Below, piece by piece: positions 1-64,000 of a stretch of 64,000 bases of DNA (its first letter is position 1; every line of letters begins with the position of its first letter). The translations under genes were made by a program, and so were the position numbers. The notes below the pieces were generated by a model. The model saw nothing but the letters and a program-made list of their open reading frames with translations. It was not told where the DNA came from and did not search any database. Location: the NCBI GenBank assembly GCA_945898275.1, contig CAMDHZ010000009.1:1-64000 (forward strand), in the 5' to 3' direction. This stretch comes from Chitinophaga pinensis (lineage in GTDB: Bacteria > Bacteroidota > Bacteroidia > UKL13-3).

Positions 1-51
1 TATCCTAATGCTGATCATGCCAATGATGTTAAACAACTATTAATTGTTTAG
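1..51 (+). CDS. C-terminal end of an unidentified protein (partial)
   Basis: The first 16 codons of the window read openly in frame 1 and end at a TAG at 49-51, giving a tail that ends in KQLLIV. The stop overlaps the stop of the leftward gene at 48 by four bases, a convergent arrangement seen elsewhere in this window (7428-7431, 23855-23858). The gene body lies outside the window, so no function can be given. A chance open stretch this short cannot be excluded. Confidence 0.4.
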   Translation, partial: YPNADHANDVKQLLIV

Positions 52-1277
52 TTAATTGGAATTTTGCCTAATTGTAGTCTGTCATTAAAACGCTTGATGA
101 TTTTTCTAAACTCATCAGGCGTATAATTATTTGCTTTTACTCTTCTAAAGTAATTCATAGGGTCTCCACCCACAAATATTCCCATTGAATTTTGATTTAC
201 ATTATACGGTTTGCCCAATTGAACAAAAGATTTATCGTATACAAATAACCCGTAATTAGGCTTATTAGTTATATCAGAAATGTCTTCAATAAAAGAGGCG
301 ATAAAGTAAATACCTGAATCAAGGGTTGCTCCTGAAATAATGTTTAATCTATCGTCCACAAATACATTTTCGAAATCACCTTTTGCAACTTTTTGAGCAT
401 CGGTATTCATGAAAAATTGGAGTTTGCAGAAGTTGAAATTATTTCTAAACTCCTGAATAATTGTTTTGTTGGTTTGCTCCTGCATTTTATAAACTTGATC
501 AACCTCAGAAACTAAACCATTTAATTTAAGGTCTGCAATGAGCTTTTCATCGGGTGTTTCTAACATTACTAACATAGTACCTTTGCTTAGTTGCGTTAAT
601 TCCTTAACCAAGGATTGTTCTGTTGTAATTATTTTATCACGTATTCTAATACCACTTAATTTTAATGCAACCTCTATAGTACTTGGTCTGCCTAAATATT
701 TAACAGTGCTGATTTGGTTTGTAAAGCTATAAACATATCGCAATTCTATGCTTGCAACGGCCCCTAAACTTACATTTACGCCGGCAAATGCTCCGAAATC
801 GAAATTACCAGCTTTATTTAAGTTATAAGTGTCATTGTTCAGAATTCTATAATTTCCATCCTGCATTGCTTGAGTTTCGGTATATAACACATAAGATGGT
901 CGAACACCAAGGTATAATCTTAGGTCATCTGACATTCTATCTGGAATAAAATTAAGGTAGAGGTTTAGGTCGGCATAATTTGTTTTATATCTTCTATCTA
1001 AGTTTTCATCACGCGCGCCAATGCTACTAAAACCAGCTTCTACAGTGTAATCTAGGCTATTTAAGAATCTATTTACATTATAAGGAGTAATGGGTCTTTG
1101 GTAAAAGACACCAAAACCTCCAAGTGTTCTTGCAAGTAAATCTGGATTTTTAGCATTAATGGTTGGGAAATTAGTTAAAAGTGAAATGCCAAAATTTGGT
1201 TCAAATCCTTTGCCTCCTTGTGCCAAAGCTTGCCTGGCAAAAAGTATCAATATAAAGTAGAAAGCTAGTTTTTTCAT
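48..1277 (-). CDS. Secreted outer-membrane-type protein of unknown function
   Basis: 409 residues. A signal peptide is clear: MKKL, a hydrophobic stretch, then ALAQ|GG at about residue 20. Residues about 25-210 alternate polar and hydrophobic/aromatic positions with Gly, as in small outer-membrane beta-barrels (for example [18 protein letters not shown]). After about residue 215 comes a soluble mixed alpha/beta part without recognisable motifs. It overlaps queG upstream by four bases (ATGA), so the two are probably co-transcribed and translationally coupled, but no functional link is evident. I do not recognise the family. The barrel assignment is inference from residue pattern. Confidence 0.7.
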
Positions 1278-2212
1278 AACCTTGGTTTAATTAAGAAGTC
1301 AATATTTTTCTTGAGCCCGTTGTATTTGGCGCGTGAAAGTGCTGAATTTTTAAATAATCTCCCAAAAGTATCTTCAGTAATTTCAATCCAATCTTGAGTT
1401 TTCATTTCTAAGAACTCAGGTTTCGGTTTGAACCTAGGTTCTTGGTGCGGTTTAGCGAAGCGGTTCCAAGGGCATACATCCATGCAAACATCACAACCAA
1501 AAATCCAATTTTCCCAAGTTTCTTTAAATTGGGGAGGTATTTCTTCTTTAAGTTCAATTGTTAAGTAGCTGATGCATTTTGAACCATCAACTTTGTGAGG
1601 TTCATAAATAGCTTGTGTGGGGCAGGCCTCCATGCAGGCATTGCAGGTACCACAATGGTCTGTGGTTATAGTATCAGTATCTAATTCCAAATCTATGATA
1701 AGCTCACTTAGAAAGAAGTAGCTTCCAGCTTGTTTCTGAATTAGGTTTCCGTTTTTGCCAAGCCAGCCTAATCCAGATTTTATGGCCCAAGCCTTTTCTA
1801 ATATTGGCGCAGAATCTACAAAAGCCCTGCCTTCTACCTTCCCAATAGTAGTTTGGATAATATTTAGTAATTCAAACAACTTATCTTTTATAACAATATG
1901 GTAATCTTCGCCATAGGCATAAGTCGAAATTTTAAGTTGGTCATTAGGAAGTTTTTCATTGGCTTTATAATTGAATAAAAGCGAAACAACGGATTTTGCA
2001 ACAGGCACAAGCAAAGTTGGATCTAGTCTTTTATCAAAGTGATTTTCCATGTATTTCATTTGGCCATTTCTCTCTTCTTTTAACCATTTTTCAAGGCGAG
2101 GTGCTTCCTCCTCTAAAAAGGCAGCCTTAGAAATACCGCAAGCAGAAAATCCCAAAGCCAGGGCTTGAGATTTGATAAAATTAGTTTGTTGAGTGCGATT
2201 CAAGGATATCAA
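1274..2212 (-). CDS. queG: Epoxyqueuosine reductase QueG
   Basis: 312 residues, normal for QueG, which reduces epoxyqueuosine to queuosine in tRNA anticodons using cobalamin and two [4Fe-4S] clusters. Both ferredoxin-type cysteine motifs are visible: [12 protein letters not shown] at about residues 186-197 and [10 protein letters not shown] at about 238-247. The conserved segment [15 protein letters not shown] near residue 132 holds the active-site Asp known in the family. The start MISLNRTQQ fits family N-termini. queA, the preceding step of the pathway, lies 41 kb away in the same window, so the pathway is present but dispersed. The gene carries one exact copy of the window-wide 10-mer at 1425-1434, read as FKP. 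Confidence 0.95.
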
Positions 2213-2230
2213 CTAAAGTCGCAATATAAC

Positions 2231-2259
2231 AAAAGAGGAGGCTTTTGGCCTCCTCTTTT
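2231..2259 (-). terminator. Intrinsic terminator of the Spy-like gene
   Basis: A perfect 12-bp stem, AAAAGAGGAGGC at 2231-2242 and its complement at 2248-2259, surrounds a 5-nt loop. Read leftward it lies 20 nt after the stop of the 2279-2695 gene and ends in a T-rich arm. Read rightward it also ends in T's, so it may work in both directions. It separates that gene from queG. Confidence 0.75.
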
Positions 2260-2278
2260 TAAAGAATATATACTTCAT

Positions 2279-2695
2279 TTACATTGTTTTGCCAGCCCTT
2301 TTACTTTTTGCATTTTCTTTCTTTTCTTGTTTCATCTTTTCCTTTTCTTCTTTATAAATCTTTTGTTGTTCGGCATTTAGAATTGCAATGATTTCAGCAT
2401 CTGCTTTTTCTAGGTAAGTTTTCATGATTTCTCGTTTTTCTTTTTGAGAGGCATCTGCTGGTAAACTCTGCATTTTTTGTTTTGCCTCAGTTCGGTTTCT
2501 TTTTGTAATTTCATCAAATTGTTCGGATTGTTTAGCATCTAAATTAAGTTTAGCTTTTAATTCAGATTTTCTTTCTTCCATTTTGGCTTTGGCTTCTCCA
2601 TTTCCTTTAGACCTTCCTTGGGAAAAGCCATTTAAGTTAAGTAGCATAAATCCTGCAAACAATGCAGTAAAGAACTTTAAATTTAAGTTTTTCAT
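2279..2695 (-). CDS. Small secreted charged protein, Spy/CpxP-like
   Basis: 138 residues with a signal peptide (MKNLNLKFF, hydrophobic core, GFSQ|GR at about 26). The mature part is almost wholly charged helix (Lys, Glu, Gln, Ala). Two segments resemble the LTxxQ repeats of Spy/CpxP periplasmic proteins: LNLDAKQSEQFDEI near residue 50 and LNAEQQKIYKEE near 106. By family analogy it may be a periplasmic helical chaperone or envelope-stress protein. Such repeats are loosely defined, so function stays tentative. It is monocistronic, with a strong terminator downstream, and is divergent from the polysaccharide cluster at 2851. Confidence 0.7.
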   Translation of the reverse strand: MKNLNLKFFTALFAGFMLLNLNGFSQGRSKGNGEAKAKMEERKSELKAKLNLDAKQSEQFDEITKRNRTEAKQKMQSLPADASQKEKREIMKTYLEKADAEIIAILNAEQQKIYKEEKEKMKQEKKENAKSKRAGKTM

Positions 2696-2850
2696 AATTA
2701 TTTAAAATATAGATATTGGATAAGATTAACTTTAAAAGGTTTAATTAAAAAAAAGAAACATTGAATCACAAATGGTGGGAAATTATGTTAGTTAATTATT
2801 ACTTTAAATTGATATTAATGGATATATTTGATACCTAAATTAGCTGAGAA

Positions 2851-3651
2851 TTGTCAATATTTCTTAAAGGAGTTTTAACATTTTTTGCATTGATGATATG
2901 CAATGGTCTGCTTTTGGGTCAAACCGAAAAAAAAGACTCGTTGGTATGGAATGGTTCTAAGTATGTGCCATTTTCAAGCATACCTGTTGATACGATATTA
3001 TTTGATTTTGACAAAGATCTTAGCTTACAAATTCAGCCAATAGATTCAATTCTTAAATATGCATTATTATATTCACCTACTTTAAAATTTGAAGATGCAG
3101 CCATTCAAAAATCAATGTATAATTTAAAGTATACCAGATTTCTATGGATGAATGGAATAACAGGTTTTTATAATTACAGTTTTGGTAACCAAACCAATCT
3201 AAATTCAATAGATAATAATTCTGCTATATTAAACAATAGTTTAGGTTTAGGTTATAGGTATGGCTTTAATGTGGTAATTCCATTGACAGAGTTTTTTGGC
3301 AGACCCAATCGTATGAAGCAATTACGAGCGGAAAATCAGATGGCAATTCATAATCGAGAATTACAACAAATTGAAGTAGAACAGCGCGTTATTTCAGCAT
3401 ACTTTAATTTACTAAATGCACAAAAGCAAATGAAAATTAAAGAGCAAGATACTGAAAGTGCAAGGTTAACGGTTGAAATTGCTATGATTGAAATGCGAAG
3501 AGGAAAAATTCGTCCATCCGATTTATCTCGATTAAAAAATGTTCATGCTTTAGCAGAGTCAAGTCTTGAAATGTCTAGAAGAGATTTTATGATTTATTAT
3601 TATCAATTAGAATCTTTAGTTGGAAGAAAATTAAGTAAATTTAAAAAGTAG
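2851..3651 (+). CDS. TolC-like outer membrane protein, half length
   Basis: 266 residues starting at TTG (2851). Upstream ATG codons are out of frame, and the N-terminus then reads as a signal peptide ending near LLLGQ|TEKK. The body looks like a TolC-family repeat: long helices with heptad spacing (for example ELQQIEVEQRVISAYFNLLNAQKQMK near residues 165-195), then ESLVGRK at the end. TolC-family subunits usually have two such repeats in about 420-480 residues, so this is about half. There is no sign of a lost second half before the next gene, which starts 14 nt downstream. It begins a three-gene polysaccharide set and may be the outer-membrane exit component. Confidence 0.7.
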   Translation: MSIFLKGVLTFFALMICNGLLLGQTEKKDSLVWNGSKYVPFSSIPVDTILFDFDKDLSLQIQPIDSILKYALLYSPTLKFEDAAIQKSMYNLKYTRFLWMNGITGFYNYSFGNQTNLNSIDNNSAILNNSLGLGYRYGFNVVIPLTEFFGRPNRMKQLRAENQMAIHNRELQQIEVEQRVISAYFNLLNAQKQMKIKEQDTESARLTVEIAMIEMRRGKIRPSDLSRLKNVHALAESSLEMSRRDFMIYYYQLESLVGRKLSKFKK

Positions 3652-3664
3652 CAGCTGAACATTC

Positions 3665-5875
3665 ATGACATTAATAGGTTTTTTTAGAATTATCATTAAT
3701 AAACTAAGGTGGTTGGTTTTATTTCCTTCCATGTTGGCCGCTATGGTAATTTATTTAACTCGTGACCTGCCTAAGGAATATCAAACATCTGCTACGGTTT
3801 ATACAGGTTTGGCTTCAGGTTATAGTATTACGGATGATGGCAGCGAAAAGGTGGATTATTTTGCGGTTAATAACGCTTTTGACAACTTAATAACCACAGT
3901 GAAGTCTAGAGAAACTATGGAGGAAGTTTCTATTAAACTTATTGCCCAACACTTACTTTTGAAGGAGCCAAATAATGATATACTTGGGGTAAAAGGTTTT
4001 GAAGAAATCCATAGAATTTTAGACATGAGCGAAATTTCTAAGCTCATCGTGCCAGGTAATTTCGAGAAAACAGTTGAAAGACTTTACTCAATTAAGGACA
4101 GCAGTAATAGCAATGTGGTTCAATATCTTTTAACTGATGGATCTAGTCCATATGCTATTTCTAAGATAACTGGAAACCTTTCTGTTGCTAGGAAGAGCAG
4201 TTCAGATATGTTAGAATTGGGTTATAAAACGAATGACCCAGCTGTGTGTGTGCATACCTTGAAATTTTTAATAGAGGCCTTTGCTATCCGTTATAAGAAC
4301 ATAAAAGGCTCTGAAACAGTAAATGTAGTAAATTATTTTGAAGAGCAGCTAAATTCGGCATTTGACCGACTTCAGGGTTCAGAAAATAAATTAAGAGATT
4401 ATGGGGTAAATAATAATATCATCAGTTATTCCGAGCAGGCAAAGTTTGTGGCAGAATCAAAAGAAGATTTATCAACAGAGTTCTACAAAGAAAAAATGAA
4501 GTTAGAAGCGGCGCAAAAAGCCATTGCGCGGATAGAAGAAAAAATGAGTAGTTACAGTGACTTTGTTTCTTCTAATGTTGACTTAATGGATTTAAGACAA
4601 GAATTATCAAACCTAAATTATAAAATCACAAATGCACAAATTTTCAAATATGATATTGAAAGTATAGGTGCTTTGCAAGACAAAGCGGATAAAATAAAAA
4701 TTGAGTTAAAAGAGAAAGCTAGAGAATATTACGAGTTTAATAATTCCATAGAATGGGTGCCTCAAGAAGCTTTATTAAATGAGTGGCTAAGTAAAGCTCT
4801 AGAATTGGAGGAAAGCAAAGGCCGATTGCAAGTTTTTGAAGACCGATTAAAACAATATGATGGCATTTATAAAGAATTTGCACCATTAGGTTCAGATATT
4901 AGTAGATTAGAGCGTGAAGTTGGCGTCCAAGAGAAGCAGTATCTTTCTGTTTTACACGGTTTGAACCTAGCTAGGTTGCGTCAACAAAATTTAGAAATGA
5001 GTAATCAGCTTAAAACGGTAGACAATCCAAATTTTCCGTTAAACCCTAATGCTTCAAAAAGGGGGCTATTAATTGTAGTTTCATTTATTGCTGGTTTTGT
5101 AATTTTACTCAGTTATTATGTAGGAGGAGCAATTTTGGACAACACGATTAAATCACCAGATAGGGTTGCGAAAATGATTGATTTGCCATTGCTTAGTGCA
5201 TTCCCAGAACATGACCTTAAAATTGTGAAGGGGGTAAAAGTTGAAGAAATGCGTAATAGCTTATTACAACAAGTTATTAATACAATTTTTATTGACTTGA
5301 AGAAAATTGACCCACAAGCAAAACGTTATACAATTATTATTTTTAGCACTCAAAGCGGAGTAGGAAAGAGTTATTTTGCAGAAAGTATCGTTAATAAATT
5401 GAGTAGGATTCGAAAGAAGGTAATCTATTTATATCCTGAGGTAAGCGCAAAATCTGGTAAATATTTGGAGAAAAACAATTCAAAATTGTTAACCTATAAA
5501 TACAAAGTAAACGACGGGATTATTGATTACAATAGTGTTTTAGATTTCATCAATTTGGCTGAAACAGCTTCTCCCGATATGAATGATGTTTCCTACAATG
5601 TGATTGAAATACCTAAGCTAAGCAAGTATCCAATTCCAGCTAATTTGGTTGAGCAAGCCCAATATTCTATTTTAGTAGCTGATGCAAATCGTTCATGGAC
5701 AAGCGCTGACAACTTTTTAATAAATACCTATTTAAAATTGGCAAGTGGGAAGGTGAGTGTGTTATTAAATCATGTTGCCCCAGATTTACTTGAACCAATT
5801 TATGGGGAAATTCCTAAAAGACGGTCGGAAATACGCAAACGTTTGAAGTCTCTTTTAGGCGGTGATAAATACTAA
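3665..5875 (+). CDS. Wzz/BY-kinase-like polysaccharide co-polymerase
   Basis: 736 residues with the layout of Wzc-type proteins: a first membrane helix at about residues 14-31, a long periplasmic coiled-coil region (about 215-440), a second membrane helix at about 467-488, and a cytoplasmic P-loop domain. Walker A is present (STQSGVGKS, about 560-568). The Walker A' site, normally a DAD-type motif, reads YLYPEVSAK, and the Walker B site reads VIEIPK without the usual Asp. The C-terminus (GGDKY) lacks a tyrosine cluster. It probably controls chain length in polysaccharide export with little or no kinase activity. An exact copy of the 10-mer lies at 4958-4967. Confidence 0.85.
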   Translation: MTLIGFFRIIINKLRWLVLFPSMLAAMVIYLTRDLPKEYQTSATVYTGLASGYSITDDGSEKVDYFAVNNAFDNLITTVKSRETMEEVSIKLIAQHLLLKEPNNDILGVKGFEEIHRILDMSEISKLIVPGNFEKTVERLYSIKDSSNSNVVQYLLTDGSSPYAISKITGNLSVARKSSSDMLELGYKTNDPAVCVHTLKFLIEAFAIRYKNIKGSETVNVVNYFEEQLNSAFDRLQGSENKLRDYGVNNNIISYSEQAKFVAESKEDLSTEFYKEKMKLEAAQKAIARIEEKMSSYSDFVSSNVDLMDLRQELSNLNYKITNAQIFKYDIESIGALQDKADKIKIELKEKAREYYEFNNSIEWVPQEALLNEWLSKALELEESKGRLQVFEDRLKQYDGIYKEFAPLGSDISRLEREVGVQEKQYLSVLHGLNLARLRQQNLEMSNQLKTVDNPNFPLNPNASKRGLLIVVSFIAGFVILLSYYVGGAILDNTIKSPDRVAKMIDLPLLSAFPEHDLKIVKGVKVEEMRNSLLQQVINTIFIDLKKIDPQAKRYTIIIFSTQSGVGKSYFAESIVNKLSRIRKKVIYLYPEVSAKSGKYLEKNNSKLLTYKYKVNDGIIDYNSVLDFINLAETASPDMNDVSYNVIEIPKLSKYPIPANLVEQAQYSILVADANRSWTSADNFLINTYLKLASGKVSVLLNHVAPDLLEPIYGEIPKRRSEIRKRLKSLLGGDKY

Positions 5876-5886
5876 TTCTAGAATCC

Positions 5887-7431
5887 TTGTTTACTATCAA
5901 TGAAAATAAATACACCAAAGAAATAGTTCCACTGATAGGCTTTTTGCTATTAGCGGCTATCATGGGTTTTATCATTAAAAAGGGGCAGGTTGCTAGTGCG
6001 GGATTTTTTATTGCACTTCCATTTATTTTGGCCTTACTAGTTTGGATTTTTCGAGATCCTAAAGTTGGCGTGTTATCTGTTTTGCATTTTTCTTTTTTGG
6101 TTAATGGTTTAGGGCGTTTTTCACCTGCAGGCATACCTTTTGGATTATTTGTGGATGGCCTTTTAATTCTAACAATTATTGCAACCATTTTTAAAGTAAA
6201 TAAGAAACAAGCTGGATTAATGCAAAATCCACTTTTTTATATTTTATTTATTTGGTTTTTGTACACCTTATTTGAATTGGTAAATCCAGAAGCCAGAAGT
6301 AAGGAAGCTTGGTTTTACGCAGTAAGAGGAGTTTCACTTTACCAAATACAACTTGTTCCTTTGATACTTATACTAATGAATACCAAGGCTGATATGGACC
6401 AATTTATTAAAATTTGGTTTATTTGGTCTCTTGTCGCAGCAATTTATGGTTTTAAAATGAATATCTTGGGTCCAAATGTTGGAGAACGGAAATGGTTGGA
6501 TGAGGGAGGGAAGATTACCCATGAGATTCATGGACGACTTAGGATTTTCTCTTTTTATTGCGACGCAGGACAATTTGGTGCTGCCATGGCTCATACTACG
6601 CTAAGTGCCTTGTTAATGGCAATTGGACCTTATCCTAAAAAGCAAAAGCAATTTTATTGGTTTATAACAGCCTTTTGTTTTTGGGGTTATGCGCTTTCTG
6701 GGTCGCGAGGACCTTTATTTGTGCTGGCAGCAGGTGGTTTTTTATATTTATTTTTGATTGGTAATTTTAGAATTGTAATGCTTGGGTTAGCCATTGGTGG
6801 ATTACTTTTTGGAATATTAAAGTATACCTCAATAGGGAGTTCTAATTACCAAATTCAACGCATGCGAACGGCGCTCGACCCCAATGATGCCTCATTAATA
6901 GTGCGCATTGAAAATCAAAAAAAGCTAGCTGTTTATCTTTCTTCAAGACCAATGGGAGGTGGCATTGGGTCTGGAGGATTTTGGGGTAATAGATTTTCGC
7001 CAGGTTCTTTTTTGTCTCAAGTCGCTTTAGATAGTTGGTATGTGAAAATTTGGGTTGAAACAGGGATTATAGGGCTGGTCCTACATATTGCAAGTTTAAT
7101 TCTAATTTTGATCATTGGAATAATTAATATTTTTAAATTAAAAGATCCTGATATACGACAGCGCCTGGTGGCATTAGTATGTGGATATTTTGGAATTGTA
7201 TTTGCAAGTTATGGGAATCAAATTTTAGGACAAATGCCAACAGGTACGGTAATTAATTTTACAATGGTTTATATGTTCTTGTGCATTAAATGGGATAATG
7301 AAATCACAGAAAAGAAAAATCTTGGTTCAAACCAAAATCAGATAAATGACAAGCTAGAGGTTGAGAATTTTAAGCTACCCTTTGAAGTAGGAAATAGACT
7401 TGAAAGAAGGGTAAAAGTAAAGGTTATTTAA
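5887..7431 (+). CDS. O-antigen polymerase/ligase-like membrane protein (Wzy type)
   Basis: 514 residues, about 10-12 membrane helices, with the Wzy_C signature: SGSRGPLFVL at about residues 274-283, then a periplasmic loop with GGGIGSGGFWG and DSWYVKIWVETGIIG (about 355-400). It would polymerise or ligate undecaprenyl-linked glycans at the outer face of the inner membrane. The start chosen is TTG at 5887, 11 nt after the preceding stop, because the nearby ATG is out of frame. With the TolC-like and Wzz-like genes it forms a minimal export set. Glycosyltransferases are absent from the window. A 10-mer copy is at 7324-7333 in the hydrophilic tail. Confidence 0.8.
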   Translation: MFTINENKYTKEIVPLIGFLLLAAIMGFIIKKGQVASAGFFIALPFILALLVWIFRDPKVGVLSVLHFSFLVNGLGRFSPAGIPFGLFVDGLLILTIIATIFKVNKKQAGLMQNPLFYILFIWFLYTLFELVNPEARSKEAWFYAVRGVSLYQIQLVPLILILMNTKADMDQFIKIWFIWSLVAAIYGFKMNILGPNVGERKWLDEGGKITHEIHGRLRIFSFYCDAGQFGAAMAHTTLSALLMAIGPYPKKQKQFYWFITAFCFWGYALSGSRGPLFVLAAGGFLYLFLIGNFRIVMLGLAIGGLLFGILKYTSIGSSNYQIQRMRTALDPNDASLIVRIENQKKLAVYLSSRPMGGGIGSGGFWGNRFSPGSFLSQVALDSWYVKIWVETGIIGLVLHIASLILILIIGIINIFKLKDPDIRQRLVALVCGYFGIVFASYGNQILGQMPTGTVINFTMVYMFLCIKWDNEITEKKNLGSNQNQINDKLEVENFKLPFEVGNRLERRVKVKVI

Positions 7432-7853
7432 TTTGGCAAGGCTTGAATTGGAAAGTTAGCATCTTTCCATTTTTTAATTCCACCATCTAAATCTACCACA
7501 TGCATAAATCCTTTCTTTGACATAAGTTCTGCAGCTTCACTGCTTCTGCCGCCAGATGCACAATAAATATAGTAGGTTTTAGATTTATCTAAGTTGTTTA
7601 ATGTTACTTCAAAATTTTCAGAGAAAAAATCCATTAATAATGCTTCTGGGATTATACCCTTTTTATGTTCGGAGGCAGTTCTTATATCAATTAAAACACC
7701 TGGTTGAGTTTTTAATTTTTCTGCAAATTCTTTTGGACCAAGTAATTCAAGAATTGGCGTTTTTTCTGTGCTTTGAACTTGATTTGCATCCTGAGAACAT
7801 GCATTAAATAAGGAAGAAACGAATATTAGCAGTAGGTAGAATTTAATGCGCAT
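7428..7853 (-). CDS. Rhodanese-domain lipoprotein
   Basis: 141 residues. A lipoprotein signal (MRIKFYLLLIFVSSLFNAC, lipobox FNAC) is followed by one rhodanese domain with VLIDIRTASEHKKG and the active-site loop CASGGRS at about residues 98-104, with the catalytic Cys intact. It is expected to face the periplasm and may transfer sulfur or act in thiol chemistry there. Substrates are unknown for such lipoproteins. It converges on the Wzy gene with a 4-base overlap and lies back to back with the hydrolase at 7902. Confidence 0.85.
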   Translation of the reverse strand: MRIKFYLLLIFVSSLFNACSQDANQVQSTEKTPILELLGPKEFAEKLKTQPGVLIDIRTASEHKKGIIPEALLMDFFSENFEVTLNNLDKSKTYYIYCASGGRSSEAAELMSKKGFMHVVDLDGGIKKWKDANFPIQALPN

Positions 7854-7901
7854 AAAAATATGTTTTTATTGATAGACAAACTTAATAATTTGTGCCCTCA
7901 A

Positions 7902-8666
7902 ATGAAAATTACTTTTCTAGGTACTGGCACTTCGCAAGGTGTGCCCATCATTGCATGTGATTGTGTGGTTTGTAGTTCTATTGAAACAAAAGACAATAGA
8001 CTACGCTCTAGTATTTTAGTGCAGTATAATGACTTTAATATTGTGGTTGATACTGGCCCAGATTTTAGGCAGCAAATGCTTAATTGTGGAATTAAGCACC
8101 TTGACGCAATATTGTTTACCCATGGGCATAGAGATCATACTGCTGGATTAGATGATATTAGAGGATTTAACTTCAGAATGAAAAAGGCAATTGATGTGTA
8201 TTGCGAAAAAAGGGTAGAAGAGGCAATTCGTAAAGAATTCTTTTATGCCTTTGAAGAACCCAAATATCCAGGAGTGCCAGAAATGACAATACATTCAATT
8301 GATAATGAACCTTTCATTTTAAGGGATGAAATGATTATTCCAATTCAAGTATTTCATCATAAACTACCAGTATTAGGTTTTAGGTTTAGAGATTTTGTTT
8401 ACATCACCGATGCAAATCGAATTGAACCTAGTGAATTAGAAAAAGCAAAAGGATGTGAGGTTTTGGTATTAAATGCTCTCAGACGTGAACCGCACATATC
8501 TCATTTCACATTGGCTGAGGCAATAGACATTGTTAAGTTGGTTCAACCCAAAGTGGCATATTTTACACATATTAGCCATCAATTGGGTTTGCACGAGGAG
8601 CTTGAAAAAGAATTGCCTAGTAATATTCATTTGGCATATGACGGCTTAGAATTAGTTTTTGCATGA
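7902..8666 (+). CDS. PhnP-like metallo-beta-lactamase-fold hydrolase
   Basis: 254 residues from ATG 7902. An in-frame upstream start at 7860 would only add a non-conserved leader before the typical MKITFLGTGTSQGVP. Signature features are the N-terminal Cys pair CDCVVC near residue 20 and the metal-binding HGHRDHTAGLDD near 73-84, then the later histidines HHKLP and FTHISHQLG. PhnP-type enzymes are phosphodiesterases, including cyclic phosphoribosyl phosphate hydrolysis, but many Bacteroidota homologues are uncharacterised. Its stop overlaps the rqcH start (ATGA), so the two are translationally coupled. Confidence 0.85.
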   Translation: MKITFLGTGTSQGVPIIACDCVVCSSIETKDNRLRSSILVQYNDFNIVVDTGPDFRQQMLNCGIKHLDAILFTHGHRDHTAGLDDIRGFNFRMKKAIDVYCEKRVEEAIRKEFFYAFEEPKYPGVPEMTIHSIDNEPFILRDEMIIPIQVFHHKLPVLGFRFRDFVYITDANRIEPSELEKAKGCEVLVLNALRREPHISHFTLAEAIDIVKLVQPKVAYFTHISHQLGLHEELEKELPSNIHLAYDGLELVFA

Positions 8667-10093
8667 GGTCCCTACATCAACATGCTTCAATTATCCCACT
8701 TTTAGCAGAAAATTTGAATGAAGTACTTTTAGGATTTTATTTACAAGATGCCTTTGCGGCTAATAAGGAAGAGTTGAACCTAATTTTTGTAAAAGAAAAG
8801 GAGCAGTTGAGTTTAGCGTTAAATGTGGAAGCGAAAACTGGACTTTTGTTCTTTTATGATAAAGAGTTAATCAGAGAGGGAGGGGCAATGCCTTTGTTTA
8901 AAGGTTTAATTGGGCAATGTATAACATCGGTTGTGGCTCATTTAAATAACCGCTCTTTTGCAATAAAATTTGAGAATAAACAACAATTGATTTTTAAGTT
9001 GTATGGCGGCTTAAGCAACGTGCTTTTAGCAGATGATGTAAAAGTGTTAAGTCTCTTTAGAAGCAGCATTCAAAATGATAAAAATAGCAACCTTAATGAT
9101 TTGAACCAAAGCCATGTTGTTACACCTGTTACAGCTGATTCTTACTTTTATATAGGCCAAATAGTAGAAGGTTTGAAAAAGGAATTATCTTTTCTAACAG
9201 AACCTCATGGAACAATTGTTTGGCAAGGTTCGCATATTATTGAAGGTTTACATGAGTTTGCTTCACAATATCTTCAGCAGTTTAAGTACCAAACCTTAAA
9301 AGCTGAATTAGAGCAAAAGTTTAGCAGACAATTAAAAGGAAAAAAAGCAGCATTAATTGCAACAGAAAAAAGGCTCATACAGCTTGATGAAGAGATCCCA
9401 CCTGAAGAGTTAGGTCATATCTTAATGGCCAATTTACATCAAATAAAAAAAGGTGAAACAGAGGTGAGCTTATTTGATTTTTATCGAAATCAACCTCTTA
9501 AAATAAAACTTAAAAAAGATTTATCGCCAGCAGACAATGCTGCTTATTATTACAAGAAAGCAAAGAATAGAAGTGTAGAAAAATATCAATTTGAGAAGCG
9601 GGTGCTTCAATTGAATGCTGAAATTAGCAATTTAGAATTACTGGTTGAAAAAGTTGCTGCTGCGCAAAAATTAAAGGAATTGAGATCAGTCCAACCCGAA
9701 ACAAAACAGCAAAAGCGTTCGGTTCAACCTGATAAATTTAAACACTTTAAACTACAAGAATTTGATATTTTTATAGGAAAAAGTGCAGAAAACAATGATG
9801 AGCTAACCCAACGATTTGCTAAGAAAGATGATTTATGGCTGCATGCTAGAGGAGTTGGCGGCAGTCATGTAGTTATTAAGAAGAAACCAGCTAAAGATTT
9901 CCCAAAGGAAGTAATTGAATATGCCGCACAATTGGCAGCTTATTATTCTAAAGCAAAGGGCAGCGGCTTGGTTCCAGTGATTTATACACCGAAAAAGTTT
10001 GTTAGAAAACCCAAAGGTGCTAATTTAGGTCAGGTGCTTGTTGAGAAGGAAGAGGTAATTATGGTTGAACCTAAAAAGCCAGAGGGTGATTGA
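8663..10093 (+). CDS. rqcH: NFACT/RqcH-type ribosome quality control factor
   Basis: 476 residues, slightly short for the family. The N-terminal NFACT-N domain (about 1-210) is followed by a helical coiled-coil middle (about 215-345) and a C-terminal NFACT-R domain with DDLWLHARGVGGSHVVI at about residues 390-406, the family's most conserved segment. Bacterial RqcH binds obstructed 50S subunits and recruits tRNA-Ala to add alanine tails to stalled chains. It follows the PhnP-like gene with a 4-base overlap. Domain identification is firm; the physiological role is taken from studied homologues. Confidence 0.85.
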   Translation: MRSLHQHASIIPLLAENLNEVLLGFYLQDAFAANKEELNLIFVKEKEQLSLALNVEAKTGLLFFYDKELIREGGAMPLFKGLIGQCITSVVAHLNNRSFAIKFENKQQLIFKLYGGLSNVLLADDVKVLSLFRSSIQNDKNSNLNDLNQSHVVTPVTADSYFYIGQIVEGLKKELSFLTEPHGTIVWQGSHIIEGLHEFASQYLQQFKYQTLKAELEQKFSRQLKGKKAALIATEKRLIQLDEEIPPEELGHILMANLHQIKKGETEVSLFDFYRNQPLKIKLKKDLSPADNAAYYYKKAKNRSVEKYQFEKRVLQLNAEISNLELLVEKVAAAQKLKELRSVQPETKQQKRSVQPDKFKHFKLQEFDIFIGKSAENNDELTQRFAKKDDLWLHARGVGGSHVVIKKKPAKDFPKEVIEYAAQLAAYYSKAKGSGLVPVIYTPKKFVRKPKGANLGQVLVEKEEVIMVEPKKPEGD

Positions 10094-10116
10094 AAGGAGT
10101 TAAAAGCAATTCAAAA

Positions 10117-10144
10117 AAAAGCCCTTACTTTCGTAAAGGCTTTT
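10117..10144 (-). terminator. Intrinsic terminator of tRNA-His
   Basis: Read leftward from the tRNA 3' end, AAAAGCCTTTAC pairs with GTAAGGGCTTTT around a GAAA tetraloop (12 bp with one G-U pair) and runs into eight T's (complement of 10113-10120). It starts two bases after the tRNA. It may also stop transcripts leaving rqcH on the other strand, though with a shorter T run. Confidence 0.85.
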
Positions 10145-10145
10145 G

Positions 10146-10220
10146 GGTGGAATACCGGGCTCGAACCGGCGACCTCCTGAACCACAATCAGGCGCTCTAA
10201 CCAACTGAGCTAAAACCACC
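10146..10220 (-). tRNA. tRNA-His (anticodon GTG)
   Basis: The leftward sequence folds as a cloverleaf: D stem GCTC/GAGC, anticodon stem CCTGA/TCAGG with loop TTGTGGT, T stem GCCGG/CCGGT with loop TTCGAGC. The anticodon GTG and the extra 5' G opposite C73 identify tRNA-His. CCA is not encoded. The acceptor stem is odd: 5' GTGGTTT against 3' ATTCCAC leaves apparent T-T mismatches at pairs 5-68 and 6-67. The other elements are normal and a strong terminator follows. Confidence 0.9.
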
Positions 10221-10270
10221 ATTAAAGGGATGCAAATTTAGTACTCAAAGAAGAATTTCAAAATATTTTT

Positions 10271-11011
10271 TTAATTAATTCTCTTTTCTACCACATCCCA
10301 ATTCAATACACTCCAGAATGCAGTGACATAATCTGCTCTTTTATTCTGATATTTAAGATAGTAGGCATGTTCCCAAACATCAATGCCAAACAAAATTTTT
10401 ATTTTATTTTGCGACTCTTTAGGTGCATTCATTAATGGATTCTCTTGATTTGGCGAATTAACAATCTTCAATTGGTTGTTTTGAAGGATAACCCAGCACC
10501 AACCAGAACCAAAAATTGACAAAGCCATTTTGTTAAATGTATTTTGAAACATCTCTACACTTCCAAAACTTTTTATAGCAAGAGTTGTGAAATTTTCTCC
10601 CATCGAAGTTCCAACCTTTAGTTGTTCCCAGAAAAAACTATGGTTCCAATGACCGCCACCATGGTTGCGTAAAACTGGAATTAACTCTTTTGATTGCTTA
10701 TCTAAATCATGAAACAATTCTTCTAAACTTTTTTGCAACACTGCTGGTTCTTTGCTAAGTCCTTCATTCAGTTTTGTGATATAAGCTTGATGGTGTTTGG
10801 TGTGATGGATTTCCATCGTTTGCGCATCTATAAAAGGTTCTAAGGCATTATAAGCATATCCAAGTTTTGGTAATTCATATTTGCCATTTATAGGTTTCAT
10901 CTCGTCTGGCACCAAATAATCATTGGTGCTTTTTGCTTTTAGAATGTTCGTTCCAGCAAATATTCCAAGGCTTAGACCAAGTGATGTTTTGAGAAATTCT
11001 TTTCTTTCCAT
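10271..11011 (-). CDS. Exported Fe/Mn superoxide dismutase
   Basis: 246 residues. The catalytic domain (about 45-245) has the metal ligands expected for Fe/Mn SOD: EIHHTKHHQAY (first His), GGGHWNHSFFW (second His) and GIDVWEHAYYLKYQ (Asp and third His). An N-terminal extension, MERKEFLKTSLGLSLGIFAG, looks like a Tat signal of the RK variant, or a membrane anchor, and puts the enzyme in the periplasm or envelope. Metal choice cannot be read reliably. It is followed leftward by the tRNA and preceded by a 65-nt gap after the porin operon. Confidence 0.9.
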   Translation of the reverse strand: MERKEFLKTSLGLSLGIFAGTNILKAKSTNDYLVPDEMKPINGKYELPKLGYAYNALEPFIDAQTMEIHHTKHHQAYITKLNEGLSKEPAVLQKSLEELFHDLDKQSKELIPVLRNHGGGHWNHSFFWEQLKVGTSMGENFTTLAIKSFGSVEMFQNTFNKMALSIFGSGWCWVILQNNQLKIVNSPNQENPLMNAPKESQNKIKILFGIDVWEHAYYLKYQNKRADYVTAFWSVLNWDVVEKRIN

Positions 11012-11076
11012 AAATCTTTTATTTATTCGAACCTAAGTAAATGGATTCACAAACTCAAAACAAAGTTTTGGTCTAA

Positions 11077-12963
11077 TCAATTATAAATTCTCACCCTAAA
11101 CCCAAACCTAAAAGCCCTTAATGGAATGGGGTGGTTTGGCGTTAGATAGAAGCCTTTGTTCGTCCAATCCATATTTACATGTTCCATTTTTAGGAAGAAA
11201 ACCGCTGTTAATACCTTGAAATTTAGAAATGCGTCAATTAAAGGATAATTGCCAATGGTGTAATTATCTTGCAAGTAAAAGGCACGCGCAGCAGGATTCC
11301 AGGCATATGCTTCCCAAGAAGTGTTGTAATTAATGTTGGTACCTAATTCTATCTCTAGGGCTTTTTTAAATAATTCTGTGTGCAAGAAATAACGAATATT
11401 TCCACCCATTTGTGGTAACCTTAAGTAATCTCTATTTGAGGCCTGTAAAAAGAAATTATGTTCTAACCATAGTATTCCAATTTGAAATGTTTTACTGGCT
11501 TCTAGCGTATTAACTAATAGAATTTCATTGCTTTGTTGTGGCTTGACATTTTGATTGAAATATACCCAATTAGCAACTATATATTGGTTGAACCTAAGAT
11601 GAAAATTATGTCTAAATCCTCTTGTGCTTAAACCAGCTCTCCAATTTAGCACATTGATTTTTGAATACCTATTTGTCCAATTGAAAGTATTTGAATAAAA
11701 ACGACTTAATGTATAATCAACTTCTCTCAATTGGTTTGAAAGCCCAGCAGAAATAGAGAATTTTTTACTTCTAAAAAGTAAGTCACCACCTAGTTTTATA
11801 TCATTTTGATTGTAACCAAATGGCGTATAAGCTGCCAAAATTGAAACACCAATGTTGTTATCTGATTTTGGCAGTCTTTCTAATCTAAACTCACCCCAAA
11901 AGTTTTGCAAGTTTTCACCATAATTTTGCATTTGGGTTTGAATAACTTGGTGATGTGCAGAGAATGAAACCAGGCTTTGATGTCTTTCATTGGTTTTGCT
12001 CCAAAGGTTATAGGCCAAGCTATTGGTAAAGGTTCTTGCCGAAATCGAGTCAAAGAATATGCCAGTTGAATCCAATAACTTTGAAGGAAATAGATAGGAT
12101 GTATCTCCTAATAAGTTGTCTAAAAAATAGGCTTCTTTATGATAGTTGAAGGTATGAGAGATAAACCCATTTCGCTGTATGATTGCACTGGAGTCTTCGT
12201 CTGTGTATTCCCAAGTTTTGTGACCTAAATAATAATATTGTTTTAATTGGAAATTTGTGGATTTATATCTGCTTTGCGTTCCAGTTAATCTAACATCTGA
12301 AGATTTGTCTGTACCTGTTAAGGTTTCAAAGAGTGAATCGCTACGCAGGCCTCCATTTTCGTTGTTGATACCTCTATTTCTAATAAAACTTGTGAGTAGG
12401 CCATATCTTTGATCTTTAGAAAAATAACTAGCAAACAAACTAGTGTAGTAACCACTTGTTTTTTGGTTCACATAGAACCCTTCGTTTGTTATTCTATCAT
12501 AGTGTCCGCCAATGTTAATGCGCGGACTTAAATTTAAGGCAGCTTTAATTCCAAATTGTAGAAATTCTCTTTGACCTTGTGTATAATTGATATCCGCGTA
12601 AGGTTTTTTAGTTAAGAAATATTGAATATCAGAGGGCTTTTTGAAATAGGTTTCATAAGGGTTAAAGGTGAAATTAAACCCCATTTCCTTATCAAAATTA
12701 AAAAAGGCATTTCTGTGGGCTGAACCAATATTCCCAAGGTCTTGAAAGGCTAAAGTTTTTTTATATAGCGGATGATAAATTTCGTCTTTTTTGATGAGCG
12801 TATCCACAATTACATAAGGAAGATTTCTATCAAGATTATGTTCTGTTGTATAAAAAGTGATAAACTTTTCTAGCGCTGCAGAATCAATTTGGGCTTTTGC
12901 GTTAGGGAAGTACGCAGCAAAAGTCAAAATTATAAAATAGTAAATCTTAAATTTTCTACTCAC
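11077..12963 (-). CDS. Putative outer-membrane porin (Bacteroidota putative-porin family)
   Basis: 628 residues with a signal peptide ending near ANAKA|QID. The mature protein is a run of amphipathic, aromatic-rich strands (for example YADINYTQGQREFLQFGIKAAL, cut into typical strand lengths) and ends GFRVRIYN, consistent with a large beta-barrel. The sequence style and length match the putative porin family of Bacteroidota (PF14121 by recollection). Its substrate is unknown. It overlaps the upstream choice-of-anchor B gene by four bases and is probably the last gene of that operon. Confidence 0.75.
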   Translation of the reverse strand: MSRKFKIYYFIILTFAAYFPNAKAQIDSAALEKFITFYTTEHNLDRNLPYVIVDTLIKKDEIYHPLYKKTLAFQDLGNIGSAHRNAFFNFDKEMGFNFTFNPYETYFKKPSDIQYFLTKKPYADINYTQGQREFLQFGIKAALNLSPRINIGGHYDRITNEGFYVNQKTSGYYTSLFASYFSKDQRYGLLTSFIRNRGINNENGGLRSDSLFETLTGTDKSSDVRLTGTQSRYKSTNFQLKQYYYLGHKTWEYTDEDSSAIIQRNGFISHTFNYHKEAYFLDNLLGDTSYLFPSKLLDSTGIFFDSISARTFTNSLAYNLWSKTNERHQSLVSFSAHHQVIQTQMQNYGENLQNFWGEFRLERLPKSDNNIGVSILAAYTPFGYNQNDIKLGGDLLFRSKKFSISAGLSNQLREVDYTLSRFYSNTFNWTNRYSKINVLNWRAGLSTRGFRHNFHLRFNQYIVANWVYFNQNVKPQQSNEILLVNTLEASKTFQIGILWLEHNFFLQASNRDYLRLPQMGGNIRYFLHTELFKKALEIELGTNINYNTSWEAYAWNPAARAFYLQDNYTIGNYPLIDAFLNFKVLTAVFFLKMEHVNMDWTNKGFYLTPNHPIPLRAFRFGFRVRIYN

Positions 12964-14357
12964 AGTTTAATCAGCTTCTTTTTAATTGATTGATTCCCGT
13001 TTTCTATGTTAACTAGATAGACACCAGGTGACCAATTTTCAATGGACGTTTCAAATGTAGGTTGGGAGATTGGTTTCTGCAAAATCAATTCACCTAAACT
13101 ATTATAAATATTTACAATTGATTTGACGCTTGGTTCAAACCCAATTGTTATTTGAAAACTTGAGGAAGCTGGGTTTGGATAGATTTTAACTTGAGGAACA
13201 TCTAAAGTATTTGGTAAGCTCGTTAGTTCATTGGAAGGTTTAAGGGTAAAAATGCCTTCTTGCATATCGCTTGCAGCAATGGTGCCTGAAGGAAACCAAG
13301 GATATAAACCCCAGCAGCCGTTAAAGCCTTCATAACTTGCAGGAGGAAATGGAAAAGTTCTATAATACCCAACTTGAACAGGATTAAATGGGTTTTTCAA
13401 ATCAAAAATTACCACCCCTTCATGATAATAAGAAACATAAGCAAAATCTCCCACCCAAAATGCATTGTGTGCTGTTGCATTGGTGCTTGCTTCAAATTTG
13501 CTCACTAGTTTAGGGTCATAAATATTGCTTACGTCAAATATTTTAACGGCTAATCCATTTGGAACTTCGTCTGTAAACATAATGTATTTTCCGTTTGGAG
13601 AGAGCCAACTGCTATGATTGTAGCCGTTTTCTGGGTAATCTGCAATTACTGTTATTAAGGCTTGTTTATTTAAATTCCTTAAATCAAAAACCCATAAACC
13701 TGTGTATTCAGTAGAGCACCAAGCTGTATCATTTCTAACATAGACTTCGTGAACACTTCTAAATGCTTCGCTAGTTCCATTAAATTTAGGGACATTTAAA
13801 CTTCCTATTTTTATAGGAATTTCTGGGTTTTCTAGGCTAATGACATCCATTGCATTGGTTACGCCATATTTAGTTCTATTGATGCACATATATAATCGTT
13901 TGCTTTTGGCCTCAATAAAGATACTATGTGTGTTTTGTGTAATTGTGTCACTATCGTAGACTTTGTGCACAGAATCTGGCAAGTAGCTTAAATCAAAAAC
14001 TTGCAAACTTCCCAATTGCTTATTGTCGCTAACACAATAGACATATTTGCTAAAACATTCAAAATCTCTATTAACCATTTGTTTTGATTTGCCATCTTCT
14101 ACATCGCACAAAACAATATTTTGAGGGTTAGTGATGTCAAAGAAATAAATGCTATCTGTGCTTCCAGCAATGATGTATTCTCTTTTGTTTATTGTATCAA
14201 CATAACCTGTAAGGTCGCTCCAGATTTGAGTTCCATTAATTCTTGGTAAATTTGGATTTTGCCAATGGTCTAGGAGTTTTATGTTTAAAGACTTATCCTG
14301 CGCGAAGGTTTGGTTCAAACCGAAAAAAAATAATACAATGTAAAGATACTTTACCAT
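12960..14357 (-). CDS. Choice-of-anchor B family protein with T9SS sorting domain
   Basis: 465 residues. The signal peptide has a hydrophobic core ending FFFGLNQTFAQ. The body (about 25-365) is a beta-propeller of LVIVD-type repeats, with segments such as YFFDITNPQNI, LQVFDLSYLPD and VVIFDLKNPFNP. Residues about 385-465 form a T9SS type A sorting domain (KIYPNPASSSF, GELILQK, PGVYLVNI, KKLIKL). It should be exported through the outer membrane and attached or released. It is a tandem paralogue of the next upstream gene and overlaps it by seven bases. Exact 10-mers lie at 13132-13141 and, inside the signal peptide, 14312-14321. Confidence 0.85.
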   Translation of the reverse strand: MVKYLYIVLFFFGLNQTFAQDKSLNIKLLDHWQNPNLPRINGTQIWSDLTGYVDTINKREYIIAGSTDSIYFFDITNPQNIVLCDVEDGKSKQMVNRDFECFSKYVYCVSDNKQLGSLQVFDLSYLPDSVHKVYDSDTITQNTHSIFIEAKSKRLYMCINRTKYGVTNAMDVISLENPEIPIKIGSLNVPKFNGTSEAFRSVHEVYVRNDTAWCSTEYTGLWVFDLRNLNKQALITVIADYPENGYNHSSWLSPNGKYIMFTDEVPNGLAVKIFDVSNIYDPKLVSKFEASTNATAHNAFWVGDFAYVSYYHEGVVIFDLKNPFNPVQVGYYRTFPFPPASYEGFNGCWGLYPWFPSGTIAASDMQEGIFTLKPSNELTSLPNTLDVPQVKIYPNPASSSFQITIGFEPSVKSIVNIYNSLGELILQKPISQPTFETSIENWSPGVYLVNIENGNQSIKKKLIKL

Positions 14358-15739
14358 TTGATAATCTTTTTGGTTTGATTACCTTTTTCATTGAAAACGT
14401 TCAAGAAATAGACGCCAGCAGCTAAATGGCTCAAATCAATTTGGTTTCGGTTTGAACCAAGTGTACCATTCATTTCTTGTATTCCTGAAATGTTGAATAA
14501 ATTAAAATCATATACACCATTTTCTAAACCAGAAATAAAAATATTATCGTGTGTTGGGTTAGGAAAAAAACCGAAGTTAAGGTTGTTTGCACTAGCGTTT
14601 TCGTTACCTACTAGGCTGCTATCAATTTCAAATACAAAAATTCCTGAAGTTAAGTCGCTTGCAATAATATGCTTGCTTGGCAAGAAAGGATAAATGCCCC
14701 AACAACCTTTAAAGCCGCCATATTGTTCGGGCTCAACGGGATGTGTATCATACCATGCAACTTGGTAGGGTTTTGAAGGGTCTTTAACATTATAAACTCT
14801 TACACCGTCATGATAAGAAGAAACATATGCAAAATCACCATACCAAAAAGCATTATGCGGCATAGCAGATGGATTGCTATTAAACATACTTACAAAGCGC
14901 GGTTCTGTGAAATTTTTTAAGTCGTAAATTTTTATATCTAGTCCGGTATTTTCATCCGTAAACATGATGTATCTGCCAGTTTTATCTAACCAACTAGAGT
15001 GGTTATAACCTCTATCTGGGTAGGAGTTGATGATGTTAATTAATCTTTGATTTGATAGGTTTTTCAAATCAAAAATAAAGAGACCCGCATTTTCACAACT
15101 AAGGTAAACTGTATCATTTCTAACATACATTTCGTGAACAGCATTGAACAGGTCAAAATTATTTGGGTCCTTTGGCACTTGTAATTCTGCCAAAAACAGC
15201 GGGTTTTCTGGGTTTTCCAAGCTTAAAACATCCAATGCTGAGAAACCTCCAGGTTTAGAATTCATGCTCATGTACAATCTCTTAGATTGAGAATCCACAA
15301 AAATGGTATGTGTAAAAGTGCCTAAAGCATTGCTTTCATAAACTTTATGAACCGAATCTGGTAGGTATTGTAAATCAAAAATTTGAAGTGCGCCAATGCC
15401 AGAAGCTTGATCGGAAACGCAATACGCATAATGTTTATAGGTTTCATAATCTCTGTTTCTAGCAAAACGAGAGGAGCCATGTTGTCTGGCAACTAATTTT
15501 ATTTGAGTAGGAATTGTAATATCGAAAAAATAAACGCTATCAGTTGTACCTGCAATTATATATTCTCTGTTTTTGATTGGGTCGAACCAACCTGTTAAAT
15601 CGTTCCAAATGTCTGTCACATCTACCTTTGGCAAGAGTGAGTCATTATAATTAGAAAGAAGTTTCATTTTATAGGCTTGTTGCCCATTTGCTATAAAATG
15701 GAATAAGATTATAGATACAAATAACAGTAGTTTTTTCAT
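14351..15739 (-). CDS. Choice-of-anchor B family protein with T9SS sorting domain (paralogue)
   Basis: 462 residues, co-linear with the downstream paralogue over its whole length. Shared landmarks are DLTGW, NREYIIAGTTDSVYFFDIT, SVHKVY, a NHSSWL segment, PHNAFWYGDFAYVSSYHDGV and GCWGIYPFLPS. The signal peptide ends near ANGQ|QAYK. The C-terminal sorting domain starts at NFGFFPNPTHDN and ends KKIIKW. The ligand of such propellers is unknown. The genomic order suggests a three-gene operon (two propellers, then the porin). An exact 10-mer is at 14449-14458, read as GSN in the sorting domain. Confidence 0.85.
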   Translation of the reverse strand: MKKLLLFVSIILFHFIANGQQAYKMKLLSNYNDSLLPKVDVTDIWNDLTGWFDPIKNREYIIAGTTDSVYFFDITIPTQIKLVARQHGSSRFARNRDYETYKHYAYCVSDQASGIGALQIFDLQYLPDSVHKVYESNALGTFTHTIFVDSQSKRLYMSMNSKPGGFSALDVLSLENPENPLFLAELQVPKDPNNFDLFNAVHEMYVRNDTVYLSCENAGLFIFDLKNLSNQRLINIINSYPDRGYNHSSWLDKTGRYIMFTDENTGLDIKIYDLKNFTEPRFVSMFNSNPSAMPHNAFWYGDFAYVSSYHDGVRVYNVKDPSKPYQVAWYDTHPVEPEQYGGFKGCWGIYPFLPSKHIIASDLTSGIFVFEIDSSLVGNENASANNLNFGFFPNPTHDNIFISGLENGVYDFNLFNISGIQEMNGTLGSNRNQIDLSHLAAGVYFLNVFNEKGNQTKKIIKW

Positions 15740-15747
15740 GGATAAGG

Positions 15748-16863
15748 TTAACTAAACATCTTTCTGTAAGTATAATGAATTTTGCTGGTTTTTGCACCAA
15801 GGGATTGAATAAGACTTTGCATTTTGGGATTAAAATCGCCTATCCATGCAAGTTCACATGTTTTGAATTGCTTGGTTTTTTGCATAGCCGCATAAAATTT
15901 CATAATCATTCCTGTTTCAAGACCTTGGTTTTGGTAGGCAGGAATGACACCAAAAACGATGCCTCGCATTCTATTCAGCTTTTCAAAATAGCGAAAGAGG
16001 AGAAACTTTAACTTACCATACCAGTTTAAATTCCCATTCACATGTTTGAAAAGTTGATTAACTTCTGGAATAGCCACAAAAAAACCTGCTGCTTGGTTAT
16101 TGGCATATGCGAACCAAATTCCTTCTTCAAGTAGAATTGGTTTTAGTGAATTTAATGTAATTAAAATTCGATCTAGCGTTAAGGGTACATAGTCGGGACG
16201 GTGCTGCCAGGCTTGATTGTAAATAGAAACAAAATCATTGGCAAATCGGTCAAGTTCTTTTACTTTAAAATGTTCAAAACGGAAGTTTTGATTCTGAAAA
16301 ATTCTATTTGCCATGTTTTGAAATCTATCAATATTAAAGGTTTCAACAGAAATTTCTGAGGTAAGTTGTTGAAAAAGGAGCTGGTAAGAATTGCTTTCAA
16401 ACAAGTTTTGGTAATAGATGGGATTATAATTTTCTTGGTAGGAGGGAATGGCATTTGCAGTAGTTAATAAACCCCAATATTTATCGCGCTCGCCAAAGTT
16501 AATTGGACCATCAACGCCAATAAATCCCAGATTTTTTAACCATGTTTCTGCAGTTTCAAATAAAATTTTCGCCGCTTCATAATTGTCGATTGATTCGAAG
16601 AAACCAATACCACCAATTTTAGATTTTAGTTGATTGGCATCATAAAAGGCAGCAATTCTGCCAATAATTTTGTTTGAATCATTTAGTATTAGCCATGCCT
16701 TTATATTTCCTTCCTTTAATAAACTGTTGGTTTGCGGATTAAAAATAGGGAAGATGTCTTGTTGCAAATGAGGAATATAATTTTTATCATTTGAATAAAA
16801 ACTTGGAGCACAGTGCACAAAATCTTTTAGCAGCTTCTTTGTATTAACTTCTATGACATGCAT
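15748..16863 (-). CDS. GNAT-like acyltransferase superfamily protein
   Basis: 371 residues, soluble, no signal peptide. The N-terminus (LLKDFVHCAPSFYSNDKNYIP) and the central segment (IGGIGFFESIDNYEAAKILFETAETWLKNLGFIGVDGPINFGERDKYWG) resemble a family of duplicated GNAT-fold proteins common in Bacteroidota. The C-terminal half holds a second GNAT-like unit (AGFFVAIPEVN, VIPAYQNQGLETGMI, where QNQG replaces the usual acyl-CoA loop). The acyl donor and acceptor are unknown. It lies 8 nt upstream of the anchor-B pair on the same strand and may share their transcript. Confidence 0.65.
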   Translation of the reverse strand: MHVIEVNTKKLLKDFVHCAPSFYSNDKNYIPHLQQDIFPIFNPQTNSLLKEGNIKAWLILNDSNKIIGRIAAFYDANQLKSKIGGIGFFESIDNYEAAKILFETAETWLKNLGFIGVDGPINFGERDKYWGLLTTANAIPSYQENYNPIYYQNLFESNSYQLLFQQLTSEISVETFNIDRFQNMANRIFQNQNFRFEHFKVKELDRFANDFVSIYNQAWQHRPDYVPLTLDRILITLNSLKPILLEEGIWFAYANNQAAGFFVAIPEVNQLFKHVNGNLNWYGKLKFLLFRYFEKLNRMRGIVFGVIPAYQNQGLETGMIMKFYAAMQKTKQFKTCELAWIGDFNPKMQSLIQSLGAKTSKIHYTYRKMFS

Positions 16864-16954
16864 ATGATGCGAATTTCGATATATACTTCACAAAACCCAA
16901 ATATCTGTTTTGCACTCTTAGCCCAATTGATTAATTTGCTCAAAATTTTAAATT

Positions 16955-17494
16955 ATGTTGAATATAGGCGACAGGTTACCAGATTTTAAATTAAAGGGAT
17001 TTGACGGTAAGGATTACACACAATTTGATTATGCAGATAAGTACGCCTTAGCTGTAATATTTACTTGCAATAGCTCACCCATATCAAAGGCCTATGGTCA
17101 AAGGTTAATTGATTTGTTCGAAAAATATGAAGAGGATAGTATGGGAATTGTTGGAATTAATTCTAATGATGCCATTCAATCAACAGAAGATAGTTTTGAG
17201 CAAATGAAATTTGTAGCTGAGCGTCTTGGATTGGATGATATGCATTTTTTATATTTACAAGACGAAACACAAGAAGTGGCAATGCGTTTTGGGGCAAAAG
17301 TAAATCCAGAAGTATTTTTGTTTAACCGCAAAAGAGAATTGGTTTATAAAGGAGCAATAGATGATTGCTGGGAAAACGAAGCCATGGTTACAGCCGTTTA
17401 CTTGGAGGATGCAATCGAAGAAGCTTTGGATGGAATGGAGATTGACTACCCAGAAATTCCTGCTGTAGGGACTCCTATCATTTGGAAAAAATAA
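16955..17494 (+). CDS. Thioredoxin-fold redoxin with an altered active site
   Basis: 179 residues of AhpC/TSA-redoxin type: GDRLPDFKLKGFDGKDY at the start, the active-site strand AVIFTCNSSPISKAYG at about residues 32-47, cis-Pro region VNPEVFLFNRKRELVYKG near 112. Relatives usually read TCNHCP here (CxxC). This protein keeps the first Cys but has Ser at the second position. No signal peptide, so cytoplasmic. It overlaps the possible early start of the SDR gene and is probably co-transcribed with it. With one Cys it could be a one-Cys peroxidase-like or a scaffold protein. Confidence 0.8.
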   Translation: MLNIGDRLPDFKLKGFDGKDYTQFDYADKYALAVIFTCNSSPISKAYGQRLIDLFEKYEEDSMGIVGINSNDAIQSTEDSFEQMKFVAERLGLDDMHFLYLQDETQEVAMRFGAKVNPEVFLFNRKRELVYKGAIDDCWENEAMVTAVYLEDAIEEALDGMEIDYPEIPAVGTPIIWKK

Positions 17495-17520
17495 AAAACA
17501 CTCGCTTTATTAGGCAAAGT

Positions 17521-18327
17521 ATGCTTGGTAAGGTTGTTATAATTACAGGAGCATCTTCTGGAATTGGAGAAGCATGTGCATATGCCTTCGCAAAGGAGGG
17601 GGCAAAATTGGTATTATCTGCTCGCAATAAAGAAAAGTTAAATCTTATTGGTCAAAAATTAATTTCTCAAGGCATAGAAGTCCTTCTATTTCCATGCGAT
17701 GTAAGGAATGAAATTGAATGTAAACAATTAATAGAAAGTGCTTTTGCCTATTTTGGTAAAATTGATGTATTAATAAACAATGCTGGGATAAGCATGCGTG
17801 CGCTTTTCAAAGATGTAGAGATTGGGGTAATGGAGCAACTTATGCAAACCAATTTTTGGGGTACGGTTTATTGCACAAAATATGCCTTGCCTTGCTTGTT
17901 AGAAAGCAAAGGCTCTGTGATTGGAGTTAACTCTTGGGCTGGGTTTACTGGCCTTCCTGCACGTACGGGATATACAGCGTCCAAGTTTGCATTACTTGGT
18001 TTTTTAGAGGCCTTGCGGGTTGAGAATTTAAAAACAGGTTTGCATGTTGGTAGCATTTTCCCAGGTTATACCACTTCAAATATTCGAAATACTGCATTAA
18101 ATGCTAGGGGTGAGGCCCAATTGGAAAGTCCGCTTGAAGAGAAAAAGCTAATGCCTGCAGAGGAGGTTGCAGCAGAGGTTGTGAATATGGTAAGGCGAAG
18201 AAGGAAGTATCATATTTTAACATTTACTGGCAAGTTGATGTATTGGGTAAACAAGTTGTTTCCAGATTATGTAGACAGAAAGGTTTTTGAGGTTGTTTCG
18301 CGAGAGAAGGACTCTCCCTTTCACTAA
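17521..18327 (+). CDS. Short-chain dehydrogenase/reductase
   Basis: 268 residues from ATG 17521. A TTG 39 nt earlier would overlap the redoxin and add a non-conserved leader. Classical SDR signatures are present: TGASSGIG (NAD(P) binding, about residues 9-16), NNAGIS (about 88), catalytic Ser in GVNSWAG and YTASK (catalytic Tyr and Lys, about 157-161). The substrate cannot be inferred. The C-terminal helical tail (about 230-268) resembles membrane-associated SDRs of the DltE/YqjQ kind. It probably shares a transcript with the redoxin. Confidence 0.9.
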   Translation: MLGKVVIITGASSGIGEACAYAFAKEGAKLVLSARNKEKLNLIGQKLISQGIEVLLFPCDVRNEIECKQLIESAFAYFGKIDVLINNAGISMRALFKDVEIGVMEQLMQTNFWGTVYCTKYALPCLLESKGSVIGVNSWAGFTGLPARTGYTASKFALLGFLEALRVENLKTGLHVGSIFPGYTTSNIRNTALNARGEAQLESPLEEKKLMPAEEVAAEVVNMVRRRRKYHILTFTGKLMYWVNKLFPDYVDRKVFEVVSREKDSPFH

Positions 18328-18353
18328 GTTACATTTGTCTTAAAACCAAAGAA

Positions 18354-18374
18354 GGCGCGGCCGCAGGCCGCGCC
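18354..18374. terminator. GC-rich perfect hairpin after the SDR gene
   Basis: GGCGCGGCC (18354-18362) pairs with GGCCGCGCC (18366-18374) around a 3-nt GCA loop, a 9-bp all-GC stem in AT-rich DNA. It lies 26 nt after the SDR stop in a convergent intergenic region. No T run follows on either strand, so it is not a textbook intrinsic terminator. It may stop or stabilise RNA ends. The terminator label is provisional. Confidence 0.45.
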
Positions 18375-18401
18375 CTACTATATATGAACAGCATTTCTGC
18401 C

Positions 18402-18439
18402 ATTCCCAACCCCCACCATTTGAGGGGGAACATGGGAAT
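18402..18439 (-). terminator. Hairpin directly after gyrB
   Basis: ATTCCCA (18402-18408) pairs with TGGGAAT (18433-18439), and inside it CCCCC (18410-18414) pairs with GGGGG (18424-18428), with a small asymmetric internal loop. It begins one or two bases after the gyrB stop. The absence of a T run makes factor-independent termination uncertain. It is probably the 3' end structure of the gyrB transcript. Confidence 0.45.
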
Positions 18440-18440
18440 A

Positions 18441-20453
<2,013 letters not shown>

Positions 20454-20524
20454 TCAAGGGTTTTAAGCCACTTGTTATCCACATTTTATCCTTTTCTAAC
20501 TTGCTGTAAAAAAGGTCTTTTGGT

Positions 20525-21586
20525 TCAAACCGAACCTAAATTTTTGAGATGCTCCTCCCATGGTTTAAAAACTGCTTCATTTACCTTCATTTCTCCGCTT
20601 ACTAACTTATTGAAATTGTGGATGGAGAACTGCTCATAATGAGCTATTTTTTGAAGAGCTTCACCTGCAAATAAGTTTGTTTTTCTTATCAAATGTTGGG
20701 CAACATTGTATTGTGGCTGCATTTTGCCATCGTCTATTTTGATGCAAACGCCCAGCTTAAGGGATTGAATCCCTAAGCAGAAAATACCCTCTGCACCCGT
20801 TTTACCAATAATTTCTGGCGCACAAACTTCCATCATATCTGTGCAATATCTACCGCTGCCTGCCACCATAAATGGGTTTGCGCTAATGGCGTCTATCAAA
20901 TATTTACAAGCATTTTGTCTTTTCTCCTCAAACTTTGCGGGATAAATTAGATTCCTAAAACACAAGGCTTGGTTATAAACGGGAATGCTGTAAATAGGCG
21001 CAGTGCAGCCATCTAAAGCAGTTGTCATTTCTGCACGTGGGTACTCATAAAAGGCTTCTACGTAATCTAAAATGAGTTGTTGAATAGGATGTTGTGGGTT
21101 TAAATAATCCTTGGTTTCATGTCCCAATAATTTGCACAAAGCAAGCATACCGGCATGTTTGCCGCTGCAATTGTTGTGAATATGATGTGGCTTTAGGTTG
21201 TTTTTAATTAAGTTGTTTGCTTCTTTTTTGCTGCTTGGATATTGTGCCCCACAATTTAAATAGGATTCGTCTAAGCCAATTTTAGTCAATATACTTTTTA
21301 CTTCAATTAGATGCGCCTCTTCTGCATTGTGCGAACCACACATCACAGCAATTTCTGAATGCGTAAAACCAAATTTCTCAACGCCTCCCAATTCTATTAA
21401 GGGAAGGGCTTGTACAAATTTCATGGCAGAGCGTGGGTAACACATTTGCATGGGATTTCCTAAGCTAAACACAATGTCGCCAAATTCATCTACCACACAA
21501 ACTGCGCCTCTATGAAAACTTTCTAAAACGCCTGCCCTGTATACTTCTACTAAGATAGGATTGCTTTGATTTTCGTCTGAATACAT
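20525..21586 (-). CDS. Asparaginase, type II / thermolabile family (PF06089-like)
   Basis: 353 residues, cytoplasmic. Family landmarks of the Rhizobium-type asparaginases are visible: VEVYRAGVLESFHRG at the start, RSAMKFVQALP, MCGSHNAEEAH, NNCSGKHAGML (SGKH active-site segment) and ALDGCTAPIYSIP, then GSGRYCTDMM and GKTGAEGIFCLG. It should hydrolyse L-asparagine to aspartate and ammonia. This is a family distinct from E. coli AnsA/AnsB. The stop codon TGA is supplied by an exact copy of the window-wide 10-mer (20522-20531). Downstream, gyrB is on the same strand 131 nt away. Confidence 0.85.
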   Translation of the reverse strand: MYSDENQSNPILVEVYRAGVLESFHRGAVCVVDEFGDIVFSLGNPMQMCYPRSAMKFVQALPLIELGGVEKFGFTHSEIAVMCGSHNAEEAHLIEVKSILTKIGLDESYLNCGAQYPSSKKEANNLIKNNLKPHHIHNNCSGKHAGMLALCKLLGHETKDYLNPQHPIQQLILDYVEAFYEYPRAEMTTALDGCTAPIYSIPVYNQALCFRNLIYPAKFEEKRQNACKYLIDAISANPFMVAGSGRYCTDMMEVCAPEIIGKTGAEGIFCLGIQSLKLGVCIKIDDGKMQPQYNVAQHLIRKTNLFAGEALQKIAHYEQFSIHNFNKLVSGEMKVNEAVFKPWEEHLKNLGSV

Positions 21587-21702
21587 AAGGCGAAAATAGG
21601 AAATAAATAATAAGTGCTTTTTGTTTTAAAACAAATAAATCTATGTTTCATGTTTTTTGAATAGTCAATTTTGGTATCTTCGATAAATAATAAAAAAAAA
21701 TA

Positions 21703-22140
21703 ATGTTTAAAATTGGCTTTGCCTTATTTGTTGTTTTGGTATTGGCTTCTTGTGGGCAAGGCGACGACTATTCTTATTACTATAATGAGTCTTCTGAATA
21801 CGTTCATTTAATTAAACCAATGGACAGTGAAACAGTTATAAAATCTATCGAATATCCAGAAGCCTCTAAGCTTATAACCTATGATTCTTCTGGGGCACAA
21901 AGGTTACTTGTTTCAGCTTATGTAAATACTTTAGTTAAAGTGACTACAAATAATGGCATATTCAATTTACTGTTAAAACCAGATGCAAGGAGCTATTATG
22001 ATCCCTCTGAAATTTTCTATTATGGATATGATATCTTAAATAATACTTTCAATGATTACAAGAAAACATCAACAATTGAAATAGATGATCCCGAGAACTC
22101 CTATAAAAGATTATATTTAGATACCTTATATTTTAAATGA
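21703..22140 (+). CDS. Unknown lipoprotein, first gene of a four-gene operon
   Basis: 145 residues. Lipoprotein signal MFKIGFALFVVLVLASC, with the lipobox Cys at about residue 17, then an Asp/Tyr/Ser-rich start of the mature part. There are no recognisable motifs. The ATG follows an A-rich leader, typical of this phylum. The stop overlaps the next start by four bases (ATGA), and the next two genes also overlap, so the four products probably act together in the envelope. Confidence 0.7.
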   Translation: MFKIGFALFVVLVLASCGQGDDYSYYYNESSEYVHLIKPMDSETVIKSIEYPEASKLITYDSSGAQRLLVSAYVNTLVKVTTNNGIFNLLLKPDARSYYDPSEIFYYGYDILNNTFNDYKKTSTIEIDDPENSYKRLYLDTLYFK

Positions 22141-22805
22141 AACAATTTATTTTAGTTTTCTTATTTATAGTTTCTGGTTTGAACCAATCCTTCGGGCAGG
22201 TCTTTTTATCAGAAAATTCACAAAAATTTATTGGGGCAGTTCTTACGTCGGATGCAGGTAAACCCATAGAACTTAGATTCTCTTATTTAAGACCAAGTTT
22301 TTTTGGAGGTTTTCAACTTAAAGCATCTCCCGGATATAAAAGAGTTGATCTAAATACCTCAGATTATCGTTATAATATAAATGGCTTAGGTTCAATCAAA
22401 ACCACCAAGGAGTTGAAATTCTTTTTCATTGAACCAGGTATTCTATTGTTACTGAACAAAAAGGACTTTAAACGATCTTTTTTCGCCATTAACTTTCCAA
22501 TTGGATTTAGCAAAATTAAAACCTATCGTCAATTTTTCGATGACCCCGTATTTGACAATCAAATAAAGGTTGAATTCGACCCCAAAATTCAAATAAATTA
22601 CTCAGCTGAATTGGAGTTATTATGGGCATTTAATCTCGGTAATAAATCATTTATTGAAACAGGGGTTTCTTTTACAATACCAATTAAAAACCAAGAATTG
22701 TTTCCTAGCGACAGAAATTTGAACTATAATAATTATATTCCTGGTGCTGGTTTCACTCCTTTTTTTAATATAAGTTGTTCCTATAATTTTGCATTATCAA
22801 AATGA
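22137..22805 (+). CDS. Secreted outer-membrane barrel-like protein, unknown
   Basis: 222 residues. The signal peptide runs to about residue 21 (hydrophobic core, then SGLNQSFGQ|V). The mature part has alternating strands and aromatic girdle-like residues and ends FNISCSYNFALSK, consistent with a small beta-barrel. Family not recognised. It is the second gene of the overlapping operon. An exact 10-mer (22176-22185) encodes the GLN of the signal peptide end, as in three other signal peptides here. Confidence 0.65.
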   Translation: MKQFILVFLFIVSGLNQSFGQVFLSENSQKFIGAVLTSDAGKPIELRFSYLRPSFFGGFQLKASPGYKRVDLNTSDYRYNINGLGSIKTTKELKFFFIEPGILLLLNKKDFKRSFFAINFPIGFSKIKTYRQFFDDPVFDNQIKVEFDPKIQINYSAELELLWAFNLGNKSFIETGVSFTIPIKNQELFPSDRNLNYNNYIPGAGFTPFFNISCSYNFALSK

Positions 22806-23329
22806 TTAAGAAACTTTTTGTAATAGCATTTTTATGTGCAACACATTTAACGACTTTGGCTCAAGCCAGGGTAAATCTAGTTAAATCCTCTTTTAAGAAA
22901 ACCTATACAGTCAGACAAGGTAACAATGTTTTTGTACAACACATTACAGATGCTCCAGGGGAAGTTCGGAAACTTAGAATATTAGATTTAAATGATTCAC
23001 TTATCACTTTGCGCCAAGACCTGCATACGGCCTTGATTTTTCCAGTTTCAGAGATAAGTGGCTTTTGGATCATCAATGGAAAAGCCAAAGCAAAAATGTT
23101 TGCAAAAACTACGGTTGGTTTAGCTTGGTTTATTGTTGGTTTGAGCCTATTTATTGTATATGCAGAGGAAGGAGAAGGCTATTTTAATCCTTATTTCCTC
23201 AATCAAATAGCACATGTGGCAGCGGCAGCAGGTGGCCTATATATGGTTCTAAGCTCAAATGCCAAAGCCAATGCTACCAAGATAGATTTACAACGAGACA
23301 ACATCATTTTCAAACGCAATGCAAGGTAA
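22802..23329 (+). CDS. Unknown secreted/membrane protein with C-terminal helical hairpin
   Basis: 175 residues. Signal peptide MIKKLFVIAFLCATHLTTLAQ, an about 85-residue domain rich in beta strands (VRKLRILDLNDSLITLRQ), then two membrane helices (about 102-120 and 137-150) separated by an acidic loop, and a short basic tail. The layout matches the next gene product. It overlaps its neighbours by 4 and 11 bases. No known family recognised. Confidence 0.65.
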   Translation: MIKKLFVIAFLCATHLTTLAQARVNLVKSSFKKTYTVRQGNNVFVQHITDAPGEVRKLRILDLNDSLITLRQDLHTALIFPVSEISGFWIINGKAKAKMFAKTTVGLAWFIVGLSLFIVYAEEGEGYFNPYFLNQIAHVAAAAGGLYMVLSSNAKANATKIDLQRDNIIFKRNAR

Positions 23330-23858
23330 AATACTTCTCCTAATATTGATGCTTTGCATTGGCCAAGTTAAGGCGCAGTTGGGTAAAGTTCCGCATGCAA
23401 CATTTTATAATAAGCTTAATGGAAAGAATGTTCAATTAGGATTCAATAAAAATTACTACATAAAATTAAAGCCAAGTGCAATTAACAAATTAAACAATTT
23501 TAAAATAGAAAATGGCAATCACGCATATCTTAGATTAATTAACCAAATAGGAGATACCCTAGTTTTTAATGAGGGTAAACTGCTTGCAAATGACATAGAA
23601 AAATTATTTAGTTCTAATGCCGCAACTGGCTGGTACATTTCTATGGCGCTTACTATTTATGTGCCTTTTCTAGTTACATATACATATATTCAGCCTGATG
23701 ACAAGGTTATTATGGCAATTTTCTTTCCGCCAGCATTAATAATTACTAATAGCCTTTTAGCTGCATACCAACGAAAGCAAATTCAGGTATTTCAGTATGA
23801 ATTAATCCCCCAAAATATTTTGGGAAAGAAGCCTAAAAAGAGATGGTGTCAATTTTAA
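23319..23858 (+). CDS. Unknown secreted/membrane protein, similar in layout to the preceding gene
   Basis: 179 residues. Signal peptide MQGKILLLILMLCIGQVKAQ, an about 85-residue strand-rich domain (GDTLVFNEGKLLANDIEKLF), two membrane helices (about 106-123 and 128-148), then a basic tail ending KKPKKRWCQF. Order and size of parts match the 22802 gene, so the two may be diverged duplicates, though direct sequence identity looks low. Last gene of the operon. Its stop overlaps the convergent YciO-like gene by four bases. Confidence 0.65.
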   Translation: MQGKILLLILMLCIGQVKAQLGKVPHATFYNKLNGKNVQLGFNKNYYIKLKPSAINKLNNFKIENGNHAYLRLINQIGDTLVFNEGKLLANDIEKLFSSNAATGWYISMALTIYVPFLVTYTYIQPDDKVIMAIFFPPALIITNSLLAAYQRKQIQVFQYELIPQNILGKKPKKRWCQF

Positions 23859-24466
23859 GGCAATATCCCTTTACCTTCTCTAATCACTTCAATTTCGTCT
23901 GAGGTGCAATCTATAATTGTAGAAGGAATATTTCCACCAGCACCACCATCTATAACCATGTCTACTTGGTGTTCAAATTTATCATGAATTTCTTCTGGGT
24001 CGGTCATGTACTCAATAATTTCATCTTCATGATGAATAGTGGTAACTACTAAGGGTTGACCCAATTCTTTGATGAGTGTTTGGGCAATTACATTATCAGG
24101 GACGCGAATTCCTATAGTTTTTTTATTGCCACCAAAGTATTTGCCAACTTGATTGTTGGCATTTAATATAAAAGTAAAAGCTCCTGGAAGACTTGCTTTC
24201 AGGAGCCTAAATACATTTTTATCTATGTGTGAAGTGTAATCAGATATTGAGGATAAATCTGCACACAATAAAGAATAGTTTACCTTTTCAATTCGCTTTC
24301 CAGATAATTTACTCATGCGTTCTATGGCCTTTTTGCTTTCAAGCTTACAAGCCATTGCATAAATAGTATCTGTTGGCAAAATTATTACCCCATCCTTATT
24401 CAAAACCTCAATCACTTTTTTTAGGTCACGAGGATTAGGATTATCAGGATGTAAGGTAAGTAACAT
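23855..24466 (-). CDS. YciO/TsaC-family (YrdC domain) protein
   Basis: 203 residues, a single YrdC domain. PTDTIYAMACK near residue 31 and KRIEKVNYSLLCADLS, PGAFTFIL, KTIGIRVPDNVIAQ and VTTIHHED fit the nucleotide/threonylcarbamate site region. The start LHPDNPNPRDLKK and the segment DPEEIHDKFEHQVDMVIDGG match the YciO subgroup more closely than TsaC. TsaC makes threonylcarbamoyl-AMP for the t6A modification of tRNA. YciO members are related but weaker or uncertain in that role. It sits one base from sucC on the same strand and is probably co-transcribed. Confidence 0.85.
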   Translation of the reverse strand: MLLTLHPDNPNPRDLKKVIEVLNKDGVIILPTDTIYAMACKLESKKAIERMSKLSGKRIEKVNYSLLCADLSSISDYTSHIDKNVFRLLKASLPGAFTFILNANNQVGKYFGGNKKTIGIRVPDNVIAQTLIKELGQPLVVTTIHHEDEIIEYMTDPEEIHDKFEHQVDMVIDGGAGGNIPSTIIDCTSDEIEVIREGKGILP

Positions 24467-24467
24467 T

Positions 24468-25691
24468 TTAGCTAAGCGTACCAGCTACTGCTTTTTGCAC
24501 TAAATCTGCCGCTTCTTTTAAGATAATAGCTGAATACACCTTTAATCCTGATTCATCTATCAATTTCTTAGCTTCAGCAGCATTTGTACCTTGCAAACGA
24601 ACGATAATTGGAACTGGGATATTGCCAATGCTTTGGTAAGCATCTACAACACCTTGAGCAACACGGTCGCAGCGCACAATACCACCAAAAATATTAATTA
24701 AAATAGCTTTAACATTAGGATCTTTAAGGATGATACGGAAACCAGCTTCAACTGTTTTTGCGTTTGCTGAACCGCCTACATCTAAGAAGTTTGCTGGGTC
24801 ACCACCAGATAATTTAATGATGTCCATGGTAGCCATTGCTAAGCCAGCACCATTTACCATACAACCTACATTACCATCAAGTTTAACAAAATTAAGGTTA
24901 AAGGCTGCTGCTTCAACTTCTGTTGGATCTTCTTCTGCTTCGTCTCTCATAGCAGCATAATCTGGATGGCGGTAAAGCGCATTATCATCAATATTTACTT
25001 TTCCATCTACTGCGATGATTTTGTTATCAGAAGTGCGTAAAACAGGGTTAATTTCAAACATGGCTGCATCTGATTTGTCATAAGCAGTATAAAGTGCTGT
25101 AACAAATTTAACCATTTGCTTAAAAGACTCACCTTCGCAACCCAAGTTAAAAGCAATTTTACGTGCTTGAAATCCTTGTAAACCAACCTTTGGGTCAACA
25201 GTTTCTTTAAAAATTAAGTGCGGCGCTGTTTCTGCCACATGCTCAATATCCATTCCACCTTCAGTAGAATAAACAATAATATTTTTCCCTTGTGAACGAT
25301 CCAACATTACGCTCATGTAGTATTCTTTTGGTTCAGCCACACCAGGATAGTAAACATCTTGAGCAACTAAAACTTTACTAACTAACTTACCTTTTGGACC
25401 TGTTTGTATAGTTACTAGGGTTCCACCTAAAAGATTTCCTGCAATTTCTTTGGCCTTATCTGCATTCTTTGCAACTGCCACACCGCGTTGATCTTTTCCA
25501 ACTATTGTGCCTTTACCGCGTCCACCAGCGTGGATTTGAGCTTTTACAACAACAAAATCGCTGCCATATTGCTCTTTTAGTTTTAAAGCAGCAGAATGGG
25601 CTTCATCTGCAGTCTCGGCAACAATGCCTTCTTGTACAGCTACACCAAATGATTTTAAAATCTGTTTGGCTTGGTATTCGTGAATATTCAT
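24468..25691 (-). CDS. sucC: Succinyl-CoA synthetase beta subunit
   Basis: 407 residues, normal for SucC. The ATP-grasp domain is at the N-terminus ([31 protein letters not shown], near residues 1-60). The CoA-ligase part has [25 protein letters not shown] and [15 protein letters not shown]. It catalyses the reversible step between succinyl-CoA and succinate in the TCA cycle, with SucD, which is not in this window. The separation of sucC and sucD is common in Bacteroidota. It probably heads a two-gene transcript with the YciO-like gene. Confidence 0.95.
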
Positions 25692-25783
25692 TTCAGAAAA
25701 ATTTAGTGCGAAAATACATTTTCAGCCAACAATTGAAAGAAAAAAGAATAAACCATTGTAAGATAACATTAAAATTAATGCTT

Positions 25784-26311
25784 TTACTCCATAACAGGTG
25801 CTTCTTTTTGATTTGAAGTATCTGAACTTGACTTTTTAGAAGAATGTCTATGCCTCCTATGAGAATGCGTTGAAGAGTGCTTTTTATCTGATTCAGTAAT
25901 TCCTCCATTGTCTCTGTCTACAGCAAAACCTTTCAAAAATAAAATAAACCAACCTGCAATAAAGGAAACTCCACCTACCGGCGTAATTGCACCCAAAAAA
26001 GTTAATTTTTCTCCTGCCCAAATTTCACTAGACGCAAGCAGCAATAGACTTCCAGAAAATAGGGCAATTCCTAAAATAAAAAGGTTTAATGCCAAATTCA
26101 ACTTTTTTTCGTCAAATTTTCGATGCATTAATCCAAGGAGTATTAGTGCAGAGGCATGAATTATTAGATAACGCACGGCTGTTTCCCATACTTCTATGTA
26201 TTTTTCTTCTACAATATCTTTAAGACCATGCGCGCCAAAGGCTCCTAATCCAATAGCAATTGCCATGAATAAAAATCCTAACCTTACAAATTTTCTGTGT
26301 GTATGCTTCAT
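25784..26311 (-). CDS. DUF423 family membrane protein with hydrophilic C-terminal tail
   Basis: 175 residues. Four membrane helices within about 10-130. Family landmarks are GLGAFGAHGLKDIVEEKY, WETAVRYLIIHASALILLG and ITPVGGVSFIAGW. Members of this YwdK/YgdD-like family have no established function. From about residue 135 there is an extra tail rich in His, Ser and Arg (HSSTHSHRRHRHSSKKSS) that most members lack. This tail may bind metal or RNA, or be disordered and unselected. It is monocistronic and divergent from the gene at 26385. Confidence 0.8.
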   Translation of the reverse strand: MKHTHRKFVRLGFLFMAIAIGLGAFGAHGLKDIVEEKYIEVWETAVRYLIIHASALILLGLMHRKFDEKKLNLALNLFILGIALFSGSLLLLASSEIWAGEKLTFLGAITPVGGVSFIAGWFILFLKGFAVDRDNGGITESDKKHSSTHSHRRHRHSSKKSSSDTSNQKEAPVME

Positions 26312-26384
26312 CGGAAGTTAGTTTAAACTTGTTAACAAATTAAGTGCAACTAATTGTTTTGACAAATTAATTTTGACCACATTC

Positions 26385-28898
26385 ATGAATAAGCAATTAG
26401 TAAGTTTAATAAGTATAACATTCTCAATAGTTTTAGCTATAGGAGCATGGCTGTACTTTACAAAAATTGACGATAAACGTATCAATCCAATCTTAGCCCT
26501 GCCCGATAACATGGCTTTTGCCATTGAAACAGACAACAGTCATCAAAGACTAAAACAACTTAGTAATCCAGAATTTATGGATAGGTTGTTGATGAATGAA
26601 ACCTTACGTTTAAACTATCAAAATCTGCTATATATCGATAGTTTACTTCAAGAAAATGCCGTAATTTCAAATTGGTTCAACAATGGCAAAGCAGTTTATT
26701 CAATACATGCTTTTGAAAATGCAAGTTCCGGAATTCTGTTGAGTATTCAGACTTTGGAGGATATTGACTCTGATTTGTTACAAGAATTTTTTCAAAAACA
26801 TTTTCCTGCAAGGTTCAAAATGAGTAAAAGGAAGTTTGTAAATGAAGAATTATATGATTTTACAGATTTTAAATCGGATTACAGTTTTACAATTGGTTTT
26901 AGAAATAAACTCATGTTTTTCTCTCCAAATGGCAACTTGGTAGAATCTGCTATTGTGAAGATAGGACAGCTTAATACAAGTCAATTAACAGAGGATAAAC
27001 TTTCATTTGTTAGGAAAAATGGAAATGGCATCTTATTTCATGTAAATTATAAAAACTTGGGGAAATTAATTAAAAGTCAAACGCAAAACCAATTAGCTTT
27101 ACCCTTTGATATAATAGGAAACTTTGCTGAACGAGCTGCCTATGAAGTTGAGATAGAAGATGAAGAAATAATGTTAAAAGGTGCTGCAATAACACATGAA
27201 ACTAATTTCCAATTTTTAGATCTATTAAATGCACAAGCCCCAATTAAAAATACCTTAACAGAACATTTGCCTTCAGGTTTAAATTATTCAATGGTTATTG
27301 GCTTTAATGGCTACCGAAATTGGCATAAAAATGTGCAAGAATATTTAATGAGCAAGGGCTTACATCAGAATTATAAGAACTATGCAGATAGCATTGAAAA
27401 GAACTTTCAAATTAAATTTGTGGAAAAATTTCCAACATATTTTAACAAGCATGTAGCCTTGCTTTCGGCCAATGAACCAGGATTATGGAAAGACTCTTGC
27501 TATGTAATTGCAGTTGAAATAAATGAATCTGAGAAAGCTTTGGCGCTTTTAAGACAAATGGAAGAGGCATGGAAACTCAAGAATAATTCAGACTCTATAA
27601 AGGTAAATAATGATTCAATTTATTTGGCTAGCCAATGTCACTTAGGAGATATTCTTAAATATTACTTTACAGATTTATTCGAAGGATTTTCTGCTGATTA
27701 TTATATTTACCATTCGGGCTATATTTACTTTGCCAATAATCCTAAAATACTTCAAAGGTTTCAAGAGAAATGGAATTTGAAAAGGCTTTTAACGGAAGAA
27801 CCAAATTATAAAGCCTTTGAAAACAAATTAGTTAGTGCTAGCAATCTAGAACTATCTATCTACAATGACCACGCCCCAAAATATGCTTTAAACTTTGTTA
27901 CAGAAAATTGGATTAACTTAATCAATAGAAATATGGGCACTTTCAAAAGAGCCCAATATACTTCTATTCAATTTGCAGGTAGCAATGACAAAGTTTTTGC
28001 TACTCAAGGTTACATAAAGTTTAATACTAATAAACCTGAAAAGAACGAACAAGTTTGGGAAATTCAAATAGACACTGGACTTGTAATTGCTCCTTTTGTG
28101 GTGCAACATCATAGTCTTTTGGCGCCTGTTGTCCTAATTCAAGATTTTAAAAACCAACTTTATATGATTGACAGAGAAGGTAAACAACTCTGGAAAACAA
28201 CATTGGATGGTCCTATCTTATCTGATATTAAAGAGCTAGATATATTTAAAAATGGTCGTAAATACTATGCCTTTAATACTTCAAAACAAATCTTTTTAAT
28301 TGATGAAAATGGCAAAAATTTGGCAGGTTGGCCCGCTTGGATTCCAACTGGCACCAAATATCCTGTTGCAATTATAGATCCAAATCACGACAAGAATTAC
28401 CAATTCATTGCAACTGGACAATATTACAAAGTAAGCGCTTTTTCGGCTCAAGGCAGACTTTTACCGGGCTGGAATCCAAAAGAAGTATTTCCAAATTTGG
28501 TTCAAACCTTAACCTACTTAACTTTTAATGGCCAAGGTTTATTAGCCGCATTAAATGAACAAGGTTATATTAGCTACTTTACCTTGCAAGCTAAAAGCTT
28601 CCATGGCATCGCTAAAGATTCTGGGATTATCTATAGAAATGCGTCGCTTGTGCAAAAGGATACTGGAACCATAGAAATACTAGCCCAAGATTCATTGCAA
28701 ACTTATCAGATAGAAATAAGTAGCACCAAGCCAATTAAGCAATCAATTTATCCGATAAAACCAATAAAAACAGAGGAGAAAGTTTACCCAATACCTGTTT
28801 TTGGACCTGTTTTGAAAGGCAATATTTTTAATGAAGCAGACGAATGGATGATATTTGCCGATGAAACCAATAAATTAAAATTATACCATTTGCGTTAA
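26385..28898 (+). CDS. Membrane-anchored protein with C-terminal propeller-like region
   Basis: 837 residues from ATG 26385. A TTG 12 nt earlier is less likely. One N-terminal membrane helix (about 4-24) anchors a large periplasmic part. Residues about 35-520 resemble DUF3352-like extracytoplasmic proteins (LPDNMAFAIETDN, SDYSFTIGFRNKLMFFSP). Residues about 560-770 contain repeats with DREGKQLWKT, DENGKNLAGWP and AQGRLLPGWNP, like PQQ/VCBS-type propeller blades. The role is unknown. It is followed after 4 nt by the flippase-like gene, so an envelope function is likely. An exact 10-mer at 28499-28508 is read as VQT. Confidence 0.7.
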   Translation: MNKQLVSLISITFSIVLAIGAWLYFTKIDDKRINPILALPDNMAFAIETDNSHQRLKQLSNPEFMDRLLMNETLRLNYQNLLYIDSLLQENAVISNWFNNGKAVYSIHAFENASSGILLSIQTLEDIDSDLLQEFFQKHFPARFKMSKRKFVNEELYDFTDFKSDYSFTIGFRNKLMFFSPNGNLVESAIVKIGQLNTSQLTEDKLSFVRKNGNGILFHVNYKNLGKLIKSQTQNQLALPFDIIGNFAERAAYEVEIEDEEIMLKGAAITHETNFQFLDLLNAQAPIKNTLTEHLPSGLNYSMVIGFNGYRNWHKNVQEYLMSKGLHQNYKNYADSIEKNFQIKFVEKFPTYFNKHVALLSANEPGLWKDSCYVIAVEINESEKALALLRQMEEAWKLKNNSDSIKVNNDSIYLASQCHLGDILKYYFTDLFEGFSADYYIYHSGYIYFANNPKILQRFQEKWNLKRLLTEEPNYKAFENKLVSASNLELSIYNDHAPKYALNFVTENWINLINRNMGTFKRAQYTSIQFAGSNDKVFATQGYIKFNTNKPEKNEQVWEIQIDTGLVIAPFVVQHHSLLAPVVLIQDFKNQLYMIDREGKQLWKTTLDGPILSDIKELDIFKNGRKYYAFNTSKQIFLIDENGKNLAGWPAWIPTGTKYPVAIIDPNHDKNYQFIATGQYYKVSAFSAQGRLLPGWNPKEVFPNLVQTLTYLTFNGQGLLAALNEQGYISYFTLQAKSFHGIAKDSGIIYRNASLVQKDTGTIEILAQDSLQTYQIEISSTKPIKQSIYPIKPIKTEEKVYPIPVFGPVLKGNIFNEADEWMIFADETNKLKLYHLR

Positions 28899-28902
28899 TG
28901 TT

Positions 28903-29856
28903 TTGAAAAAGTCTGCATCCTTAATAAACTATGTGTTATTGCCAGCTTTTGGACTGTTCTTACTTTGGCTAAGCCTTAAAGGAACTGATTTTAAAGAGAT
29001 AAAGCAGGTGCTGATTTCAGGTAATTATTGGATAATGATTCCAGTATTAATTGTGTCAATTTTGGTTTATATTTTTAGGGTTGCTCGTTGGAAAATATTG
29101 TATAATGGGATTCACCTGGAGGCAAAGCCCAATGTACTCTTAGCTGCACTCGCAACTGGATATTTGGTTAATTTTGCAATCCCACGATTAGGCGAATTAA
29201 CCAGAGCTGTAATATTAAAACGCCAACAGAATTTTCAAGTAAACCATAGCTTATCTACAATTGTCTTTGAGCGAGTAATCGACGTAATATGTTTATTGCT
29301 TATCATTATGTTAGCTTTTCTTACAGAGCTAGGAAAAGCCGAATCAATTTTCAAGCATTTTACTGAAAATGTTGATTGGTTCAACCCGAAAAAAATAATT
29401 TTTGTTGGTGCAGTATTAATAATTGGAGGCTTAGTTCTATTAGCCATGCGCAGGTATAAAACTCGAATAGGCGAGTGGGTTCAAACCATTATAACAAATA
29501 TGTTAGTGCTGCTAAAAATGAAAGGTAAAGCTGGATTTTTAATCTATACACTTTTTATTTGGATTGGCTTTTATCTGATGACCTATCTATGGTTCTTTAT
29601 GTTTGAAAGCTCTTCAAAACTATCAGCCTACAATGCCTTTATTGTAATGGTTTTGGGTGTTATTGCCAGAACCCTCCCTATACAAGCGGGCTCTGCGGGC
29701 GCCTACCATTATGTGGTTAGTAGCGCCTTAGTTTTAATGGGTTTGAACCTAGCAACTGGTAATGCTTTAGCCATAGTGATACATGGTTTTCAAACGGTAT
29801 TCACCATTGTTTTTGGCTTTTCTGCTTACCTTTGGCTACTCTATCAAAAAAAATGA
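28903..29856 (+). CDS. Flippase-like integral membrane protein (LPG_synthase_TM/AglD type)
   Basis: 317 residues with about eight membrane helices. Motifs of the family are visible: VARWKILYNG near 52-61, NFAIPRLGELTRAVILKR (about 90-107), FERVIDVICLL and the C-terminal PIQAGSAGAYHYVVSSALVLMG. The start is TTG 28903, because the nearby ATG at 28898 is out of frame. Members move or modify lipids or lipid-linked groups. No MprF catalytic domain is attached here. It overlaps the next gene by four bases. It has two exact 10-mers (29478, 29740) and one near copy (29378). Confidence 0.85.
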   Translation: MKKSASLINYVLLPAFGLFLLWLSLKGTDFKEIKQVLISGNYWIMIPVLIVSILVYIFRVARWKILYNGIHLEAKPNVLLAALATGYLVNFAIPRLGELTRAVILKRQQNFQVNHSLSTIVFERVIDVICLLLIIMLAFLTELGKAESIFKHFTENVDWFNPKKIIFVGAVLIIGGLVLLAMRRYKTRIGEWVQTIITNMLVLLKMKGKAGFLIYTLFIWIGFYLMTYLWFFMFESSSKLSAYNAFIVMVLGVIARTLPIQAGSAGAYHYVVSSALVLMGLNLATGNALAIVIHGFQTVFTIVFGFSAYLWLLYQKK

Positions 29857-31010
29857 ATAAACTTAACGCTATTTTTTTCTTGGTATTCGGTTTGAACCTA
29901 GGCACAGTTGCTGCTCAGAATTTCCCTAAACTAGGAAACGACACCTTACTGGATGTGGCTTGTTGGAATGTAGAATGGTTTGGTGATACAGGGAATGGCC
30001 CAAACGACGAAACAACGCAGTTTAATAATGTAAAAGCATTATTAGATAAGACAGAATTAGATGTTCTAGGCTTATGTGAAATAAGTAATCTCACCACATA
30101 CAATACACTAAGTACGCAGCTTTCAAGTAAATATGACACTTATATTTCTACCTTTTCTGCAACACAAAAAATGGCTTTGTATTGGCGCAAAAACATGTTC
30201 GATGTGATTGGTTTTGAAACACTCAATATACTTGCCACCGAGAATTTTACTTTCGCTTCAAGGCCGCCACTGCAGGTTTGTCTTAAAACAAAAACAGGTA
30301 ATAAAATTGATACCATTTATTTTATTGTGGTGCACTTAAAGGCCATATCCGACTTAGATTCGTATAACCGCAGAAAGGCTGCTTCGGGCTTGCTTAAAAC
30401 TTATGTAGAAGCTACACTCAAAGACAAAAAGTATATTATTTTGGGTGATTGGAATGATGATTTAGATGCATCTACTTACCAATCTGCTGAAACGCCATTT
30501 AAGAATTTCTTGGATGCTAAATATACCTTTCCAAGCAAAGAGTTAACAGATGCAGGTAAATCTAGTTATGCGTTTAATGTAAATATGATAGACCATATTA
30601 TGAATAGCAAAACCTTGGATTCTTTTTATTTAAAAGGTTCTGCAAAGGTGTTTGACAATGCCGCCACATACGCTACAAACTTTAGTAATACTACCTCTGA
30701 TCATTGGCCTGTATTTGCCTTTTATGATTGGAAAAAACTAACCACATTAACTATTCCAATTGGAAAAGAAAGTTATGAAAAGCTAGCTGAAGTAAAAGTT
30801 TGGCCAAACCCATTTAGCAATGAAATTACCATTCAATTAAGTACTGCAGGATTTGAAGTGCAAGTTTTTAATATAAATGGAACAAGATTATATGAGTCAA
30901 TTGCAATACAAGCCGAGAAGACTATAAATACAGAAGATTTTCCATCAGGCATGTATTTTATAAGTATAAATCAGAACGGCCAAACTTTTCATGCCAAAAT
31001 GATTAAGTAA
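29853..31010 (+). CDS. Secreted endonuclease/exonuclease/phosphatase family protein with T9SS domain
   Basis: 385 residues from ATG 29853, which overlaps the upstream stop as ATGA. The signal peptide ends LGTVAAQ|N. The EEP domain (about 30-285) has CWNVEWFG (metal-binding Asn/Glu region), LGLCEI (catalytic Glu), VVHLKA, ILGDWNDD (Asp/Asn) and SDHWPVF (the C-terminal Asp-His pair). All catalytic positions look intact. A T9SS type A sorting domain follows from about 305 (VKVWPNPFSNEI to AKMIK). It is probably an extracellular nuclease. An exact 10-mer (29889-29898) encodes GLN in the signal peptide. Confidence 0.9.
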   Translation: MNKLNAIFFLVFGLNLGTVAAQNFPKLGNDTLLDVACWNVEWFGDTGNGPNDETTQFNNVKALLDKTELDVLGLCEISNLTTYNTLSTQLSSKYDTYISTFSATQKMALYWRKNMFDVIGFETLNILATENFTFASRPPLQVCLKTKTGNKIDTIYFIVVHLKAISDLDSYNRRKAASGLLKTYVEATLKDKKYIILGDWNDDLDASTYQSAETPFKNFLDAKYTFPSKELTDAGKSSYAFNVNMIDHIMNSKTLDSFYLKGSAKVFDNAATYATNFSNTTSDHWPVFAFYDWKKLTTLTIPIGKESYEKLAEVKVWPNPFSNEITIQLSTAGFEVQVFNINGTRLYESIAIQAEKTINTEDFPSGMYFISINQNGQTFHAKMIK

Positions 31011-31084
31011 GTTTAATATTTCCTTAACAACTTAATTAAAATGTAAAAATAAATTTGCTGGGTAAAAGTGCAACACAATACTCA

Positions 31085-31270
31085 ATGAATCTGCAAAATT
31101 TAGAAGATAATTATGAAACAATCTGCCCAAGGTGTAAGGTTCAAACCGAAGTTAATAGAATAAAGAGAGGCTTTTTAGAGCGCTTGTTACTTCCTAGTAA
31201 AGGGAAGTTTAAATGCTTAAAATGCCTTAGAATTTTTTATTTTAAGTTAACCCCAAATCAAATTGGCTAA
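31085..31270 (+). CDS. Zinc-ribbon-like miniprotein
   Basis: 61 residues from ATG 31085. A TTG at 31055 would add ten residues. Two Cys pairs, CPRC near residue 14 and CLKC near 47, frame a basic middle (RIKRGFLERLLLPSKGKFK), consistent with one zinc ribbon. No family recognised. An exact 10-mer at 31138-31147 is read as VQT between the two Cys pairs. Strand and order fit a tail gene of the preceding operon, but a 74-nt gap separates them. Confidence 0.6.
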   Translation: MNLQNLEDNYETICPRCKVQTEVNRIKRGFLERLLLPSKGKFKCLKCLRIFYFKLTPNQIG

Positions 31271-31289
31271 TAAGTAGATTATCTGAGAC

Positions 31290-32003
31290 TTACTCCAAGG
31301 TTTTACTGTGATCCATTACATACTTCCAAATTTCAATTACCTCTTCAATGTTTACTTCATAAGGCTTGTATAAAGGATTGTTTGAAACTAAGACCAACTT
31401 CTTGCTTTTGGCAATTTCATTGTACACACGCTTAAAAACAATACCATCTTCTTTGGTAAGGATAACATAGCAAAGGCCATCTTTTAGGCTGAACCAATCT
31501 TCCACATACTCGCAAGTAACATAGGTTTTATCCTGAATAGGTAGCATAGAATCTCCGCTGATCTGGAAGCTTCTATACTTTTTTCGATGGTCTAAAAAGG
31601 GTAGACTAAACTGTGGTAGTTCAGAAATAAACTTACTGTCTGAATAACCAGCTGTATAACCTGCACGTGCTTTTTCAGAAACCAATTCAATGTTCTCTCG
31701 ATTGTCTGGTGTAACCGTGGTAGCAATTACTCGGAGATATTTCCCTTTGATATAATCTTCTAAACCACGCTCCAATTCAGAGACTTTGGACTCTTGCATT
31801 CGTGTGAGGTCTATGCGCAGCAAGGTGTCCAAGCTAATTCTAAAAAAGTCTGAAATACGCATGGCCATATCTAAGGGAGGAGAAGCCACATTGTTCTCAT
31901 AGCTGTTGAGCACAGAGCGCTTTGAGTCTAAGGCAATGGCCATTTCTTCTTGGCTCATACTTCTTCGTTTCCGCAGAAACTTTATATTGCTGGATAAATA
32001 CAT
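31290..32003 (-). CDS. XRE-family regulator with S24 (LexA-like) peptidase domain
   Basis: 237 residues. An N-terminal XRE helix-turn-helix (about 5-62; MSQEEMAIALDSKRSVLNSYENN) is joined to an S24 domain. The probable cleavage site is the Ala-Gly in KARAGYTAG (about 112-116), the catalytic Ser lies in SGDSMLP (about 151-157), and the catalytic Lys in VFKRVYN (about 190). This is the structure of repressors that cleave themselves on RecA-ssDNA filaments, though RecA dependence is not shown here. It is divergent from dinB and is the likely binder of the GTTA-N5-ATTAAC sites at 32048, 32286 and 36472. Confidence 0.9.
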   Translation of the reverse strand: MYLSSNIKFLRKRRSMSQEEMAIALDSKRSVLNSYENNVASPPLDMAMRISDFFRISLDTLLRIDLTRMQESKVSELERGLEDYIKGKYLRVIATTVTPDNRENIELVSEKARAGYTAGYSDSKFISELPQFSLPFLDHRKKYRSFQISGDSMLPIQDKTYVTCEYVEDWFSLKDGLCYVILTKEDGIVFKRVYNEIAKSKKLVLVSNNPLYKPYEVNIEEVIEIWKYVMDHSKTLE

Positions 32004-32047
32004 AACAAACGCAAGGTAGTAATTGATAGATTAAATGTCAATATAAT

Positions 32048-32062
32048 GTTATTTATATTAAC
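32048..32062. promoter_or_regulatory. Candidate operator, site 1 of the mutasome regulon
   Basis: GTTATTTATATTAAC, with inverted arms GTTA and TAAC. It lies 45 bp before the regulator's start codon, in the divergent region. It shares the form GTTA-N5-ATTAAC with sites 2 and 3. The flank TCAATATA just before it also occurs before site 3, and both are followed by AA. Probably autoregulatory. Confidence 0.6.
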
Positions 32063-32128
32063 AATTTTAAATCAAATTGCTGTTTTTCAGGTGTATAATT
32101 TCTATCATAAAAGTATAATAGTCCTAAA

Positions 32129-32146
32129 GCAGGTTTGGTTACCTGC
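32129..32146. promoter_or_regulatory. Inverted repeat in the dinB leader
   Basis: GCAGGT (32129-32134) and ACCTGC (32141-32146) form perfect 6-bp arms around a 6-nt spacer, about 155 bp before the dinB start. It could be an RNA hairpin in a leader or a second protein-binding site. Nothing similar was seen before dnaE2. The role is unknown. Confidence 0.3.
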
Positions 32147-32285
32147 AGGAGTTTACATCAATTAAGTGAAGCTTTAATAGAGATAAATAAACTGAACCAT
32201 AACAACCTACTGTTTGAATCTAAACAATGATTTGATACCACTTGCATTCTTAAAGGATAAAACCTACATTATTCAAAACAAAACT

Positions 32286-32300
32286 GTTACTTTAATTAAC
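32286..32300. promoter_or_regulatory. Candidate operator, site 2, touching the dinB start codon
   Basis: GTTACTTTAATTAAC, same arms and same 15-bp length as the other two sites. It ends on the base before the dinB ATG (32301). Binding here would cover the transcription start region or the ribosome-loading region. Confidence 0.6.
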
Positions 32301-33479
32301 ATGTCTTCAAAGCAAATTGCCCACTTAGATCTCGATACTTTTTTTGTGTCGGCGGAGCGCTTAGAGAATACTGCGCTTTTTGGAAAGCCAATCATCATTG
32401 GGGGCTTTTCGGACAGAGGAGTGGTGACCAGTTGTAGTTATGAGGCTAGAAAGTTTGGCGTTCACTCGGCCATGCCGGGTAAATTGGCACGCCGACTTTG
32501 CCCTCAAGCCATTTGGATTAGGGGAGATATGGATAAGTATAGCAAGCTCTCGCACACGGTAACCGAAATTATTGAAGAAGAAGCGCCTTTGGTAGAAAAA
32601 GCATCCATAGATGAGCATTACTTAGACGTGAGTGGAATGGATAGGTTTTTTGGTACGTATAAATGGATGCAAGCGCTTAAGCACAAAATTATCAGAGAAA
32701 CAGGCTTGCCCATTTCTTTTGGCCTATCGGTTAACAAAACCGTATCTAAGATTGCCACTGGAGAGTCTAAGCCCAATGGGCAATTGCAGGTGCCATCGCC
32801 ACAGGTAAAGCCGTTTTTATATCCTTTGTCTATTCGTAAAATTCCAGGCATTGGAGATAAATCCTACCACACTCTGCGCGACATGGGCATTGTATACATC
32901 GAAACCTTGGCCAATATGCCTTTAGAACTATTGGGTAAGGTAATGGGTGAGAACGGCAAAGCCATTTGGGAAAAAGCCAATGGTATAGACACCCGGCCCA
33001 TAGAACCTTATCATGCCCAAAAGTCGATTGGTTCAGAACAAACCTTTGAGATAGACACCACCGATATGAAGTTTTTGCACAATGTATTGTCTAAAATGGT
33101 GCAAGACATATGCTTTGACATGCGCAAACAAAACAGGCTGTGCGCTACGGTAACAGTTAAATTAAGGTACACCGATTTTCAAACCCATACCATGCAAGCA
33201 AGAGTTCCTTATACCGCTTACGACCATGTGATATTAAATAAGGCCAAAGAACTGCTTCAGAAATTATACGACCGTAGGTTATTGGTGCGATTGATAGGAG
33301 TGAAGGTGAGCAATTTGGTCTATGGCGCGCAGCAAATAGATTTATTTGAAGACAGTGAAGAACTAGTGAAACTATACCAAGCCTTAGATAGCATTAAATT
33401 TTGGTATGGCAAAGATGCCGTAGGAAGGGGCGGCCGCACAAGCGACGATAGAAGGCTTAAAGCAGAAAAGAAAACTTAA
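32301..33479 (+). CDS. dinB: Y-family DNA polymerase (DinB/Pol IV type)
   Basis: 392 residues from ATG 32301. A TTG at 32214 is in frame but adds a non-conserved leader that would cover site 2. The catalytic carboxylates are intact: HLDLDTFF (about 8-15) and SIDEHYLD (about 102-109), the latter with His where DinB usually has Ala. Helix-hairpin-helix region KIPGIGDKS near 185 and a C-terminal little-finger domain follow. QQIDLF near 344 fits a beta-clamp-binding motif. It performs translesion synthesis and probably partners DnaE2. Codons look richer in G and C than the flanking genes. Confidence 0.9.
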   Translation: MSSKQIAHLDLDTFFVSAERLENTALFGKPIIIGGFSDRGVVTSCSYEARKFGVHSAMPGKLARRLCPQAIWIRGDMDKYSKLSHTVTEIIEEEAPLVEKASIDEHYLDVSGMDRFFGTYKWMQALKHKIIRETGLPISFGLSVNKTVSKIATGESKPNGQLQVPSPQVKPFLYPLSIRKIPGIGDKSYHTLRDMGIVYIETLANMPLELLGKVMGENGKAIWEKANGIDTRPIEPYHAQKSIGSEQTFEIDTTDMKFLHNVLSKMVQDICFDMRKQNRLCATVTVKLRYTDFQTHTMQARVPYTAYDHVILNKAKELLQKLYDRRLLVRLIGVKVSNLVYGAQQIDLFEDSEELVKLYQALDSIKFWYGKDAVGRGGRTSDDRRLKAEKKT

Positions 33480-34090
33480 CTCAAGTAGCGGTTTACTTCT
33501 TGTTCGAGGGTTTGTTTGATGTTGGACCAGGAAGTATTGATTAACATTTCGGGCATTGGATTTTGTTCGGCATCACCAAAATAGTTTAAACTTTTAAGCG
33601 CTAAATAAATAGATCCATCATCATGCTTACGTTCATATAGGCTTAATATTTCTTCTAAGGAGAAGTGTTTTAACAATTCATACAAATCAATAAAATCTTT
33701 CTTTGAACCCCTTCCTGTGATAGCCGAAATCTTCATGGCAGCAATATCTTCTGGTTGGGCGAGTCTTAAGCCGTCTTCTAGTAACACTGGGTTTAGCCAA
33801 GGATAGTGGTAGTTGACAATATCTACTTTAATGCCATCAATGCTAAAGATATTGATTTTAGCAGAACGCTTTATTTGAGTTGATTTGCCACAAGTTGAAA
33901 GCAGACTAGAGATTTCGTCGAGGCCAATCTCTAAATTGCCAAAAAGGTCAATATCAATAGACTTTCGATGGCCGTATTGTAGCGCCAAACTGGTTCCACC
34001 AACCAATCGAAGTTCCTTAAACTCTTCTATTTTTATGAGTTTATTTAAGAGTTCCAGAAGCTCGGGTTCAATTGTCTCGTAGTATAACAT
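33476..34090 (-). CDS. AbiEii/AbiGii-type nucleotidyltransferase (toxin-like)
   Basis: 204 residues. The nucleotidyltransferase core has LVGGTSLALQYG (GGTS, about 30-40) and the acidic DIDLF near 47. A third acidic position may be the Asp in VDIVNYHYPW. This is the toxin half of AbiE-like systems, in which related enzymes modify tRNA or other targets. It overlaps its partner (34045-34353) by 46 bases and converges on dinB with a 4-base overlap. Such pairs act in phage defence or element maintenance, but activity is not proven here. Confidence 0.8.
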   Translation of the reverse strand: MLYYETIEPELLELLNKLIKIEEFKELRLVGGTSLALQYGHRKSIDIDLFGNLEIGLDEISSLLSTCGKSTQIKRSAKINIFSIDGIKVDIVNYHYPWLNPVLLEDGLRLAQPEDIAAMKISAITGRGSKKDFIDLYELLKHFSLEEILSLYERKHDDGSIYLALKSLNYFGDAEQNPMPEMLINTSWSNIKQTLEQEVNRYLS

Positions 34091-34353
34091 GCAAAGTTTT
34101 CAATGGGTTCATTAGAAACTGTGGCAACTAGTTTTGCCGATTTAAACTCTAGGGTTCTTAGGCTTTTGGCCACTTTGGTGATTTCCTGTAAGCCAATTAA
34201 GTCTTTCAGGTAAAACCAATCATTAATATGCCCGTATTCCAACACCCTTTGCACCAGAAAAGGTAAGGGGTCATCTAGCTTTAACACTTCATTTACTTTA
34301 GTGTCCCAAAACAAATGCTTCGAAAAGCCTGCTAAATTTTCTTTGGTAAGCAT
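34045..34353 (-). CDS. Putative antitoxin partner (DUF6922-like)
   Basis: 102 residues, no membrane segment. Contains LFWDTKVNEVLKLDDPLPFLVQRVLEYG, where aspartates and the VQRVLEYG helix resemble small proteins found directly before AbiEii-like genes in Bacteroidota, and a second helical unit (DWFYLKDLIGLQEITKVAKSLRTL). The start of the toxin gene lies inside this gene. The antitoxin role is inferred from gene order. No clear HTH was seen. Confidence 0.65.
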   Translation of the reverse strand: MLTKENLAGFSKHLFWDTKVNEVLKLDDPLPFLVQRVLEYGHINDWFYLKDLIGLQEITKVAKSLRTLEFKSAKLVATVSNEPIENFACYTTRQLNPSFWNS

Positions 34354-34473
34354 GTCTCAAAAATACAATATTTATTTTTGATTCAGCAAAAGCTATTCTG
34401 ATGAGCAAAACTTGCTGCAACAAGATACAGGCATCCTCCATTGACAGCATACTAAATGAAAAAAATTGTATCA

Positions 34474-34492
34474 TTGTTTACATTTTAAACAA
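34474..34492. promoter_or_regulatory. Inverted repeat before the membrane protein gene
   Basis: TTGTTTA (34474-34480) and TAAACAA (34486-34492), perfect 7-bp arms with a CATTT spacer, about 40 bp before the start at 34532 and about 120 bp before the antitoxin start. It may be an operator for either gene. No second copy was seen in the window. Confidence 0.3.
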
Positions 34493-34531
34493 CACATTAG
34501 ATTTAATTAAACAAGGTAATAAACCCCAGTT

Positions 34532-36181
34532 ATGATAGCAATTATACTATTAAGCCTAGCATCTTTTTTGTTATTTGTAGGGTTTGGAAGGGCATATACC
34601 TATTATGCTAAACTGCCAGCTACAGGCACCGAAACCATTTTGCTGGGTTTATGCATCAGCAACACATTGGCGAGTTACTTGTCTTTATGGCTGCCACTTT
34701 CTAGCAAGGCTTTATTGGCCCTGTTAGCGCTGTCGTTATTGGCGTGGAAGAAAGTAAATGTGAGTGAAATAGTTAAATCCATAAAACAACATCAAGCTAT
34801 TTTATGGATGTCTTTGCCGTTTATAGCAATAGCGCTGCTAATTGCCATTGGGACTCCTAATAATTACGACACTGGTTTATATCACCTGCAATCTATTAAA
34901 TGGATAGAAACGTATCCGGCAGTACCTGGTTTGGCTAATTTACATGGACGCTTTGGGTTTAATCCAAATATATTTACACTTTTTGCTTTAACATCAGCAA
35001 AAGATTTATTTTCTCAAGAGGTTTTTGTGCTCAATTTTATCGTATTTATCATTGTGCTCACGTATTTGTTGCATCAATTTAAGCAGTCATTTCAACAAGG
35101 TGGACTGTCTGTTTTGGGAGTTTGGTATGCCATTCTATTAATTATACTACTTAAACTGCCAAATCTTGCAGCGCCTTCACCCGATTATCTAACCACGGTT
35201 CTACCTATCTTTTTGTTTGCACGTTGGAAAACAATAGGGTTTGATTCTACCCAAACAACGCTAGGCAATTACTTACCGTTTATAACCCTAAGTATTTATG
35301 TGATAACTATAAAATTGGCAGCTATCCCAATCCTCCTGTTAAGTATAGCTTTGCTTATAAAACATCCACCAAAACAGCGTCAATGGTTAAAAATGCTTCT
35401 TTGGCTCGGATGGATACTTCTGCCATGGTTGCTTAGGAACATACTCATTAGTGGATGGCTCATTTATCCTTTAGAAGCTTTAGATTTATTTAACTTTGAC
35501 TGGAAAGTACCTATTGAAAAAGTTGCTTTGGAAAAGTTATCTCTCACGGGTTGGGCCAGAAACCCCGGACCAGGTTACCTTCTCTCTGCTACATTATCTT
35601 TTGGCAATTGGTTCCCAATTTGGTGGAAAAATTTAAGCATACTCAATAGCTTATTACTAATTGGTGGGGCTGTTTTACCTATAATGTTATTTGTTGCGTA
35701 TTTGATTAAAAAAGTAAAGGTTTCTGCTCAAACCAATGTGATGATTTTATCTGCTTGGGCTGGAATTCTTTTTTGGCTTTTTCTTGCACCCGATTGGCGC
35801 TTTGGAGAAATATATATAATAGTAGCAGCTACAGCATTTTTGCCGCTATTGGAAGGCTATTTACCAAGAGCGCAATTCTTTAAACTCAATTGGAAATTTG
35901 GAGCAGTGCTGCTATTTGGCATGTTTCTTTTTAAACATCAGCTAATTATTAGAACCAATATGCAAGCACTATTTCATCACCAAAATCTATTAACACCACT
36001 TCTAACAGAGTTTCCCGTATCAATAGGGTTTACAGTGTATAAGGGAACTGGTATGGAGATGAATGTGCCCATTACCGATGATCGTTGTTTTAATTTTCCA
36101 TTACCCTGTACCCCGTTCCCAGATAGTTGCTTGGTGCTAAGAGGCAATGATTTAACTTATGGATTTAAAACTAAAAAGTAG
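34532..36181 (+). CDS. Polytopic membrane protein, LIC_10190-like
   Basis: 549 residues with about 12 membrane helices. The segment IGTPNNYDTGLYHLQSIKW (about 106-124), followed by NLHGRFGFNPN (about 133-143), resembles the LIC_10190 group, which looks like GT-C-type glycosyltransferases and sits in surface polysaccharide loci. Donor and acceptor are unknown. It stands alone between the AbiE-like pair and dnaE2, apart from any sugar cluster. The C-terminal segment ends CFNFPLPCTPFPDSC, a cysteine-bearing tail probably on the periplasmic side. Confidence 0.65.
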   Translation: MIAIILLSLASFLLFVGFGRAYTYYAKLPATGTETILLGLCISNTLASYLSLWLPLSSKALLALLALSLLAWKKVNVSEIVKSIKQHQAILWMSLPFIAIALLIAIGTPNNYDTGLYHLQSIKWIETYPAVPGLANLHGRFGFNPNIFTLFALTSAKDLFSQEVFVLNFIVFIIVLTYLLHQFKQSFQQGGLSVLGVWYAILLIILLKLPNLAAPSPDYLTTVLPIFLFARWKTIGFDSTQTTLGNYLPFITLSIYVITIKLAAIPILLLSIALLIKHPPKQRQWLKMLLWLGWILLPWLLRNILISGWLIYPLEALDLFNFDWKVPIEKVALEKLSLTGWARNPGPGYLLSATLSFGNWFPIWWKNLSILNSLLLIGGAVLPIMLFVAYLIKKVKVSAQTNVMILSAWAGILFWLFLAPDWRFGEIYIIVAATAFLPLLEGYLPRAQFFKLNWKFGAVLLFGMFLFKHQLIIRTNMQALFHHQNLLTPLLTEFPVSIGFTVYKGTGMEMNVPITDDRCFNFPLPCTPFPDSCLVLRGNDLTYGFKTKK

Positions 36182-36488
36182 AAGGTGATATATTTCGTGA
36201 AGTTTTTTAGAGGTAGGCATCAAAGCGTAGCGAAGGCCATCACATATGGTGTTTACCCACTATAGTTATCATTAAATAATCCTATTCCTGTCGGTTTGAT
36301 CCAAAATCTGCGCCTGCTCCGTAAATTTAAGGACCCCGCTTGCATCGCATGCATGCATCTACCAAATATTGCTCTACGCTGTTAACCATATGCTTGCACT
36401 AAGGTTGTGAATACATTTAATATTTTATTGCATATTCCATTTTTATTTGTTAATTTATTTGACTCAATATAGTTAAAAATATTAACAA
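36182..36488. other. 307-bp non-coding stretch before dnaE2
   Basis: No open frame of note. It holds a GCATGCATGCAT palindrome (about 36348), a near copy of the 10-mer (GGTTTGATCC, 36293-36302) and, at its end, candidate operator site 3 (36472-36486). The first half has a base composition closer to coding DNA and may be remnant sequence left by the insertion or loss of genes between dinB and dnaE2. No tRNA or recognisable RNA was seen. Confidence 0.5.
36472..36486. promoter_or_regulatory. Candidate operator, site 3, before dnaE2
   Basis: GTTAAAAATATTAAC, with perfect 5-bp arms GTTAA and TTAAC. It ends two bases before the dnaE2 ATG. The preceding TCAATATA also occurs before site 1, so the similarity extends over about 25 bp. 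This supports shared control of dnaE2, dinB and the regulator. Confidence 0.6.
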
Positions 36489-39400
36489 ATGCTTTGGAAC
36501 ATTCACACTTACTACAGTTTACGCTTTGGAACTTTCTCTGTCGAAGAGTTGGTTCAAACCGCCAAAAACTTAGGCTTTACCACCTTGGGTATTACCGATA
36601 TCAATTGCTCTACTGGTATTTTTGAATTTGTAAAGTGCTGCGAACAACATGGCATTAAACCCGTTGCCGGCATAGAATTTAGAGAGGGTAGCCACCTTGT
36701 GTTTACGGCCGTGGCCAAAAGTATCGAAGGCGTTGAAGAAATTAACCGCATGCTTTCTGAATTCAACCTTTATGGGAAATCTTATATTGACAGTGCTAGG
36801 CATTTACAACACAGCTTTGTGGTGTATCCTTTGTCTAATTATCCTGCAACCCTTCAAAGCCACGAACTCATTGGCGTAAGGTTATCTGAGTTGAACCGAC
36901 TGATACGAAATGACCTCTCGAAAGTTAAACATAAACTTATCTTACAACAACCCGTTACCTTTAAAGATGCCAGCAGCTACACGGTTCACCTTCACCTTCG
37001 TGCCATAGACAATAACGTGTTGTTAAGTCGGCTTGAACCAAACGCCATTGCCGCTGCCGATGAATATTTGATTTCGGAGGCTGATATCATTCATACCTGC
37101 CGACACCATCATTACCTTATTAGCAACACACTTGCGTTTTTAGACAGGTGTCAGATTAGCTTCGACTTTCACACGCATAAAAACAAAAAAGTGTATTCGT
37201 CCTCTGTTTACGACGACAAAGAGCTGCTGGCCAAGTTGGCTTGGGACGGACTAGAATACCGCTATGGCGCCAATAATACTGTGGCACGCCAAAGGGTACA
37301 AAAAGAGCTCGAAATCATTGATAGACTTGGCTTCTCGGCTTATTTTTTAATTACGTGGGACATCATTCGCTATTCTATGTCTAAGGGTTTTTACCATGTG
37401 GGACGGGGCAGTGGCGCCAACAGCGTAGTGGCCTATTGCCTAAGAATAACCGATGTTGATCCCATAGAGTTAAACCTATACTTTGAGCGTTTCCTCAATC
37501 CCAAACGTACCTCGCCTCCCGATTTTGACATTGATTACAGTTGGAAAGAACGCCCCCAAGTGCACGATTATATCTTTAAACGCTATGGCAGAGAACACAC
37601 CGCTTTGCTTGGCACCATGTCTACGTTTAGGAGCAGCTCTATCTTTAGAGAACTTGGTAAAGTATATGGCTTGCCCAAAAGAGAGATAGATATTTTAAGC
37701 GATTACCCGCACAAGGCAGATAGAAACTCGCCCATCATTGCACGCATCATGCACATGGCCGAAAAAATACAAGACTTCCCTAATCACCGCTCCATCCATG
37801 CTGGGGGCGTACTCATTTCAGAAGAACCTATCTTTAAATATTCGGCCCTAGATTTACCCCCTGTTGGTTTGCCTACCGTGCAATGGGATATGTACATGTC
37901 GGAAGACCTTGGCTTCGAAAAATTTGATATTCTCTCGCAAAGGGGCATTGGTCATATCAAAGATGCGGCCGATTTGGTTTGGAAAAATCAGCGCATAAAA
38001 GTGGATGTGCACGACGTGATAAGTTTTAAAAACGACCCGATGATTAAGCAGCAGCTCAAAGATGCCAATAGCATTGGTTGCTTTTATATAGAAAGCCCTG
38101 CCATGCGTGGATTACTGAAGAAACTCAAGTGCGACACCTATATTCACTTGGTAGCTGCAAGTTCTATTATTAGGCCTGGCGTGGCAAAATCGGGTATGAT
38201 GAAAGCCTATATCCACCGCTTTCACCATCCAGAAAGCATTGAATATTTACACCCCGTAATGAAAGAGCAGTTGGAAGAAACTTATGGGGTAATGGTATTT
38301 CAGGAAGACGTGTTAAAGGTGTGTCACCACTTTGCGGGCCTCGACCTTGCCGATGCAGATGTGTTGCGCAGGGCCATGAGCGGTAAGTTTAGGTCTAAAG
38401 CAGAGTTTCAGCGCATCATTGATAAGTTTTTTGCAGGCTGCAAGGCTAATGGGCACCCAGAAGAAGTTAGCAAAGAAGTATGGCGACAGGTAGAAAGTTT
38501 TGCAGGCTACTCGTTTAGCAAAGCACATTCGGCCTCCTTTGCTGTAGAGAGTTTTCAAAGCTTGTTTCTAAAAACGTATTACCCTAAAGAATTTATGGTG
38601 GCTGTAATTAATAATTTTGGAGGATTTTATAAAACATGGGTCTATGTACAAGAACTGCTTAAAACGGGCGTAAACCTACATGTGCCCGACATCAATGAGT
38701 CTGAACAGTTAACCGTAATCAAAGGCAATGAGGTTTACTTGGGTTTTGGGTTAATTGAGAGTCTGGAGCACAAAACCGTAGAAGCCTTGTTAGTAGAGCG
38801 CAATTTTAATGGGCACTTCGCCAGTTTATCCGACTTTATGGATAGGGTACGTGTAAGTGTAATACAAACCAAAATTCTAATAAAAGTGGGAGCATTTTCA
38901 TTCACTGGTTTAGGAAAAAAGCAATTGATGTGGCAGGCTCACATGTTTTTTACTGAGAAACATGGCTTAGGTTCAACCCGAAAACAACTAACCGCAAATG
39001 CCAGCAACAGCTATGCTGCACAAAACGGACAACCTACCTTGCTGGCAGAAACCCTACAAACCATTTTGTTTGAGAAGCCGCACAAAGAATTTACCTTGCC
39101 TAGTCTGGTGCACAATGCCATAGAAGACGCCTATGACGAAATTGAGTTATTGGGTTTCTCTGTGAGCATGACAGACTTTGAACTACTAGAAGAAAATCTA
39201 CAGTTGCTTGAGGAGAAGCGTCAAGTTCTACTATCAGCCAAGCAACTCAATCATTATTTGCACAAGAATGTGCACATTATTGGCAATTACGTAACCACCA
39301 AAGGTGTTAAAACTAGCAGGGGAGATTATATGGCGTTTGGGACTTTTTACGATACAGAAAGTAACTTTTTTGACACCACGCATTTTCCACCTAGCCTCAA

Positions 39401-39527
39401 GGATAGCCCTTTTGCAGGCAAGGGCGTTTATTTGATACAAGGCAGAGTGGTAGAAGAGTTTGGCTTTTATTCTCTTGAAGTAGCGCAAATGAAAAAACTT
39501 GCAACCAAGCCCGACCCTCGGTATTAA
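36489..39527 (+). CDS. dnaE2: Error-prone DNA polymerase III alpha subunit, DnaE2/ImuC type
   Basis: 1012 residues, shorter than replicative DnaE. The polymerase Asp residues are visible in PPDFDIDYSW (about 343-352) and KFDILSQRG (about 478-486). FYIESPAMRGLLKKL (about 537-551) matches the DnaE2-style motif. The N-terminal PHP domain reads WNIHTYYS and ITDINCS where metal-binding forms have HxH and TDH, so the PHP site is probably not functional. A tandem HhH region and an OB-like C-terminus (about 900-1000) follow. It should extend from lesions with DinB. An exact 10-mer (36551-36560) is read as VQT. Base composition is GC-richer than average here. Confidence 0.88.
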   Translation: MLWNIHTYYSLRFGTFSVEELVQTAKNLGFTTLGITDINCSTGIFEFVKCCEQHGIKPVAGIEFREGSHLVFTAVAKSIEGVEEINRMLSEFNLYGKSYIDSARHLQHSFVVYPLSNYPATLQSHELIGVRLSELNRLIRNDLSKVKHKLILQQPVTFKDASSYTVHLHLRAIDNNVLLSRLEPNAIAAADEYLISEADIIHTCRHHHYLISNTLAFLDRCQISFDFHTHKNKKVYSSSVYDDKELLAKLAWDGLEYRYGANNTVARQRVQKELEIIDRLGFSAYFLITWDIIRYSMSKGFYHVGRGSGANSVVAYCLRITDVDPIELNLYFERFLNPKRTSPPDFDIDYSWKERPQVHDYIFKRYGREHTALLGTMSTFRSSSIFRELGKVYGLPKREIDILSDYPHKADRNSPIIARIMHMAEKIQDFPNHRSIHAGGVLISEEPIFKYSALDLPPVGLPTVQWDMYMSEDLGFEKFDILSQRGIGHIKDAADLVWKNQRIKVDVHDVISFKNDPMIKQQLKDANSIGCFYIESPAMRGLLKKLKCDTYIHLVAASSIIRPGVAKSGMMKAYIHRFHHPESIEYLHPVMKEQLEETYGVMVFQEDVLKVCHHFAGLDLADADVLRRAMSGKFRSKAEFQRIIDKFFAGCKANGHPEEVSKEVWRQVESFAGYSFSKAHSASFAVESFQSLFLKTYYPKEFMVAVINNFGGFYKTWVYVQELLKTGVNLHVPDINESEQLTVIKGNEVYLGFGLIESLEHKTVEALLVERNFNGHFASLSDFMDRVRVSVIQTKILIKVGAFSFTGLGKKQLMWQAHMFFTEKHGLGSTRKQLTANASNSYAAQNGQPTLLAETLQTILFEKPHKEFTLPSLVHNAIEDAYDEIELLGFSVSMTDFELLEENLQLLEEKRQVLLSAKQLNHYLHKNVHIIGNYVTTKGVKTSRGDYMAFGTFYDTESNFFDTTHFPPSLKDSPFAGKGVYLIQGRVVEEFGFYSLEVAQMKKLATKPDPRY

Positions 39528-39544
39528 CTAGTCAATTCTTAGCG

Positions 39545-39877
39545 CTAATAGTTAAGCAAATCATTTATGGTTTGCTTTAATTCTAAGATTACCAGCTTTG
39601 GCACTTCTCCGATTTTTTCTTTAAGCCTGCTTTTAGCAAGACTTCGTAGGTGTATCACCATGATTTCTGACGTGTTTGTTAACCCGTTTTGTTTGTTGGG
39701 TTCTAGAATGGGATCGCCTTTATAATTTTTCAATTTTGTAGTAAGTGGGCAGCATACCACTACTGGTGCATAGGTATTGGCCAAGTTTCCACTCACAATT
39801 ACAACTGGTCTAAAACCAGCTTGTTCGCTTCCTTCTGTTGGGTTAAGGTTGGCATTCCAAATTTCGCCTTGCCTCAT
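39545..39877 (-). CDS. MazF/PemK-type endoribonuclease toxin
   Basis: 110 residues. RQGEIWNANLNPTEGSEQ near the start, RPVVIVSGN near 24, CCPLTTK and IMVIHLRSLAKSRL fit the MazF/PemK fold, with the usual Arg and Thr/Ser active positions in GFRPVVIVS and PLTT. It would cut mRNA when freed from its antitoxin. It overlaps the RHH gene by four bases (39874-39877), in the standard antitoxin-toxin order. Confidence 0.88.
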   Translation of the reverse strand: MRQGEIWNANLNPTEGSEQAGFRPVVIVSGNLANTYAPVVVCCPLTTKLKNYKGDPILEPNKQNGLTNTSEIMVIHLRSLAKSRLKEKIGEVPKLVILELKQTINDLLNY

Positions 39878-40113
39878 CCCTGTGTGTTTATCTCTTGAAG
39901 ATATTCTGCCATGCCTTCTTCTGCCATCATTAAAACATCAGTATCATCAGCCATTGCTTTGTAAGATTTTATGTACTCTGCTTTGTTGAGTTGATCCAAA
40001 TAGATGCGCAGTGCCTTCTCAATGAGTTTGTTTTTAGGCATCGATAAATTATTGGCTGCTTCTTGCAACTTCTTGAGCAAATCATCAGGAAGTGTGCTTG
40101 TGAATGTTGACAT
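39874..40113 (-). CDS. RHH-type antitoxin partner of MazF
   Basis: 79 residues from the ATG at 40113 (MSTFTSTLP). An earlier in-frame ATG adds 21 non-conserved residues. The N-terminal ribbon-helix-helix region is seen in TFTSTLPDDLLKKLQEAANNLSM, cut by the standard strand and two helices, then NKLIEKALRIYL. The acidic C-terminal tail (MADDTDVLMMAEEGMAEYL) probably binds the toxin. It may repress its own operon. Confidence 0.82.
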   Translation of the reverse strand: MSTFTSTLPDDLLKKLQEAANNLSMPKNKLIEKALRIYLDQLNKAEYIKSYKAMADDTDVLMMAEEGMAEYLQEINTQG

Positions 40114-40279
40114 ATTTTTAAGGTTATTTACCATGCAAAAATATAATTCATAAATATAAAATACAAATAAACTCATCAGATTGCCTTTGGATTGATTGTT
40201 TTAGACTCAACTTCCACTCATCAAACTTTATTTGGCTCAAACCGATACTTTGTTTTAATTGCATTCAAAACAATATTAC

Positions 40280-42799
40280 ATGAAGCCAATTTCCTTCCTT
40301 CTTGCCTTACTGATTACCTTATCTGCCTGCGCTAGTTCAAAAAAAAAGAAACCCACCACAACTGCGCAAACTCCTGCTGTTTCAAAAACAACCACTATTG
40401 CTGAAAAAATAAAATCCTGCAAAAAGCTTGATGGCCTTTTTCCGCTTTATCAAGATACAGCCAATGGAAATGTATATTTTTTACTTAAAAATGAGCAATT
40501 AAATAAAGAGTATATTTACTTTTCTTATACCGTAGATGGGGTAGTAGCAGCTGGACATTTTCGAGGAAGCTTTAGAGATAATAAGGTATTTAACATTACT
40601 CGCTACTTTGATAAAATTGAGTTTTCTGTAATTAATACTGGCTTTTATTTTGATCCAACTAATCCTATCCAAAAAGCCGCTCAAGCAAATATTAGCAAAG
40701 CTGTATTGAGTTCTCAAAAAATTGTCGCAGAAAACACAAAAAAAGGTGAGATGCTTTTAGATGGCAATAGCCTCTTTTTAAGTGAGAGTCTCCAACAAAT
40801 TAAGCCTTCTTCAATGCCAGGTTTTCAAGGATTTCAGCTGGGCCAATTAAGTAAGGAAAAAACCAAGTTTATAAGTCTGCGCAACTACGAGAAAAACACC
40901 GACGTAATTGTTGAATATGTTTATGATAATCCTTATCCCACCCAAGGCGGGGGTAAGGAAGTAACAGACGAACGTGCAGTGAGCATTACAGTGCAACATA
41001 CTTTAATTGAAGTCCCTAACAACAGTTTTAAACCAAGGTTAGACGACCCACGTATCGGCTTTTTCTCTGAGCAAGTAAATGACATGACTACCACCGAAGC
41101 CGTTAACTATAAAGACTTAATTCACCGTTGGCATCTTGAAAAGAAAGATCCCTCTGCTGCCATTTCTGAGCCATTAGAACCTATTGTTTGGTGGATAGAA
41201 AATACAACTCCACAAGAGTTTAGGGCCACAATTAAAGAAGCTGGTGAAAAATGGAATTTAGCCTTTGAAAAAGCTGGCTTTAAAAATGCAGTTATTTTGA
41301 AAGAACAGCCTGACTCAGCCGATTGGGATGCAGGCGATATTCGTTACAATGTTTTACGTTGGACCAGCTCTCCACAACCGCCATTTGGTGGGTATGGACC
41401 AAGTTTTGTTGACCCAAGAACTGGGCAAATTTTGGGTGCTGATATTATGTTAGAGTATATTTTTGTTACCAATCGTTTAAAACAAGAAGACCTATTTGTG
41501 AATGGCAATAATGCTTCACAAACTCTTAAAGCGATGCATTTTTGCGATGCAGGCGAGTACCTGCACCAAACTTCTTTGTTTGGCAAACAGGTTCTTGAAG
41601 CTCAAGGTTTAAGCGATATTGATAAAAGAGAATACTTGAAACAATCTTTATACTATTTGGTATTGCACGAAATGGGACATACGCTTGGCCTTAATCATAA
41701 TATGAAAGCTAGCCAAATGTTGAGTCCTACCGAATTACACAACAAATCACTAACCCAAAAGATAGGTTTAACTGCATCGGTAATGGATTACCCTGCAGCT
41801 AATGTAGCCTTAGACAAAAGCAAACAAGGTGATTTTTTCACCACCCGCCCCGGGCCTTACGATTTATGGGCAATTGAGTTTGGGTACACTCCATCTTTGC
41901 TTGACCCAAATGCAGAAGCAGAGCGCAGTTTGAAATTACTTTCAAAATCAGGAGATAGTTTGCTAATTTTTGGGAATGATGCAGACGATATGCGTGGCGT
42001 AGGTTCAGGTATTGACCCAAGAGTGAATGTGAACGATTTAAGCGACGATGCTATTAGCTATTCTATTGATAGGATGAAGTTGAGTTTAGACTTAACTACT
42101 AAACTTAAAGCAAAATACATTAAACCAAATCAAAGCTATCAAGAGTTAAGGCAAGCCTATAACATTGTTCAAAATGAATATTTCCAAGCAGCCAATGTAA
42201 CTGTAAAATATGTTGGTGGAGTTTATGTTAATCGTGTATTTGCTAATCAGCCGGGTGCTGGAAAAGCTTTTATGCCTGTTCCTCTTGCCGATCAGCGTCG
42301 CGCTATGAATGCACTTTCGGTATACGCATTTTCTGCCAATGCCTTTGGTGTTCAAAACGAGCTATATCCATATCTTCAGCCACAGCGACGCGGATTCGGA
42401 TTTTTTGGTTCAAACGAAGACCCTAAAATTCATGAGCGCATCCTAGGCTATCAAAAAATGTTATTAATGCATTTACTAAGTCCAACTGTTCACAAAAGGA
42501 TGAGTGATACTAGGCTATATGGAAACACTTACTCTGTAATGAGCATGATGACCGACTTAACCAATGCCATCATGAAAGGCGAAAATGGGGTAGTGCCAAC
42601 CTTGAGATTTAATCTACAAGTAACCTATACAGAAATGCTTATTCAAGTATTTTCAAGCAAAGCCTTTGATGGTAGCTCTCAAGCGGCAGCATTGGCACAG
42701 TTAAAAAGTATTGAGAAATTGCCAGCTGCAGGCTCAGAAGAATACAAAGCACACATAGAATTGCTTAAGAATAAAATTTCAGTAGCACTCGAAAAATAG
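40280..42799 (+). CDS. Zinc-dependent metalloprotease lipoprotein (DUF5117/DUF4953 type)
   Basis: 839 residues from ATG 40280 (MKPISFLLALL), with lipobox LSAC at about residue 16. TTG 40259 would add seven residues and spoil the signal. The zinc site HEMGHTLGLNHN (about 470-481) fits the extended HExxHxxGxxH metzincin form. Before it lies the typical DUF5117 part (GHFRGSFRDNKVF, WWIENTTP, WNLAFEKAGFKNAV), after it SVMDYPAAN (Met-turn region). The substrate is unknown. It stands alone, with the RHH/MazF pair on the other strand. Confidence 0.88.
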   Translation: MKPISFLLALLITLSACASSKKKKPTTTAQTPAVSKTTTIAEKIKSCKKLDGLFPLYQDTANGNVYFLLKNEQLNKEYIYFSYTVDGVVAAGHFRGSFRDNKVFNITRYFDKIEFSVINTGFYFDPTNPIQKAAQANISKAVLSSQKIVAENTKKGEMLLDGNSLFLSESLQQIKPSSMPGFQGFQLGQLSKEKTKFISLRNYEKNTDVIVEYVYDNPYPTQGGGKEVTDERAVSITVQHTLIEVPNNSFKPRLDDPRIGFFSEQVNDMTTTEAVNYKDLIHRWHLEKKDPSAAISEPLEPIVWWIENTTPQEFRATIKEAGEKWNLAFEKAGFKNAVILKEQPDSADWDAGDIRYNVLRWTSSPQPPFGGYGPSFVDPRTGQILGADIMLEYIFVTNRLKQEDLFVNGNNASQTLKAMHFCDAGEYLHQTSLFGKQVLEAQGLSDIDKREYLKQSLYYLVLHEMGHTLGLNHNMKASQMLSPTELHNKSLTQKIGLTASVMDYPAANVALDKSKQGDFFTTRPGPYDLWAIEFGYTPSLLDPNAEAERSLKLLSKSGDSLLIFGNDADDMRGVGSGIDPRVNVNDLSDDAISYSIDRMKLSLDLTTKLKAKYIKPNQSYQELRQAYNIVQNEYFQAANVTVKYVGGVYVNRVFANQPGAGKAFMPVPLADQRRAMNALSVYAFSANAFGVQNELYPYLQPQRRGFGFFGSNEDPKIHERILGYQKMLLMHLLSPTVHKRMSDTRLYGNTYSVMSMMTDLTNAIMKGENGVVPTLRFNLQVTYTEMLIQVFSSKAFDGSSQAAALAQLKSIEKLPAAGSEEYKAHIELLKNKISVALEK

Positions 42800-42899
42800 T
42801 GCATCTAATTGAATATTAAATAATTGTATATTTTTTATTAATTTTCAGAGGCAAACGCTAAATGTGACCTTACATTTGCATCCAGAATTTTTGGTATTT

Positions 42900-42914
42900 G
42901 GGCAAGTTATGCCC
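42900..42914 (+). terminator. Possible short terminator before queA
   Basis: GGGCA (42900-42904) and TGCCC (42910-42914) with a 5-nt loop, followed by TTTT. It sits 100 nt after the metalloprotease stop and 43 nt before queA. The stem is short, so termination is uncertain. Confidence 0.35.
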
Positions 42915-42956
42915 TTTTCAATGATTCTATTTACTCTTTAAACAGTTTTTTACATA

Positions 42957-44003
42957 ATGAAATTAAGCCAATTTAAATTTGCCTTCAATGAAAGCCTAAT
43001 TGCCAAACACCCTACTGATGCTCGCGATGAATCTAAATTAATGGTTATAAATCGTAGCACAGGTAAAATAGAGCACAAAAAATTCTCTGACATATTAGGT
43101 ATGTTCTCAGACAGAGATGTAATGATTCTTAATAACACTAAAGTTTTTCCAGCTCGTTTATATGGTTCTAAAGAGAAAACTGGTGCTAAGATTGAAGTTT
43201 TCTTGCTGCGTGAATTAAACAAAGAAATGAAACTCTGGGATGTTTTGGTTGATCCAGCGCGTAAAATTAGAGTTGGGAATAAGCTTTATTTTGGTAATGA
43301 CGATTTAGTAGCGGAAGTTGTTGATAATACTACCAGCAGAGGACGAACCATCCGTTTTCTATTTGATGGCAGCGATGAGGAATTACGTAAGCTAATTGAT
43401 AAGTTAGGCGAAATGCCACTTCCAAAATATATGGATAGGCCAGTAGAAAAAGCTGATAAGGACCGTTTCAATACCATTTTTGCTAGTAGAGTAGGCGCAG
43501 TTATTCCTCCTACGGCAGGACTTCACTTTAGCAGGGAGTTAATGATGCGTTTAGAAATTAAAGGTGTTCGATTTGCAGAATTAACTTTGCACAATGGTTT
43601 GGGCTCTTTTAGAACTGTAGAAGTTGAAGACCTTACCAAACATAAAATGGATTCAGAATTTTACGAAGTACCACAAGAAACTACTGATATTGTAAATAAT
43701 GCTATTGATGAAAAGCGCAAGATTGTTGCTGTTGGAAACTCAGTTATGAGAGCCTTAGAATCCTCTGTTTCCTCTGCAGATAGATTAAACCCTTTGAGCG
43801 GTTGGACAGATAAGTTTCTTTTTCCGCCACATGATTTCAAAATCGCTAATGTTTTGATTTCGAATTTTCACCCACCAGAATCTACCTTATTAATGGCTAC
43901 TGCTGCTTTTGCTGGATTTGAATTACTAGAAGAAGCATATAATGAAGCCATTAAAAAGAAATACCGTTTCCTTGCTTATGGAGACGCCATGATAATCATT
44001 TAA
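42957..44003 (+). CDS. queA: tRNA preQ1(34) S-adenosylmethionine ribosyltransferase-isomerase QueA
   Basis: 348 residues, normal for QueA, which moves the ribosyl group of SAM onto preQ1 in tRNA to give epoxyqueuosine. Landmarks are [33 protein letters not shown], the [12 protein letters not shown] segment (about 180-191) and [20 protein letters not shown]. QueG, the next enzyme, is at 1274. It is followed after 8 nt by ispD, probably on one transcript. Confidence 0.95.
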
Positions 44004-44011
44004 TTTTAATC

Positions 44012-44677
44012 ATGAATAGGCATGCCATCATTGTTGCTGGGGGTAAAGGCTTGCGCATGGGAGCTCAAATACCTAAGCAATTTCTTGAACTCAATGGCAT
44101 GCCTGTTCTTATGCATACTATCAAATCGTTTCGGTTTGACCCAAATATATTTGTTACTGTAGTTTTGCCTTCCGACCAGTTTGAATATTGGAATTGGCTT
44201 TGTCAAAAGCATCGTTTCAACTTGCCTCATCAATTGGTAAAAGGCGGAGATACTCGTTTTCAATCTGTGCGTAATGGACTAAAAGCTATCCCCCAAAATG
44301 CAGATTTAGTAGCTATTCATGATGGTGTTAGACCTATTTTAAGCCAACAAATTATTGAAAATGGATTTGAAGTTGCTAGTCAAAAAGGAAATGCCATTGC
44401 AGTAGTTCGACTTAAAGATTCTATTCGTAAACAAGAATTAACAGGTAATAACCACAGTGTTAATCGTGCTAATTATTTCTTGGTTCAAACCCCTCAAACT
44501 TTTGAATATAACGTTCTTTGGGAGGCATATCAACAAGCAGAAGACGATAATTTCACAGACGATGCTTCAGTGGTTGAAGCAATGGGAAAGAAAATAAATC
44601 TAATTGAAGGAGATTATAAAAACATCAAAATTACTACACCAGAAGATTTGCTGGTAGCAGCAGTTTTCTTACAATAA
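44012..44677 (+). CDS. ispD: 2-C-methyl-D-erythritol 4-phosphate cytidylyltransferase
   Basis: 221 residues. The nucleotide-binding loop AGGKGLRMGAQIPKQFLEL (about 8-26) and conserved VAIHDGVRPIL, VRLKDSIRK, LVQTPQTF and DDASVVEAMG (acidic metal region) identify IspD. It activates MEP with CTP in the non-mevalonate isoprenoid pathway. An exact 10-mer (44482-44491) encodes VQT in LVQTPQTF, a position that is itself conserved in the family (QTPQ), so that copy may be partly protein-driven. Confidence 0.95.
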   Translation: MNRHAIIVAGGKGLRMGAQIPKQFLELNGMPVLMHTIKSFRFDPNIFVTVVLPSDQFEYWNWLCQKHRFNLPHQLVKGGDTRFQSVRNGLKAIPQNADLVAIHDGVRPILSQQIIENGFEVASQKGNAIAVVRLKDSIRKQELTGNNHSVNRANYFLVQTPQTFEYNVLWEAYQQAEDDNFTDDASVVEAMGKKINLIEGDYKNIKITTPEDLLVAAVFLQ

Positions 44678-44851
44678 ACCCTTTGCAAGCAAATAAGGGA
44701 TAATTAACCAAAGCAATCCTTTGATAAGAAAAAAGAAGAATCCCGCCACTCCAATTTTCTTAATCCATGTCACCATTTTACCACGTTCTTTATGAGGAAC
44801 TGGGCATTGTAGCGGTTTTTCTTTAACGGTTTCGGTTATTGGATGCTGCAT
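44669..44851 (-). CDS. Small single-helix membrane protein
   Basis: 60 residues from ATG 44851. A hydrophilic N-terminal half with CPVPHKERGKM is followed by WIKKIGVAGFFFFLIKGLLWLIIPYLL, one or two hydrophobic segments, and ends in KGLL. It overlaps the ispD stop by nine bases. Similar small proteins occur in Bacteroidota, but no function is known to me. Translation is likely given the coherent amphipathic design, but not certain. Confidence 0.55.
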   Translation of the reverse strand: MQHPITETVKEKPLQCPVPHKERGKMVTWIKKIGVAGFFFFLIKGLLWLIIPYLLAKGLL

Positions 44852-44919
44852 AAAACTTAAACACAACAAAGGTAATTGAGTTTAGCACTTTTACAAATTT
44901 GACATAAGGATCATTAATT

Positions 44920-46248
44920 TTACTTTTTAGCAAACCTATAAATTGTTACGATGCTCTTTTTTGTATCTAAGCTAAGTATAATTAACGTTTCATTTCCTGC
45001 AGCGTCAAGGTCTATGTCTATCACATCTGAGTTTTGCTGTTCACAGGTTGGCTTCAAAATAGTTGACATTTGTAGCTTATTTAACCTGCTATACATATTA
45101 CTATTGTCTACACAATAATTATCATAATTTAAACTTTCAAAAGTTCCATTCTGAATTTCATTGAAAAGCACATTTCCTTGCCCATCAAAAACCAATAACT
45201 GATTGACAGTTTCTTCAAAAGGATTAAACTCTGAATTTGCAACCGAAACAATTACCTGACTGCCTTTATGAAATACCTTTGGCGGCACAGGTGCTCCGAC
45301 TGAATTCATATCTACTAGTCCATATTTTGAATTTTCTTTAATTGCAAACTCTTTTTGCCAAGACCTTAGCAATAAGTTATTGTTTTTTCCTAATCCAAAT
45401 GAAGCAGTCATAAAAGCAGGAGCTCCTGCTCTATTGATTAAACAGGAAACAATAAAACTTTGTGTTGTTGTATTCAGGCTTAAGCTGACGTCCTTTCCTA
45501 ATAAACTTGAACCTGGCAATAAAAAATTATCCAATAATAATTCCCTAAAAAGTTGAAAATCTTCATCGTAAAAAGTGATATGATAAGCAATAGCACTAGG
45601 GTTAAACTGCGAGTTTGCACCTTTTCTTGCTATGATATAATAACCCATGTGTTGTCCAATAAACCGCCATTCTCCTTTGAAATTCATAGACTTTAAAGGT
45701 TCAGAACTTGGTCTTTGCCAATCTATTTCTTGAAAATCATTGTCTTTAGAATTTAATATATTTGTAGAAAACAAATGCAAATCCCCAAGTCCGTCATAGG
45801 TTTCAAATACTACATCGCCTAGGTAGGTAAAGTGTAATCTTTCAATTTGATTTTGGGTCAAACCAACTAAATTTAAATCTAATTTCTTTTTAAAAAGTTC
45901 CTTTCCCGTGAAATCTAATACCCTAAAAATGTATTTCTCTCCATCTACATCCTGAACAAATAAATAGTTTTTGTTTGAGGTTATTTTTAAAACACCTGTA
46001 GTAGTAATTTTAAAATTTGCCCTTTTGCTGAGGTCCTTACTATAATATAAAAGATGGTGCAACAGCTCTTTTCCACCTTCATTAAGTTCCTTGTTTTCAT
46101 TAAATCCTAATACAAACCCTTGCTCTCCTAAGTCGAAATAGGAATTGCAAAATCCGCCAGCCGATTTGGTATTAATAACCAATTTTGTTTGTGCGCTGGC
46201 TACTATTGCTATTGTCAGTAATTGTAATAGGATTATTAGTCTTTTCAT
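44920..46248 (-). CDS. Secreted protein of unknown function, beta-rich
   Basis: 442 residues from MKRLIILLQ (46248), with the signal peptide ending VASAQ|T. The mature part alternates short strands with polar turns (VQDVDGEKYIFRVLDFTGKELF, TFYDEDFQLFRELLLDNF), like a propeller of self-contained blades. No catalytic motif or sorting domain was seen. A near copy of the 10-mer (GGGTCAAACC) lies at 45855-45864. Monocistronic. Confidence 0.65.
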   Translation of the reverse strand: MKRLIILLQLLTIAIVASAQTKLVINTKSAGGFCNSYFDLGEQGFVLGFNENKELNEGGKELLHHLLYYSKDLSKRANFKITTTGVLKITSNKNYLFVQDVDGEKYIFRVLDFTGKELFKKKLDLNLVGLTQNQIERLHFTYLGDVVFETYDGLGDLHLFSTNILNSKDNDFQEIDWQRPSSEPLKSMNFKGEWRFIGQHMGYYIIARKGANSQFNPSAIAYHITFYDEDFQLFRELLLDNFLLPGSSLLGKDVSLSLNTTTQSFIVSCLINRAGAPAFMTASFGLGKNNNLLLRSWQKEFAIKENSKYGLVDMNSVGAPVPPKVFHKGSQVIVSVANSEFNPFEETVNQLLVFDGQGNVLFNEIQNGTFESLNYDNYCVDNSNMYSRLNKLQMSTILKPTCEQQNSDVIDIDLDAAGNETLIILSLDTKKSIVTIYRFAKK

Positions 46249-46341
46249 TATGAGCATTTCAATCGGTCAAATTACAATAAAAAGTAGTCATTTTAAAATG
46301 CCTGCTTTTAACATTTTACCGAACTTGTCTATTTTAAAGTA

Positions 46342-47823
46342 TTAATTCATTTTACGTCTCAACTGCCAATTACTTGGGTCATTTTTTACCTCGGTTTGAA
46401 CCGAGCTGCCTTGGTTCAGAAATAAATGACCAGCGCTAAAAGCTGCTGCTGAATGCAAGTCTGGACGCGTTTGATTCAACATTTCTGGCTCATAGTACTT
46501 TTCAATGAATTTAGTGTCAAAATCGCCTTTTAAAAACGCCTCGTGATGCATTACAAAGTTTCCAAACGGCAGGGTAGTGGCGATACCGCTAATTTGGTAA
46601 TCGGCAATTGCCCTAATCATTCTTTGTATTGCCTCTTCACGTGTTGCTCCAAAAGTTACCAATTTTGCTATCATTGGATCATACTGAATTGGAATTTCCA
46701 TGCCTGCCTCAAAACTATCATCTACTCGAACGCCCAATCCTTGGGGTAGTTTATAAGTTAAAAGTTTGCCAATATCTGGAAGGAAGTTATTTTGAGGGTC
46801 TTCTGCACAAACTCTTAATTCCATCGCATGGCCATGAATTTTTAAATCTTCTTGCGCGTATCCCAATTTTTCACCTCTTGCCACCTTAATTTGTTCTTTC
46901 ACTAAATCTAGTCCTACTATTTGCTCTGTAACAGGATGTTCTACTTGCAGCCTAGTATTCATTTCTAAGAAATAAAAGTTTAATTCATGGTCGACTAAAA
47001 ACTCTACCGTGCCAGCGCCATAATAATTTGCAGCTTTGGCAACATTAACTGCTGCTTCTCCCATGGCCTTTCTAATTTCAGGCGTAAGACAGCTTGAAGG
47101 AGCCTCTTCTACCAATTTTTGATGGCGTCTTTGAATGCTACATTCTCTTTCAAATAGATATACAACATTTCCATGTTGATCGCCAAGTATTTGAATTTCT
47201 ATGTGCTTAGGCGAGCCTACAAATTTTTCAATAAATACACTATCATCACCAAAGGAAGCAAGTGCTTCTGACTGCGCCATCCTAATTGCCTCTTCAAATT
47301 CTGACTCTTCATTTACAAGTCGCATTCCCTTTCCACCTCCGCCAGCCGAGGCTTTAATTAAAACTGGATATCCAATTGCATCTGCAATTTTCTTTCCTTC
47401 TTTTATATCTCTCAAAGCTTCATGGGTGCCAGGAACTAAAGGTACATTGAATTTTGCAACAGCTTGTTTAGCCTCAATCTTGCTGCCCATGATTTCCATG
47501 CTTTCAGCTGATGGCCCAATAAATATAAGCCCTGCTTCTTTTACTCTGCGAGCAAAATGTGCATTCTCGCTTAAAAATCCATAACCTGGGTGAATAGCAT
47601 CTGCGCCTGTTTGCTTTGCCACTTCAATAATTTTATCACCTAAAAGATAACTTTGGTTGCTGGGTGGTGGACCAATGCATACTGCCTCATCGGCATATCT
47701 TACATGTAGTGCTTTTCTATCTGCCTCACTAAATACAGCAACAGTTTTAATGCCCATTTCCTTAGCTGTGCGCATTACTCTTAAGGCAATTTCGCCTCTA
47801 TTTGCAATTAGAATCTTTTTCAT
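46342..47823 (-). CDS. accC: Acetyl-CoA carboxylase, biotin carboxylase subunit
   Basis: 493 residues from MKKILIANRGEIALRV (47823). Earlier in-frame ATG 47832 adds three residues. The ATP-grasp loop KASAGGGGKGMRLV, the EMNTRLQVEHPVTE segment (about 285-298) and the C-terminal Arg region identify biotin carboxylase. A tail of about 45 residues after LKGDFDTKFIEKYY is low in conservation. It may instead serve a propionyl-CoA or methylcrotonyl-CoA carboxylase, since no accB is adjacent. An exact 10-mer (46393-46402) lies in the tail, read as VQT. Confidence 0.85.
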   Translation of the reverse strand: MKKILIANRGEIALRVMRTAKEMGIKTVAVFSEADRKALHVRYADEAVCIGPPPSNQSYLLGDKIIEVAKQTGADAIHPGYGFLSENAHFARRVKEAGLIFIGPSAESMEIMGSKIEAKQAVAKFNVPLVPGTHEALRDIKEGKKIADAIGYPVLIKASAGGGGKGMRLVNEESEFEEAIRMAQSEALASFGDDSVFIEKFVGSPKHIEIQILGDQHGNVVYLFERECSIQRRHQKLVEEAPSSCLTPEIRKAMGEAAVNVAKAANYYGAGTVEFLVDHELNFYFLEMNTRLQVEHPVTEQIVGLDLVKEQIKVARGEKLGYAQEDLKIHGHAMELRVCAEDPQNNFLPDIGKLLTYKLPQGLGVRVDDSFEAGMEIPIQYDPMIAKLVTFGATREEAIQRMIRAIADYQISGIATTLPFGNFVMHHEAFLKGDFDTKFIEKYYEPEMLNQTRPDLHSAAAFSAGHLFLNQGSSVQTEVKNDPSNWQLRRKMN

Positions 47824-47872
47824 GATGGGCAAATGTATAAAGATTTGATTGAATTCTTAACTTGCACCTCAA

Positions 47873-48526
47873 ATGAAAATTGGCATTAAACAACTACTGC
47901 TTAAAGAACTTTTAATAGAATGGCGTCAGCGGTATGCTATTAATGGAATTTTGCTACAAGTAATCTCCTCTGTTTTTGTTGTTTTTCTTGCTTTAAAGGC
48001 AGTAAATACCAATACATGGAATGGCATATTCTGGATTATCATGCTTTTTGTAAGCATTAATTCAATTGCAAAAAGTTTTATTGGTGAAAGCAAAGGCAAA
48101 AACCTCTATTACCATGGTTTGGTAAAACCTCAAGACTTGCTCATTGCTAAGTTTATTTATAATGGCTTATTAAACCTTTTGCTCGCAATCCTTTGCCTAT
48201 TAACTTTCAGTTTGTGGATGGGCAATGAAATTCAAAGTCCTTGGTTTTACTACGCCGCAACTTTCTTGGGCTGTTTGGGTTTTGCTGCAACATTTACAAT
48301 GCTTTCTGCAATTGCCTCCAAGGCTGGAAACAGTAATTTGCTGATGTCTGTTTTAAGCTTGCCAATAATTATTCCTTTGCTTTTGGTTTTAATCAAAGCT
48401 TGCAAACGCGCCATGGATGGCTTAGATGCCGATTTAATCTTGAAAGATTTAGGGGTGTTACTTCTTTTTAATATACTTATTGTATCATTAGCTTACTTAC
48501 TCTTTCCTTCAATTTGGAAGGAGTAA
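47873..48526 (+). CDS. ccmB: Heme exporter CcmB-like ABC permease
   Basis: 217 residues with six membrane helices. The start KQLLLKELLIEWRQRYAINGILL and KSFIGESKGKNLYYHGLVKPQDLLIAKFIYN match CcmB, the permease of the CcmAB transporter in cytochrome c maturation system I. The rest of the cluster (ccmA, ccmC) is not in this window; dispersed ccm genes occur in this phylum. It is 133 nt before mnmA on the same strand. Confidence 0.85.
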   Translation: MKIGIKQLLLKELLIEWRQRYAINGILLQVISSVFVVFLALKAVNTNTWNGIFWIIMLFVSINSIAKSFIGESKGKNLYYHGLVKPQDLLIAKFIYNGLLNLLLAILCLLTFSLWMGNEIQSPWFYYAATFLGCLGFAATFTMLSAIASKAGNSNLLMSVLSLPIIIPLLLVLIKACKRAMDGLDADLILKDLGVLLLFNILIVSLAYLLFPSIWKE

Positions 48527-48659
48527 AAAACAATTAATCCTTTTTTTGAAGAATACTTTTTTCCGAGTTGAATACTTCTACTCAGTTGAAATAACCAAAA
48601 ATAAATCTATACTTTTGCAACTCAATCATACGGGCTTTTTACCCGATAATGTTTTGTTT

Positions 48660-49760
48660 ATGAGTAAAAAAGGAAGAATATTAGTCGCCATGAGTGGCGG
48701 AATTGACAGCACAGTTGCTGCTGTTATGCTAGCAGAAGAAGGGTATGAAGTAGTGGGTGTTACCATGAAAACCTGGGATTACCAAAACAGCGGTGGCAGT
48801 AAAAAAGAAACAGGCTGTTGCAGTCTCGATTCAATTAACGATGCCCGAGCCATTGCAGTTAAATATGGCATACATCACTTAATCTTAGATATCAGAGATG
48901 AATTTGGCGATTTTGTAATTGATAATTTTGTAGAAGAATATCTAGCTGGTAGAACCCCAAACCCTTGTGTGTTATGCAATACCCATATCAAATGGGAAGC
49001 GCTATTGAAAAGAGCCAACCAATTAGATTGTGAATTTATTGCCACTGGACATTATGCACAAATCAGGCAAGAGAATAACAGATTTGTTGTGAGTAAAGGC
49101 TTAGATCATAATAAAGACCAAAGTTATGTATTATGGGGTTTGACCCAAGAAAGTTTGGGTCGAACCAAATTCCCTTTAGGTGGATTTCATAAATCAGAAA
49201 TCAAACAAATGGCGCTTGATAGAGGCTTTGACGAATTGGTTAAGAAACCAGAAAGTTATGAAATTTGCTTTGTACCTGACAATGATTACCGTGGTTTTCT
49301 TAAAAGAAAAGTTGAAGGTTTAGAAGAAAAAGTTGACGGTGGATTATTTGTGGATGCCACTGGTAAAATTCTTGGCAAGCATCGTGGGTACCCATTTTAC
49401 ACCGTGGGACAGCGAAAAGGTTTAGAAATTGCCTTAGGTGAACCCATGTTTGTGCTAGAAATTAAGCCCGAAACAAATACAGTTATTTTGGGAAGAGAGG
49501 AGGAGTTGAACCGAAATGGAATGTGGGTAAGAAACATTAATTTGCAAAAGTATGCTCAAATAAACCAACCTATGGAAGCGTTAACAAAAGTTAGATACAA
49601 AGACCCTGGCTCTATTGCCAATATTATGCAAGAGGAAACACGCATGAAAGTTGAATTTAATTCGAAAGTTAAAGGCATTGCGCCTGGCCAAAGTGCAGTA
49701 TTCTATGAAGGAAATGATGTAATTGGTGGTGGCTGGATTCAATCAAGTTTTGATTTGTAA
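48660..49760 (+). CDS. mnmA: tRNA 2-thiouridine(34) synthase MnmA
   Basis: 366 residues from MSKKGRILVAMSGGIDST (48660). Upstream in-frame starts add a non-conserved leader of 38 residues. The PP-loop SGGIDST (about 11-17), NPCVLCNTHIKW (first catalytic Cys, about 101) and SYEICFVPDND (second Cys, about 202) are intact. It adds sulfur to wobble U34 of tRNAs for Lys, Glu and Gln. Two near copies of the 10-mer (49137, 49157) flank each other in inverted form. Confidence 0.95.
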   Translation: MSKKGRILVAMSGGIDSTVAAVMLAEEGYEVVGVTMKTWDYQNSGGSKKETGCCSLDSINDARAIAVKYGIHHLILDIRDEFGDFVIDNFVEEYLAGRTPNPCVLCNTHIKWEALLKRANQLDCEFIATGHYAQIRQENNRFVVSKGLDHNKDQSYVLWGLTQESLGRTKFPLGGFHKSEIKQMALDRGFDELVKKPESYEICFVPDNDYRGFLKRKVEGLEEKVDGGLFVDATGKILGKHRGYPFYTVGQRKGLEIALGEPMFVLEIKPETNTVILGREEELNRNGMWVRNINLQKYAQINQPMEALTKVRYKDPGSIANIMQEETRMKVEFNSKVKGIAPGQSAVFYEGNDVIGGGWIQSSFDL

Positions 49761-49762
49761 GC

Positions 49763-50440
49763 ATGAAGTTATCAATTGGATTTGCTTGTTTGGTTTTATT
49801 ATTTTCAAATAGTTGTAAAACCAATGGAGACGACAGAGTTATACAACCCTCATTAGGTTATGAATACTTTCCATTAGATAAAGGACTAACAAGAATTTAC
49901 CAAGTTGATTCAATTGCTTATGATGATAACACAGGTAGAATAGATACTTTCCAATTTTTTATCAAAGAAATTGTTTCAGAAACTATTTTGGGTCAAACCG
50001 AAACCAATGCACATACCGAATTACTAAGATTTGCTAGCGCAGACACAAATGGCATCTGGCAGCCACGTTCAAGTAATTTTGCCTTGCAAACCCCTAATAA
50101 TTTACAATTAGTAGAAGATAATATTCGATATGTAAAACTAACTTTTCCGCTAGGCAATATTGCATCTTGGAATGGAAACATGTACAATAGTCTTGGCCGA
50201 AGAACTTTCCTGTTTCAGAAAAAAGACTTCTTTTATACTTTAGAAAGCGGAATGTCATTTTCAAAGTGTGCACAAATTCAGGAAGCAAACATCAATAATG
50301 CCATTGAAGAGATTTTTGTAAAAAGTATTTATGCTGAAAACATTGGGTTAATTGAGTTCACCAATATTAATATTAATACGCAAGGGGTTAAAAAGAGCGG
50401 CTTTTCGTTTAAACAAGTGCTTATTTCACATTCAAAATAA
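49763..50440 (+). CDS. Unknown lipoprotein
   Basis: 225 residues. Signal MKLSIGFACLVLLFSNSC with lipobox Cys at about residue 18. The mature part is strand-rich (LGYEYFPLDKGLTRIYQVDS, VKLTFPLGNIASWNGN) and resembles small Bacteroidota lipoproteins without known role. Its stop overlaps the next start by one base (TAATG), so it is coupled to the protease. A possible role as partner or inhibitor of that protease is a guess from position only. Confidence 0.7.
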   Translation: MKLSIGFACLVLLFSNSCKTNGDDRVIQPSLGYEYFPLDKGLTRIYQVDSIAYDDNTGRIDTFQFFIKEIVSETILGQTETNAHTELLRFASADTNGIWQPRSSNFALQTPNNLQLVEDNIRYVKLTFPLGNIASWNGNMYNSLGRRTFLFQKKDFFYTLESGMSFSKCAQIQEANINNAIEEIFVKSIYAENIGLIEFTNININTQGVKKSGFSFKQVLISHSK

Positions 50441-52098
50441 TGTCAAAATACATTTCTGTAATAATATTTTTTATTTTTTTTGGTTTGAACCAAACCTTTG
50501 GACAGCAATTTTACTACTTCGTTGGGTTCAAGGACAAGCCTTATTATAAAGAAATTGTTTTTAGTCCTTCTTTATACCTTTCACCAAAAGCCATTGAGAG
50601 GAGAACTATAAATGGCGTTCCATTAAATCCGAATGATGTACCGCCAGATACTACTTATATTAATGCTTTAGCAAAACTACCTTTATATATTCATGCTAAA
50701 AGTAGGTGGTTTAATGGTTGTGTAGTTTTGGTTAATAGCAAATCAATTGAAAGTGAAATTAAGTTACTTCCTTTTGTAAGTTCGGTTAAATACTTGGGTC
50801 CTGCCAACTTTTTAAGCGAAGAAAAAGGATCCAGAGAAGCATCAATAAAAACGCAACTTAGTATTTTAGAGCAATCCTTTACCACACGTAAAACAGCAAC
50901 TGACAGTATCTTTTCAGGGAAAAGCCATCCTCAAATATCTTTAATAAATGCTGATAGTTTATTGATGGGTGAAGTGAATGGAGAAGGTATTTTAATTGCT
51001 GTTCTAGATGCTGGTTTTTATAATTTAGATCTGATTCCAGCATTTAAACACTTATTCAAAGAAAAAAGAATTATTGCCGCTTGGGATTTAGTAGCCAACG
51101 AAGAAGATGTTTTTAATGATGATGACCATGGCTTGGCAGTTATGAGTTGTTTAGCCGCTTGGCAACCAGGTAAAATTATGGGAACTGCGCCAAAAGCAAA
51201 TTATATTTTACTTAGAACAGAAAACTCTTACAGCGAATATTTATCTGAAGAATACTTTTGGGCTATTGCAGCCGAATATGCAGATAGTGCTGGAGCCGAT
51301 ATCATAAATTCGTCTCTAGGCTACACAAAACATGATGAAAAATCAATGGGGCATAAGTATTCAGAATTGGATGGAAAAACAACAATTATCACACAGGCGG
51401 CAGAAATCGCAGCCTCTAAAGGTATAATTGTGGTGGCAAGTGCTGGAAATGAAGGAGATAAATCGTGGCGTCAAATTAGTGCACCTGCCGATGGCCCAAA
51501 TGTGGTGGCAGTTGGAGCGGTTGATAAAGATGGGCAATATGTAGGATTTAGTTCTGTAGGTCCAACCGCCGACAAACGCCTAAAACCTGATTTAGCTGCA
51601 ATGGGTAAAAATGCTGCCTTAATTGACAAAAATGGAACAATTTACGAGGGAAATGGCACATCTTATGCCTGTCCAATAGTAAGTGGAACATTTGCCCAAT
51701 TAATGCAATTGGCACCAAATGCAGGCAGTAACAAGATAAAGGAAGCCTTAAGATTGAGCTCTTTAACATTTTATGAGCCAGATAAATACATAGGTGCTGG
51801 TGTGCCAAATGTAAATTTAGCGGCAAAAATGGTTCAAGCCTTTGGCGATTCCATAATTGACATTGAAACCTCCGAAGATGGAAAGCATTTATTAATTGCT
51901 TTAAATACAAGAAGAACTCAAAAAGTTGAATTGAAAATAATTCATTCTATCATTGGAGAACTTTCAAGTGAATCAGTAACTTTACAAAAAGGTTTGAACC
52001 GAGTGGCCATTAAAATAAACAAAAAACGACCAAAAGGCTTGTGCCGTTTGATCGTTTCTTTTGGTCAGAGAAGCTCCGAAGTAGTGTTTATGCTTTAA
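50440..52098 (+). CDS. Exported S8 subtilisin-like protease, probable T9SS cargo
   Basis: 552 residues. Signal peptide with the end FFGLNQTFGQ|Q. A subtilase domain (about 180-465) holds the Asp in IAVLDAGF, the His in DDHGLAVMS and the Ser in GNGTSYACPIVSG. Between the signal and this domain lies an about 150-residue pro-like region. The last about 85 residues (KIIHSIIGEL, LQKGLNRVAIKI, PKGLCRLIVSF) look like a T9SS-type sorting domain. Exact 10-mers lie at 50482-50491 (signal peptide) and 51991-52000 (tail). It follows the lipoprotein with a one-base overlap. Confidence 0.88.
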   Translation: MSKYISVIIFFIFFGLNQTFGQQFYYFVGFKDKPYYKEIVFSPSLYLSPKAIERRTINGVPLNPNDVPPDTTYINALAKLPLYIHAKSRWFNGCVVLVNSKSIESEIKLLPFVSSVKYLGPANFLSEEKGSREASIKTQLSILEQSFTTRKTATDSIFSGKSHPQISLINADSLLMGEVNGEGILIAVLDAGFYNLDLIPAFKHLFKEKRIIAAWDLVANEEDVFNDDDHGLAVMSCLAAWQPGKIMGTAPKANYILLRTENSYSEYLSEEYFWAIAAEYADSAGADIINSSLGYTKHDEKSMGHKYSELDGKTTIITQAAEIAASKGIIVVASAGNEGDKSWRQISAPADGPNVVAVGAVDKDGQYVGFSSVGPTADKRLKPDLAAMGKNAALIDKNGTIYEGNGTSYACPIVSGTFAQLMQLAPNAGSNKIKEALRLSSLTFYEPDKYIGAGVPNVNLAAKMVQAFGDSIIDIETSEDGKHLLIALNTRRTQKVELKIIHSIIGELSSESVTLQKGLNRVAIKINKKRPKGLCRLIVSFGQRSSEVVFML

Positions 52099-52621
52099 TC
52101 TTCTCAGATTGAAGAGAAGGAATATTTACTTGTAATAAGTAGAATGCACCAAAAAGGATAGTGCTATATACCAAATCAGACAAAAATGTATTTTGAAAGA
52201 ATGGCCATCCTGCTACATAACTATTGATTAATCCAGCAAAATCATGCGTGTAAATTGGACCAAGAGAAGTAGGATAAAAGAACACGCAATTGGTTATTAA
52301 GAAAAAGGCAACCGAAGATGCAATAGCAGCAAATCCAACATTGTACCAAGTTATGCTTTTACGCAATTGTGTACCAATAAAAATAGAAGTTACAAAACCA
52401 GCATAAGTGATTAGCATTTCTGGTCCATAAAACCCAAGAAATAAGTCACTAATTACCATGGCGGCTAAAGGTAACAAATAGGCCAAAACTCTTTTGCTTA
52501 AATAGGCACCCCCAAATAAGGCTATGGCTCCAATTGGGGAGAAGTTTGGCGCGTGTGGTAACAAACGCAATAAGGCGGCACTAAAAATAAGTGCCACGAT
52601 GGTTAATAATCTATTGTTCAT
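52088..52621 (-). CDS. DUF6580-type membrane protein
   Basis: 177 residues from MNNRLLTIV (52621). A longer in-frame reading to 52699 adds 26 non-conserved residues. Five or six membrane helices. PNFSPIGAIALFGGAYLSKR, SDLFLGFYGPEM and PFFQNTFLSDLVYSTILFGAF are landmarks of this family, sometimes compared with ECF-transporter S components. A role in vitamin or cofactor uptake is possible but unproven. It converges on the protease gene with an 11-base overlap. Confidence 0.75.
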   Translation of the reverse strand: MNNRLLTIVALIFSAALLRLLPHAPNFSPIGAIALFGGAYLSKRVLAYLLPLAAMVISDLFLGFYGPEMLITYAGFVTSIFIGTQLRKSITWYNVGFAAIASSVAFFLITNCVFFYPTSLGPIYTHDFAGLINSYVAGWPFFQNTFLSDLVYSTILFGAFYLLQVNIPSLQSEKIKA

Positions 52622-52812
52622 GTTTAAGTTTTTCCAATATGCGAAAATAAAAAGCTTTTCCTTTAAACCAAAAACAAAGCATATAGTTGTTAACAACATT
52701 AGGGGAAAACTAAAATTATACCGCTCCCATAAAACTTAGTCCTTTTAAATTAATGTGTTGTTGCCCTAGTTCTAAAGTCTTTAATTTGCGTTACTAACCA
52801 ATCTAAATTCCA

Positions 52813-55719
52813 ATGAAAAAAGGACTTTTACTTGCCGGTGTGCTAGCGTTCTCAGGAATTGCCTCAAATATTTGGGCGCAAACTCCTGCTGCTGCAACGG
52901 CCAACCCAAATCAAACCCAACTACTTGAAAAAGTAGCAGCTAATCCTGGTGAGCTAAAAATTTCTTACGAGAAGTACAAATTACCCAATGGACTTACACT
53001 AATTATCCATGAGGATCATTCAGACCCAATCGTGCATGTAGAGGTAACCTACCATGTTGGATCAGCGCGCGAATCTGCTGGAAAATCTGGGTTTGCACAT
53101 TTCTTTGAGCACATGATGTTTCAAGGTTCTGTTAATGTAAAAGACGAAGAGCACTTTAAAATAGTATCTGGTGCAGGTGGGCAAATGAATGGAACTACAA
53201 ATCGCGACCGTACAAACTATTTTGAAACAATGCCTTCAAATTATCTTGAAACTGCTTTGTGGCTAGAGGCAGACAGAATGGGTTTTTTACTAGATTCTGT
53301 TACTCAAAAGAAATTTGAAGTTCAACGTGCAACTGTAAAAAATGAAAAAGGACAGCGTGTAGACAATGTTCCTTATGGTAAAGTTGACGAAATAAAAGAT
53401 GCAGCATTATATCCAAAAGGGCATTCTTACAATTGGCCTGTAATTGGCTATTTAGAAGATTTAGACCGAGTAGATGTTGAAGATCTTAAGAACTTCTTTA
53501 TGCGTTGGTATGGACCAAACAATGCTTGTTTAGTGGTAGCTGGTGATGTTAACCCTTCAGATGTAATCAAATTAGCAGAAAAGTATTTTGGACCAATTTC
53601 TAGAGGTCCTGAAGTTAAGCCAATGCGCCTTGAGCCAGTTAGGTTGCCAGACACGCGTTACAGTAATTATGCCGACAATGTTTTTGCTCCAATGCACATG
53701 TTTGTATGGCCTTCTCCTAAAGCCTATTCTCCTGATGAACCAGCAATGGATGTTTTAGGATATATTCTTGGAACTGGAAATAACTCTATCATTTACAAAA
53801 CATTTACAAAGCCAGAAAGAGCATTTCAGGCTTACAGCTACAATTACAGTTCTGAATTAGCTGGAGAATTAGCAATTGCTTTCATTGCTAATCCATTTTT
53901 TGATGGTGACAATGATTTCGAGAAAAATCTTCAAGCCATGTTTAATGATTTTGATGCCAAAGGAATTTCTGATGATGACTTAAATCGTGCCAAAGGGCAA
54001 TTTGAAACCAATATTTATGGCATTATGAACAGTGTTGGATCAAAAGCTTCAATTCTAAGTCAAACTTGGTATTTAAGCCATGGAAACCCTAGGTTAGAGA
54101 AAAACTACAATTTAAATGACGAATTAGCTCGTTACCAAAAAGTAACTAAAGAAGATGTAATGCGTGTTTTCCGTCAATATGTAAAGGGAAAGAATTATGT
54201 TATGGTTACGGCATTCCCTAAACGTGGAAACGCTGCAGTAAACAAAGAAGAAACCAAAGAAACTACAACGTCTGGAACTGCTGTTAAATCAGAATTAGAG
54301 TATAAAGGCTTAAGCTACACTTCTCCAAAAGATAACTTTGATAGAAGCAAAAGACCAGAACCAGGACCAGCTAAAATCACCAATGTACCTGATTTCTACA
54401 CTACTAATTGGACAAACGGTCTAAAAGTTATTGGTACTGTAACCAAAGAAACTCCAATGGTTACTATTTTGCTTAACATGAAAGGCGGTAATATAGCTGC
54501 TGGTGACCCTGCAAAAGCTGGCCTTGCATCAATTACTTCTTACATGATGCAAGAAGCAACTCAAAATTATACCAGTGAAGCTTTTGAAAATGAACTTTCA
54601 AAACTAGGTGCTTCAATTAATTTTGGCGCAGGAACAGATAACCATTACATGCAGGTTGTTGCTCCTAAGAAAAACCTAGATGCTACTTTAAAATTAGTAG
54701 AAGAAAAACTATTGCGTCCAAAATTCAACCAAGATGAGTTCAAACTAAATCAATCTCAGGCTTACCAAGGTGTAAATGCAGAAAAATATGATGCTGGTGC
54801 AACGGCAGATTTAGCTTTCGCAAAACTAGTTTATGGCAAATCTATTGCTGCAGAGCCAGTAAGTGGAACTTTGAAAACAATTAAGTCATTTACATTAAAG
54901 GATGTTCAAAACTTTTATGACCGTTACTTTGCACCTGATTTTGCAACGTTAACCATTGTAGGTGATGTGAACGAGCAAGAAATCATGGGTAAACTAAAAT
55001 TCTTGCAAGATTGGAAAAAGAAAGGCGTGGTAATTCCTGCAGTTCCAACACCTGTTGTTGCGGCCGGCTCTAATAAAAACGTAATGTTGGTAGATAAATA
55101 CAAAGCTGCTCAATCTGAAATTCGTGTGGGTATGTTAGGTCAGAAATATGATTTCAATGGTAAGTTCTTTAAAACTGGTGCAATGAATTTTCCACTTGGA
55201 GGAGCATTCAACAGTCGCTTAAATTTAAACTTACGTGAAGACAAAGGCTTTACCTATGGTATTCGTTCTAGTAACTCTGGATACAAAGATAGAGTAGGTG
55301 TTTTTCAAATTGCGACAGGCGTTCGTACCTCTGCAACTGATAGTGCTTTACGTGAAATTATGAATGAGGTTTCTAATTACAGAGACAAAGGAATTACCGA
55401 TGAAGAATTGCAATTCATGAAAAATTCAATTACCCAAAGTGATGCACTTAGATATGAATCTAATTTCCAAAAAGCATCTTTCTTAAACAGACTTTTAGAT
55501 CTTGAATTGCCAAAAGATTATATCGCCCAACAAAATGCAACAGTTAAGTCTTTAACCAAAGAAGAAATTAACGCATTGGCTAAAGAGGTGCTAAAACTTG
55601 AACAAATGACTATTCTAATTGTAGGTGACAAAGAAAAAATCAAAGCGCCATTAGAAAAATCAGGTTACAAAATCACTGATTACAAAGAAGTTGAAGTTGC
55701 TTCTTACGAGAAGAACTAA
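52813..55719 (+). CDS. M16-family metalloprotease, two-domain (pitrilysin type)
   Basis: 968 residues with a signal peptide ending near SNIWAQ|T. The first M16 unit has the inverted zinc motif HFFEHMMF (HxxEH, about 97-104) and a downstream Glu in ATVKNEKGQR. The second unit (about 530-950) lacks a zinc motif and would act as the non-catalytic partner domain, with LNLREDKGFTYGIRS (about 810-824) as its conserved segment. It probably degrades peptides in the periplasm. A perfect terminator follows. None of the window's 10-mers lies in this gene. Confidence 0.92.
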   Translation: MKKGLLLAGVLAFSGIASNIWAQTPAAATANPNQTQLLEKVAANPGELKISYEKYKLPNGLTLIIHEDHSDPIVHVEVTYHVGSARESAGKSGFAHFFEHMMFQGSVNVKDEEHFKIVSGAGGQMNGTTNRDRTNYFETMPSNYLETALWLEADRMGFLLDSVTQKKFEVQRATVKNEKGQRVDNVPYGKVDEIKDAALYPKGHSYNWPVIGYLEDLDRVDVEDLKNFFMRWYGPNNACLVVAGDVNPSDVIKLAEKYFGPISRGPEVKPMRLEPVRLPDTRYSNYADNVFAPMHMFVWPSPKAYSPDEPAMDVLGYILGTGNNSIIYKTFTKPERAFQAYSYNYSSELAGELAIAFIANPFFDGDNDFEKNLQAMFNDFDAKGISDDDLNRAKGQFETNIYGIMNSVGSKASILSQTWYLSHGNPRLEKNYNLNDELARYQKVTKEDVMRVFRQYVKGKNYVMVTAFPKRGNAAVNKEETKETTTSGTAVKSELEYKGLSYTSPKDNFDRSKRPEPGPAKITNVPDFYTTNWTNGLKVIGTVTKETPMVTILLNMKGGNIAAGDPAKAGLASITSYMMQEATQNYTSEAFENELSKLGASINFGAGTDNHYMQVVAPKKNLDATLKLVEEKLLRPKFNQDEFKLNQSQAYQGVNAEKYDAGATADLAFAKLVYGKSIAAEPVSGTLKTIKSFTLKDVQNFYDRYFAPDFATLTIVGDVNEQEIMGKLKFLQDWKKKGVVIPAVPTPVVAAGSNKNVMLVDKYKAAQSEIRVGMLGQKYDFNGKFFKTGAMNFPLGGAFNSRLNLNLREDKGFTYGIRSSNSGYKDRVGVFQIATGVRTSATDSALREIMNEVSNYRDKGITDEELQFMKNSITQSDALRYESNFQKASFLNRLLDLELPKDYIAQQNATVKSLTKEEINALAKEVLKLEQMTILIVGDKEKIKAPLEKSGYKITDYKEVEVASYEKN

Positions 55720-55739
55720 CTAATTTCAATTATATTTAG

Positions 55740-55767
55740 AAGGGTCGGCAAACTTTTGCCGACCCTT
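55740..55767 (+). terminator. Intrinsic terminator of the M16 protease gene
   Basis: AAGGGTCGGCA (55740-55750) pairs perfectly with TGCCGACCCTT (55757-55767); the loop AACTTT can close further. It is followed by TCTTATTTTT. It lies 20 nt after the protease stop. Its 3' arm lies only 15 nt before the helicase start, which argues against the in-frame TTG at 55756 as that gene's start. Confidence 0.85.
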
Positions 55768-55782
55768 TCTTATTTTTATAGG

Positions 55783-58221
55783 GTGTCAGTTCAACAAATC
55801 AAAGATTGGTTCAAACAAAACAATAGAAAGCCATTTCCTTTTCAAGAAGAGGCTTGGGAGGCTTTTCTAAGTGGAGATAGTGGTTTGGTTAATGCCCCAA
55901 CAGGAAGCGGTAAAACCTATTCATTGGCCCTTCCAATTTTATTACATTGTAAAAACTCGAAAAAATCTGGATTAAAAGCAATTTGGATAACGCCTATTCG
56001 CGCCTTAAGTCTTGATATTGCAAATGCATTTAAGTCGGCTGCCGAAGCAATAGCGCCAAATGTTTCAATTGAAGTAAGAAATGGAGACACCAGCGTAAAA
56101 GATAGAAAAAGGCAGAAAGAAAAAATGCCTGACATATTAATTACAACCCCAGAAAGCTTACATCTACTCATTTCATCAAAGAGCAGTTATACTGAATTAG
56201 CATCGGTTCAAACCGTAATTATTGATGAATGGCATGAATTACTAGGAAGTAAAAGGGGAGTGCAAATTGAACTTGCATTGGCTTGGTTAAAATCTTGGCA
56301 GCCTCAACTTCAAATTTGGGGAATTAGCGCAACCATCGGAAACTTGGATCAGGCATTGGAAGTATTATTAGGTAATCATTTTGAACCTAAAAATACTATG
56401 CTAATAAAGGCATACCACAAAAAGGAGATTGAAATTATAAGTATTTTACCAGAGCAAATTGATGAATTGCCTTGGGCAGGGCATTTAGGTTTAAAACTTT
56501 TGCCACATGTTTTACCCATACTTTCCCAAGCCAAAACTACTTTGCTGTTCACAAACACAAGGGCACAAACAGAGATTTGGTATCAAGCATTACTCGAACA
56601 AAATCCAATGCTTGCTGGCCAAATGGCTATGCACCATGGCTCCTTGAGTCAGGAAATTAGAAATTGGGTAGAGGAACAAATTCATGCCGGATATTTAAAA
56701 CTGGTGGTTTGCACTTCGAGCCTTGATTTAGGCGTTGATTTTAGACCAGTGGAGCAAATCATTCAAATTGGCAGTCCAAAAGGTATTGCAAGATTTTTGC
56801 AAAGGGCGGGGAGAAGTGGGCATCAGCCGGGAGCTGTTTCAAAAATTTATTTTGTACCTACGCATGCAATTGAATTATTAGAGTTGGAAGCCATTAGAGA
56901 GGCTATTGAAAAAGAGCACATTGAAAGCAGAATTCCACTTATCAGATGTTTTGATGTGCTTTCTCAGTTCTTATTAACATTGGGCATTGGACCAGGTTTT
57001 AATTCAGAAGAAATGTTTGGAATAGTTCAAAAAACTTATTGCTTTCAAACTATCAATTATTCTGAATGGAATTGGCTCATGCAATACTTAGTAGCAGGAG
57101 GAAAGAGCTTGGAAGCTTATAATGAATTCTCTAAGTTACAGCAAAATGAAGAAGGAAACTGGCAACTTCTGGGGCGTAAAGAGTCTATGCAACATAGACT
57201 TAGTATGGGTACTATTGTAGGCAGCAATGCCATGAGTGTAAAATTTTTAAGTGGCGGCAACTTAGGAACAATTGAAGAATATTTTGCAGCTAACCTCGCA
57301 GTAGGAGATGTTTTTGGTTTTGCAGGAAGGAACCTGGAAATGGTTCAAATAAAAGACAATACTGTTTTGGTTCGAAAATCAAATTCAAAAGCAAGTAAAA
57401 TTCCGAGTTGGCAAGGAGGCAGAATGCCCTTGAGTCTTGAGCTTGGTAACTTGTTAAGAGACAAATTTGGTTTGAACCGAATCAACGAGTCTATCGAATA
57501 TGCGCTTATTAAACCATTGTTGGAAAAGCAAAAAGAAATTTCTTTTCTACCGAGCCCCAATCAATTTTTAATTGAGCAATTAGAAAGCAAAGAAGGTTTT
57601 CATTTATTCTTTTATCCCTTTGAAGGTAGATTAGTTCATGAAGGACTTTCGGCACTTGCTTCTTATAGAATTGCAAAACAAATCCCTATTAGTATTTCAA
57701 TGGCTATGAATGATTATGGGTTTGAATTATTAAGTGATCAAATATTAGAAGCTGAGGAAATAATGAGCTTTGATGTTTTCTCAGAGGAGAACCTCAGAAA
57801 TGATTTATTGAACAGTTTAAATTCAGGCGAAATGGCCAAAAGAAAATTCAGAGACATCGCTCATATTGCAGGACTTATTTTCAGAGGGTATCCTGGAAAA
57901 CCAGTAAAATCAAGACATTTGCAGGCCAATAGTAGCTTGTTTTTTGAGGTTTTTAAAACTTATGAGCCAGATAATTTATTGTATCAACAAGCTTTCGAAG
58001 AAGTGTTAGAACAACAATATGAAGAATTGAGGTTGCGCTCAACCCTTAAAAGAATTGGTAGAAGTGAGGTTATAATAAAAAAGCTGGAAAGGCCAGGGCC
58101 ATTAGCATTTCCAATTTTAGTAGATAGATTAAGGCAAAGTGTGACCTCCGAAACACTAGCAGACCGAGTAAAACGTTTAGAATTGAGTTTTATCAATAAA
58201 AAAGACAAAAAGAAAAAGTAG
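55783..58221 (+). CDS. Lhr-type (ligase-associated) DEXH box DNA helicase
   Basis: 812 residues from GTG 55783 (MSVQQIKDWFKQNNRKPFP), because an upstream TTG lies in the terminator. Walker A APTGSGKTYS (about 37-46), DEXH box VIIDEWHELLG (about 146-156), motif III GISATIGN, motif VI FLQRAGRSGHQ (about 344-354) are all present. The C-terminal part (about 400-812) fits Lhr-core with a DUF4438-type tail. Relatives commonly sit beside a DNA ligase and an exonuclease; neither is here. It probably acts in DNA repair. Exact 10-mers lie at 56205 and 57469, and another overlaps its stop (58221). Confidence 0.88.
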   Translation: MSVQQIKDWFKQNNRKPFPFQEEAWEAFLSGDSGLVNAPTGSGKTYSLALPILLHCKNSKKSGLKAIWITPIRALSLDIANAFKSAAEAIAPNVSIEVRNGDTSVKDRKRQKEKMPDILITTPESLHLLISSKSSYTELASVQTVIIDEWHELLGSKRGVQIELALAWLKSWQPQLQIWGISATIGNLDQALEVLLGNHFEPKNTMLIKAYHKKEIEIISILPEQIDELPWAGHLGLKLLPHVLPILSQAKTTLLFTNTRAQTEIWYQALLEQNPMLAGQMAMHHGSLSQEIRNWVEEQIHAGYLKLVVCTSSLDLGVDFRPVEQIIQIGSPKGIARFLQRAGRSGHQPGAVSKIYFVPTHAIELLELEAIREAIEKEHIESRIPLIRCFDVLSQFLLTLGIGPGFNSEEMFGIVQKTYCFQTINYSEWNWLMQYLVAGGKSLEAYNEFSKLQQNEEGNWQLLGRKESMQHRLSMGTIVGSNAMSVKFLSGGNLGTIEEYFAANLAVGDVFGFAGRNLEMVQIKDNTVLVRKSNSKASKIPSWQGGRMPLSLELGNLLRDKFGLNRINESIEYALIKPLLEKQKEISFLPSPNQFLIEQLESKEGFHLFFYPFEGRLVHEGLSALASYRIAKQIPISISMAMNDYGFELLSDQILEAEEIMSFDVFSEENLRNDLLNSLNSGEMAKRKFRDIAHIAGLIFRGYPGKPVKSRHLQANSSLFFEVFKTYEPDNLLYQQAFEEVLEQQYEELRLRSTLKRIGRSEVIIKKLERPGPLAFPILVDRLRQSVTSETLADRVKRLELSFINKKDKKKK

Positions 58222-58301
58222 GTTTGAACCAAGTGAAAAATCCGATTACTTTTGCAATAAATAAATTAATAAATTCGACTAAATTTTTTAAACTTTCATA
58301 C

Positions 58302-59687
58302 ATGAAGAAACTGATGTTATTTGCGTTGCTGGCAATTAGCTTAGCCGCAGGAGCCCAAACCAATCGCGTTAATGATGCAGCAATTTATTTGCGCAATGGA
58401 GAAATTGAAGATGCAAAAAAAGCTGCTGAGGAGGCAATTGAGCATCCTGATACAAAAGCAGACGTAAAGGCTTGGTATTATTATGTATCAATTTTAGATA
58501 CTATAATTAAGAATCCAACTGCTTATTCAAAACTTGCAGATAATGTGAATGAAAAGTTTTATGGAGCTTGCATGAATTGTGTGAAATTCGATGCCAAAAA
58601 CAAATTTGGTTACTATTGCAAAGAACAGGCTTTAATTAATAGTGCTTTTTTGAGTTTTAATTCAGGTATAGCAGCTTATGAAGCAAAGGATTATGCAAAA
58701 GCAATTGCTTATTATCAAATGGTATTAGATGTTATCCCATTCGACAAGAATGAAGATTTAAAGAAAAACAACCTGTCTGAAAAGAACATTTATTTATACA
58801 TGGCTTATTCTGCGGTTCAATCCAAAAACAATGAGAAGGCTAAAATTTATTTAGGTAAATTAATTGAAATGAATTATGATGACCATTTGATTTTCTCACA
58901 AATGGTAAATATACATTTAGAAGAAGGCGATACAACAAAAGCTTTGACTGTTTTAGATGATGCCCGCAAACGTTATCCATCTGAAAAAGATCTTATTAAT
59001 CAAGAGTTGAATATTTACCTTGCTGCTGGTAAGCAAGAAGTTTTAATTGATAAAATAACTGCAGCCTTAGAATTAAATCCTGATGATGCAACTTTACTAT
59101 ATGTTCGCGGTAATATCTATGATAACTTTAGCAATGATTTTAATAAGAGATATAGGGCTCAAAGAGATTCAGTAAGCATTTGGAAGCGTAAAGCAAATAC
59201 AGAAAAGGTTCCGGCTAAAAAGACAATATTTATTACAAATGCAGGAAATTGCCAAAAAAGGGCTGATGCTTTACTTGTGACAAGCAAAGAATATGCCGCA
59301 AAGGCAGAAATTGATTACAAGAAAGTAGTAGAATTAAACCCAGAATACATTGATGCATTTTTTAATTTAGGAGCACTTACCAACAATAAGAGCACAGAAA
59401 TCGCAGAGAAAATAAATAACTTACCAAATAATATTTCGCAAGTTGAATATGATAAAAGATTAGCACCACTGAAAAAAGAACAAATAGTAATCCTAAATCA
59501 AGCCTTAAGTTATTTTAATCAAGCGCTTTCAATAGCAGAAGCAAAGCCAGAAGACACAGATGCTGCCAAAAAGGAAAAAAGAGCATATTTAATTGATATT
59601 TTATACAGTATTCAACAGGTTTATGCTAATTTAGGTGATGAAAAGAAAACAATGGAAGTGATGAACAGGAGAAAAGAATTGGAATAA
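58302..59687 (+). CDS. Secreted TPR protein
   Basis: 461 residues from MKKLMLFALLAISLAAGAQ (58302), with cleavage after GAQ. The earlier in-frame start at 58224 would spoil the signal. The mature part is helical, with TPR-like units such as AYEAKDYAKAIAYYQMVLDVIP, LEEGDTTKALTVLDDARKRYPSEKD and LELNPDDATLLYVRGNIYDN (cut by helix pairs), then KVVELNPEYIDAFFNLGAL. It should be a periplasmic scaffold. A strong terminator follows. Confidence 0.82.
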   Translation: MKKLMLFALLAISLAAGAQTNRVNDAAIYLRNGEIEDAKKAAEEAIEHPDTKADVKAWYYYVSILDTIIKNPTAYSKLADNVNEKFYGACMNCVKFDAKNKFGYYCKEQALINSAFLSFNSGIAAYEAKDYAKAIAYYQMVLDVIPFDKNEDLKKNNLSEKNIYLYMAYSAVQSKNNEKAKIYLGKLIEMNYDDHLIFSQMVNIHLEEGDTTKALTVLDDARKRYPSEKDLINQELNIYLAAGKQEVLIDKITAALELNPDDATLLYVRGNIYDNFSNDFNKRYRAQRDSVSIWKRKANTEKVPAKKTIFITNAGNCQKRADALLVTSKEYAAKAEIDYKKVVELNPEYIDAFFNLGALTNNKSTEIAEKINNLPNNISQVEYDKRLAPLKKEQIVILNQALSYFNQALSIAEAKPEDTDAAKKEKRAYLIDILYSIQQVYANLGDEKKTMEVMNRRKELE

Positions 59688-59714
59688 ATTGTAATAGAAT
59701 TTTATTCTCCATTT

Positions 59715-59747
59715 AAACAGGATGTTTGTTTTGCAAGCATCCTGTTT
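59715..59747. terminator. Bidirectional terminator between the TPR and lacI-type genes
   Basis: AAACAGGATGTTTG (59715-59728) pairs with CAAGCATCCTGTTT (59734-59747), 14 bp with one G-U pair and a 5-nt loop, followed by TTTTGTTTT on the + strand. Its 3' end meets the stop of the leftward lacI-type gene (59752), so it can serve both transcripts. Confidence 0.85.
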
Positions 59748-59751
59748 TGTT

Positions 59752-60744
59752 TTAATCAATTAGAGGTGTTTCAATAAAATAATTACCTTTTATTATTCTT
59801 TGTTCTTTCAGCTGTTGCAAAAGCAATTGAGCAGCTTTTTTGCCTAGATCAAAACCTGAAGTTTTTACATAAGGAATTTTAAACTGGCAAATATTTGGTA
59901 AAAAACCATCGCTCATTGAGATTGTCTTAATTTCTCTGGAAAGGCTGAGTCTTAGTTCATAAGCGGCTTTAATCACACCTTGTAAAATTTCGTCACTCAT
60001 AATAAATAATCCCTCAGGCCTATTTTTCCCATTCCATATATATTTAAAAACTTCTTCCGCCTCTTCAGAATGGTAAGCAAAGTGAATCAAGCCAGGGCCT
60101 GGTTTAATGCCATGGTCAAAAAGTGCTCTTCGAAAACCACTTAATCTATCTTGTGATATAGATAATCTTTCATCACCAAAAATACCTGCAATTCTCTTGA
60201 TATTTCGATTGTTTTTAAGGAGATAACTGATGCCATCATAAGCTGCCTGTTCCCCAGGAATGGATACTTTACAGGTGTCTGAATCTTGTTTAATTTTATC
60301 AAAAAATACCATTGGAATTCCTCTTGAAATGAGTTCTTTAAAATGCTCCAACTCTGAGCTCTCTTTGCATAAGGAGACTAAAATTCCATCAACTCCTAAT
60401 CTTACACAAATCTCTGCATTTTGCTTTTCTCTTAAATAAATATCATTTGAATTTAAAATTAGTAATTGGTAGCCTTCAGCATGCACAATTTCTTCTACTG
60501 CTTTAATTACATTAGGAAAAAAGTAATTGGCAACTTCTGGGATAATTAAGGCAATAATTCCACTTCTTCCTTTTCTTAAGTTAATGGCTGTAATGTTGGG
60601 CTGATAACCTAAGCGTTCAGATAATTCTATAATAGAAGCTTTAAGCTCTTTGCCAACATCTGGGTGGTCTCTAAGTGCTCTAGAGACTGTAGATGGATGA
60701 ATATCTAGGTATTTAGCAATATCTTTTATTGTAACTTTACTCAT
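59752..60744 (-). CDS. LacI/GalR-family transcription regulator
   Basis: 330 residues, full length. N-terminal HTH and hinge: MSKVTIKDIAKYLDIHPSTVSRALRDHPDVG (about 1-31). The periplasmic-binding-like core has GIIALIIPEVANYFFPNVI (about 62-80), DGILVSLCKES, FFDKI and MSDEILQGVIKAAYEL. The bound effector is unknown but probably a sugar or sugar derivative. It is divergent from the TonB receptor and symporter, which are its likely targets through the two palindromes at 60788-60811. Confidence 0.9.
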   Translation of the reverse strand: MSKVTIKDIAKYLDIHPSTVSRALRDHPDVGKELKASIIELSERLGYQPNITAINLRKGRSGIIALIIPEVANYFFPNVIKAVEEIVHAEGYQLLILNSNDIYLREKQNAEICVRLGVDGILVSLCKESSELEHFKELISRGIPMVFFDKIKQDSDTCKVSIPGEQAAYDGISYLLKNNRNIKRIAGIFGDERLSISQDRLSGFRRALFDHGIKPGPGLIHFAYHSEEAEEVFKYIWNGKNRPEGLFIMSDEILQGVIKAAYELRLSLSREIKTISMSDGFLPNICQFKIPYVKTSGFDLGKKAAQLLLQQLKEQRIIKGNYFIETPLID

Positions 60745-60787
60745 AAATTGAAATACAAGGTAGTAATTAACAGTAATTTATCAACAA

Positions 60788-60797
60788 CAATCGATTG
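60788..60797. promoter_or_regulatory. Candidate LacI-family operator 1
   Basis: CAATCGATTG, a perfect 10-bp palindrome with a central CG, as required by the LacI/GalR core AANCGNTT. It lies 43 bp before the regulator's start codon and about 78 bp before the TonB receptor start, in the shared divergent region. Confidence 0.5.
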
Positions 60798-60811
60798 CGC
60801 AAACCATTGCG
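60798..60811. promoter_or_regulatory. Candidate LacI-family operator 2
   Basis: CGCAA-ACCA-TTGCG, perfect 5-bp arms with a 4-base centre, directly next to operator 1. The arms CGCAA/TTGCG resemble outer parts of PurR/LacI-type sites, but the centre lacks CG. It may be a second half-site pair or cofactor site. Confidence 0.35.
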
Positions 60812-60845
60812 GTATTCGGTTTGAACCAACTTAGTTACTGAAGTA

Positions 60846-60853
60846 TAATTTCG
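60846..60853 (+). promoter_or_regulatory. Possible -7 promoter element of the TonB receptor gene
   Basis: TAATTTCG differs by one base from the Bacteroidota -7 element TANNTTTG. A TTTG, itself inside the exact 10-mer copy at 60818-60827, lies 22 bp upstream and could be the -33 element. The start codon is 22 bp downstream. Assignment by sequence only. Confidence 0.35.
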
Positions 60854-60874
60854 ATTCACCAAAATAAATCAACT

Positions 60875-63511
60875 ATGAGAAATTTTTACAAGCAAATGTT
60901 ATTAAGTCTAAGCCTTGGACTTGTTACCAGCCTTTCAATGGCTCAGGTGCGTCAATTCAAGGGTATTGTCACGGATGAAGGCAATATTCCAATACAAGGT
61001 GCAGTGGTAATGGTAGAAGGCAAAAATGCAGGTTCTGTTACTGATGCGCAGGGTAATTTTAAGTTTACTTTTGATGTGGATGGAAAAACAGAAGTAATTT
61101 TAACCGCAACCATGGTGGGCTATGAAAAAGTAAAGTCAACAATAAATGCCGAAACTGACCCAGTTGTAAAGAATTTTACTTTACGTCAAGATCAAATGGG
61201 TTTAAAAGAATTGATTGTGACAGGGGTTAACAATCCTAAGTCTAAAATCGAATCAAGTGTTTCAATCTCAACCCTAAGGGCTGATCAAATTAATCAATCT
61301 GCTCCTAGAACTACAGCTGAAATTTTTAGAGCTATTCCAGGTATTAGGTCAGAAGCTTCTGCAGGCGACGGTAATACAAATATCACTGTGCGGGGCATGC
61401 CTATTTCTTCAGGTGGTTCTAAATATTTGCAATTACAAGAGGATGGACTTCCTGTTTTGCAATTTGGAGATATAGCTTTTGCAACTTCAGATATCTTTTT
61501 ACGCGCAGACCAATCAATATCAAGAATTGAAGCAATTCGTGGTGGTTCTTCTTCTACTATGGCAAGCAATGCACCAGCAGGCATCATTAACTTCATTAGT
61601 AAAACTGGTGAACAAGAGGGTGGAAGTCTCGCTAATACATTCGGCCTAGATTACCAAACTTACCGTACCGATTTTGATTACGGAAGTCCAATTACAAAAG
61701 ACCTTAGCTTTCATATTGGAGGATTTTACAGAACAGGTGAAGGGGTTAGGACTGCTGGGTATAATGCCAATAACGGAGGACAAATTAAAGCAAGTTTAAC
61801 AAAAAAGTTTAACAATGGCTATGCACGTATGTATGTTAAATTATTAAATGATAGAGCCGCTGCATATATGCCTATGCCAATTGAAGTTAGTGGCACTAAT
61901 AGCAATCCTGTTTATAAGTCATTAAACAATTTTGATGCCTTATATGGAACTTTACATACCCCTTTTTTACAACAAAATGTTGGAAGTGGTAGTAATGGAG
62001 AGTTAAGAAGAAGTGATGTAGCCGACGGCATGCACCCTTCAAGCAAAGCAATTGGCTTTGAATTTGGATTTGATTTAGGAGAGGGTTGGAACGTAGAAAA
62101 TAGAGGAAGATTTTCAGCGAATAATGGACGATTTTTAGCTCCATTCCCTGCAAATGTAGGAAGCACCGCAGATATGGTTAATGCCATTTCGGCTGCGCAA
62201 GGTTGGACTTTAAGCAATCCAACACTAACCTATGCAGATAATGGCGAGGCCTTTACTGGAGATAAGGCAACAATCATACATATGTTTGATACCGAATTGA
62301 GAAATTTCAATCTATTTGCAAATGATTTTAAAATCAAAAAGAAAATTAATGAGAAAATTACGATTAATGCAGGGTTATATAAGGCTAACCAAACAATTTC
62401 AATGGCTTGGTTATGGAATTCATACCTTACAGAGGTTAATGGTGATGGTGCTAGGCTTATTAATATTGATACAGGTGCAACACGATTAACGCACAATGGC
62501 CAAGTTGCTTATGGTGTGCCTGTTTGGGGAAATTGCTGTCAAAGAAGTTACGATACTAAATATGATATTATCGCCCCTTATGCTGGAGCAAGTTTTGATT
62601 TGAAAGATTTATCAGTTGATGCTAGTATCAGATATGATATCGGTAATGTAAATGGAACCTTTGCAACAAGTTCACAAAGCACCAAAGATATGAATGGTGA
62701 CGGAACAATTTCAGCAAACGAGTTAAGTGTTTCTTCTATCGATTATGCGAAATCAAGCGCGGTAAATTATACGTATAAGTACTTGTCTTATTCTGCCGGA
62801 GCAAATTATAAGTTAACAGAAATGGATGCTGTATTTGCTAGATATAGCACTGGTGCGTCTGCAAAAGCCGACCGTATTTTATTTAGCAGTTCAATTCTTG
62901 CTGGAGGAGATGCAAGAGCCACCTATGATGAAATTGCACAAGCAGAATTTGGTTATAAAATGCGTAGAAATAAGTTAGGATTATTCTTAACTGGATTCTT
63001 TGCTAACGTAAACGAACAAGGTGGTTATGAAGCAACAACTCAAAAGGTAATTGAGAACGATTACAAATCATACGGACTAGAAACAGAATTAACCTATGCC
63101 TTAAACAAATCTTTTGATATTAGAGGAAGTTTAACTTATACTAATGCTGAAATAACAAGTGGTACAAATAAAGGTAAAACCCCAAGAAGACAAGCACCAT
63201 TTATTTACAACTTCTTCTTAAACTATAAGTTCAGTAAGCATTCTGCAGGTTTAAATGTTATTGGTACTGCAAAATCCTTTGCGCAAGATGATAACAAATT
63301 AGTGATGCCTGCCTACACGATTACCAATGCTTACGTAAGTTTTGCGCTAAGCAAAAGTTTAAATTTTTCTTTGAATGCCAATAACATTCTTAATACGCTA
63401 GGTATTACAGAATCTGAAGAAGGCTCAATTGTAGAAAATCAAGCAAATATAATTAGAGCAAGATCGATCATGGGTAGATCGGTTTCTGCAACTTTAAGGT
63501 TAGTTTTTTAG
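60875..63511 (+). CDS. TonB-dependent outer membrane receptor
   Basis: 878 residues. The signal peptide ends near SLSMAQ|V. A carboxypeptidase-regulatory-like domain follows (about 25-105; GIVTDEGNIPIQGAVVMVEG), then the plug (about 125-245; STLRADQINQSAPRTTAEIFRAIPGI, cut, NITVRGMP, IEAIRGGSSSTMASNAPAGIINFIS) and a barrel ending in GRSVSATLRLVF with the terminal Phe. It imports a ligand with energy from TonB. No SusD gene follows, so it is not a standard SusCD pair. With the divergent regulator and the following symporter it is probably for a sugar or other carbon source. Confidence 0.92.
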   Translation: MRNFYKQMLLSLSLGLVTSLSMAQVRQFKGIVTDEGNIPIQGAVVMVEGKNAGSVTDAQGNFKFTFDVDGKTEVILTATMVGYEKVKSTINAETDPVVKNFTLRQDQMGLKELIVTGVNNPKSKIESSVSISTLRADQINQSAPRTTAEIFRAIPGIRSEASAGDGNTNITVRGMPISSGGSKYLQLQEDGLPVLQFGDIAFATSDIFLRADQSISRIEAIRGGSSSTMASNAPAGIINFISKTGEQEGGSLANTFGLDYQTYRTDFDYGSPITKDLSFHIGGFYRTGEGVRTAGYNANNGGQIKASLTKKFNNGYARMYVKLLNDRAAAYMPMPIEVSGTNSNPVYKSLNNFDALYGTLHTPFLQQNVGSGSNGELRRSDVADGMHPSSKAIGFEFGFDLGEGWNVENRGRFSANNGRFLAPFPANVGSTADMVNAISAAQGWTLSNPTLTYADNGEAFTGDKATIIHMFDTELRNFNLFANDFKIKKKINEKITINAGLYKANQTISMAWLWNSYLTEVNGDGARLINIDTGATRLTHNGQVAYGVPVWGNCCQRSYDTKYDIIAPYAGASFDLKDLSVDASIRYDIGNVNGTFATSSQSTKDMNGDGTISANELSVSSIDYAKSSAVNYTYKYLSYSAGANYKLTEMDAVFARYSTGASAKADRILFSSSILAGGDARATYDEIAQAEFGYKMRRNKLGLFLTGFFANVNEQGGYEATTQKVIENDYKSYGLETELTYALNKSFDIRGSLTYTNAEITSGTNKGKTPRRQAPFIYNFFLNYKFSKHSAGLNVIGTAKSFAQDDNKLVMPAYTITNAYVSFALSKSLNFSLNANNILNTLGITESEEGSIVENQANIIRARSIMGRSVSATLRLVF

Positions 63512-63534
63512 TTTTTTTAGTTTAATTAGGATTA

Positions 63535-63567
63535 AGTTTCTGGTTTGCCTTTGGCAAACCAGAAACT
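63535..63567 (+). terminator. Perfect 15-bp hairpin between the receptor and symporter genes
   Basis: Positions 63535-63549 (AGTTTCTGGTTTGCC) pair without mismatch with 63553-63567 around a TTT loop. The hairpin follows the receptor stop by 23 nt. No T run follows (CTTACAGC), and the symporter ATG is 10 nt downstream. It may cut readthrough, protect the 3' end of the receptor mRNA, or hide the symporter start. The terminator label is the nearest fit. Confidence 0.55.
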
Positions 63568-63577
63568 CTTACAGCTT

Positions 63578-64000
63578 ATGGAAATAAATACAATCGATCT
63601 CTTCATTATTCTGATTTACGTAATTGGAATCATTTATTACGGAATTCGTTCTGGAAAAAAAGCTACCTCAGAAGAATATTTTCTAGGTGGAAAATCTATG
63701 ACTTGGCCAGTAATTGGCCTTTCGATGTTTGCAGCTAATATTTCTAGTAATTCTCTAGTTGCAATTACAGGAGGAGCCTATATAAATGGCATTTCTGTTT
63801 TTAATTATGAATGGATGGCATCAGTTGTGCTAGTTGTTTTCTGCATTTTCATTTTACCTTTCTATTTAAATACTGGCATCTATACAATGCCTGAATATTT
63901 TGAAAAAAGATTTGATGCAAGAAGTAGAGTTTACTTCTCCATCATTACATTAATTGGGAATATATTCATCGATACCGCAGGTACTTTATATGCGGGATAT
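63578..64000 (+). CDS. Sodium:solute symporter family protein (partial, cut by window end)
   Basis: The first 141 residues, starting MEINTIDLFIILIYVIGI. Four or more membrane helices, SGKKATSEEYFLGGKSMTW (about 26-44), FAANISSNSLVAITGGAY (about 52-69) and YTMPEYFEKRFDARS (about 102-116) match the SSS family (Na+ site region near helix 1 and the FLGG and AANIS segments). It should bring the ligand of the receptor across the inner membrane with Na+. Specificity is not readable from this part. Confidence 0.88.
   Translation, partial: MEINTIDLFIILIYVIGIIYYGIRSGKKATSEEYFLGGKSMTWPVIGLSMFAANISSNSLVAITGGAYINGISVFNYEWMASVVLVVFCIFILPFYLNTGIYTMPEYFEKRFDARSRVYFSIITLIGNIFIDTAGTLYAGY

What the first reader, a model, noticed from the sequence alone, without database searches (positions are those of the whole stretch)
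1425..60827. A highly iterated near-palindromic 10-mer, GGTTTGAACC, spread over the whole window
22 exact copies in 64 kb. At roughly 36% GC, chance would give about 0.1 (my estimate from base composition only). Both orientations are equally common. The word appears in nearly every reading frame that avoids the in-frame TGA, in genes of unrelated function, between genes, and once as a stop codon. Protein-level selection cannot explain that. Many one-change copies suggest a degenerate site or decaying copies. Spacing (about one per 3 kb) is like HIP1 in cyanobacteria or uptake sequences in Neisseria and Pasteurellaceae. Possible roles are a DNA uptake signal, a methylation or binding site, or a nucleoid or replication landmark. 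I know of no such word described for Bacteroidota.
Basis: partly seen in the sequence, partly recalled or inferred. Interest (0 to 1): 0.85.

Follow-up and report, generated by a model that had tools for sequence, protein, structure and literature searches.

The report
Genus-specific DNA word with dialects
A short, nearly mirror-symmetric DNA word is written about two thousand times across the chromosomes of one uncultured Bacteroidota genus, is spelled differently in its different branches, and is protected from mutation even inside genes, so an unknown protein very probably reads it, perhaps to recognise the cell's own DNA.

Summary
The window holds 22 exact GGTTTGAACC (0.08 expected); the genome holds 785 (29 for the reversed control word). 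The 10-mer is the centre of a 14-16 bp dyad, TTYGGNTYRANCCRAA (strict form TNGGNTYRANCCNA: 971 copies against 24; at most 44 in 296 other Bacteroidota genomes). About 0.6 sites per kb, roughly 2,000 per genome, 89% of them inside genes.

It is confined to one genus in everything searched. Within the genus it has dialects that follow the tree: GGTTTGAACC, GGTTCGAACC and YCTGAACCWA, sharing GAACCWA. Sites are islands of conservation: in a relative with 79% DNA identity, 62-88% of the 10-mers survive against 11% for background words, while the bases just outside evolve faster than average. In proteins the word sits at variable positions (31% residue identity against 57% in control windows). Chance, protein constraint and mobile repeats are excluded; Chi, KOPS and ParB/Noc are disfavoured.

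The footprint resembles uptake sequences (DUS/USS), but no type IV pilus ATPase exists in the genus, and none of three methyltransferase families is genus-wide. The reader protein is unknown. My best guess is a pilus-independent self-recognition (uptake) signal; rivals are an architectural DNA-binding protein or a HIP-like methylation system.

The parts
1425..1434 (+). exact GGTTTGAACC, TTCGGTTTGAACCTAG, inside ORF 1274-2212(-)
   Evidence: conserved in G008
4958..4967 (+). exact copy, inside ORF 3665-5875(+)
   Evidence: conserved in G008
7324..7333 (-). exact copy, inside ORF 5887-7431(+)
   Evidence: conserved in G008
13132..13141 (-). exact copy, inside ORF 12960-14357(-) (Por_Secre_tail protein)
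   Evidence: conserved in G008
14312..14321 (-). exact copy, inside ORF 12960-14357(-); GGCTTGAACC in G008
14449..14458 (+). exact copy, inside ORF 14351-15739(-)
   Evidence: conserved in G008
20522..20531 (-). exact copy that supplies the TGA stop codon of the asparaginase II gene 20525-21586(-)
   Evidence: conserved in G008
22176..22185 (+). exact copy, inside ORF 22137-22805(+); conserved in G008 although the flanks are only 77% identical
28499..28508 (-). exact copy, inside ORF 26373-28898(+)
   Evidence: conserved in G008
29478..29487 (-). exact copy, inside the LPG_synthase_TM gene 28903-29856(+)
   Evidence: conserved in G008
29740..29749 (+). exact copy, inside the LPG_synthase_TM gene 28903-29856(+)
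   Evidence: conserved in G008
29889..29898 (+). exact copy near the start of gene 29832-31010(+); the orthologous site reads TCGGTTTGAACCTA in G013 and TCGGTTCGAACCAA (CG dialect) in G012
31138..31147 (-). exact copy between genes; lost in G008
36551..36560 (-). exact copy, inside the DNA polymerase III alpha gene 36489-39527(+)
   Evidence: conserved in G008
37028..37041 (+). 14-mer dyad TCGGCTTGAACCAA in the same polymerase gene; TAGGCTCGAACCAA in G004
44482..44491 (-). exact copy, inside ORF 44012-44677(+)
   Evidence: conserved in G008
46393..46402 (+). exact copy, inside ORF 46342-47832(-)
   Evidence: conserved in G008
50482..50491 (+). exact copy, inside the subtilase gene 50440-52098(+); GGTTTGAGCC in G008
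51991..52000 (+). exact copy, inside the subtilase gene 50440-52098(+)
   Evidence: conserved in G008
56205..56214 (-). exact copy, inside ORF 55756-58221(+)
   Evidence: conserved in G008
57469..57478 (+). exact copy, inside ORF 55756-58221(+)
   Evidence: conserved in G008
58221..58230 (+). exact copy at the junction after ORF 55756-58221(+)
   Evidence: conserved in G008
60818..60827 (+). exact copy between genes, in a stretch absent from G008 (59687-67236 of the contig)
2914..2927 (-). 14-mer dyad with A to C at core position 8, TCGGTTTGACCCAA; one of 13 further strict 14-mers (also starting at 8538, 15577, 23136, 29376, 36291, 37028, 38968, 40232, 44131, 45853, 49155, 49988)

Best explanation
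Shown: the word is a DNA-level signal, a 14-16 bp imperfect dyad (TTYGGNTYRANCCRAA), held at about 2,000 places per chromosome by strong selection or biased transmission, confined to one Bacteroidota genus, with clade-specific spellings that keep a common GAACCWA half. Inferred with high confidence (about 0.9): a sequence-specific, probably two-fold symmetric DNA-binding protein reads it, and that protein's specificity has shifted between clades. Inferred with moderate confidence (the number given here): the protein acts in recognition of the cell's own kind of DNA, so that DNA carrying the word is preferentially taken up and recombined. This would keep and spread copies wherever proteins tolerate them, as with DUS and USS, but through the pilus-independent transformation route known in Bacteroidota rather than a type IV pilus.
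For: Genome-wide excess in every genome of the genus and in no other genus sampled. Dialects that follow the tree and share a core, as published for Neisseriaceae DUS (PMC3630211). Density near 0.6 per kb, copies mostly in genes and in five reading-frame registers, at protein positions that vary (31% against 57% identity, 0 of 5000 resamplings). Conservation confined to the motif itself. A few orthologous sites re-spelled in another dialect. No strand bias against GC skew and random-like spacing, as expected if only possession of the word matters. ComEC is present and open in all 19 genomes of the genus. Riemerella, also Bacteroidota, is naturally competent with no pilus homologues (PMC8459023).
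Against: DUS and USS are not symmetric, and this motif is. ComEC is equally present in genera without the word, so it does not discriminate. No type II/IV secretion ATPase exists in the genus, so a ComP-like pilin reader is excluded. No sign that divergence dips around shared sites, which cross-species exchange might have left.
Confidence: 0.4

Rival explanations
1. The dyad is the binding site of a dimeric, abundant nucleoid or chromosome-architecture protein specific to this genus; each site is kept by weak selection for protein binding.
For: The dyad symmetry of the motif, with invariant T, GG, T on each arm and a flexible pyrimidine-purine centre, is what a two-fold symmetric protein would select. 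Even density, no strand bias. In G012 the word is a perfect palindrome.
Against: Spacing is random-like, with no regular interval. ParB is single-copy as in other genera, so there is no Noc-like paralogue. Known architectural proteins either have loose specificity or use tens of sites, not about 2,000 long sites (general knowledge).
Confidence: 0.28
2. A HIP-like system: an orphan methyltransferase recognises the dyad or its core, and a methyl-directed or very-short-patch repair bias creates and preserves the word.
For: HIP1 of cyanobacteria is also palindromic, iterated, extended beyond its core, and replaced by other palindromes in some relatives, each with a matching methyltransferase (PMC4390886). 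The dialect difference TG/CG at the centre is a transition.
Against: Families PF01555, PF00145 and PF02086 are patchy in the genus. G013, which has the most copies, lacks PF00145 and has only sub-threshold or fragmentary matches to the other two. A 14-bp degenerate dyad is long for a type II methyltransferase (general knowledge).
Confidence: 0.15
3. A recombination or segregation landmark such as Chi or KOPS.
For: Such words are also among the most over-represented oligomers of a genome (general knowledge).
Against: They are oriented with replication; here orientation does not follow GC skew (89 with, 74 against) and G012's form is a perfect palindrome.
Confidence: 0.04
4. Decaying copies of a mobile repeat (REP, MITE or similar).
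For: High copy number and near-palindromic form.
Against: Similarity ends within about 10 bp of the core; 89% of sites lie inside genes; orthologous copies are conserved in place far above background.
Confidence: 0.01

Closest known systems
DNA uptake sequence (DUS) dialects of Neisseriaceae
   Same: Thousands of copies per genome, dialects congruent with core-genome phylogeny and sharing a short core (PMC3630211)
   Different: DUS is not a dyad and is read by the pilin ComP; this genus has no type IV pilus ATPase, lies in another phylum, and uptake preference is untested
Uptake signal sequence (USS) of Pasteurellaceae
   Same: Similar density, mostly genic, T-rich neighbouring bases, subclade variants (general knowledge)
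   Different: Asymmetric core; pilus-dependent uptake; the USS intragenic bias toward gene ends (PMC2346458) is not seen here (even across gene fifths)
HIP1 and alternate HIPs of cyanobacteria
   Same: Palindromic, highly iterated, replaced by other words in relatives (PMC4390886)
   Different: HIP1 is a GC-rich 8-mer with matching orphan methyltransferases; here the signal is a 14-16 bp degenerate dyad and none of three methyltransferase families is genus-wide
parS, Noc, SlmA and MatP sites
   Same: Dyads of about 12-16 bp bound by dimers (general knowledge)
   Different: Those have a few to tens of sites with regional placement; here about 2,000 spread evenly, and ParB is single-copy

Membership tests
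DUS/USS uptake sequences | Strong genome-wide over-representation in both orientations | tested here: met
   785 against 29 control; 391 + and 394 -
DUS/USS uptake sequences | Dialects congruent with phylogeny and sharing a core | tested here: met
   Three dialects by clade, common GAACCWA
DUS/USS uptake sequences | Competence channel ComEC present | tested here: met
   19 of 19 genomes, but also in all other genera tested
DUS/USS uptake sequences | Type IV pilus machinery with a pilin receptor | tested here: not met
   PF00437 absent from all 19 genomes except short P-loop matches; full-length in other genera and found in the controls
DUS/USS uptake sequences | DNA with the word is preferentially taken up | not testable with these tools
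   Needs a cultured strain
HIP (highly iterated palindromes) | Perfect palindrome at high frequency | tested here: inconclusive
   Perfect in G012 (GGTTCGAACC); imperfect dyad with TG centre in G000
HIP (highly iterated palindromes) | Matching methyltransferase present wherever the word is frequent | tested here: inconclusive
   PF01555, PF00145, PF02086 are patchy, none genus-wide; gamma-class enzymes and methylation itself not tested
Chi/KOPS | Orientation follows replication | tested here: not met
   89 with and 74 against local GC skew
ParB/Noc/SlmA/MatP sites | Limited number, regional placement, dedicated paralogue | tested here: not met
   About 0.6 per kb throughout; single ParB; SlmA and MatP families not searched
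REP/MITE mobile repeats | Longer shared element, mostly between genes | tested here: not met
   Similarity bounded at about 10 bp either side; 89% genic

The most novel reading that the evidence does not exclude
The first self-recognition (uptake-type) sequence in Bacteroidota: a symmetric word read by an unknown pilus-independent receptor, whose dialects set barriers to gene exchange between lineages of one uncultured, apparently freshwater genus.
Probability: 0.35. Interest if true: 0.9.

Novelty: new variant of a known kind. Interest (0 to 1): 0.76.

Why it matters
Genome-wide words kept against protein constraint are rare, and the ones with a known reader (DUS, USS) rest on type IV pili in Proteobacteria. 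A word with the same evolutionary footprint and phylogeny-matched dialects in a pilus-less Bacteroidota genus would mean that such signals arose independently with another reader. For an uncultured group it offers a genus-specific sequence tag, and a testable link between a DNA word and barriers to gene exchange.

Tried and rejected
Chance and composition: rejected. Protein-driven repetition: rejected; residues in the motif codons are less conserved than control windows and five frame registers are used. Mobile repeat: rejected. Chi/KOPS: no strand bias. ParB/Noc paralogue: none. Methyltransferases PF01555, PF00145, PF02086: patchy. Type IV pilus reader: no ATPase. Related words in other genera of the family: 26-140 kb from each of nine genomes show no comparable word. 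Exchange tracts around sites: no dip in divergence. ComEC neighbourhood: no Riemerella-type gene recognised from the ORF list, no family search done there. My first gene caller missed genes and overstated the intergenic share; replaced. The first PWM pass counted each dyad on both strands; deduplicated.
Full report
Observation. The window contains 22 exact GGTTTGAACC (12 +, 10 -) where shuffles give 0.08 and an order-3 Markov model 0.31; it is the top 10-mer. The whole genome (G000, 3.52 Mb, 106 contigs) has 391 + 394 copies against 20 + 9 for the word read backwards. So the excess is genome-wide and not a feature of this window.

The real motif. In 462 kb of G000 the flanks are constrained too: TTY before the 10-mer, W and then A (96%) after it, and one-change variants fall on a few columns. 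An iterative weight matrix gives the same 16-bp dyad independently in G000, G008, G013 and G012 (those counts include both strands of each dyad). After removing duplicates, G000 has 309 sites in 502 kb, 0.62 per kb. This extrapolates to roughly 2,000 per genome; it is an estimate with a nominal 5% false rate on Markov-simulated sequence. The strict form TNGGNTYRANCCNA occurs 971 times in G000 against 24 for the reversed control, and at most 44 times in each of 296 other Bacteroidota genomes.

Taxonomic range. All 18 other genomes of the genus have 46-1318 copies of GGTTTGAACC; 18 genomes from other genera of the family have 3-22 and 23 from other families of the class 0-20. Contig lengths tie several handles to public MAGs (G008 = JAIYAT, G005 = JAIYCU, G013 = JAIOYZ, G004 = CAMARW, G012 = CAIYNF), some of whose titles mention ponds or lakes. 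Stretches of nine genomes of other genera show no comparable word.

Dialects. Low GGTTTGAACC counts inside the genus do not mean absence. G012, G010 and G016 use GGTTCGAACC (300, 272 and 186 sites; word statistics for G012). G001, G002, G003, G004, G006, G007 and G014 are rich in YCTGAACCWA (281-657 copies). G015 and G018 show only a weak form. On a tree of DnaE plus two neighbouring proteins the G012-G010-G016, G000-G008-G005 and G004-G001-G014-G006-G007 groups are clades, each with one dominant spelling. The geometry GG-N6-CC and the half GAACCWA are kept. The central dinucleotide is TG in G000, G008 and G013 and CG in G012.

Constraint. Over aligned stretches of G000 and G008, 33 of 38 G000 copies and 33 of 33 G008 copies are intact, against 58% for other 10-mers of equal GC. 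With G005 (mostly 75-81% identity) 15 of 24 and 15 of 17 are intact, against 11% (p = 4e-9 and 9e-13). Substitution is 0.027 (G008) and 0.076 (G005) within 8 bp of the motif centre. It is 0.086 and 0.24-0.26 in the next 40 bp, and 0.063 and 0.208 overall. The conserved island is therefore the motif itself, set in fast-evolving sequence. A few orthologous sites keep the motif but change dialect: window 29887 reads TCGGTTTGAACCTA in G000 and G013 and TCGGTTCGAACCAA in G012; window 37028 reads TCGGCTTGAACCAA in G000 and TAGGCTCGAACCAA in G004. At about 70% identity most other sites have turned over.

Proteins. Some 89% of sites are in coding sequence, with between-gene density about 1 to 2.5 times the genic density. 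Five registers are used; the missing one would put TGA in frame. In orthologue alignments the residues encoded by the motif are 31% identical against 57% for control windows of the same alignments, and none of 5000 resamplings was as low. Hence the word settles where the protein tolerates change; it is not there because the protein is conserved. One long motif-poor gap contains EF-Ts and DXP synthase.

Placement. Spacing is close to random (coefficient of variation 0.7-1.2). Orientation does not follow GC skew. Stretches absent from G008 carry somewhat fewer sites (0.44 against 0.70 per kb, small numbers).

Candidate readers. ComEC is present and open in all genomes, with or without the word, so it is permissive only. 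PF00437 (pilus and type II secretion ATPases) is lacking in all 19 genomes, while it is found in other Bacteroidota and in the control genomes; this excludes a ComP-like reader. Methyltransferase families PF01555, PF00145 and PF02086 are scattered. ParB is single. Riemerella, another Bacteroidota, transforms without pilus homologues, using an outer-membrane barrel, a surface protein and ComEC (PMC8459023).

Judgement. That this is a selected or driven DNA signal with a dedicated reader I hold at about 0.9. Which process it serves is open: self-recognition in DNA uptake 0.4, architectural protein 0.28, HIP-like methylation and repair 0.15. The dyad symmetry is the main argument against a DUS-like reading, and the absence of a genus-wide methyltransferase in three families the main argument against a HIP-like one. 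No earlier report of this word was found, within an open-access library only.

Limits. The genomes are mostly fragmented MAGs; G003 has 8% contamination. Gene calls are from my own script; the protein test used its first version, which missed some genes. The tree rests on three proteins and includes partial sequences. The conservation background is matched on GC only, though the distance profile is an internal control.

Noticed in passing
window 59687-64000 (to 67236 of the contig): Segment absent from the otherwise collinear relative G008, including the TonB-dependent receptor gene 60875-63511.
   Followed up: partly
window 20522-20531: The motif supplies the TGA stop codon of an asparaginase II gene, and the site is conserved in G008.
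   Followed up: yes
window 12960-15739 and 29832-31010: Proteins with Por_Secre_tail domains, so a type IX secretion system is expected in this organism.
   Followed up: no
L103-L106 (G015:C22): Strongly repeated words ACATCGTACA/TACGATGTAC and ATAACTCATA, up to about 20 copies each in 80 kb; tandem or CRISPR-like arrays likely.
   Followed up: no
L119-L120 (G021): ACTGATTACT and CAGTAGACAG repeated 18-28 times in 40 kb.
   Followed up: no
L087-L092 (G004:C3): TAATTCGTAA/TTACGAATTA word 16 times in 120 kb against 0.5 expected.
   Followed up: no
G000 contigs C1, C2, C9: A second over-represented word, AGGGGGTACC (9 against 0.12 expected), unrelated to the main motif.
   Followed up: no
L413 18307-20000 and L414 1-376 (G000 comEC): ComEC is only 36-40% identical between most clades of the genus where several flanking proteins are 50-74%; it is the fastest-changing gene of its conserved neighbourhood.
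   Followed up: no
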